Source of the DNA: Blastococcus sp. CT_GayMR20
GTDB lineage: Bacteria; Actinomycetota; Actinomycetes; Mycobacteriales; Geodermatophilaceae
Direction of reading: 5' to 3'
DNA: 43,128 bases
Assembly: GCF_004570345.1 (NCBI RefSeq)
Contig: NZ_SPQM01000023.1
Location: 1 to 43,128 of the forward strand
Made by a program: the position numbers and the translations under genes. Positions 1 through 43,128 of this stretch are shown one piece after another. The notes below the pieces were generated by a model. It was not told the origin of the DNA. It made no database searches and saw only the letters and a list, made by a program, of their open reading frames with translations. Every line of letters starts with the position of its first letter. Position 1 is the first letter of the stretch.

Positions 1-1
1 C

Positions 2-673
2 GAGGACACCGGCACGACCTCGCCGGGCCGCAGCAAGGAGGAGGCGACCGACTACCGGTACTTCCCCGAGCCCGACCTCGTGCCCGTCGCACCCGACGAG
101 GAGTGGGTCGCGAAGCTGCTGGCCACGCTCCCCGAGCTGCCGGCCGCGCGCCGCACCCGGCTGTCGGACGAGTGGGGCATCGCACCCACCGAGATGGCCT
201 GGCTCGTCAACGCCGGCGCCGTCGAGCTGGTCAGCGACACCGTGGCCGCCGGTGCCTCGCCCGCCGACGCCCGCAAGTGGTGGCTGGGCGAGCTGGCCCG
301 CCGCGCGAACGACGCCGGTGTCGAGCTGGGGGGACTCGCCGTGACGCCGCAGCAGGTCGCGGAGCTCGTCGGCCTCGTCTCGGCCGGCACCATCAACGAC
401 CAGCTGGCGCGGCAGGCCCTGGACGGCGTGCTCGCGGGCGAGGGCGGTCCGGCAGAGGTCGTGGAGAGCCGCGGCCTGGCCGTCATGGGGGAGTCCGACG
501 AGCTCGTGGCGGCCGTCGACGCCGCGATCGAGGCGAACCCGGACGTCGCCGAGAAGGTGCGCGGCGGCAAGGTCCAGGCGATCGGTGCACTGGTCGGCGC
601 GGTCATGAAGACCACCCGCGGCAAGGCCGACGCCGCCACCGTCAAGCGGATGCTCGAAGAGCGGCTCAGCTGA
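2..673 (+). CDS. gatB: Asp/Glu-tRNA amidotransferase subunit B, C-terminal part
   Basis: Subunit B of the GatCAB amidotransferase, which converts misacylated Glu-tRNA(Gln) and Asp-tRNA(Asn) to the amidated forms. The window begins inside the gene: 223 residues of the roughly 500 usual are present, with no start. The frame opens with SKEEATDYRYFPEPDLVPV, the family signature of the cradle domain. The helical and GatB/YqeY tail follows, with AxxWWLGELARRAN near the middle and GALVGAVMKTTRGKADAATV near the end, the tRNA-interacting region. The TGA stop abuts the stop of the converging lipoprotein gene with no bases between. Position next to an LppZ-like gene matches mycobacteria. Confidence 0.96.
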   Translation, partial: EDTGTTSPGRSKEEATDYRYFPEPDLVPVAPDEEWVAKLLATLPELPAARRTRLSDEWGIAPTEMAWLVNAGAVELVSDTVAAGASPADARKWWLGELARRANDAGVELGGLAVTPQQVAELVGLVSAGTINDQLARQALDGVLAGEGGPAEVVESRGLAVMGESDELVAAVDAAIEANPDVAEKVRGGKVQAIGALVGAVMKTTRGKADAATVKRMLEERLS

Positions 674-1822
674 TCACAACGGCGAGTTGCCTGCCGAGGA
701 CGGGGGGAGGATGCGCAGCACCTTGTCGTCGTCCTCGGCGGGCGTGCCGACGCCGTCCTTGTTCGACGTCGTGATCCACAGCGCGCCCTCGGTGTCCAGG
801 ACGACGGTGCGCAGCCGCCCGTACTGACCGCCGAGGAACTCCTCGGGGTCGCCGACGACGGCCCCGGCGTCGTCGAGGGTGAGCGCGGTGATCCGCTCGC
901 CGTCCAGCGCGCCGAGGAAGATCGCTCCCGGCGCGGCCGCGCACCCGCCCAGGCCGCCCTCCTCGGCGGGCACCTCGGCCAGCGGCGGGGCCAGCGCGTA
1001 GTTGGCGCCGAGCGTCAGCGCATCGATCTGGTCCGGGCCCGTCGTGGCGGCGTCGGTGGCCGCGTCGGTCGCGTAGACGGCGGTCTCACCGGTCGCACAG
1101 ATGGCGGTGACGTCGCGGTGCCCCCGGCTGAAGACGATGTCCCCGTTGACGGGTCGGCCGAAGACGTCCATGCGCAGGACCTTGCCCCCGGTCGACGTGG
1201 GGTCCGTCGCGAGGGCGGGGTTCCCGGCGTCGCCGGTGCCGACGAGCAGGTGGCCGTCGAGGCCGAAGACCAGGGCGCCGCCGTTGTGCACGTCCCCGCG
1301 CGGGATGCCGGTGAAGACGTCGTTGGGCGTGCCGCCGATCGGGAAGCGGACGACGCGGTTGTCGGTCGGCGTGGTCATGTACGCGTAGACGAGGCCGTCC
1401 TCGAGGAACGTCGGCGACAGGGCCAGCCCCAGCAGCCCGCCGTCCCCGGAGGTGTCGATGCCGGGCACCGTCATCAGCTCCCGGGCGGGGGAGCGGTCGG
1501 GGAAGACCTGGATGATCCGGCCGGTGTCCCGCTCGCCGACGAGCGCCGAACCGTCGGGCATCAGCGTCAGGCCGGTGGGCACGGTCAGCCCGGAGGCGAC
1601 GACGTTGGGGTCGCCGTCGGTGTCACCGGAACCGGGCTGCGCGGGCTGCCCGGGGACGGGCGCCTGCGAGGACGGGGGCCCGACCTCGGGCGGTGCTCCC
1701 TCCGGCTTCGGCCGGAACGGGCCGGACGGCTCGTAGCCGTCGCTCCCGCAGCCGGTCAGCACGGTGCCGGCGAGCAGGAGGACGACGGGCCAGGAAGCCC
1801 GTCCGCCGGTCCGCCGCCTCAC
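674..1822 (-). CDS. LppZ-like lipoprotein, glucose/sorbosone dehydrogenase fold
   Basis: Predicted exported lipoprotein of about 382 residues. A basic N terminus, a hydrophobic stretch (VVLLLAGTV) and the lipobox LTGC give lipidation at the Cys near residue 25. A proline-rich linker follows, then a beta-propeller of the PQQ-type sugar dehydrogenase (GSDH) family with SGDGGLLGLALSP, HNGGALVFGLDGHLLVGTGD and GGKVLRMD. The family oxidises sugars with PQQ, but many actinobacterial members such as LppZ have no proven activity, and I cannot assign a substrate. The start is GTG at 1822, because a -10-like TACTGT lies 7 bp upstream; GTG at 1831 is the in-frame alternative but overlaps that hexamer. 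Divergent from the 2-hydroxyacid dehydrogenase. Confidence 0.88.
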   Translation of the reverse strand: MRRRTGGRASWPVVLLLAGTVLTGCGSDGYEPSGPFRPKPEGAPPEVGPPSSQAPVPGQPAQPGSGDTDGDPNVVASGLTVPTGLTLMPDGSALVGERDTGRIIQVFPDRSPARELMTVPGIDTSGDGGLLGLALSPTFLEDGLVYAYMTTPTDNRVVRFPIGGTPNDVFTGIPRGDVHNGGALVFGLDGHLLVGTGDAGNPALATDPTSTGGKVLRMDVFGRPVNGDIVFSRGHRDVTAICATGETAVYATDAATDAATTGPDQIDALTLGANYALAPPLAEVPAEEGGLGGCAAAPGAIFLGALDGERITALTLDDAGAVVGDPEEFLGGQYGRLRTVVLDTEGALWITTSNKDGVGTPAEDDDKVLRILPPSSAGNSPL

Positions 1823-1872
1823 CTGCTTCACAGTACGTGCGCTTCCTGGGGACCCGCCTAGAGTCGCTGCTC

Positions 1873-2814
1873 GTGCCTTCCCCGATCCTCCCGCCGGACG
1901 AGACCCTCCACGTGCTGGTGCCCTCGCGGGCCATCGGCAGCGCGATCGAGGCGGTCTCGCCGCGCGTGCGCGCCCACCGGATCGACGCCGGCGACGGCCC
2001 GCCGGAGGGGGAGGCGGCCCTGGCGCAGATGTGGGTCCCGCGCGCCGGTGGAGTGCCGGACGGCGACTTCCTGGAGGCGCTGCCCCGGTTGAAGCTGGTC
2101 CAGCTGCTCAGTGCCGGAGCCGAGCTGTTCGTCGACCGGCTGCCCGACGGGGTGCTCCTGTGCAACGCGCGGGGAGCGCACACGCCCTCGACCGCCGAGT
2201 GGGCCGTGACCGCCACCCTCGCCGTGCTGCGCGGGATTCCCTTCTTCGTCCGGGAGCAGGAGGCCGGGCGGTGGACGTTCGGCACCCACTCCTCGCTCGT
2301 CGGAGCGCGGGTGCTGCTGGTCGGGGCCGGCGACATCGCGCAGGCCATCGGCCGGATGATGGCGGGCTTCGACGTCGAGCTCACCTACGTCGGGCGGTCC
2401 GCGCGCGAGGGGGTGCACTCCACCGCGGAGCTGCCGGAGCTCCTGCCGCAGGCCGACGTCGTGATCGTCATCGTCCCCGTCACGCCGGAGACGACCGGGA
2501 TGGTCGACGCCGGCTTCCTGGCCGCGATGAAGGACGGCGCTCTGCTGGTCAACGCCGCGCGGGGCGTCGTCGTCGACACCGGGGCGCTGCTGGCAGAGCT
2601 CTCCAGCGGCCGGCTCCGGGCCGCGCTGGACGTCACCGACCCCGAGCCGCTGCCGGCGGGGCATCCACTCTGGTCGGCGCCCGGACTCCTGCTGACACCG
2701 CACGTCGGGGGCGCGGTCCCCGAGACCAACGCGCGCGCGGCGGCGGCAGTCGTCGCGCAGGTGACCCGACTCCTGGCCGGCGAGCCGCCGGCCGACGTGG
2801 TCGACCGCTACTGA
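1873..2814 (+). CDS. D-isomer-specific 2-hydroxyacid dehydrogenase
   Basis: A 313-residue NAD(P)-dependent oxidoreductase of the D-2-hydroxyacid dehydrogenase family, which interconverts 2-oxoacids and D-2-hydroxyacids; the substrate cannot be told from sequence. The nucleotide-binding loop GAGDIA is at residues 151-156. The catalytic triad is visible: Arg230 in VNAARG, Glu258 in DPEPLP and His277 in TPHVGG. There is no ACT or ASB regulatory domain, unlike SerA further along. GTG at 1873 is chosen because TAGAGT (1859-1864) lies 8 bp upstream, as for other genes here; an in-frame GTG at 1837 is less likely. The 3' end overlaps the converging PH-domain gene by 7 bp. Confidence 0.92.
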   Translation: MPSPILPPDETLHVLVPSRAIGSAIEAVSPRVRAHRIDAGDGPPEGEAALAQMWVPRAGGVPDGDFLEALPRLKLVQLLSAGAELFVDRLPDGVLLCNARGAHTPSTAEWAVTATLAVLRGIPFFVREQEAGRWTFGTHSSLVGARVLLVGAGDIAQAIGRMMAGFDVELTYVGRSAREGVHSTAELPELLPQADVVIVIVPVTPETTGMVDAGFLAAMKDGALLVNAARGVVVDTGALLAELSSGRLRAALDVTDPEPLPAGHPLWSAPGLLLTPHVGGAVPETNARAAAAVVAQVTRLLAGEPPADVVDRY

Positions 2815-3194
2815 CCGGCCGAGGGGGGAGCCGGCACCTCGATCCGGCCGCCGGAGAGCTCCGCCAGGCGCGGCAGGTCGCGGGCGCGGATGACCGGCAC
2901 GCGCACCTCGGTGCCACCGGTGGTCACCAGCCAGAGGGCGCCCCGGTCGGCCACCCGGATGCCGGCGAGCTCCGGCCACCGCACGGTCCGGCTGCCGACG
3001 AGCGAGTGCACCGTGAGCCCGTCGTCGCCGACGTCGACGCCGCTGCGCAGCACCCAGAGCGCGACCGCCAGCGGGAGGAGGAAGACGACCAGCGTCCACG
3101 CGCTCGCGGTGGCGAGCGGGACGGCGCACAGCGCCAGGAAGGCGACCGGGACCAGCGCGGTCCGGTTCATGCGCAGCCGGGCGGTGGTGCTCAC
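2808..3194 (-). CDS. PH-domain membrane protein, CFP-6 (Rv3004) type
   Basis: A 128-residue protein with two adjacent hydrophobic segments near the N terminus (ALVPVAFLALCAVPLATA and TLVVFLLPLAVALWVL) followed by a small beta-rich domain: GVDVGDDGLTVHSLVGSRTV, then WPELAGIRVADRGALWLV. This is the layout of the bacterial PH-domain family that includes mycobacterial CFP-6, which also sits beside ilvB-ilvN-ilvC. Function is unknown; membrane association is inferred. The start is GTG at 3194, with GGGAGG 10 nt upstream; ATG at 3170 is possible. It lies 23 bp downstream of the XRE regulator on the same strand and is probably co-transcribed with it. Confidence 0.82.
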   Translation of the reverse strand: MSTTARLRMNRTALVPVAFLALCAVPLATASAWTLVVFLLPLAVALWVLRSGVDVGDDGLTVHSLVGSRTVRWPELAGIRVADRGALWLVTTGGTEVRVPVIRARDLPRLAELSGGRIEVPAPPSAGQ

Positions 3195-3217
3195 GACGGC
3201 CGATCCTCCCAGACGGG

Positions 3218-4039
3218 TCAGGCGGCGAGGCGGGACAGGCGGGCGGCTGTCTCGCTGCCGTCGGCGGCCGTGTAGACGACCAGGTGCAGGCCCGGGGCAT
3301 CGGCGGGGGTGAGCTGGTGGTGCTCCAGCAGGAGGGTGCCCACCACCGGGTGCTCGAAGCGGCGCTCGCCGGAGCTGAACCGGTCCACGTCGTGGCTGGC
3401 CCAGCCCTCGCGGAAGTGCGGGCTGGCCGCCCGCAGCCGGTCGACCAGGTCCGCGACGTCGCGATCTGCCAGCCGTGGGCCGACCTCCGCCCGGAATTGG
3501 GTGAGGAACCGCCGGCTGTCGGTCGTCCAGTCGCCCAGGAGTTCGCGGACGGCTGGGTCGGTGAACACGAGCCACAGCAGGTTCCGGTCGGACGCCGGCA
3601 CCCGGGCCACCCCGGGGTAGAAGCGCTCGTAGGCCCGGTTCCAGCCCACGATGGCCCAGTTCGCCGTGATCGCGTAGGCGGGGGAGGTGCCGAGGGCGTC
3701 CAGCAGCCGTTGCACGTGCACCGGCATCGCGTCGGCGTCCTCGCCCGGTGGCCGGCCGCCGTGTCCGGACAGGTGCAGCACGTACTCGTGCTCGGCCGGT
3801 GTGAGCAGCAGCGTCCGGGCCAGGGCGTCGATGACCTGCCGCGACGGCCGGATGTCCCGGGCCTGCTCCAGCCACGTGAACCAGGTGTGGCTCACGCCCG
3901 CGAGGAGGGCGACCTCCTCCCGGCGCAACCCGGGGGTGCGCCGGTTGCCGCCCGCGGGCAGGCCGACGGCGCGCGGGTCCAGCTGACGGCGCCGCGAGCG
4001 GAGGAACTCCGCCAGCTCGCGGCGGGTGGCGACGGTCAC
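3218..4039 (-). CDS. XRE-family regulator with MmyB-like ligand domain
   Basis: A 273-residue DNA-binding regulator. Residues 1-80 hold a Cro/C1-type helix-turn-helix with the MmyB-type signature [18 protein letters not shown] followed by [10 protein letters not shown]. Residues from about 100 form the PAS-like MmyB ligand-binding domain, with [39 protein letters not shown], a central [15 protein letters not shown] and a final [10 protein letters not shown]. Members usually control a divergent neighbour; here that is ilvD, whose start is 82 bp away. The GTG start at 4039 is preceded by a G-rich site (GGGGG) 4 nt upstream. A dyad at 4050-4077, just upstream, is a candidate operator. The ligand is unknown. 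Confidence 0.93.
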
Positions 4040-4049
4040 GCGACCCCCT

Positions 4050-4077
4050 TCGATGGTGGTGTCGGTACCAGTATCGA
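4050..4077. promoter_or_regulatory. 28-bp dyad between regulator gene and ilvD
   Basis: Outer arms TCGAT and ATCGA and inner arms GGT and ACC are placed symmetrically about the centre at 4063/4064, giving an interrupted inverted repeat. It lies 10 bp upstream of the XRE regulator start and 44 bp upstream of the ilvD start, a typical place for an autoregulatory operator. Binding is inferred from position and symmetry only. Confidence 0.4.
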
Positions 4078-4107
4078 GGCAGCCAGTGAGCGGCTCGGTC
4101 ACCGGCC

Positions 4108-4113
4108 TACGAT
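4108..4113 (+). promoter_or_regulatory. -10-like hexamer TACGAT of ilvD
   Basis: TACGAT fits TANNNT and ends 8 bp before the GTG start at 4122, so the transcript would begin at or next to the start codon. No convincing -35 element is seen. The same spacing recurs before several genes in this window. Confidence 0.45.
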
Positions 4114-4121
4114 CGGCGACC

Positions 4122-5831
4122 GTGACCACCGTGGAGGACCGCCCCGCCGGCAGCGAGACCGCCGATCTGAAGCCGCGCAGCTTCGAGGTGACCGACGGCG
4201 ACGCCAGGGCGCCGGCTCGCGCCATGCTGCGCGCCGTCGGCATGGAGGACGAGGACTTCGCCAAGCCGCAGATCGGCGTGGCGTCGTCGTGGAACGAGAT
4301 CACCCCCTGCAACCTCTCCCTGGACCGGCTGGCCAAGCGGGCGAAGGAGGGCGTCCGCGTCGCGGGCGGGTTCCCGCTGGAGTTCGGCACCATCTCCGTG
4401 AGCGACGGCATCTCCATGGGGCACGAGGGCATGCGCGCCTCGCTGGTCTCACGCGAGGTCATCGCCGACTCCGTCGAGACGGTGATGTTCGCCGAGCGCC
4501 TCGACGGCTCGGTGCTGCTGGCCGGCTGCGACAAGTCGCTGCCCGGGATGCTCATGGCCGCGGCCCGCCTCGACCTCGCGGCCGTCTTCCTCTACGCCGG
4601 CTCGACGCTGCCGGGCAAGCTCGGCGACCGCGACCTGACGATCATCGACGTCTTCGAGGGCGTCGGCGCCTGTGCCGCGGGCAAGATCACCCGCGAGGAG
4701 CTGACCGCCATCGAGAAGGCCACCTGTCCCGGCGAGGGCGCCTGCGGCGGCATGTACACCGCCAACACCATGGCCAGCGCGGCCGAGGCCCTCGGCATGA
4801 GCCTGCCGGGCAGCGCGGCCCCGCCGGCCCCGGACCGGCGCCGCGACGCGTTCGCCGTCGCCTCCGGGGAGGCGGTCGTGCAGATGCTGCGCAAGGGCAT
4901 CACCGCGCGGCAGATCATGACGAGGAAGGCGTTCGAGAACGCGATCACCGTCGTCATGGCGCTCGGCGGCTCGACCAACGCCGTCCTCCACCTGCTGGCG
5001 ATCGCGCACGAGGCGCAGGTGGACCTGACGCTGGAGGACTTCAACCGGATCGGCGACCGCACGCCGCACCTGGCCGACGTCAAGCCGTTCGGCCGCTTCG
5101 TCATGACCGACATCGACCGCATCGGCGGCGTCCCCGTCGTCATGCGCGCGCTGCTGGACGCGGGCCTGCTGCACGGCGACGCGCTCACCGTGACCGGCAA
5201 GACCATGGCGGAGAACCTCGCCGAGATCGCCCCGCCGGACCCCGACGGCGCGATCATCCACGCGATGAACGACCCGATCCACAGGACCGGGGGCCTCTCC
5301 ATCCTCCGCGGGTCGCTCGCCCCCGAGGGCGCGGTCGTCAAGTCCGCCGGCTTCGACGCGGCCACCTTCGAGGGCACCGCGCGTGTCTTCGACGGCGAGC
5401 AGGGCGCCATGGACGCCGTCACCGAGGGCACGCTCAAGCCGGGGGACGTGGTGGTCATCCGGTACGAGGGACCCCGCGGGGGCCCGGGCATGCGCGAGAT
5501 GCTGGCCGTGACCGGCGCGATCAAGGGAGCCGGGCTCGGCAAGGACGTCCTCCTCCTCACCGACGGCCGCTTCTCGGGCGGGACGACGGGGCTCTGCATC
5601 GGGCACGTGGCCCCGGAGGCGACCGACGGCGGACCCATCGCCTTCGTCCGCGACGGGGACCGCATCCGCCTCGACCTCGCCGCCCGCACCCTCGACCTCG
5701 TCGTCGGCGAGGCCGAGCTGGCCGCGCGCAAGGAGGGGTGGACCCCGCTCCCGCCGCGCTACACCACGGGTGTGCTCGGCAAGTACGCCAAGCTCGTGGG
5801 CTCGGCGGCGCAGGGCGCCATCTGCGGCTGA
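4122..5831 (+). CDS. ilvD: Dihydroxy-acid dehydratase
   Basis: Iron-sulfur enzyme that dehydrates 2,3-dihydroxy-isovalerate and 2,3-dihydroxy-3-methylvalerate to the 2-oxoacids that are transaminated to valine and isoleucine. The 569-residue length fits the short IlvD class. The three cluster-ligand cysteines are visible: Cys63 in NEITPCNLS, Cys136 in AGCDKSLPG and Cys208 in [16 protein letters not shown]. The catalytic serine motif GRFSGGTTG is near the C terminus. GTG at 4122 is chosen for its TACGAT hexamer and the conserved [11 protein letters not shown] that follows; GTG at 4131 is an alternative. It stands alone, divergent from the XRE regulator, and not inside the ilvBNC operon. Confidence 0.98.
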
Positions 5832-5927
5832 GCCGCCGGAACACGCGATTCGGGGACACCCCTCGAACGGGTGACCCGACCCCCCGCCCGGCTTGTCACC
5901 CTCGGTGAGCATGCCGAGGTAGCGGGT

Positions 5928-8573
5928 GTGGACTTCCGTCGATGGTGGCTGCTCGCAGCGGTCGTGCCGGTGCTCGTCGCCTGCGCGGTGGCCGTGGGCG
6001 ACCCCGCCCTGAGCCTGGTCGGCGACCTGGGCGTCGTGGCCGCCGGTCTCACCGCCTCGGCCGTCCTCTGGGTGGTCGGTGGCCGGCGGCCGCAGCGGCG
6101 CAGCTGGCGCCTGCTCGCGGCGGCCCCGCTGCTCCCGGTCCTCGGCACGCTGCTGTCCAGCGTCGTCGACCCCGCCGACCCACTGCAGTTGGTCGTCCTG
6201 CGCTGGGTGCCCACCGTGCCCGGCTACCTCATCGCCATCGTGGCCATCCTCTCGCTCGTCGACCGGAAGCGACTGCGCAACGGCGGGCTCCGCCTCGTGG
6301 TGGAGCTGGCCCTGTTCTCCGCGGCGTCCGTAGTCGTGGTCCAGCTCCTGGTCGTGGGTCCCGCCGGCAGCTGGTCTCACCTGGCCGTCGCCGAGCAACT
6401 GGTCCTCGCCGCCGCCGTGGTATCCACCTCGGCCACCATGGCCGCCGCCCTCACCGTGCTCGGCGTGATCGAAGGGCGCCGTCAGCGGATGGCGCTCGTC
6501 CTGCTGGCCGGCGCCGTCCTGCTCACCTCCGGCCGCGGACTGGCCACGCGGGCCCTCCTCGGCGACTGGATGGTCGGCGTGGACCTCAGCCGGTTCCTCG
6601 TCGCCGGCGGCCTGGGCCTCCTCGCGGCGGCCGTGCTGATCGACCCCGGATTCGACCCGGACGGCGGCGTTCCGGCTGCCAAGGGCCGCACCACCGAGCT
6701 GGGACAGCTCCTGCCGCACGTGGCGATGGCCATCGCGATCGTCGTCCTCGGCGCCGTGCCCATGGCGGGCCACGTGCCGACGGCGGTCAACTTCGTCGGT
6801 GCCGTCGTGTGCGTCGTCCTCACGGCGGTGCACCGCTGGGTCACCAGTCGCGACGCGCGGCGCATGGCCGGGCGCCTGCGCCGCAGCGAGGCCTACTTCC
6901 GCTCCCTGGTGCGCTCGAGCGGCGACGCGGTCGTCATCCTCGACGACAAGCTGCAGATCACCTGGGCGTCGCCGGCGCTCGACCGGGCCCTCGGCCCGGC
7001 CGCGGCCCGGCTGCTCGGCCGCCGCCTGCTCGACGCCGTCCACCCCGAGGACGTCGCCGCGCTGACCGGTGCCCTGCCGGCGTCGCCCTGCGAGGCGATG
7101 CCGGAGGACGCGCACCACCTGCTGCTGCTGCGGCTCCAGGACGACGAGGGGGTGTGGCGCTACCTCGAGGCCGGTGTCTCGGACCTGCGGGACGACCCGG
7201 ACGTCGGCGCCGTCGTCCTGCACTGCCGGGACATGACCGAGCGGCACGCCCGCGAGCAGGCGCTGCAGAGCGTGGCCTACACCGATCCGATGACCGGGCT
7301 GCCCAACCGTGCCGGCATCCTGCAGACCCTGCAGGCCGAACTGGCCGACGCCGACCGCGGGCCGTCGTCCCTGCTGATGATCGCGCTCGACGGCCTCGCC
7401 GAGGCGCGGGAGAGCGCCGGCCGCGAGACCGTGACCGCGGTGATGGCCGAGATCGGCCGTCGCCTGCGCTCCACCGTGCGCGGCGAGGACACCGTCGCCC
7501 GGATGGGCGGTGGCGCCTTCGCCGTCCTCGCCCACGGCGGGGACGGCGACGCCGACCGGCTGGCCGCGCGCTGCCTGTCCGTCGTCGAGCAGCCGTTCGT
7601 CACTCCGGCGGGCCTGCTCGAGCTGACCGCCGGCGTGGGTGTCGCGCCCCTCGAGGCGGGACTCGGAGTCGACGAACTGCTCGCACACGCCGACCTGGCC
7701 GTGCGCGCATCCCACACCAACGGTGCGGGTTCGGCCGCCCGCTACTGCCCGTCACTCGGTGAGGCGGCCGCCCGGCAGGAGCGGCTGCGCGCCGACCTCC
7801 AGGGCGCCTGCGCACGCGACGAGCTCTTCCTCCTGGTGCAGCCGATCGTCTCCATCGCCGAGGAGCGCATCACCGGTCTGGAGGCGCAACTGCACTGGCG
7901 GCACCCCGAGCTCGGCGAGATCCCGCCGGCCGAGTTCCTCTCCCTCGCCGAGCGCACCGGTCTCATCGGCGAGGTGGTGCGCTGGGCCCTCGAGGAGGCG
8001 ACCTCCGTCGCCGCCGGGCTGCCCGGCGGCGAGCAGCCGTTGCGCATCGGGTTCAAGGTGCCCGCGCGGCATGCCGCCACCGGCACCCTCGTCGCCGATG
8101 TCGAGCACGCGCTGAACCGGTCCGGGCTCGCCCCCGAGCGGCTCGTGCTGCAGGTCTCCGCCTCCACGGTCATGGCCGCTGACGACCGCACCGGCATGGA
8201 CATCACGTCGCTGCGGCTGATGGGCGTGCACGTGGCCCTGGACGGCTTCGGCAGCGGCAACTCGACGCTGGCGCACCTCACCCAGCTGCCCATCGACATC
8301 GTCCGGCTCGACCGGACGATGATCGCCCGCATCGACCGCGACCCCCAGAGCCGGGCCCTCTGCGAGTCGGTCATCGGCATCGCCAAGGCGCTCAGCATCG
8401 ACGTCGTCGCCGAAGGGGTGGAGACCCCCGCCCAGCTCGCCGCACTGGCCGGCTTCGGCTGCGACTTCGCCCAGGGCTTCCTCATCTCGCGCCCGGTGCC
8501 GCTGGGCCGGCTGACCGCGATGCTCGCCGACGGGGCGGGGTCGCTGTTGCCCGGCTTCGTGAGCCGCGTGTGA
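5928..8573 (+). CDS. Membrane PAS-GGDEF-EAL protein with degenerate active sites
   Basis: An 881-residue integral membrane protein with about ten hydrophobic segments in residues 1-310, a PAS domain from about 320 (SEAYFRSLVRSSGDAVVI), a GGDEF domain from about 450 (AYTDPMTGLPNRAGI) and an EAL domain from about 620. The family makes or degrades cyclic di-GMP, but both sites look dead. The GGDEF signature is GGGAF (527-531). The EAL motif is EAQ (652-654). The metal-binding Asp pair is DG (772-773), the catalytic Lys is Arg in IVRLDR, and the usual Asn and Glu positions read FKVPAR and LQVSAS. AEGVE (Glu829) and QGFLISRP remain. I infer a sensor or receptor role. GTG at 5928 has GAGGT 7 nt upstream; GTG at 5871 is an alternative. 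Confidence 0.9.
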   Translation: MDFRRWWLLAAVVPVLVACAVAVGDPALSLVGDLGVVAAGLTASAVLWVVGGRRPQRRSWRLLAAAPLLPVLGTLLSSVVDPADPLQLVVLRWVPTVPGYLIAIVAILSLVDRKRLRNGGLRLVVELALFSAASVVVVQLLVVGPAGSWSHLAVAEQLVLAAAVVSTSATMAAALTVLGVIEGRRQRMALVLLAGAVLLTSGRGLATRALLGDWMVGVDLSRFLVAGGLGLLAAAVLIDPGFDPDGGVPAAKGRTTELGQLLPHVAMAIAIVVLGAVPMAGHVPTAVNFVGAVVCVVLTAVHRWVTSRDARRMAGRLRRSEAYFRSLVRSSGDAVVILDDKLQITWASPALDRALGPAAARLLGRRLLDAVHPEDVAALTGALPASPCEAMPEDAHHLLLLRLQDDEGVWRYLEAGVSDLRDDPDVGAVVLHCRDMTERHAREQALQSVAYTDPMTGLPNRAGILQTLQAELADADRGPSSLLMIALDGLAEARESAGRETVTAVMAEIGRRLRSTVRGEDTVARMGGGAFAVLAHGGDGDADRLAARCLSVVEQPFVTPAGLLELTAGVGVAPLEAGLGVDELLAHADLAVRASHTNGAGSAARYCPSLGEAAARQERLRADLQGACARDELFLLVQPIVSIAEERITGLEAQLHWRHPELGEIPPAEFLSLAERTGLIGEVVRWALEEATSVAAGLPGGEQPLRIGFKVPARHAATGTLVADVEHALNRSGLAPERLVLQVSASTVMAADDRTGMDITSLRLMGVHVALDGFGSGNSTLAHLTQLPIDIVRLDRTMIARIDRDPQSRALCESVIGIAKALSIDVVAEGVETPAQLAALAGFGCDFAQGFLISRPVPLGRLTAMLADGAGSLLPGFVSRV

Positions 8574-8656
8574 CCGGGGACCGGCGCCCGCACCCTGGCC
8601 CCGCGCCCGCGTCGCCGCCTTCGATCCTCGCCGTCCTCGACGTGGGTCGGCCGGAA

Positions 8657-8674
8657 ATGGACACCGGTGTCCAT
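8657..8674. promoter_or_regulatory. 18-bp perfect palindrome, candidate operator
   Basis: ATGGACACCGGTGTCCAT is identical to its reverse complement. It ends 17 bp before the possible -35 element of the ilvB leader promoter. Size and symmetry resemble sites of dimeric helix-turn-helix regulators such as the TetR family. No regulator of that type is encoded nearby. Confidence 0.5.
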
Positions 8675-8691
8675 CTGGTGGGACGGGCCGG

Positions 8692-8721
8692 TTGACGGCT
8701 CGACCGACCGAGGCGCACAGT
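8692..8721 (+). promoter_or_regulatory. Possible ilvB leader promoter
   Basis: TTGACG (8692-8697) and CACAGT (8716-8721) are separated by 18 bp. The -35 is good, while the -10 lacks the first T. Initiation about 7 nt after the -10 would fall on the GTG at 8728, making the leader ORF leaderless. Confidence 0.4.
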
Positions 8722-8727
8722 GTGCAG

Positions 8728-8784
8728 GTGCCACGCGCCTGCCTGCTCGTTCCTGGCTGCCCGCGCAGCCTCGTAGTCGCCTAG
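8728..8784 (+). CDS. ilvB leader peptide (attenuator uORF)
   Basis: A short ORF ending in TAG at 8782-8784. GTG at 8728 gives 18 residues; GTG at 8722 gives 20. It contains two branched-chain runs, Leu-Leu-Val (CTG CTC GTT, 8743-8751) and Leu-Val-Val (CTC GTA GTC, 8770-8778), just before a hairpin and an intrinsic terminator upstream of ilvB. That is the arrangement of ribosome-mediated attenuation known for ilvBNC in Corynebacterium. Stalling when leucine or valine tRNA is uncharged would be expected to alter folding downstream. A perfect small hairpin (8755-8770) also lies within the ORF. Confidence 0.72.
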   Translation: MPRACLLVPGCPRSLVVA

Positions 8785-8809
8785 CGCGTCGGTCTGCGAC
8801 CGACGCGCT
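8783..8809 (+). promoter_or_regulatory. Hairpin following the ilvB leader ORF
   Basis: AGCGCGTCGGT pairs perfectly with ACCGACGCGCT (11 bp) around the loop CTGCG. The 5' arm begins inside the leader stop codon, so a ribosome stalled on the Leu-Val-Val codons would cover it. It probably acts as the pause or switching helix. I could not find a clear alternative pairing that would form the antiterminator. Confidence 0.65.
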
Positions 8810-8810
8810 G

Positions 8811-8843
8811 ACCCCTCCGTGCCTGTGGCACGAGGGGTTTTTT
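8811..8843 (+). terminator. Intrinsic terminator of the ilvB attenuator
   Basis: ACCCCTC-GTGCC pairs with GGCAC-GAGGGGT around the loop TGT, with one bulged C at 8818. It is followed directly by six T (8838-8843). It lies between the leader ORF and ilvB, so it must be overridden for operon expression. Confidence 0.85.
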
Positions 8844-8889
8844 GTTGCCCGAACACCCGTCAGCCCAGCAAGGCCAGGAGAACGCCGAG

Positions 8890-12358
<3,469 letters not shown>

Positions 12359-12368
12359 TCGGCGACGA

Positions 12369-12407
12369 AGAGAGCCCCCGCGACCGATCCGGTGGCGGGG
12401 GCTCTCT
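12369..12407. terminator. Bidirectional hairpin between ilvC and membrane protein gene
   Basis: AGAGAGCCCCCGC pairs with GCGGGGGCTCTCT, a 13-bp perfect stem with a 13-nt loop. It lies between two converging genes. There is no long T run on either strand, so it may need Rho or act as a GC-rich terminator of the actinobacterial kind. Confidence 0.75.
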
Positions 12408-12424
12408 CGTGCGGCGGGGTGTGC

Positions 12425-12976
12425 TCAGTACGTGATGCCCCGCGAGGCGTAGAACTGCTTGGACTGCGGGTTGAGCAGCAGGAACACCACGATGCCGGGC
12501 AGGACGAAGCCCAGCAGGCCGCTCAGGATCGAGGCGCCCTCGATGACCGCCCAGATCGTGGTGAGCAGGTTGACGCCGATGGCGACGTAGCTGATCAGGA
12601 GCAGCAACCGCGGCGACTTGTCCTGGATCACCTGGATGCCGGCCCAGAGGAGCGCCGCCGAGACGGCGATGGACAGCAGCAGCAGCAGGCCGTAGACCGC
12701 ACCGAAGGCGAACGCCAGGCTCAGGGCGAGCAGGCCGAAGAGCAGCCCGAGGCCACCCCAGACGATGCCGATGATGCCGGCGGCGGTCACCATGCCCGGG
12801 CGCTGGCCGGGAGCTGCCGGCCCGCCGGAGTAGGCAGGCGCACTGCCGTACCCCTGCGGGCTCTGGACGCCGTACCCCTGGGCGGGCGGCGGAGGCGGAG
12901 CGCTCCAGCCGGGCTGTCCCTGCGGAGCACCCCCCTGGGGAAGGTTCGGGTCGGAACCGGGGGTGGGGCTGGACAT
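12425..12976 (-). CDS. Small membrane protein with Pro/Gly-rich N terminus
   Basis: A 183-residue protein of unknown function. Residues 1-60 are rich in Pro, Gly, Gln and Ser (for example APPPPPAQGYG). Four hydrophobic segments follow: AAGIIGIVWGGLGLLFGLLA, AFGAVYGLLLLLSIAVSAAL, RLLLLISYVAIGVNLLTTIW and LSGLLGFVLPGIVVFLLL. The C terminus ends NPQSKQFYASRGITY, a tail seen in actinobacterial DUF4190/DUF4064-like membrane proteins; that family link is tentative. AGGAGG is 7 nt upstream of the ATG, and a perfect 7-bp hairpin (TCCGCCA/TGGCGGA, 12998-13014) sits in the 5' region. It lies 106 bp downstream of a similar gene, which suggests duplication. Confidence 0.8.
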   Translation of the reverse strand: MSSPTPGSDPNLPQGGAPQGQPGWSAPPPPPAQGYGVQSPQGYGSAPAYSGGPAAPGQRPGMVTAAGIIGIVWGGLGLLFGLLALSLAFAFGAVYGLLLLLSIAVSAALLWAGIQVIQDKSPRLLLLISYVAIGVNLLTTIWAVIEGASILSGLLGFVLPGIVVFLLLNPQSKQFYASRGITY

Positions 12977-13082
12977 GCAGCTTCCTCCTAGTCGTCCTCC
13001 GCCACGCTGGCGGACCGGTGGCGGAGTGTAAGGCCCGTCACACCTATCCAGGAGGTGCGACGGCCCGATCGAGGTACAGCCG

Positions 13083-13829
13083 TTACCGGCCGCGCTGGGC
13101 GCGCTTCGCGGCGAAGAACTGCGCGGACGCCTTCATGGACAGCAGGACGACGATCGCCACGGCGGCCAGGAGCAGCAGCAGGTTGAACACGATGCCGCCG
13201 CCGCTGGTGGTGTCGTCGCCGAGGCTGCCGAGGAAGCCGATCAGGGTGAGGGCCAGGGCGATCGAGCCTCCGACCAGGAGCATCACCCGGCTGCGGCCGG
13301 ACAGCGCCCACACCGAGCCCCAGATCATGACCACCGTCCAGGCCAGGGCGATGATGCCGAAGACGATGAGCACGCCGCCGACCGCGCCGGCGATCGCACC
13401 GAAGCCGGGGATCTCGTCGTCCACGCTGTCGCCGGCACCGGAGGCCACCGCCCCCCCGATGATGGCGGCGAGGGAGACCAGGACGCCGAAGGCGCCGAAG
13501 ATGAAGCCGAGGACGGCGGCGGTGATGACGTGCGGCGGCTTGGCCGGCGCCGCGGACGTCCCGTACTGCCCGTAGGCCTGCCCGTACTGCTGCGGGTAGC
13601 CGGCCTGCTGCCCGTAGGCGGGCTGCTGGCCGTACTGGTCGCCGTAGGGCGCGGGCTGGGCGTACTGCTGCTGCCCGTACTGCTCCTGCCCGTACTGCGG
13701 CTGACCCGACGGGGGCTGGCCGTACTGGGGCTGCTGGCCGTACTGGGGCTGCTGTCCGTAGGCGGAGCTTCCCCCGCTCTGGCCGTAGGGGTCGGGCTCG
13801 GAACGACCCTGGTCGTCGGTCTGGCTCAT
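13083..13829 (-). CDS. Membrane protein with Tyr-Gly-Gln repeat N terminus
   Basis: A 248-residue protein of unknown function. Residues 1 to about 95 are a low-complexity region with ten Tyr-Gly-Gln triplets, often as PQYGQQ, and almost no charged residues after the first dozen. Four hydrophobic segments follow: TAAVLGFIFGAFGVLVSLAA, AIAGAVGGVLIVFGIIALAW, RVMLLVGGSIALALTLIGFL and IVFNLLLLLAAVAIVVLL. The short basic tail ends AKRAQRGR. The same two-part design occurs in the next gene (12425-12976). ATG at 13829 has GGAGGAG upstream. It is divergent from serA across 138 bp. The disordered-type tail is probably cytoplasmic and may mediate self-association; that is inference. Confidence 0.82.
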   Translation of the reverse strand: MSQTDDQGRSEPDPYGQSGGSSAYGQQPQYGQQPQYGQPPSGQPQYGQEQYGQQQYAQPAPYGDQYGQQPAYGQQAGYPQQYGQAYGQYGTSAAPAKPPHVITAAVLGFIFGAFGVLVSLAAIIGGAVASGAGDSVDDEIPGFGAIAGAVGGVLIVFGIIALAWTVVMIWGSVWALSGRSRVMLLVGGSIALALTLIGFLGSLGDDTTSGGGIVFNLLLLLAAVAIVVLLSMKASAQFFAAKRAQRGR

Positions 13830-13934
13830 GATCTCCTCCGTCGGCGCCGGTGGTCCCGACTGTCTCCAGCGGTCAGGATGTCGGTGCGGCCGACCGCGCA
13901 CAAGGACGTGACCCCCGGACGGGTGCGGTGTCGT

Positions 13935-13947
13935 CCCACTGTGTGGG
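13935..13947. promoter_or_regulatory. Short palindrome upstream of serA
   Basis: CCCAC-TGT-GTGGG is a 5-bp inverted repeat with a 3-bp spacer. It lies 6 bp before the TAGGCT hexamer of serA, in the -35 region, so it could be an operator or replace a -35 element. It is short enough to be chance. Confidence 0.25.
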
Positions 13948-13953
13948 CGCTCC

Positions 13954-13959
13954 TAGGCT
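13954..13959 (+). promoter_or_regulatory. -10-like hexamer TAGGCT of serA
   Basis: TAGGCT ends 8 bp before the GTG start at 13968 and no ribosome-binding site is present, which fits a leaderless transcript. Confidence 0.5.
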
Positions 13960-13967
13960 GTCGCCCT

Positions 13968-15569
13968 GTGACCACGTCCCCGCCCGTCGTCCTGATCGCC
14001 GAAGAGCTGGCCCCCAGCGTGCTGGAGGTGCTCGGGAGCGACGTCGAGATCCGGCACGTCGACGGCGCCGACCGGGCCGCGCTCCTGCCGGCGCTCGCCG
14101 ACGCGGCGGCGGTGATGATCCGCAGCGCCACGCAGATCGACGCCGAGGCGCTGTCGGCCGCGCCCAACCTCAAGGTGGTCGCCCGTGCCGGGATCGGGCT
14201 GGACAACGTCGACGTCGCCGCCGCGACCGAGCGCGGCGTCATGGTGGTGAACGCGCCCACCTCGAACATCGTCAGCGCCGCCGAGCACGCCGTGGCGCTG
14301 CTGCTGGCGGCCGCCCGCCAGATCCCGGCCGCCGACGCGTCACTGCGCGAGGGCGCGTGGAAGCGGTCGAAGTTCATGGGCGTCGAGGTCACCGACAAGA
14401 CCGTCGGCGTCGTCGGCCTGGGCCGCATCGGCATCCTCGTCGCGCAGCGGCTGGCCGCGTTCGGCGTCACCCTGATCGCCTACGACCCCTACATCCAGCC
14501 CGGCCGCGCCGCCCAGCTCGGGGTCCGGCTGGTCCCGCTCGAGGAGCTGCTCCGCGAGGCGGACTTCATCACGATCCACCTGCCCAAGACGCCGGAGACC
14601 GTGGGCCTCATCGGTGCCGCGGAGCTGGCCACGACGAAGCGTGGCGTGATCATCGTCAACGCCGCCCGGGGTGGGCTGGTCGACGAGCAGGCGCTGGCGG
14701 ACGCGCTGAAGTCGGGCCAGGTCGGCGCCGCGGGCATCGACGTGTACGCCAAGGAGCCCACCACCGACAGCCCGCTGTTCGGGCTGCCCAACACCGTGGT
14801 CACCCCGCACCTCGGCGCCTCCACCACCGAGGCGCAGGACAAGGCCGGCACCGCCGTGGCGCGGTCGGTGCGCCTGGCGCTGCAGGGCGAGTTCGTACCC
14901 GACGCGGTCAACGTCCAGGCCGGTGGCGTGGTCGCCGAGGACGTCCGGCCCGGCCTGCCCCTGGGCGAGAAGCTCGGCCGGGTCTTCACCGCGGTCGCCG
15001 GTGGCCTGGCCCAGTCGGTCACCGTCGAGGTGCGCGGCAAGATCGCCGAGTTCGACGTGTCGGTCGTGCAGCTCGCCGTCCTGAAGGGCGTGTTCTCCGA
15101 CGTCGTCGAGGAGCAGGTGACCTACGTGAACGCGCCGCTCCTGGCCGAGCAGCGCGGCCTGGAGGTCGCGCTGTCCAGCGATGTGGAGAGCCCCGATTAC
15201 CGCAACCTGATCACCGTGCGCGGCGCGATGGCCGACGGCACGCAGGTCACCGTCTCCGGCACGCTGTTCGGCAAGAACCAGGTGCCGAAGCTGACCGAGG
15301 TGAACGGGTTCGACATCGACCTCGACCTGTCGGGCTACCTGCTCTTCTTCATCTACACCGACCGTCCCGGCGTCGTGGGCACCGTCGGCGCGGCGCTCGG
15401 CGAGGCCACGATCAACATCGCTGGGGCGCAGGTCAGCCGCACCACGCGCGGCGGCGAGGCCCTGATGGCGGTCACCGTCGACAGCCCGGTACCCGCGGAG
15501 CTGCTCGAGGACATCGCCGGCCGGATCGGTGCCCGCGAGGCCCGGTCCGCAGACATCACCCCCGTCTGA
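13968..15569 (+). CDS. serA: D-3-phosphoglycerate dehydrogenase
   Basis: First enzyme of the phosphorylated serine pathway: oxidises 3-phosphoglycerate to 3-phosphohydroxypyruvate with NAD. The 533-residue length is that of the long, mycobacterial-type SerA. The order is substrate-binding domain, nucleotide-binding domain (GLGRIG at 150-155), then substrate-binding lid. The catalytic residues are Arg234 (NAARGG), Glu263 (YAKEP) and His281 (TPHLGAST). An allosteric-substrate-binding domain spans about 320-450, and a C-terminal ACT domain ([20 protein letters not shown]) should bind serine for feedback inhibition. GTG at 13968 starts [17 protein letters not shown], aligned with the family start. 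Followed after 16 bp by leuB. Confidence 0.97.
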
Positions 15570-15571
15570 CC

Positions 15572-15577
15572 TAGGGT
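15572..15577 (+). promoter_or_regulatory. -10-like hexamer TAGGGT before leuB
   Basis: TAGGGT lies in the 16-bp serA-leuB gap and ends 8 bp before the leuB ATG, the same spacing as for serA and ilvD. No ribosome-binding site is visible, so leuB may have its own leaderless transcript besides read-through from serA. Confidence 0.4.
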
Positions 15578-15585
15578 CGGCAGCC

Positions 15586-16608
15586 ATGCGCCTGGCAGTG
15601 ATCCCTGGAGACGGCATCGGCCCCGAGGTGGTCGACGAGGCCCTGAAGGTCCTCCGCGAGGTGGCACCCGACATCGAGAGCACCTCCTACGACCTCGGTG
15701 CGTCCCGCTGGCAGCGCACGGGCGAGCTGCTGCCCGACGCCGTGCTCGAGGAGCTGCGCGAGCACGACGCGATCCTGCTCGGCGCCGTCGGTGACCCCGG
15801 CGTCCCGCCGGGGATCCTCGAGCGCGGGCTGCTGCTGCGGTTGCGCTTCGAGCTCGACCACCACGTCAACCTGCGGCCGGCGCGGCTGTTCGACGGCGTG
15901 GCGAGCCCGCTGGCCGCTCCGGGTGCGATCGACATGCTGTGCATCCGCGAGGGGACCGAGGGCCCCTACGTCGGCAATGGAGGCGTCCTCCGGAAGGACA
16001 CCCCGCACGAGGTCGCGACCGAGGTCTCGCTCAACACCGCGTTCGGCGTCGAGCGCGTGGTCCGGTACGCGTTCGAGCGGGCGGTGGTCCGCCCGCGCAA
16101 GCACCTCACGCTGATCCACAAGACCAACGTGCTCACCCACGCGGGCGGGCTCTGGTCGCGCACGGTCGAGGAGGTGGCCGCGGAGTTCCCCGAGGTCACC
16201 GTCGCCTACCAGCACGTCGACGCCGCCTCGATGTTCTTCATCACCGACCCGGGCCGCTACGACGTCATCGTCACCGACAACCTGTTCGGCGACATCGTCA
16301 CCGACATCGCCGCCGCGGTGACCGGTGGCATCGGGCTGGCCGCGAGCGGCAACCTCGACGTGTCGGGCACCAACCCGAGCATGTTCGAGCCGGTGCACGG
16401 CTCGGCGCCCGACATCGCCGGTCAGGGCGTCGCCGACCCGACGGCCGCCGTCCTCTCGGTCGGCCTGCTGCTCGACCACCTGGGCCGCACCGACCAGGCG
16501 AAGAAGGTCAACGCCGCGGTCGCCTTCGACCTCTCCACGCGTTCCCCGCAGGGCCCGATCCGGACGTCGGACGTCGGCGACCGGCTCGCCGCCCTCGCCA
16601 GCGGCTAG
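15586..16608 (+). CDS. leuB: 3-isopropylmalate dehydrogenase
   Basis: NAD-dependent oxidative decarboxylation of 3-isopropylmalate in leucine synthesis; LeuB homologues also act on 3-methylmalate in the citramalate route to isoleucine, relevant because cimA lies just downstream. It has 340 residues, the short actinobacterial form. Motifs are [14 protein letters not shown] at the N terminus, [15 protein letters not shown] (substrate arginines), the [11 protein letters not shown] metal site with Asp231, Asp236 and Asp240, and [14 protein letters not shown] for the nucleotide. The ATG at 15586 is the only reasonable start. It converges on a small unknown gene whose stop is 3 bp away. leuC and leuD are not in the window. 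Confidence 0.98.
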
Positions 16609-16611
16609 GGC

Positions 16612-17010
16612 TCACGCGGGCGGCTCCGCCCGCAGCAGGTCGCCGACCGGCACCGGCAGCGTCGCCTGCCCGCCGAGCTCTGCGGGCTCCGGCCACTCCG
16701 GGCGGACCCGGCAGCCGGTGGGGGAGGCCTCCACGAGGACGACGGGCCGCCAGCCCCACCCGGGCTCGGGCTCGCCCGCGTCGGTGACACCGCGGGGGAG
16801 CGGGTCGGGCAGCCGGCACCACCACCGGCGGTCGAGCACCGCGAGTCCCCGGGAGCGGAGCAGTGCGGTCGCATCGGCCTCTGTCCGCGCGGCGCCGAGC
16901 GGCGTCCCGACGAGGGTGACCGGCACGACGAGGTCGCCGTCGGGGACCACGTAGCCGACGGACTCCCCGTCGTCCGGCCGGCGGACGACGTCCCATCCCG
17001 TGGTGAGCAC
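16612..17010 (-). CDS. Hypothetical protein
   Basis: A 132-residue soluble protein that I do not recognise. It is acidic and Pro-, Trp- and Val-rich, with no signal peptide, membrane segment or repeat. The N-terminal third reads like beta strands (GYVVPDGDLVVPVTLVGTPL), a helix AARTEADATALLRSRG follows, then WWCRLPDPL and WRPVVLVEASP. Codon use at high GC matches its neighbours, which supports a real gene. The GTG start at 17010 has a -10-like TACCCA 6 bp upstream. It lies between leuB (converging) and the cimA leader (diverging). The context may be fortuitous. Confidence 0.6.
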   Translation of the reverse strand: MLTTGWDVVRRPDDGESVGYVVPDGDLVVPVTLVGTPLGAARTEADATALLRSRGLAVLDRRWWCRLPDPLPRGVTDAGEPEPGWGWRPVVLVEASPTGCRVRPEWPEPAELGGQATLPVPVGDLLRAEPPA

Positions 17011-17090
17011 CGGAGGTGGGTACCAGGCGCAGCCACCGTCCGTCGCCTGATTTGTGCGACGCGGGTGACATCGGCGGGCGCTGTCCGTGG

Positions 17091-17096
17091 TTTACT
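17091..17096 (+). promoter_or_regulatory. -10-like hexamer TTTACT of cimA leader
   Basis: TTTACT ends 8 bp before the ATG of the leader ORF at 17105, in a locally AT-richer patch, matching the leaderless spacing seen elsewhere here. Confidence 0.45.
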
Positions 17097-17104
17097 CGTC
17101 GGCG

Positions 17105-17137
17105 ATGTACCGCACCGGCACGATCATTCTCAGCTAG
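17105..17137 (+). CDS. cimA leader peptide (Ile-Ile-Leu attenuator uORF)
   Basis: A ten-codon ORF, MYRTGTIILS, ending in TAG. It carries the consecutive codons Ile-Ile-Leu (ATC ATT CTC) three codons before the end. It is followed within 30 bp by an intrinsic terminator and then by citramalate synthase, an isoleucine-pathway gene. Leader codons, terminator and downstream enzyme all point to the same end product, which supports ribosome-mediated attenuation sensing isoleucine. No ribosome-binding site precedes the ATG, so leaderless translation is likely. Confidence 0.75.
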   Translation: MYRTGTIILS

Positions 17138-17164
17138 CGCGCAGTCACCTCCCGACCGCGCGCA
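17137..17164 (+). promoter_or_regulatory. Alternative-structure segment of cimA attenuator
   Basis: GCGCGC (17137-17142) can pair with GCGCGC (17158-17163). The loop contains ACCTCCCG (17147-17154), an exact copy of ACCTCCCG (17166-17173), the 5' arm of the terminator. Both copies can pair with the single CGGGGGGT (17178-17185), so the upstream copy could act as an antiterminator by competition. Confidence 0.6.
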
Positions 17165-17191
17165 GACCTCCCGTTCCCGGGGGGTCTTTTT
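17165..17191 (+). terminator. Intrinsic terminator of the cimA attenuator
   Basis: GACCTCCCG pairs with CGGGGGGTC (9 bp, one G-T wobble) around loop TTCC, followed directly by five T. It lies 43 bp before the cimA start and after the leader ORF, as in an attenuator. Confidence 0.85.
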
Positions 17192-17233
17192 CGTGTGCGG
17201 AGGGGTGCCGCCGATGAGCACCAGGAGTTCCGC

Positions 17234-18820
17234 GTGAGCACCGATCTCGATTTCCACGTCTTCGACACCACCCTGCGCGACGGGGCGCAGCGCGAGGGCG
17301 TCAGCTACTCCGTCGCCGACAAGCTCGCCGTCGCGCGGCTCATGGACGAGATCGGGGTCGGGTTCATCGAGGGTGGCTGGCCCGGGGCGCTGCCGAAGGA
17401 CACCGAGTTCTTCGCCCGCGCCCGCACCGAGCTCAAGCTCCGGCACGCGCAGCTGGTCGCCTTCGGGGCCACCCGCAAGGCCGGCGTCCGCGTGGAGGAC
17501 GACCCGCAGGTGCGCGCGCTGCTCGACGCCGAGACGCCGGTGGTCTGCCTGGTCGCCAAGTCCGACGTCCGGCACGTGCGTGAGGCCCTGCGGACGACGC
17601 TCGAGGAGAACCTCGCGATGGTCGCCGACACGGTCGCCTTCTTCGTCTCGCACGGACGCCGGGTGTTCCTCGACTGCGAGCACTTCTTCGACGGCTACGC
17701 GCACGACCGGGACTACGGCGTGCAGGTGCTGGAGACCGCGTTCGCGGCGGGCGCCGAGGTCGGGGTCATGTGCGACACGAACGGCGGCATGCTGCCGATG
17801 GGCGTGGGCCGGGTGGTCGCCGAGGTGCGGGCCCGCACGTCCGGCAAGCTCGGCATCCACTGCCAGGACGACACGGGATGCGCCGTGGCCAACTCCCTCG
17901 CCGCCGTCGAGGCCGGGGTGACCCATGTGCAGGGGACCGCGAACGGCTACGGCGAGCGGGCGGGCAACGCCGACACGTTCGCGCTGGTCGGGAACCTGGT
18001 GACCAAGATGGGGCTCCCCGTCGTGCCGACCGAGTGCCTGCCCGAGCTGCAGCGGGTCAGCCACGCCATCGCCGAGCTCGCCAACATCGCGCCGGACGAG
18101 CACCAGCCGTTCGTCGGCGCCTCGGCCTTCGCGCACAAGGCCGGCCTGCACGCCAGTGCCATCAAGGTCAGCCCCGAGCTGTACAACCACCTCGACCCGG
18201 CGGTGGTGGGCAACGACATGCGCATCCTCGTCACCGAGATGGCCGGGCGGGCGTCGATCGAGCTCAAGGGCCGGGAGCTCGGCGTCGACCTCGCGGGGCA
18301 GGGCGACGCGATCAGCCGCGTCGTCGACCAGGTCAAGGTGCTCGAGGCCGACGGCTGGTCCTTCGAGGCCGCCGATGCCTCCTTCGAGCTGCTGCTGCGC
18401 GCGCAGCTGCCGGACGCCCCGAAGCCGCTCTTCGAGCTGGAGAGCTACAAGACCTCCGTCGAGCACTGGGGCAACGGCGTCGTCGTCAGCGAGGCGACGG
18501 TCAAGGTGCATGTCGACGGGGAGCGCATCATCACCACGGCGGAGGGCAACGGCCCGGTCAACGCCCTCGACAACGCGCTGCGCCAGGCGCTGGTCAGCCG
18601 GCACCCGCAGCTGGCCGAGGTCTCCCTGGCCGACTACAAGGTCCGCATCCTCGGCTGGAAGGGCGGCACCAGCGCCACCACCCGGGTCCTGATCAGCACG
18701 ACCGACGGCGTGGGGGAGTGGACCACCGTCGGCGTCCACGACAACATCGTCGAGGCCTCCTGGCACGCCCTGGTCGACGCGCTGACCTACGCCGTGCTGC
18801 GACGTCCCGGCCAGGGCTGA
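17234..18820 (+). CDS. cimA: (R)-citramalate synthase
   Basis: Condenses pyruvate with acetyl-CoA to citramalate, opening a threonine-independent route to 2-oxobutanoate and isoleucine. The 528-residue length and order (TIM barrel, then LeuA-type dimer/allosteric domain from about 400) fit the CimA/2-isopropylmalate synthase family, and the overall sequence looks like the citramalate branch. DTTLRDGAQREGV (11-23) supplies the catalytic Arg-Asp. The metal motif, usually HxHND, reads HCQDD at 209-213, so Gln replaces the second His. GTG at 17234 has AGGAG 6 nt upstream. A seven-codon ORF from ATG 17214 ends at 17237, overlapping this start and suggesting coupling. An alternative is a divergent 2-isopropylmalate synthase. 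Confidence 0.93.
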   Translation: MSTDLDFHVFDTTLRDGAQREGVSYSVADKLAVARLMDEIGVGFIEGGWPGALPKDTEFFARARTELKLRHAQLVAFGATRKAGVRVEDDPQVRALLDAETPVVCLVAKSDVRHVREALRTTLEENLAMVADTVAFFVSHGRRVFLDCEHFFDGYAHDRDYGVQVLETAFAAGAEVGVMCDTNGGMLPMGVGRVVAEVRARTSGKLGIHCQDDTGCAVANSLAAVEAGVTHVQGTANGYGERAGNADTFALVGNLVTKMGLPVVPTECLPELQRVSHAIAELANIAPDEHQPFVGASAFAHKAGLHASAIKVSPELYNHLDPAVVGNDMRILVTEMAGRASIELKGRELGVDLAGQGDAISRVVDQVKVLEADGWSFEAADASFELLLRAQLPDAPKPLFELESYKTSVEHWGNGVVVSEATVKVHVDGERIITTAEGNGPVNALDNALRQALVSRHPQLAEVSLADYKVRILGWKGGTSATTRVLISTTDGVGEWTTVGVHDNIVEASWHALVDALTYAVLRRPGQG

Positions 18821-18835
18821 GCCGAGGTCTCAGCC
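18815..18835. terminator. Hairpin between cimA and ABM gene
   Basis: GGCTGAG pairs with CTCAGCC (7 bp, 7-nt loop) across both stop codons of the converging genes, 9 bp apart. There is no T run, so termination is possible but weakly supported. Confidence 0.4.
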
Positions 18836-19159
18836 GCGCGGCTGGATCTCGCCCATCGGACCCCAGCCGGGGACGTCCGGCGCGTCGACGTAGATGATCT
18901 GCGGCTGCGCGGCCACGAGGACCGGCGCGCGCTCGACGAAGTCCTTGAACGCCTGGGTGCCCACGTGCGCCGCGCCGGCGTCGGAGTCCCGGAAGCCCTC
19001 GACGCAGACGTAGGTGTCCGGCTCGTCGAGGCTCTTCGACCATTCGAAGAAGAGGCTGCCCTCCTCGGCGCTGACCGCACGGGCGTAGTCGGCGGCCAGC
19101 GCGGACCACTCCTCGGCACGCTCGGGGCGGACGGGGATCTTGACGACGATCAGGATCAA
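18830..19159 (-). CDS. ABM-domain (antibiotic biosynthesis monooxygenase-like) protein
   Basis: A 109-residue ferredoxin-like alpha/beta protein of the ABM/YgiN family: ILIVVKIPVRPERAEEWSAL at the start, EEGSLFFEWSKSLDEPDTYV in the middle and HVGTQAFKDFVER near the end. Members are small cofactor-poor oxygenases or quinol-related enzymes; the substrate is unknown here. The start is TTG at 19159, unusual but supported by AAGGAG 5 nt upstream, which overlaps the end of the VOC gene stop. It lies 10 bp downstream of that gene, so the two are co-transcribed and probably coupled. Confidence 0.85.
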   Translation of the reverse strand: MILIVVKIPVRPERAEEWSALAADYARAVSAEEGSLFFEWSKSLDEPDTYVCVEGFRDSDAGAAHVGTQAFKDFVERAPVLVAAQPQIIYVDAPDVPGWGPMGEIQPRG

Positions 19160-19169
19160 AGGAGCTCCT

Positions 19170-19547
19170 TCACAGCGGGTCGAGGCGGCGCTTGAGCAGG
19201 CAGAACTCGTTGCCCTCCGGGTCGGCGAGCACGTGCCAGCCTTCATCACCCGTCTGCCCGACGTCCGCAGGGGTGGCGCCGAGCTCCAACAGCCGCTGCA
19301 GCTCGGCGTCCTGGTCGCGGTCGGTCGGATTGACGTCGATGTGCAGCCGGAGCTTGCCGGGCGTCGGGTCGGGGACCCGTCCGAAGACGATCGTGGGTGC
19401 CGCCCCACCGAAGCCGGCCTCGGGGCCGATCTCGACCTCGCCCTCCTCGCGGGAGAGGACCTCGTAGTCGAGGACGGCCGCCCAGAATGCGGCCAGTGCC
19501 TCGGGGTCGCGGCAGTCGACGACGATCTCGGAGAAGCGGCAGGCCAT
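19170..19547 (-). CDS. VOC-superfamily (glyoxalase-like) protein
   Basis: A 125-residue single-repeat protein of the vicinal-oxygen-chelate fold, glyoxalase-like type: SEIVVDCRDPEALAAFW at the N terminus, LRLHIDVNPTDRDQDAE in the middle and HVLADPEGNEFCLL near the C terminus. Functions range from lyases to antibiotic-binding proteins; none can be assigned. The ATG at 19547 has TACCGT (19554-19559, minus strand) 6 bp upstream and no ribosome-binding site, consistent with a leaderless start. Divergent from the FAH-family gene across 44 bp; first gene of a two-gene unit with the ABM protein. Confidence 0.9.
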   Translation of the reverse strand: MACRFSEIVVDCRDPEALAAFWAAVLDYEVLSREEGEVEIGPEAGFGGAAPTIVFGRVPDPTPGKLRLHIDVNPTDRDQDAELQRLLELGATPADVGQTGDEGWHVLADPEGNEFCLLKRRLDPL

Positions 19548-19578
19548 GAGGGCACGGTAGGCAGGAATCGCACCCGAC

Positions 19579-19584
19579 TAACCT
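19579..19584 (+). promoter_or_regulatory. -10-like hexamer TAACCT of FAH-family gene
   Basis: TAACCT ends 7 bp before the GTG start at 19592. A matching hexamer for the divergent VOC gene (TACCGT, minus strand, 19554-19559) lies 19 bp away, giving back-to-back leaderless promoters. Confidence 0.45.
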
Positions 19585-19591
19585 CGGCTGC

Positions 19592-20404
19592 GTGCGCATC
19601 GTCCGTTTCGCCTCACCTCAGGGCATGTCCTTCGGCGTCCTCGACGGGGACGGCCAGGTGGCCCAGATCGAGGGACACCCCTTCGGCCGGATCTCCTTCA
19701 CCGGGGCCCGCTACGCGCAGGCCGACATCCGGCTGCTGTCGCCGATCCTCCCGAGCAAGGTGGTCTGCGTCGGCAAGAACTACGCCGCGCACATTGCGGA
19801 GATGAACACCGGCGACGCCCCGAAGGAGCCGCTGCTGTTCCTCAAGCCCTCCACGTCGGTGATCGGACCCGGCGACGCGATCCGCATCCCCCCGGGCAGC
19901 ACGAACGTGCACCACGAGGCCGAGCTGGCCGTCGTCATCGGCGCCCGGGGTGCCCGCAACGTGACGCCGGACCAGGTGCCGGCGAGCATCTTCGGCTACA
20001 CGATCGGCAACGACGTCACCGAGCGGGACATGCAGAAGAGCGACGGGCAGTGGACCCGGGCCAAGGGCTTCGACTCCTTCTGCCCGATCGGGCCGTGGAT
20101 CGAGACCGACCTGCCCGGCCTCGGCCTCGACCCCGCCGACCTCGAGGTCGCCTGCACCGTGGACGGCGAGGAGCGCCAGCGGGGCCGCACCAGCCAACTG
20201 ATCTTCGACGTCCCGACGCTCATCTCCCACATCTCGCAGGTGATGACGCTGCTGCCGGGTGACGTCGTCCTCACCGGCACGCCGTCCGGGGTCGGGCCGA
20301 TCCGGCCGGGCCAGAAGGTGGACGTCACGATCGAGGGGCTGGGCACGCTGTCCAACAGCGTCGCCGCGGCCGAGGCCGTCTCCACCGCCGGCGGCAACCG
20401 ATGA
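19592..20404 (+). CDS. Fumarylacetoacetate hydrolase-family protein
   Basis: A 270-residue FAH-superfamily enzyme, homologous by motif and position to mycobacterial Rv2993c, which also lies between leuB and gltX. The family hydrolyses, decarboxylates or isomerises acylpyruvate-type compounds with a divalent metal. The metal ligands are visible: Glu109 and Glu111 in [11 protein letters not shown] and Asp141 in [25 protein letters not shown] and [15 protein letters not shown] are further family motifs. GTG at 19592 fits MRIVRFA and the TAACCT hexamer. Its TGA overlaps the gltX ATG (ATGA), so the two genes are translationally coupled. Exact substrate unknown. Confidence 0.93.
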
Positions 20405-21481
20405 CCGTCCCGGGGCCGGTCCGGACGCGCTTCTGCCCGTCGCCGACCGGCCTGGTGCACGTCGGGCTGATCCGCACCGCGCTGTTCAACTGGGCGCACG
20501 CCCGGCACACCGGCGGCACGTTCGTCTTCCGGATCGAGGACACCGACGCGGCCCGCGACTCCGAGGAGTCCTACCAGCACCTGCTCGACAGCCTGCGCTG
20601 GCTGGGCCTGGACTGGGACGAGGGCCCGGAGGTGGGCGGCCCGAACGGTCCCTACCGCCAGTCGGAGCGGCACGACCTCTACCGCGAGGTCGCGGCCAAG
20701 CTGCTGGCCGCCGGGCACGCCTACGAGTCCTTCTCGACCAACGAGGAGGTCGACGCCCGCCGGCGGGCGGCCGGGCAGGATCCCAAGCTCGGCTACGACA
20801 ACCACGACCGGTTCCTCACCGACGCGCAGAAGGCCGCGTTCCGGGACGAGGGCCGTCAGCCGGTGCTCCGCCTGAAGATGCCCGACGAGGACCTGGTGTG
20901 GACCGACCTCGTCCGCGGCGAGGTCCGCTTCGCGGCCGGCGCGGTGCCGGACTTCGTGCTCGTCCGCGGCAACGGCGTGCCGCTGTACCCGTTCGTCAAC
21001 CCGGTCGACGACGCCCTGATGGGCATCACCGATGTCCTCCGCGGCGAGGACCTCCTGCCCTCCACCCCGCGGCAGCTGGCGCTGTACGCCGCGCTGACCG
21101 ACATCGGCGTCGCCCGGGGCACGCCGCGCTTCGGGCACCTGCCGCTGGTCACCGGCGAGGGGACGAAGAAGCTCTCCAAGCGCGACCCCACCTCCAACCT
21201 CGACGTCTACCGCGAGCGGGGCTTCCTGCCCGAGGGCCTGGTCAACTACCTGGCGCTGCTGGGCTGGTCGATCGCCGACGACCGCGACATCTTCTCCGTC
21301 ACCGAGCTCGTCGAGGCCTTCGACGTCACGCGGGTCAGCGCCAACCCGGCCCGCTTCGACCTGAAGAAGGCCGAGGCGATCAACGCCACGCACCTGCGGG
21401 CACTGCCGGTGGATGAGTTCATCGAGCGGGTCGTCCCGTTCCTGGCCCGGGCGGGCCTGGTCGCAGATCCCCCGACCGAGG
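20401..21481 (+). CDS. gltX: Glutamyl-tRNA synthetase, truncated at fold-back (left copy)
   Basis: Class I synthetase that charges tRNA(Glu), and in GatCAB organisms also tRNA(Gln), linking it to gatB at the other end of the arm. About 360 N-terminal residues are native. The HIGH-type motif is HVGL in [18 protein letters not shown], and the KMSKS-type motif is KLSKR at 257-261. The anticodon-binding region has only begun when symmetry intervenes after VADPPTE. Beyond 21481 the frame stays open to 23133, but those residues are antisense of gltX and the FAH gene, so the apparent 910-residue protein is an artefact of the palindrome. Start codon ATGA overlaps the FAH-family stop. Confidence 0.93.
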
Positions 21482-21490
21482 TCCAGCACC
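21481..21490 (+). repeat. Short inverted repeat at fold-back point, left copy
   Basis: GTCCAGCACC here is the reverse complement of GGTGCTGGTC at 21639-21648 except for one base (21482 against 21647). It marks the place where symmetry begins. A strand reading gltX in sense would end in GGTGCTGGAC, which can anneal to its own upstream GACCAGCACC and prime copying of the arm. Confidence 0.85.
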
Positions 21491-21647
21491 TCCACCGCGT
21501 CGGTCCCCTTCAGCTGCTTCTCGGCCGAGACCGGGTCGATCTCGACCTCGTCGACGAACAGGAAGCGGAGCAGGCCGACGGCCTCGGAGAGGACGATCAT
21601 CCGCTCCTGGGCCAGCGGGGCGACCGCGGTCAGGATCCGGTGCTGGT
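21482..21647. other. Unique centre of the palindrome (gltX interior)
   Basis: This 166-bp segment is the only non-duplicated DNA in the window. On the minus strand it encodes in-frame GltX sequence from the anticodon-binding region, including [20 protein letters not shown]. On the plus strand the frame continuing from the left gltX copy gives unrelated residues. It is therefore native gltX joined correctly to the right arm and wrongly to the left arm. Confidence 0.93.
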
Positions 21648-22728
21648 CCTCGGTCGGGGGATCTGCGACCAGGCCCGCCCGGGCCAGGAACGGGACGACC
21701 CGCTCGATGAACTCATCCACCGGCAGTGCCCGCAGGTGCGTGGCGTTGATCGCCTCGGCCTTCTTCAGGTCGAAGCGGGCCGGGTTGGCGCTGACCCGCG
21801 TGACGTCGAAGGCCTCGACGAGCTCGGTGACGGAGAAGATGTCGCGGTCGTCGGCGATCGACCAGCCCAGCAGCGCCAGGTAGTTGACCAGGCCCTCGGG
21901 CAGGAAGCCCCGCTCGCGGTAGACGTCGAGGTTGGAGGTGGGGTCGCGCTTGGAGAGCTTCTTCGTCCCCTCGCCGGTGACCAGCGGCAGGTGCCCGAAG
22001 CGCGGCGTGCCCCGGGCGACGCCGATGTCGGTCAGCGCGGCGTACAGCGCCAGCTGCCGCGGGGTGGAGGGCAGGAGGTCCTCGCCGCGGAGGACATCGG
22101 TGATGCCCATCAGGGCGTCGTCGACCGGGTTGACGAACGGGTACAGCGGCACGCCGTTGCCGCGGACGAGCACGAAGTCCGGCACCGCGCCGGCCGCGAA
22201 GCGGACCTCGCCGCGGACGAGGTCGGTCCACACCAGGTCCTCGTCGGGCATCTTCAGGCGGAGCACCGGCTGACGGCCCTCGTCCCGGAACGCGGCCTTC
22301 TGCGCGTCGGTGAGGAACCGGTCGTGGTTGTCGTAGCCGAGCTTGGGATCCTGCCCGGCCGCCCGCCGGCGGGCGTCGACCTCCTCGTTGGTCGAGAAGG
22401 ACTCGTAGGCGTGCCCGGCGGCCAGCAGCTTGGCCGCGACCTCGCGGTAGAGGTCGTGCCGCTCCGACTGGCGGTAGGGACCGTTCGGGCCGCCCACCTC
22501 CGGGCCCTCGTCCCAGTCCAGGCCCAGCCAGCGCAGGCTGTCGAGCAGGTGCTGGTAGGACTCCTCGGAGTCGCGGGCCGCGTCGGTGTCCTCGATCCGG
22601 AAGACGAACGTGCCGCCGGTGTGCCGGGCGTGCGCCCAGTTGAACAGCGCGGTGCGGATCAGCCCGACGTGCACCAGGCCGGTCGGCGACGGGCAGAAGC
22701 GCGTCCGGACCGGCCCCGGGACGGTCAT
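21482..22728 (-). CDS. gltX: Glutamyl-tRNA synthetase, longer partial copy (right)
   Basis: The native version of the gene: about 415 of roughly 490 expected residues. After VADPPTE it continues correctly with [18 protein letters not shown] and [17 protein letters not shown], ending at DAVEVLD where the fold-back begins. The C-terminal 70 or so residues are missing. As in the left copy, the frame runs on through mirrored sequence (to 19996) and should not be annotated as protein. The start overlaps the FAH-family stop by 4 bp. Confidence 0.94.
21639..21648 (-). repeat. Short inverted repeat at fold-back point, right copy
   Basis: Partner of 21481-21490 (9 of 10 bases complementary) across a 148-nt loop. 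On the minus strand it reads GACCAGCACC within gltX codons for Asp-Gln-His. It is the inferred annealing site of the snapped-back 3' end. Confidence 0.85.
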
Positions 22729-23537
22729 CGGTTGCCGCCGGCGGTGGAGACGGCCTCGGCCGCGGCGACGCTGTTGGACAGCGTGCCCAGCCCCTCGATC
22801 GTGACGTCCACCTTCTGGCCCGGCCGGATCGGCCCGACCCCGGACGGCGTGCCGGTGAGGACGACGTCACCCGGCAGCAGCGTCATCACCTGCGAGATGT
22901 GGGAGATGAGCGTCGGGACGTCGAAGATCAGTTGGCTGGTGCGGCCCCGCTGGCGCTCCTCGCCGTCCACGGTGCAGGCGACCTCGAGGTCGGCGGGGTC
23001 GAGGCCGAGGCCGGGCAGGTCGGTCTCGATCCACGGCCCGATCGGGCAGAAGGAGTCGAAGCCCTTGGCCCGGGTCCACTGCCCGTCGCTCTTCTGCATG
23101 TCCCGCTCGGTGACGTCGTTGCCGATCGTGTAGCCGAAGATGCTCGCCGGCACCTGGTCCGGCGTCACGTTGCGGGCACCCCGGGCGCCGATGACGACGG
23201 CCAGCTCGGCCTCGTGGTGCACGTTCGTGCTGCCCGGGGGGATGCGGATCGCGTCGCCGGGTCCGATCACCGACGTGGAGGGCTTGAGGAACAGCAGCGG
23301 CTCCTTCGGGGCGTCGCCGGTGTTCATCTCCGCAATGTGCGCGGCGTAGTTCTTGCCGACGCAGACCACCTTGCTCGGGAGGATCGGCGACAGCAGCCGG
23401 ATGTCGGCCTGCGCGTAGCGGGCCCCGGTGAAGGAGATCCGGCCGAAGGGGTGTCCCTCGATCTGGGCCACCTGGCCGTCCCCGTCGAGGACGCCGAAGG
23501 ACATGCCCTGAGGTGAGGCGAAACGGACGATGCGCAC
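22725..23537 (-). CDS. FAH-family protein (right copy)
   Basis: Mirror of 19592-20404 with the same translation: metal ligands Glu109, Glu111 and Asp141, GTG start at 23537, -10-like TAACCT at 23545-23550 on the minus strand, and ATGA overlap with gltX. Confidence 0.93.
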
Positions 23538-23581
23538 GCAGCCGAGGTTAGTCGGGTGCGATTCCTGCCTACCGTGCCCTC

Positions 23582-23959
23582 ATGGCCTGCCGCTTCTCCG
23601 AGATCGTCGTCGACTGCCGCGACCCCGAGGCACTGGCCGCATTCTGGGCGGCCGTCCTCGACTACGAGGTCCTCTCCCGCGAGGAGGGCGAGGTCGAGAT
23701 CGGCCCCGAGGCCGGCTTCGGTGGGGCGGCACCCACGATCGTCTTCGGACGGGTCCCCGACCCGACGCCCGGCAAGCTCCGGCTGCACATCGACGTCAAT
23801 CCGACCGACCGCGACCAGGACGCCGAGCTGCAGCGGCTGTTGGAGCTCGGCGCCACCCCTGCGGACGTCGGGCAGACGGGTGATGAAGGCTGGCACGTGC
23901 TCGCCGACCCGGAGGGCAACGAGTTCTGCCTGCTCAAGCGCCGCCTCGACCCGCTGTGA
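23582..23959 (+). CDS. VOC-superfamily protein (right copy)
   Basis: Mirror of 19170-19547, 125 residues, glyoxalase-like. The TACCGT hexamer at 23570-23575 precedes the ATG by 6 bp. First gene of the VOC-ABM pair. Confidence 0.9.
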   Translation: MACRFSEIVVDCRDPEALAAFWAAVLDYEVLSREEGEVEIGPEAGFGGAAPTIVFGRVPDPTPGKLRLHIDVNPTDRDQDAELQRLLELGATPADVGQTGDEGWHVLADPEGNEFCLLKRRLDPL

Positions 23960-23969
23960 AGGAGCTCCT

Positions 23970-24299
23970 TTGATCCTGATCGTCGTCAAGATCCCCGTCC
24001 GCCCCGAGCGTGCCGAGGAGTGGTCCGCGCTGGCCGCCGACTACGCCCGTGCGGTCAGCGCCGAGGAGGGCAGCCTCTTCTTCGAATGGTCGAAGAGCCT
24101 CGACGAGCCGGACACCTACGTCTGCGTCGAGGGCTTCCGGGACTCCGACGCCGGCGCGGCGCACGTGGGCACCCAGGCGTTCAAGGACTTCGTCGAGCGC
24201 GCGCCGGTCCTCGTGGCCGCGCAGCCGCAGATCATCTACGTCGACGCGCCGGACGTCCCCGGCTGGGGTCCGATGGGCGAGATCCAGCCGCGCGGCTGA
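23970..24299 (+). CDS. ABM-domain protein (right copy)
   Basis: Mirror of 18830-19159. TTG start at 23970 with AAGGAG at 23959-23964, whose first base is the last base of the VOC stop codon. 109 residues. Confidence 0.85.
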   Translation: MILIVVKIPVRPERAEEWSALAADYARAVSAEEGSLFFEWSKSLDEPDTYVCVEGFRDSDAGAAHVGTQAFKDFVERAPVLVAAQPQIIYVDAPDVPGWGPMGEIQPRG

Positions 24300-24308
24300 G
24301 ACCTCGGC

Positions 24309-25895
24309 TCAGCCCTGGCCGGGACGTCGCAGCACGGCGTAGGTCAGCGCGTCGACCAGGGCGTGCCAGGAGGCCTCGACGATGTTGTCGTGGACGCCGA
24401 CGGTGGTCCACTCCCCCACGCCGTCGGTCGTGCTGATCAGGACCCGGGTGGTGGCGCTGGTGCCGCCCTTCCAGCCGAGGATGCGGACCTTGTAGTCGGC
24501 CAGGGAGACCTCGGCCAGCTGCGGGTGCCGGCTGACCAGCGCCTGGCGCAGCGCGTTGTCGAGGGCGTTGACCGGGCCGTTGCCCTCCGCCGTGGTGATG
24601 ATGCGCTCCCCGTCGACATGCACCTTGACCGTCGCCTCGCTGACGACGACGCCGTTGCCCCAGTGCTCGACGGAGGTCTTGTAGCTCTCCAGCTCGAAGA
24701 GCGGCTTCGGGGCGTCCGGCAGCTGCGCGCGCAGCAGCAGCTCGAAGGAGGCATCGGCGGCCTCGAAGGACCAGCCGTCGGCCTCGAGCACCTTGACCTG
24801 GTCGACGACGCGGCTGATCGCGTCGCCCTGCCCCGCGAGGTCGACGCCGAGCTCCCGGCCCTTGAGCTCGATCGACGCCCGCCCGGCCATCTCGGTGACG
24901 AGGATGCGCATGTCGTTGCCCACCACCGCCGGGTCGAGGTGGTTGTACAGCTCGGGGCTGACCTTGATGGCACTGGCGTGCAGGCCGGCCTTGTGCGCGA
25001 AGGCCGAGGCGCCGACGAACGGCTGGTGCTCGTCCGGCGCGATGTTGGCGAGCTCGGCGATGGCGTGGCTGACCCGCTGCAGCTCGGGCAGGCACTCGGT
25101 CGGCACGACGGGGAGCCCCATCTTGGTCACCAGGTTCCCGACCAGCGCGAACGTGTCGGCGTTGCCCGCCCGCTCGCCGTAGCCGTTCGCGGTCCCCTGC
25201 ACATGGGTCACCCCGGCCTCGACGGCGGCGAGGGAGTTGGCCACGGCGCATCCCGTGTCGTCCTGGCAGTGGATGCCGAGCTTGCCGGACGTGCGGGCCC
25301 GCACCTCGGCGACCACCCGGCCCACGCCCATCGGCAGCATGCCGCCGTTCGTGTCGCACATGACCCCGACCTCGGCGCCCGCCGCGAACGCGGTCTCCAG
25401 CACCTGCACGCCGTAGTCCCGGTCGTGCGCGTAGCCGTCGAAGAAGTGCTCGCAGTCGAGGAACACCCGGCGTCCGTGCGAGACGAAGAAGGCGACCGTG
25501 TCGGCGACCATCGCGAGGTTCTCCTCGAGCGTCGTCCGCAGGGCCTCACGCACGTGCCGGACGTCGGACTTGGCGACCAGGCAGACCACCGGCGTCTCGG
25601 CGTCGAGCAGCGCGCGCACCTGCGGGTCGTCCTCCACGCGGACGCCGGCCTTGCGGGTGGCCCCGAAGGCGACCAGCTGCGCGTGCCGGAGCTTGAGCTC
25701 GGTGCGGGCGCGGGCGAAGAACTCGGTGTCCTTCGGCAGCGCCCCGGGCCAGCCACCCTCGATGAACCCGACCCCGATCTCGTCCATGAGCCGCGCGACG
25801 GCGAGCTTGTCGGCGACGGAGTAGCTGACGCCCTCGCGCTGCGCCCCGTCGCGCAGGGTGGTGTCGAAGACGTGGAAATCGAGATCGGTGCTCAC
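24309..25895 (-). CDS. cimA: (R)-citramalate synthase (right copy)
   Basis: Mirror of 17234-18820: 528 residues, GTG start at 25895, HCQDD in place of HxHND. Its leader and attenuator lie upstream at 25938-26024. Confidence 0.93.
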   Translation of the reverse strand: MSTDLDFHVFDTTLRDGAQREGVSYSVADKLAVARLMDEIGVGFIEGGWPGALPKDTEFFARARTELKLRHAQLVAFGATRKAGVRVEDDPQVRALLDAETPVVCLVAKSDVRHVREALRTTLEENLAMVADTVAFFVSHGRRVFLDCEHFFDGYAHDRDYGVQVLETAFAAGAEVGVMCDTNGGMLPMGVGRVVAEVRARTSGKLGIHCQDDTGCAVANSLAAVEAGVTHVQGTANGYGERAGNADTFALVGNLVTKMGLPVVPTECLPELQRVSHAIAELANIAPDEHQPFVGASAFAHKAGLHASAIKVSPELYNHLDPAVVGNDMRILVTEMAGRASIELKGRELGVDLAGQGDAISRVVDQVKVLEADGWSFEAADASFELLLRAQLPDAPKPLFELESYKTSVEHWGNGVVVSEATVKVHVDGERIITTAEGNGPVNALDNALRQALVSRHPQLAEVSLADYKVRILGWKGGTSATTRVLISTTDGVGEWTTVGVHDNIVEASWHALVDALTYAVLRRPGQG

Positions 25896-25937
25896 GCGGA
25901 ACTCCTGGTGCTCATCGGCGGCACCCCTCCGCACACG

Positions 25938-25992
25938 AAAAAGACCCCCCGGGAACGGGAGGTCTGCGCGCGGTCGGGAGGTGACTGCGCGC
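25938..25992 (-). terminator. cimA attenuator (right copy)
   Basis: Mirror of 17137-17191: intrinsic terminator at 25938-25964 preceded by the duplicated ACCTCCCG element that can compete for its 3' arm. Confidence 0.82.
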
Positions 25993-26024
25993 TAGCTGAG
26001 AATGATCGTGCCGGTGCGGTACAT
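25992..26024 (-). CDS. cimA leader peptide (right copy)
   Basis: Mirror of 17105-17137: ten codons with Ile-Ile-Leu near the end; TTTACT hexamer at 26033-26038 on the minus strand. Confidence 0.73.
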   Translation of the reverse strand: MYRTGTIILS

Positions 26025-26118
26025 CGCCGACGAGTAAACCACGGACAGCGCCCGCCGATGTCACCCGCGTCGCACAAATCAGGCGACGGACGGTGGCTGC
26101 GCCTGGTACCCACCTCCG

Positions 26119-26517
26119 GTGCTCACCACGGGATGGGACGTCGTCCGCCGGCCGGACGACGGGGAGTCCGTCGGCTACGTGGTCCCCGACGGCGACCTCG
26201 TCGTGCCGGTCACCCTCGTCGGGACGCCGCTCGGCGCCGCGCGGACAGAGGCCGATGCGACCGCACTGCTCCGCTCCCGGGGACTCGCGGTGCTCGACCG
26301 CCGGTGGTGGTGCCGGCTGCCCGACCCGCTCCCCCGCGGTGTCACCGACGCGGGCGAGCCCGAGCCCGGGTGGGGCTGGCGGCCCGTCGTCCTCGTGGAG
26401 GCCTCCCCCACCGGCTGCCGGGTCCGCCCGGAGTGGCCGGAGCCCGCAGAGCTCGGCGGGCAGGCGACGCTGCCGGTGCCGGTCGGCGACCTGCTGCGGG
26501 CGGAGCCGCCCGCGTGA
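26119..26517 (+). CDS. Hypothetical protein (right copy)
   Basis: Mirror of 16612-17010: 132 residues, GTG start, TACCCA at 26107-26112. Function not recognised. Confidence 0.6.
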   Translation: MLTTGWDVVRRPDDGESVGYVVPDGDLVVPVTLVGTPLGAARTEADATALLRSRGLAVLDRRWWCRLPDPLPRGVTDAGEPEPGWGWRPVVLVEASPTGCRVRPEWPEPAELGGQATLPVPVGDLLRAEPPA

Positions 26518-26520
26518 GCC

Positions 26521-27543
26521 CTAGCCGCTGGCGAGGGCGGCGAGCCGGTCGCCGACGTCCGACGTCCGGATCGGGCCCTGCGGGGAACGCGTGGAGAGGT
26601 CGAAGGCGACCGCGGCGTTGACCTTCTTCGCCTGGTCGGTGCGGCCCAGGTGGTCGAGCAGCAGGCCGACCGAGAGGACGGCGGCCGTCGGGTCGGCGAC
26701 GCCCTGACCGGCGATGTCGGGCGCCGAGCCGTGCACCGGCTCGAACATGCTCGGGTTGGTGCCCGACACGTCGAGGTTGCCGCTCGCGGCCAGCCCGATG
26801 CCACCGGTCACCGCGGCGGCGATGTCGGTGACGATGTCGCCGAACAGGTTGTCGGTGACGATGACGTCGTAGCGGCCCGGGTCGGTGATGAAGAACATCG
26901 AGGCGGCGTCGACGTGCTGGTAGGCGACGGTGACCTCGGGGAACTCCGCGGCCACCTCCTCGACCGTGCGCGACCAGAGCCCGCCCGCGTGGGTGAGCAC
27001 GTTGGTCTTGTGGATCAGCGTGAGGTGCTTGCGCGGGCGGACCACCGCCCGCTCGAACGCGTACCGGACCACGCGCTCGACGCCGAACGCGGTGTTGAGC
27101 GAGACCTCGGTCGCGACCTCGTGCGGGGTGTCCTTCCGGAGGACGCCTCCATTGCCGACGTAGGGGCCCTCGGTCCCCTCGCGGATGCACAGCATGTCGA
27201 TCGCACCCGGAGCGGCCAGCGGGCTCGCCACGCCGTCGAACAGCCGCGCCGGCCGCAGGTTGACGTGGTGGTCGAGCTCGAAGCGCAACCGCAGCAGCAG
27301 CCCGCGCTCGAGGATCCCCGGCGGGACGCCGGGGTCACCGACGGCGCCGAGCAGGATCGCGTCGTGCTCGCGCAGCTCCTCGAGCACGGCGTCGGGCAGC
27401 AGCTCGCCCGTGCGCTGCCAGCGGGACGCACCGAGGTCGTAGGAGGTGCTCTCGATGTCGGGTGCCACCTCGCGGAGGACCTTCAGGGCCTCGTCGACCA
27501 CCTCGGGGCCGATGCCGTCTCCAGGGATCACTGCCAGGCGCAT
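26521..27543 (-). CDS. leuB: 3-isopropylmalate dehydrogenase (right copy)
   Basis: Mirror of 15586-16608: 340 residues with the [11 protein letters not shown] metal site. ATG at 27543, 16 bp after serA. Confidence 0.97.
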
Positions 27544-27559
27544 GGCTGCCGACCCTAGG

Positions 27560-29161
27560 TCAGACGGGGGTGATGTCTGCGGACCGGGCCTCGCGGGCAC
27601 CGATCCGGCCGGCGATGTCCTCGAGCAGCTCCGCGGGTACCGGGCTGTCGACGGTGACCGCCATCAGGGCCTCGCCGCCGCGCGTGGTGCGGCTGACCTG
27701 CGCCCCAGCGATGTTGATCGTGGCCTCGCCGAGCGCCGCGCCGACGGTGCCCACGACGCCGGGACGGTCGGTGTAGATGAAGAAGAGCAGGTAGCCCGAC
27801 AGGTCGAGGTCGATGTCGAACCCGTTCACCTCGGTCAGCTTCGGCACCTGGTTCTTGCCGAACAGCGTGCCGGAGACGGTGACCTGCGTGCCGTCGGCCA
27901 TCGCGCCGCGCACGGTGATCAGGTTGCGGTAATCGGGGCTCTCCACATCGCTGGACAGCGCGACCTCCAGGCCGCGCTGCTCGGCCAGGAGCGGCGCGTT
28001 CACGTAGGTCACCTGCTCCTCGACGACGTCGGAGAACACGCCCTTCAGGACGGCGAGCTGCACGACCGACACGTCGAACTCGGCGATCTTGCCGCGCACC
28101 TCGACGGTGACCGACTGGGCCAGGCCACCGGCGACCGCGGTGAAGACCCGGCCGAGCTTCTCGCCCAGGGGCAGGCCGGGCCGGACGTCCTCGGCGACCA
28201 CGCCACCGGCCTGGACGTTGACCGCGTCGGGTACGAACTCGCCCTGCAGCGCCAGGCGCACCGACCGCGCCACGGCGGTGCCGGCCTTGTCCTGCGCCTC
28301 GGTGGTGGAGGCGCCGAGGTGCGGGGTGACCACGGTGTTGGGCAGCCCGAACAGCGGGCTGTCGGTGGTGGGCTCCTTGGCGTACACGTCGATGCCCGCG
28401 GCGCCGACCTGGCCCGACTTCAGCGCGTCCGCCAGCGCCTGCTCGTCGACCAGCCCACCCCGGGCGGCGTTGACGATGATCACGCCACGCTTCGTCGTGG
28501 CCAGCTCCGCGGCACCGATGAGGCCCACGGTCTCCGGCGTCTTGGGCAGGTGGATCGTGATGAAGTCCGCCTCGCGGAGCAGCTCCTCGAGCGGGACCAG
28601 CCGGACCCCGAGCTGGGCGGCGCGGCCGGGCTGGATGTAGGGGTCGTAGGCGATCAGGGTGACGCCGAACGCGGCCAGCCGCTGCGCGACGAGGATGCCG
28701 ATGCGGCCCAGGCCGACGACGCCGACGGTCTTGTCGGTGACCTCGACGCCCATGAACTTCGACCGCTTCCACGCGCCCTCGCGCAGTGACGCGTCGGCGG
28801 CCGGGATCTGGCGGGCGGCCGCCAGCAGCAGCGCCACGGCGTGCTCGGCGGCGCTGACGATGTTCGAGGTGGGCGCGTTCACCACCATGACGCCGCGCTC
28901 GGTCGCGGCGGCGACGTCGACGTTGTCCAGCCCGATCCCGGCACGGGCGACCACCTTGAGGTTGGGCGCGGCCGACAGCGCCTCGGCGTCGATCTGCGTG
29001 GCGCTGCGGATCATCACCGCCGCCGCGTCGGCGAGCGCCGGCAGGAGCGCGGCCCGGTCGGCGCCGTCGACGTGCCGGATCTCGACGTCGCTCCCGAGCA
29101 CCTCCAGCACGCTGGGGGCCAGCTCTTCGGCGATCAGGACGACGGGCGGGGACGTGGTCAC
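27560..29161 (-). CDS. serA: D-3-phosphoglycerate dehydrogenase (right copy)
   Basis: Mirror of 13968-15569: 533 residues, long type with ASB and ACT domains; GTG start at 29161 with TAGGCT at 29170-29175 on the minus strand. Confidence 0.97.
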
Positions 29162-29299
29162 AGGGCGACAGCCTAGGAGCGCCCACACAGTGGGACGACA
29201 CCGCACCCGTCCGGGGGTCACGTCCTTGTGCGCGGTCGGCCGCACCGACATCCTGACCGCTGGAGACAGTCGGGACCACCGGCGCCGACGGAGGAGATC

Positions 29300-30046
29300 A
29301 TGAGCCAGACCGACGACCAGGGTCGTTCCGAGCCCGACCCCTACGGCCAGAGCGGGGGAAGCTCCGCCTACGGACAGCAGCCCCAGTACGGCCAGCAGCC
29401 CCAGTACGGCCAGCCCCCGTCGGGTCAGCCGCAGTACGGGCAGGAGCAGTACGGGCAGCAGCAGTACGCCCAGCCCGCGCCCTACGGCGACCAGTACGGC
29501 CAGCAGCCCGCCTACGGGCAGCAGGCCGGCTACCCGCAGCAGTACGGGCAGGCCTACGGGCAGTACGGGACGTCCGCGGCGCCGGCCAAGCCGCCGCACG
29601 TCATCACCGCCGCCGTCCTCGGCTTCATCTTCGGCGCCTTCGGCGTCCTGGTCTCCCTCGCCGCCATCATCGGGGGGGCGGTGGCCTCCGGTGCCGGCGA
29701 CAGCGTGGACGACGAGATCCCCGGCTTCGGTGCGATCGCCGGCGCGGTCGGCGGCGTGCTCATCGTCTTCGGCATCATCGCCCTGGCCTGGACGGTGGTC
29801 ATGATCTGGGGCTCGGTGTGGGCGCTGTCCGGCCGCAGCCGGGTGATGCTCCTGGTCGGAGGCTCGATCGCCCTGGCCCTCACCCTGATCGGCTTCCTCG
29901 GCAGCCTCGGCGACGACACCACCAGCGGCGGCGGCATCGTGTTCAACCTGCTGCTGCTCCTGGCCGCCGTGGCGATCGTCGTCCTGCTGTCCATGAAGGC
30001 GTCCGCGCAGTTCTTCGCCGCGAAGCGCGCCCAGCGCGGCCGGTAA
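29300..30046 (+). CDS. Tyr-Gly-Gln-repeat membrane protein (right copy)
   Basis: Mirror of 13083-13829: low-complexity N terminus with ten Tyr-Gly-Gln triplets and four membrane segments. GGAGGAG lies just upstream of the ATG. Confidence 0.82.
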   Translation: MSQTDDQGRSEPDPYGQSGGSSAYGQQPQYGQQPQYGQPPSGQPQYGQEQYGQQQYAQPAPYGDQYGQQPAYGQQAGYPQQYGQAYGQYGTSAAPAKPPHVITAAVLGFIFGAFGVLVSLAAIIGGAVASGAGDSVDDEIPGFGAIAGAVGGVLIVFGIIALAWTVVMIWGSVWALSGRSRVMLLVGGSIALALTLIGFLGSLGDDTTSGGGIVFNLLLLLAAVAIVVLLSMKASAQFFAAKRAQRGR

Positions 30047-30152
30047 CGGCTGTACCTCGATCGGGCCGTCGCACCTCCTGGATAGGTGTGACGGGCCTTA
30101 CACTCCGCCACCGGTCCGCCAGCGTGGCGGAGGACGACTAGGAGGAAGCTGC

Positions 30153-30704
30153 ATGTCCAGCCCCACCCCCGGTTCCGACCCGAACCTTCCCCAGGGGGGT
30201 GCTCCGCAGGGACAGCCCGGCTGGAGCGCTCCGCCTCCGCCGCCCGCCCAGGGGTACGGCGTCCAGAGCCCGCAGGGGTACGGCAGTGCGCCTGCCTACT
30301 CCGGCGGGCCGGCAGCTCCCGGCCAGCGCCCGGGCATGGTGACCGCCGCCGGCATCATCGGCATCGTCTGGGGTGGCCTCGGGCTGCTCTTCGGCCTGCT
30401 CGCCCTGAGCCTGGCGTTCGCCTTCGGTGCGGTCTACGGCCTGCTGCTGCTGCTGTCCATCGCCGTCTCGGCGGCGCTCCTCTGGGCCGGCATCCAGGTG
30501 ATCCAGGACAAGTCGCCGCGGTTGCTGCTCCTGATCAGCTACGTCGCCATCGGCGTCAACCTGCTCACCACGATCTGGGCGGTCATCGAGGGCGCCTCGA
30601 TCCTGAGCGGCCTGCTGGGCTTCGTCCTGCCCGGCATCGTGGTGTTCCTGCTGCTCAACCCGCAGTCCAAGCAGTTCTACGCCTCGCGGGGCATCACGTA
30701 CTGA
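30153..30704 (+). CDS. Pro/Gly-rich small membrane protein (right copy)
   Basis: Mirror of 12425-12976: 183 residues, four membrane segments. Strong AGGAGG at 30140-30145 and a perfect 7-bp hairpin at 30115-30131 in the upstream region. Confidence 0.8.
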   Translation: MSSPTPGSDPNLPQGGAPQGQPGWSAPPPPPAQGYGVQSPQGYGSAPAYSGGPAAPGQRPGMVTAAGIIGIVWGGLGLLFGLLALSLAFAFGAVYGLLLLLSIAVSAALLWAGIQVIQDKSPRLLLLISYVAIGVNLLTTIWAVIEGASILSGLLGFVLPGIVVFLLLNPQSKQFYASRGITY

Positions 30705-30721
30705 GCACACCCCGCCGCACG

Positions 30722-30760
30722 AGAGAGCCCCCGCCACCGGATCGGTCGCGGGGGCTCTCT
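30722..30760. terminator. Bidirectional hairpin after ilvC (right copy)
   Basis: Mirror of 12369-12407: 13-bp perfect GC-rich stem between converging genes. Confidence 0.75.
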
Positions 30761-30770
30761 TCGTCGCCGA

Positions 30771-34239
<3,469 letters not shown>

Positions 34240-34285
34240 CTCGGCGTTCTCCTGGCCTTGCTGGGCTGACGGGTGTTCGGGCAAC

Positions 34286-34346
34286 AAAAAACCCCTCGTG
34301 CCACAGGCACGGAGGGGTCAGCGCGTCGGTCGCAGACCGACGCGCT
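34286..34346 (-). terminator. ilvB attenuator hairpins and terminator (right copy)
   Basis: Mirror of 8783-8843: 11-bp hairpin at 34320-34346, then the terminator stem with six-base T run at 34286-34318. Confidence 0.83.
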
Positions 34347-34401
34347 AGGCGACTACGAGGCTGCGCGGGCAGCCAGGAACGAGCAGGCAGGCGCGTGGCA
34401 C
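34345..34401 (-). CDS. ilvB leader peptide (right copy)
   Basis: Mirror of 8728-8784: 18 codons with Leu-Leu-Val and Leu-Val-Val runs. Confidence 0.7.
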   Translation of the reverse strand: MPRACLLVPGCPRSLVVA

Positions 34402-34454
34402 CTGCACACTGTGCGCCTCGGTCGGTCGAGCCGTCAACCGGCCCGTCCCACCAG

Positions 34455-34472
34455 ATGGACACCGGTGTCCAT
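34455..34472. promoter_or_regulatory. 18-bp perfect palindrome (right copy)
   Basis: Mirror of 8657-8674; candidate operator upstream of the ilvB leader. Being self-complementary, it reads the same in both arms. Confidence 0.5.
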
Positions 34473-34555
34473 TTCCGGCCGACCCACGTCGAGGACGGCG
34501 AGGATCGAAGGCGGCGACGCGGGCGCGGGGCCAGGGTGCGGGCGCCGGTCCCCGG

Positions 34556-37201
34556 TCACACGCGGCTCACGAAGCCGGGCAACAGCGACCCCGCCCCGTC
34601 GGCGAGCATCGCGGTCAGCCGGCCCAGCGGCACCGGGCGCGAGATGAGGAAGCCCTGGGCGAAGTCGCAGCCGAAGCCGGCCAGTGCGGCGAGCTGGGCG
34701 GGGGTCTCCACCCCTTCGGCGACGACGTCGATGCTGAGCGCCTTGGCGATGCCGATGACCGACTCGCAGAGGGCCCGGCTCTGGGGGTCGCGGTCGATGC
34801 GGGCGATCATCGTCCGGTCGAGCCGGACGATGTCGATGGGCAGCTGGGTGAGGTGCGCCAGCGTCGAGTTGCCGCTGCCGAAGCCGTCCAGGGCCACGTG
34901 CACGCCCATCAGCCGCAGCGACGTGATGTCCATGCCGGTGCGGTCGTCAGCGGCCATGACCGTGGAGGCGGAGACCTGCAGCACGAGCCGCTCGGGGGCG
35001 AGCCCGGACCGGTTCAGCGCGTGCTCGACATCGGCGACGAGGGTGCCGGTGGCGGCATGCCGCGCGGGCACCTTGAACCCGATGCGCAACGGCTGCTCGC
35101 CGCCGGGCAGCCCGGCGGCGACGGAGGTCGCCTCCTCGAGGGCCCAGCGCACCACCTCGCCGATGAGACCGGTGCGCTCGGCGAGGGAGAGGAACTCGGC
35201 CGGCGGGATCTCGCCGAGCTCGGGGTGCCGCCAGTGCAGTTGCGCCTCCAGACCGGTGATGCGCTCCTCGGCGATGGAGACGATCGGCTGCACCAGGAGG
35301 AAGAGCTCGTCGCGTGCGCAGGCGCCCTGGAGGTCGGCGCGCAGCCGCTCCTGCCGGGCGGCCGCCTCACCGAGTGACGGGCAGTAGCGGGCGGCCGAAC
35401 CCGCACCGTTGGTGTGGGATGCGCGCACGGCCAGGTCGGCGTGTGCGAGCAGTTCGTCGACTCCGAGTCCCGCCTCGAGGGGCGCGACACCCACGCCGGC
35501 GGTCAGCTCGAGCAGGCCCGCCGGAGTGACGAACGGCTGCTCGACGACGGACAGGCAGCGCGCGGCCAGCCGGTCGGCGTCGCCGTCCCCGCCGTGGGCG
35601 AGGACGGCGAAGGCGCCACCGCCCATCCGGGCGACGGTGTCCTCGCCGCGCACGGTGGAGCGCAGGCGACGGCCGATCTCGGCCATCACCGCGGTCACGG
35701 TCTCGCGGCCGGCGCTCTCCCGCGCCTCGGCGAGGCCGTCGAGCGCGATCATCAGCAGGGACGACGGCCCGCGGTCGGCGTCGGCCAGTTCGGCCTGCAG
35801 GGTCTGCAGGATGCCGGCACGGTTGGGCAGCCCGGTCATCGGATCGGTGTAGGCCACGCTCTGCAGCGCCTGCTCGCGGGCGTGCCGCTCGGTCATGTCC
35901 CGGCAGTGCAGGACGACGGCGCCGACGTCCGGGTCGTCCCGCAGGTCCGAGACACCGGCCTCGAGGTAGCGCCACACCCCCTCGTCGTCCTGGAGCCGCA
36001 GCAGCAGCAGGTGGTGCGCGTCCTCCGGCATCGCCTCGCAGGGCGACGCCGGCAGGGCACCGGTCAGCGCGGCGACGTCCTCGGGGTGGACGGCGTCGAG
36101 CAGGCGGCGGCCGAGCAGCCGGGCCGCGGCCGGGCCGAGGGCCCGGTCGAGCGCCGGCGACGCCCAGGTGATCTGCAGCTTGTCGTCGAGGATGACGACC
36201 GCGTCGCCGCTCGAGCGCACCAGGGAGCGGAAGTAGGCCTCGCTGCGGCGCAGGCGCCCGGCCATGCGCCGCGCGTCGCGACTGGTGACCCAGCGGTGCA
36301 CCGCCGTGAGGACGACGCACACGACGGCACCGACGAAGTTGACCGCCGTCGGCACGTGGCCCGCCATGGGCACGGCGCCGAGGACGACGATCGCGATGGC
36401 CATCGCCACGTGCGGCAGGAGCTGTCCCAGCTCGGTGGTGCGGCCCTTGGCAGCCGGAACGCCGCCGTCCGGGTCGAATCCGGGGTCGATCAGCACGGCC
36501 GCCGCGAGGAGGCCCAGGCCGCCGGCGACGAGGAACCGGCTGAGGTCCACGCCGACCATCCAGTCGCCGAGGAGGGCCCGCGTGGCCAGTCCGCGGCCGG
36601 AGGTGAGCAGGACGGCGCCGGCCAGCAGGACGAGCGCCATCCGCTGACGGCGCCCTTCGATCACGCCGAGCACGGTGAGGGCGGCGGCCATGGTGGCCGA
36701 GGTGGATACCACGGCGGCGGCGAGGACCAGTTGCTCGGCGACGGCCAGGTGAGACCAGCTGCCGGCGGGACCCACGACCAGGAGCTGGACCACGACTACG
36801 GACGCCGCGGAGAACAGGGCCAGCTCCACCACGAGGCGGAGCCCGCCGTTGCGCAGTCGCTTCCGGTCGACGAGCGAGAGGATGGCCACGATGGCGATGA
36901 GGTAGCCGGGCACGGTGGGCACCCAGCGCAGGACGACCAACTGCAGTGGGTCGGCGGGGTCGACGACGCTGGACAGCAGCGTGCCGAGGACCGGGAGCAG
37001 CGGGGCCGCCGCGAGCAGGCGCCAGCTGCGCCGCTGCGGCCGCCGGCCACCGACCACCCAGAGGACGGCCGAGGCGGTGAGACCGGCGGCCACGACGCCC
37101 AGGTCGCCGACCAGGCTCAGGGCGGGGTCGCCCACGGCCACCGCGCAGGCGACGAGCACCGGCACGACCGCTGCGAGCAGCCACCATCGACGGAAGTCCA
37201 C
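34556..37201 (-). CDS. Degenerate PAS-GGDEF-EAL membrane protein (right copy)
   Basis: Mirror of 5928-8573: 881 residues, GGGAF in place of GGDEF and EAQ in place of EAL. GTG start at 37201; the alternative GTG is at 37258. Confidence 0.9.
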   Translation of the reverse strand: MDFRRWWLLAAVVPVLVACAVAVGDPALSLVGDLGVVAAGLTASAVLWVVGGRRPQRRSWRLLAAAPLLPVLGTLLSSVVDPADPLQLVVLRWVPTVPGYLIAIVAILSLVDRKRLRNGGLRLVVELALFSAASVVVVQLLVVGPAGSWSHLAVAEQLVLAAAVVSTSATMAAALTVLGVIEGRRQRMALVLLAGAVLLTSGRGLATRALLGDWMVGVDLSRFLVAGGLGLLAAAVLIDPGFDPDGGVPAAKGRTTELGQLLPHVAMAIAIVVLGAVPMAGHVPTAVNFVGAVVCVVLTAVHRWVTSRDARRMAGRLRRSEAYFRSLVRSSGDAVVILDDKLQITWASPALDRALGPAAARLLGRRLLDAVHPEDVAALTGALPASPCEAMPEDAHHLLLLRLQDDEGVWRYLEAGVSDLRDDPDVGAVVLHCRDMTERHAREQALQSVAYTDPMTGLPNRAGILQTLQAELADADRGPSSLLMIALDGLAEARESAGRETVTAVMAEIGRRLRSTVRGEDTVARMGGGAFAVLAHGGDGDADRLAARCLSVVEQPFVTPAGLLELTAGVGVAPLEAGLGVDELLAHADLAVRASHTNGAGSAARYCPSLGEAAARQERLRADLQGACARDELFLLVQPIVSIAEERITGLEAQLHWRHPELGEIPPAEFLSLAERTGLIGEVVRWALEEATSVAAGLPGGEQPLRIGFKVPARHAATGTLVADVEHALNRSGLAPERLVLQVSASTVMAADDRTGMDITSLRLMGVHVALDGFGSGNSTLAHLTQLPIDIVRLDRTMIARIDRDPQSRALCESVIGIAKALSIDVVAEGVETPAQLAALAGFGCDFAQGFLISRPVPLGRLTAMLADGAGSLLPGFVSRV

Positions 37202-37297
37202 ACCCGCTACCTCGGCATGCTCACCGAGGGTGACAAGCCGGGCGGGGGGTCGGGTCACCCGTTCGAGGGGTGTCCCCGAATCGCGTGTTCCGGCGGC

Positions 37298-39007
37298 TCA
37301 GCCGCAGATGGCGCCCTGCGCCGCCGAGCCCACGAGCTTGGCGTACTTGCCGAGCACACCCGTGGTGTAGCGCGGCGGGAGCGGGGTCCACCCCTCCTTG
37401 CGCGCGGCCAGCTCGGCCTCGCCGACGACGAGGTCGAGGGTGCGGGCGGCGAGGTCGAGGCGGATGCGGTCCCCGTCGCGGACGAAGGCGATGGGTCCGC
37501 CGTCGGTCGCCTCCGGGGCCACGTGCCCGATGCAGAGCCCCGTCGTCCCGCCCGAGAAGCGGCCGTCGGTGAGGAGGAGGACGTCCTTGCCGAGCCCGGC
37601 TCCCTTGATCGCGCCGGTCACGGCCAGCATCTCGCGCATGCCCGGGCCCCCGCGGGGTCCCTCGTACCGGATGACCACCACGTCCCCCGGCTTGAGCGTG
37701 CCCTCGGTGACGGCGTCCATGGCGCCCTGCTCGCCGTCGAAGACACGCGCGGTGCCCTCGAAGGTGGCCGCGTCGAAGCCGGCGGACTTGACGACCGCGC
37801 CCTCGGGGGCGAGCGACCCGCGGAGGATGGAGAGGCCCCCGGTCCTGTGGATCGGGTCGTTCATCGCGTGGATGATCGCGCCGTCGGGGTCCGGCGGGGC
37901 GATCTCGGCGAGGTTCTCCGCCATGGTCTTGCCGGTCACGGTGAGCGCGTCGCCGTGCAGCAGGCCCGCGTCCAGCAGCGCGCGCATGACGACGGGGACG
38001 CCGCCGATGCGGTCGATGTCGGTCATGACGAAGCGGCCGAACGGCTTGACGTCGGCCAGGTGCGGCGTGCGGTCGCCGATCCGGTTGAAGTCCTCCAGCG
38101 TCAGGTCCACCTGCGCCTCGTGCGCGATCGCCAGCAGGTGGAGGACGGCGTTGGTCGAGCCGCCGAGCGCCATGACGACGGTGATCGCGTTCTCGAACGC
38201 CTTCCTCGTCATGATCTGCCGCGCGGTGATGCCCTTGCGCAGCATCTGCACGACCGCCTCCCCGGAGGCGACGGCGAACGCGTCGCGGCGCCGGTCCGGG
38301 GCCGGCGGGGCCGCGCTGCCCGGCAGGCTCATGCCGAGGGCCTCGGCCGCGCTGGCCATGGTGTTGGCGGTGTACATGCCGCCGCAGGCGCCCTCGCCGG
38401 GACAGGTGGCCTTCTCGATGGCGGTCAGCTCCTCGCGGGTGATCTTGCCCGCGGCACAGGCGCCGACGCCCTCGAAGACGTCGATGATCGTCAGGTCGCG
38501 GTCGCCGAGCTTGCCCGGCAGCGTCGAGCCGGCGTAGAGGAAGACGGCCGCGAGGTCGAGGCGGGCCGCGGCCATGAGCATCCCGGGCAGCGACTTGTCG
38601 CAGCCGGCCAGCAGCACCGAGCCGTCGAGGCGCTCGGCGAACATCACCGTCTCGACGGAGTCGGCGATGACCTCGCGTGAGACCAGCGAGGCGCGCATGC
38701 CCTCGTGCCCCATGGAGATGCCGTCGCTCACGGAGATGGTGCCGAACTCCAGCGGGAACCCGCCCGCGACGCGGACGCCCTCCTTCGCCCGCTTGGCCAG
38801 CCGGTCCAGGGAGAGGTTGCAGGGGGTGATCTCGTTCCACGACGACGCCACGCCGATCTGCGGCTTGGCGAAGTCCTCGTCCTCCATGCCGACGGCGCGC
38901 AGCATGGCGCGAGCCGGCGCCCTGGCGTCGCCGTCGGTCACCTCGAAGCTGCGCGGCTTCAGATCGGCGGTCTCGCTGCCGGCGGGGCGGTCCTCCACGG
39001 TGGTCAC
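37298..39007 (-). CDS. ilvD: Dihydroxy-acid dehydratase (right copy)
   Basis: Mirror of 4122-5831: 569 residues, cluster cysteines 63, 136 and 208. TACGAT at 39016-39021 on the minus strand. Confidence 0.97.
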
Positions 39008-39051
39008 GGTCGCCGATCGTAGGCCGGTGACCGAGCCGCTCACTGGCTGCC

Positions 39052-39079
39052 TCGATACTGGTACCGACACCACCATCGA
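39052..39079. promoter_or_regulatory. 28-bp dyad between ilvD and regulator gene (right copy)
   Basis: Mirror of 4050-4077: symmetric TCGAT/ATCGA and GGT/ACC half-sites, 10 bp upstream of the regulator start at 39090. Confidence 0.4.
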
Positions 39080-39089
39080 AGGGGGTCGC

Positions 39090-39911
39090 GTGACCGTCGC
39101 CACCCGCCGCGAGCTGGCGGAGTTCCTCCGCTCGCGGCGCCGTCAGCTGGACCCGCGCGCCGTCGGCCTGCCCGCGGGCGGCAACCGGCGCACCCCCGGG
39201 TTGCGCCGGGAGGAGGTCGCCCTCCTCGCGGGCGTGAGCCACACCTGGTTCACGTGGCTGGAGCAGGCCCGGGACATCCGGCCGTCGCGGCAGGTCATCG
39301 ACGCCCTGGCCCGGACGCTGCTGCTCACACCGGCCGAGCACGAGTACGTGCTGCACCTGTCCGGACACGGCGGCCGGCCACCGGGCGAGGACGCCGACGC
39401 GATGCCGGTGCACGTGCAACGGCTGCTGGACGCCCTCGGCACCTCCCCCGCCTACGCGATCACGGCGAACTGGGCCATCGTGGGCTGGAACCGGGCCTAC
39501 GAGCGCTTCTACCCCGGGGTGGCCCGGGTGCCGGCGTCCGACCGGAACCTGCTGTGGCTCGTGTTCACCGACCCAGCCGTCCGCGAACTCCTGGGCGACT
39601 GGACGACCGACAGCCGGCGGTTCCTCACCCAATTCCGGGCGGAGGTCGGCCCACGGCTGGCAGATCGCGACGTCGCGGACCTGGTCGACCGGCTGCGGGC
39701 GGCCAGCCCGCACTTCCGCGAGGGCTGGGCCAGCCACGACGTGGACCGGTTCAGCTCCGGCGAGCGCCGCTTCGAGCACCCGGTGGTGGGCACCCTCCTG
39801 CTGGAGCACCACCAGCTCACCCCCGCCGATGCCCCGGGCCTGCACCTGGTCGTCTACACGGCCGCCGACGGCAGCGAGACAGCCGCCCGCCTGTCCCGCC
39901 TCGCCGCCTGA
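39090..39911 (+). CDS. MmyB-type XRE regulator (right copy)
   Basis: Mirror of 3218-4039: 273 residues, N-terminal helix-turn-helix and PAS-like ligand domain. GTG at 39090 after GGGGG. Confidence 0.93.
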
Positions 39912-39934
39912 CCCGTCTGGGAGGATCGGCCGTC

Positions 39935-40321
39935 GTGAGCACCACCGCCCGGCTGCGCATGAACCGGACCGCGCTGGTCCCGGTCGCCTTCCTGGCGCTG
40001 TGCGCCGTCCCGCTCGCCACCGCGAGCGCGTGGACGCTGGTCGTCTTCCTCCTCCCGCTGGCGGTCGCGCTCTGGGTGCTGCGCAGCGGCGTCGACGTCG
40101 GCGACGACGGGCTCACGGTGCACTCGCTCGTCGGCAGCCGGACCGTGCGGTGGCCGGAGCTCGCCGGCATCCGGGTGGCCGACCGGGGCGCCCTCTGGCT
40201 GGTGACCACCGGTGGCACCGAGGTGCGCGTGCCGGTCATCCGCGCCCGCGACCTGCCGCGCCTGGCGGAGCTCTCCGGCGGCCGGATCGAGGTGCCGGCT
40301 CCCCCCTCGGCCGGTCAGTAG
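39935..40321 (+). CDS. PH-domain membrane protein, CFP-6 type (right copy)
   Basis: Mirror of 2808-3194: 128 residues. GTG at 39935 with GGGAGG at 39919-39924; 23 bp after the regulator gene. Confidence 0.82.
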   Translation: MSTTARLRMNRTALVPVAFLALCAVPLATASAWTLVVFLLPLAVALWVLRSGVDVGDDGLTVHSLVGSRTVRWPELAGIRVADRGALWLVTTGGTEVRVPVIRARDLPRLAELSGGRIEVPAPPSAGQ

Positions 40322-41256
40322 CGGTCGACCACGTCGGCCGGCGGCTCGCCGGCCAGGAGTCGGGTCACCTGCGCGACGACTGCCGCCGCCGCGCGCGCGT
40401 TGGTCTCGGGGACCGCGCCCCCGACGTGCGGTGTCAGCAGGAGTCCGGGCGCCGACCAGAGTGGATGCCCCGCCGGCAGCGGCTCGGGGTCGGTGACGTC
40501 CAGCGCGGCCCGGAGCCGGCCGCTGGAGAGCTCTGCCAGCAGCGCCCCGGTGTCGACGACGACGCCCCGCGCGGCGTTGACCAGCAGAGCGCCGTCCTTC
40601 ATCGCGGCCAGGAAGCCGGCGTCGACCATCCCGGTCGTCTCCGGCGTGACGGGGACGATGACGATCACGACGTCGGCCTGCGGCAGGAGCTCCGGCAGCT
40701 CCGCGGTGGAGTGCACCCCCTCGCGCGCGGACCGCCCGACGTAGGTGAGCTCGACGTCGAAGCCCGCCATCATCCGGCCGATGGCCTGCGCGATGTCGCC
40801 GGCCCCGACCAGCAGCACCCGCGCTCCGACGAGCGAGGAGTGGGTGCCGAACGTCCACCGCCCGGCCTCCTGCTCCCGGACGAAGAAGGGAATCCCGCGC
40901 AGCACGGCGAGGGTGGCGGTCACGGCCCACTCGGCGGTCGAGGGCGTGTGCGCTCCCCGCGCGTTGCACAGGAGCACCCCGTCGGGCAGCCGGTCGACGA
41001 ACAGCTCGGCTCCGGCACTGAGCAGCTGGACCAGCTTCAACCGGGGCAGCGCCTCCAGGAAGTCGCCGTCCGGCACTCCACCGGCGCGCGGGACCCACAT
41101 CTGCGCCAGGGCCGCCTCCCCCTCCGGCGGGCCGTCGCCGGCGTCGATCCGGTGGGCGCGCACGCGCGGCGAGACCGCCTCGATCGCGCTGCCGATGGCC
41201 CGCGAGGGCACCAGCACGTGGAGGGTCTCGTCCGGCGGGAGGATCGGGGAAGGCAC
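40315..41256 (-). CDS. D-2-hydroxyacid dehydrogenase (right copy)
   Basis: Mirror of 1873-2814: 313 residues, Arg230, Glu258 and His277 triad. Overlaps the converging PH-domain gene by 7 bp. Confidence 0.92.
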   Translation of the reverse strand: MPSPILPPDETLHVLVPSRAIGSAIEAVSPRVRAHRIDAGDGPPEGEAALAQMWVPRAGGVPDGDFLEALPRLKLVQLLSAGAELFVDRLPDGVLLCNARGAHTPSTAEWAVTATLAVLRGIPFFVREQEAGRWTFGTHSSLVGARVLLVGAGDIAQAIGRMMAGFDVELTYVGRSAREGVHSTAELPELLPQADVVIVIVPVTPETTGMVDAGFLAAMKDGALLVNAARGVVVDTGALLAELSSGRLRAALDVTDPEPLPAGHPLWSAPGLLLTPHVGGAVPETNARAAAAVVAQVTRLLAGEPPADVVDRY

Positions 41257-41306
41257 GAGCAGCGACTCTAGGCGGGTCCCCAGGAAGCGCACGTACTGTG
41301 AAGCAG

Positions 41307-42455
41307 GTGAGGCGGCGGACCGGCGGACGGGCTTCCTGGCCCGTCGTCCTCCTGCTCGCCGGCACCGTGCTGACCGGCTGCGGGAGCGACGGCTACGAGC
41401 CGTCCGGCCCGTTCCGGCCGAAGCCGGAGGGAGCACCGCCCGAGGTCGGGCCCCCGTCCTCGCAGGCGCCCGTCCCCGGGCAGCCCGCGCAGCCCGGTTC
41501 CGGTGACACCGACGGCGACCCCAACGTCGTCGCCTCCGGGCTGACCGTGCCCACCGGCCTGACGCTGATGCCCGACGGTTCGGCGCTCGTCGGCGAGCGG
41601 GACACCGGCCGGATCATCCAGGTCTTCCCCGACCGCTCCCCCGCCCGGGAGCTGATGACGGTGCCCGGCATCGACACCTCCGGGGACGGCGGGCTGCTGG
41701 GGCTGGCCCTGTCGCCGACGTTCCTCGAGGACGGCCTCGTCTACGCGTACATGACCACGCCGACCGACAACCGCGTCGTCCGCTTCCCGATCGGCGGCAC
41801 GCCCAACGACGTCTTCACCGGCATCCCGCGCGGGGACGTGCACAACGGCGGCGCCCTGGTCTTCGGCCTCGACGGCCACCTGCTCGTCGGCACCGGCGAC
41901 GCCGGGAACCCCGCCCTCGCGACGGACCCCACGTCGACCGGGGGCAAGGTCCTGCGCATGGACGTCTTCGGCCGACCCGTCAACGGGGACATCGTCTTCA
42001 GCCGGGGGCACCGCGACGTCACCGCCATCTGTGCGACCGGTGAGACCGCCGTCTACGCGACCGACGCGGCCACCGACGCCGCCACGACGGGCCCGGACCA
42101 GATCGATGCGCTGACGCTCGGCGCCAACTACGCGCTGGCCCCGCCGCTGGCCGAGGTGCCCGCCGAGGAGGGCGGCCTGGGCGGGTGCGCGGCCGCGCCG
42201 GGAGCGATCTTCCTCGGCGCGCTGGACGGCGAGCGGATCACCGCGCTCACCCTCGACGACGCCGGGGCCGTCGTCGGCGACCCCGAGGAGTTCCTCGGCG
42301 GTCAGTACGGGCGGCTGCGCACCGTCGTCCTGGACACCGAGGGCGCGCTGTGGATCACGACGTCGAACAAGGACGGCGTCGGCACGCCCGCCGAGGACGA
42401 CGACAAGGTGCTGCGCATCCTCCCCCCGTCCTCGGCAGGCAACTCGCCGTTGTGA
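41307..42455 (+). CDS. LppZ-like lipoprotein (right copy)
   Basis: Mirror of 674-1822: lipobox LTGC then sugar-dehydrogenase-type beta-propeller. TACTGT at 41294-41299 precedes GTG 41307 by 7 bp; GTG 41298 is the alternative. Confidence 0.88.
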   Translation: MRRRTGGRASWPVVLLLAGTVLTGCGSDGYEPSGPFRPKPEGAPPEVGPPSSQAPVPGQPAQPGSGDTDGDPNVVASGLTVPTGLTLMPDGSALVGERDTGRIIQVFPDRSPARELMTVPGIDTSGDGGLLGLALSPTFLEDGLVYAYMTTPTDNRVVRFPIGGTPNDVFTGIPRGDVHNGGALVFGLDGHLLVGTGDAGNPALATDPTSTGGKVLRMDVFGRPVNGDIVFSRGHRDVTAICATGETAVYATDAATDAATTGPDQIDALTLGANYALAPPLAEVPAEEGGLGGCAAAPGAIFLGALDGERITALTLDDAGAVVGDPEEFLGGQYGRLRTVVLDTEGALWITTSNKDGVGTPAEDDDKVLRILPPSSAGNSPL

Positions 42456-43127
42456 TCAGCTGAGCCGCTCTTCGAGCATCCGCTTGACGGTGGCGGCGTC
42501 GGCCTTGCCGCGGGTGGTCTTCATGACCGCGCCGACCAGTGCACCGATCGCCTGGACCTTGCCGCCGCGCACCTTCTCGGCGACGTCCGGGTTCGCCTCG
42601 ATCGCGGCGTCGACGGCCGCCACGAGCTCGTCGGACTCCCCCATGACGGCCAGGCCGCGGCTCTCCACGACCTCTGCCGGACCGCCCTCGCCCGCGAGCA
42701 CGCCGTCCAGGGCCTGCCGCGCCAGCTGGTCGTTGATGGTGCCGGCCGAGACGAGGCCGACGAGCTCCGCGACCTGCTGCGGCGTCACGGCGAGTCCCCC
42801 CAGCTCGACACCGGCGTCGTTCGCGCGGCGGGCCAGCTCGCCCAGCCACCACTTGCGGGCGTCGGCGGGCGAGGCACCGGCGGCCACGGTGTCGCTGACC
42901 AGCTCGACGGCGCCGGCGTTGACGAGCCAGGCCATCTCGGTGGGTGCGATGCCCCACTCGTCCGACAGCCGGGTGCGGCGCGCGGCCGGCAGCTCGGGGA
43001 GCGTGGCCAGCAGCTTCGCGACCCACTCCTCGTCGGGTGCGACGGGCACGAGGTCGGGCTCGGGGAAGTACCGGTAGTCGGTCGCCTCCTCCTTGCTGCG
43101 GCCCGGCGAGGTCGTGCCGGTGTCCTC
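42456..43127 (-). CDS. gatB: GatB C-terminal part (right copy)
   Basis: Mirror of 2-673: the final 223 residues, cut by the window end at the same codon as the left copy. Its stop directly abuts that of the lipoprotein gene. Confidence 0.95.
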   Translation of the reverse strand, partial: EDTGTTSPGRSKEEATDYRYFPEPDLVPVAPDEEWVAKLLATLPELPAARRTRLSDEWGIAPTEMAWLVNAGAVELVSDTVAAGASPADARKWWLGELARRANDAGVELGGLAVTPQQVAELVGLVSAGTINDQLARQALDGVLAGEGGPAEVVESRGLAVMGESDELVAAVDAAIEANPDVAEKVRGGKVQAIGALVGAVMKTTRGKADAATVKRMLEERLS

Positions 43128-43128
43128 G

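Follow-up and report, generated by a model that had tools for sequence, protein, structure and literature searches.

A 43,128-nt palindromic contig from a Blastococcus-like actinobacterium as a probable snap-back chimera of a linear gatB-gltX segment

Introduction

The contig NZ_SPQM01000023.1, assigned to Blastococcus sp. CT_GayMR20, was analysed over its whole length of 43,128 nt, and this stretch is referred to here as the window. It consists of two long arms that mirror each other around a short centre, and the question is whether the organism carries such a palindrome or whether the mirror arose technically. Should it prove genuine, it would be an uncommon example of a long natural palindrome, with a short spacer, from an actinobacterium. 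According to our analysis, the window very probably derives from an ordinary linear piece of chromosome that a technical step turned into a fold-back (snap-back) chimera, and does not reflect how the genome is built.

Results

Aligned position by position against its reverse complement, the window differs at 96 positions, all of them within 21482-21647. The two arms, 1-21481 and 21648-43128, mirror each other without a single difference. The original prediction of an inverted repeat of about 21.48 kb with a 166-base centre was correct to the base, and this centre can now be resolved into a loop of 148 nt, the 8-base stretches that pair across it and, outside these, one mismatched pair. Extended by BLAST, the arms measure 21490 bases with one mismatch. 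The parts of the mirror are as follows:

1..21481, plus strand: left arm, mirrored copy of the right arm (100% identity to the reverse complement of 21648-43128)
21648..43128, minus strand: right arm, native chromosomal segment from gatB to gltX
21482..21647, minus strand: centre of 166 nt, single-copy gltX sequence, the minus strand carrying gltX onward
21482/21647: mismatched pair
21483..21490, plus strand: fold-back site of 8 nt, complementary to 21639-21646
21639..21646, plus strand: fold-back partner, complementary to 21483-21490
21491-21638: loop of 148 nt, within the centre

The exact mirroring of the arms also bears out the doubling of the genes in opposite orientation, with both ends stopping at the same gatB base. 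Identical arms and a common end base are both what an assembler would produce if it walked one edge both ways. The perfection of the arms had been read as a sign of artefact; the identity is indeed exact, but as independent evidence it loses its weight if the edge was walked twice, in which case it arises by construction. Only the centre and the junction then count as independent evidence, and the stretch that was really mirrored may fall well short of 21 kb. Among 99 loci from other genomes (1,683,401 bases, several of the loci overlapping one another), none matched its own opposite strand over 500 bp or longer with an identity exceeding 90%.

Profile searches identified core chromosomal genes in the arms, which are DNA of a Blastococcus-like bacterium. 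The genes are given below in left-arm coordinates, except for the native gltX reading; each has its mirror in the other arm.

2..673, plus strand: gatB, 3' part only (profile positions 278-499 of 501; mirror 42456-43127, minus strand)
4026..5831, plus strand: ilvD, dihydroxy-acid dehydratase (open frame; the true start lies further in)
5871..8573, plus strand: PAS-GGDEF-EAL protein (profile searches)
8842..10758, plus strand: ilvB, acetolactate synthase large subunit (profile search)
10758..11285, plus strand: ilvN, acetolactate synthase small subunit (profile search)
11330..12358, plus strand: ilvC, ketol-acid reductoisomerase (profile search)
13530..15569, plus strand: serA, phosphoglycerate dehydrogenase (open frame; the match starts at residue 154)
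15529..16608, plus strand: leuB, 3-isopropylmalate dehydrogenase (profile search)
17195..18820, plus strand: cimA, citramalate synthase (profile search)
19592..20404, plus strand: fumarylacetoacetate-hydrolase-family protein (all matches below the curated cut-offs)
20401..23133, plus strand: chimeric open frame of 910 aa, a gltX start followed by antisense of gltX (mirror 19996-22728, minus strand)
21481..22728, minus strand: gltX codons 1-416, native, truncated by the fold (gltX profile)

Other frames carry GSDH, MmyB-like regulator with HTH, bacterial PH and ABM domains. No recombinase, transposase, telomere or mobile-element protein was named among the 27 open reading frame stretches tested, as had been predicted for the first three; the half of the window that was examined holds 65 overlapping open reading frames of at least 120 aa, so that this test was not exhaustive. 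The window contains no tRNA and no Rfam match at the gathering score. An identical copy (100%) of the PAS-GGDEF-EAL protein, P0213, is present on an 18,416-bp contig that is possibly another assembly of the same organism. A further protein with 63% identity to it, P0300, is filed as Bacillus sp. AZ43 (marked as unverified by the source), a label that looks wrong.

The reading of gltX distinguishes the two arms. On the minus strand it runs uninterrupted from the right arm into the loop, while on the plus strand, from the left arm into the loop, it is lost at the fold. Judged from the sequence, the minus strand of the right arm together with the loop is native gltX and the left arm is the copy. 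The window lacks a complete gltX or gatB, as had been stated, both gltX copies ending at codon 416. The break had been placed at residue 415; the truncation stands, and the native reading extends through codon 416. This codon is GAC (D416), shared with a complete GltX encoded elsewhere (P0121, see below). Codon 417 is CTC in the window, where P0121 has A417 and the nine closest loci (L001-L009) have an alanine codon. The codon-417 result rests on these nine loci; the crude anchor used for the comparison placed 45 of 80 loci, 20 having no anchor and 15 no open reading frame, and at least L010 was mis-anchored. In the 910-aa open frame only the first 416 codons are gltX. No counterpart of this frame covered more than 47% of it among the 120 matches listed, from a search in which 7999 of 8000 scored candidates passed.

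At the junction, the native sequence ends in GGTGCTGGAC. Up to and including codon 416 the minus strand is native; beyond it the sequence jumps back by about 167 nt and goes on as the complement of that strand. Nine of the last ten native bases are complementary to a site about 167 nt upstream on this strand, eight of them contiguously; the single mismatch, A-A, adjoins the native end. The pairing is composed of the 21483-21490 stem, the mismatch 21482/21647 and the next pair, 21481/21648. In a control of 4000 random 3' ends within the arm, in which a separation of at least 24 bases was required and any 9 of 10 pairing was accepted, an upstream partner was found for 2.25% of the ends within 200 nt, 7.6% within 500 nt and 16% within 1000 nt, and the proportion thus varies with the distance searched. 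In the fold predicted for the last 219 native bases as single-stranded DNA, the 8-base pairing is present, but the fold as a whole is unremarkable (z -1.28), with 23 of 200 shuffled sequences folding equally well.

Related genomes were compared for their linear order, as the original prediction had proposed. In the genome collection, the nine top-ranking matches to GltX have 81-91% protein identity and are titled Geodermatophilus (three), Blastococcus (three), Geodermatophilaceae bacterium, Frankiales bacterium and Goekera. Nine related loci, out of 80, were used for the junction comparison (plus strand only, matches of more than 200 bases). All nine follow the native order, with gltX running past the fold point: the match passes through the loop and ends at native 21617-21686, in 4/9 at exactly 21648, which is window 21481. 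None of the nine continues into the mirror. The L007 match passes the junction by 38 bases, which was taken as chance extension, and the L003 and L006 matches end 31 bases short of it. The outer part of the native segment is collinear in seven genomes (seven stretches, matches of more than 150 bases kept). Six of these match from the first native base, which lies inside gatB, and therefore the outer end does not mark a biological border; in the seventh, L094, the match does not set in until native 2841, close to the end of its contig. Each of the 23 genus-group genomes yielded a single strong match to gltX, and the others were weak and short. The exact junction pattern was found in none of 112 family genomes, a weak test as DNA differs between species, and it had no match in viral contigs. 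Among the loci collected, L054, titled Vibrio cholerae strain 35D, has a GltX 68% identical to the actinobacterial one and looks mislabelled or contaminated.

An intact GltX is found on another contig. P0121 is a complete 498-aa GltX on an 11,229-bp contig, and all 415 of 415 native residues compared are identical (a protein-level match); the next GltX match listed is 93% identical. At the protein level, P0121 agrees with the expectation that gltX continues normally past the fold, and it may come from the same reads. P0121 could instead be a second gltX copy of the same genome, and would then not be proof of a linear chromosome.

Discussion

The exact mirror, the 9-of-10 junction, the linear order in relatives and the intact GltX elsewhere support the snap-back chimera that had been put forward as the leading cause. 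In the proposed sequence of events, a free 3' end in gltX would have re-annealed to the upstream site during amplification or a library step, either on its own strand or on a nearby displaced strand, and would then have been extended back along DNA that had already been copied. The assembler may subsequently have followed the arm outward, crossed the loop and returned along the arm in reverse orientation. Since the 8 contiguous shared bases are too few for the k-mers or overlaps in common use, the chimera was probably already present as a molecule or read before assembly. If the window arose by such a snap-back, the mirrored gene copies would be absent from the organism.

Multiple displacement amplification (MDA) with phi29 appears to fit best as the responsible step, by analogy with published chimeras; a fold-back during some other library step could produce such a junction too. 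In a study of amplified E. coli DNA (PMC1855051), the inverted type accounted for 406 of 475 chimeras, complementary stretches of 2 to 21 bases were present in 76.8%, and re-annealing to nearby displaced strands was favoured over simple hairpin self-priming as the main route. Either route yields the product seen in the window. A larger reanalysis of MDA data (PMC4595205) gives overlaps of mostly 5-8 nt and a distance that peaks at 250-300 nt and ranges to over 5000. In the window, two parts of one locus are joined in opposite orientation, the overlap is 8 contiguous bases (9 of 10), and the parts are separated by about 167 nt. In one long-read study of amplified DNA, palindromic reads made up 25.56-38.46% of the matched mitochondrial reads (PMC13265396).

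The chief competing explanation is a recent inverted duplication in the living cell, produced by fold-back replication in the manner of a tandem inversion duplication, with an intact gltX elsewhere supplying the enzyme. Fold-back priming in cells, for which yeast and bacterial models have been described, is expected to give the same type of junction, an intact GltX that is probably of the same organism exists (P0121), and the 148-nt spacer should lessen palindrome instability. In PMC4689423 / PMC6959608, wider arm separation increases palindrome stability, and a 246-bp interrupted palindrome in E. coli, although such palindromes are cut by SbcCD and this one about every replication cycle, has a fitness cost of only 0.6%, so that a palindrome is not necessarily lethal. 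Against an origin in the cell, neither side of the window has a unique flank, and the duplication is absent from the nine loci compared and from the 23 genus-group genomes. The gene gltX is essential; an intact copy of it within the window would be expected for a duplication in vivo, and both copies there are broken. We consider such a duplication unlikely. It would mean that a Blastococcus-like actinobacterium, in at least part of its population, carries a very recent gatB-ilv-leu-gltX inverted duplication with a 148-nt spacer and tolerates it despite hairpin cleavage.

The remaining explanations are less probable still. A long-read fold-back artefact, in which both strands of one duplex are read as one read, has been reported: in PMC12870357 / PMC13141652 it affects about 0.55-0.6% of genomic reads from ONT, and inverted repeats amount to 0.18-7.33% in libraries made by ligation. 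In one PacBio HiFi set covered there, however, such reads were virtually absent. Strands read in succession require no complementary 9-of-10 site at the junction, and raw reads of this kind would not, without consensus, yield 21,481 identical bases; we regard this source as very improbable. Assembly error from normal reads had been named next to amplification and fold-back reads as a possible source of the chimera. Assemblers can put an edge and its complement into one path, but the junction shares just 8 contiguous bases (9 of 10), below the usual k-mer or overlap lengths. Assembly alone is hardly credible as the cause of the chimera. A natural palindromic or hairpin-ended replicon (a linear plasmid or terminal inverted repeat) would have exact inverted arms with a short loop, as seen here. 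The arm genes, however, are core chromosomal genes of a family with circular chromosomes, and the outer end lies inside gatB, from the first base of which six of seven genomes match. A natural replicon is accordingly extremely unlikely. The plasmid reading was rejected, none of 58 matching plasmid records covering 80% of the arm and the top one covering 18%; for a linear plasmid or hairpin replicon, no replicon or telomere genes were named in the 27 stretches tested.

For users of the assembly, the contig makes each of its genes appear in twice as many copies, in agreement with the twofold overcount foreseen in the original prediction, and counts should be halved. The two 910-aa GltX-antisense open reading frames are nonsense proteins that a gene caller would report, and they should not be annotated. 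Such a contig could pass for terminal inverted repeats or a palindromic replicon. Comparison of a contig with its own reverse complement detects artefacts of this kind.

In terms of known systems, the window resembles the inverted chimeras of phi29 MDA (PMC1855051, PMC4595205) in its inverted junction, short overlap, short distance and single template. It differs from them in its 21-kb mirrored arms, which were probably drawn by the assembler, and in the one internal mismatch of the overlap. The palindromic reads of whole-genome amplification (PMC13265396) share the mirror image around a fold; those cases are raw nanopore reads of mitochondria, whereas the window is a contig. In nanopore fold-back reads (PMC12870357, PMC13141652), the second half aligns to the locus of the first but in opposite orientation, with the fold at the middle, as in the window, in which, by contrast, the junction lies at a complementary site with a retained loop. 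Tandem inversion duplications and fold-back inversions in cells have in common with the window an inverted duplication, a short spacer and junction microhomology, whereas the window has neither unique flanks nor an intact gltX, and no relative examined has the structure.
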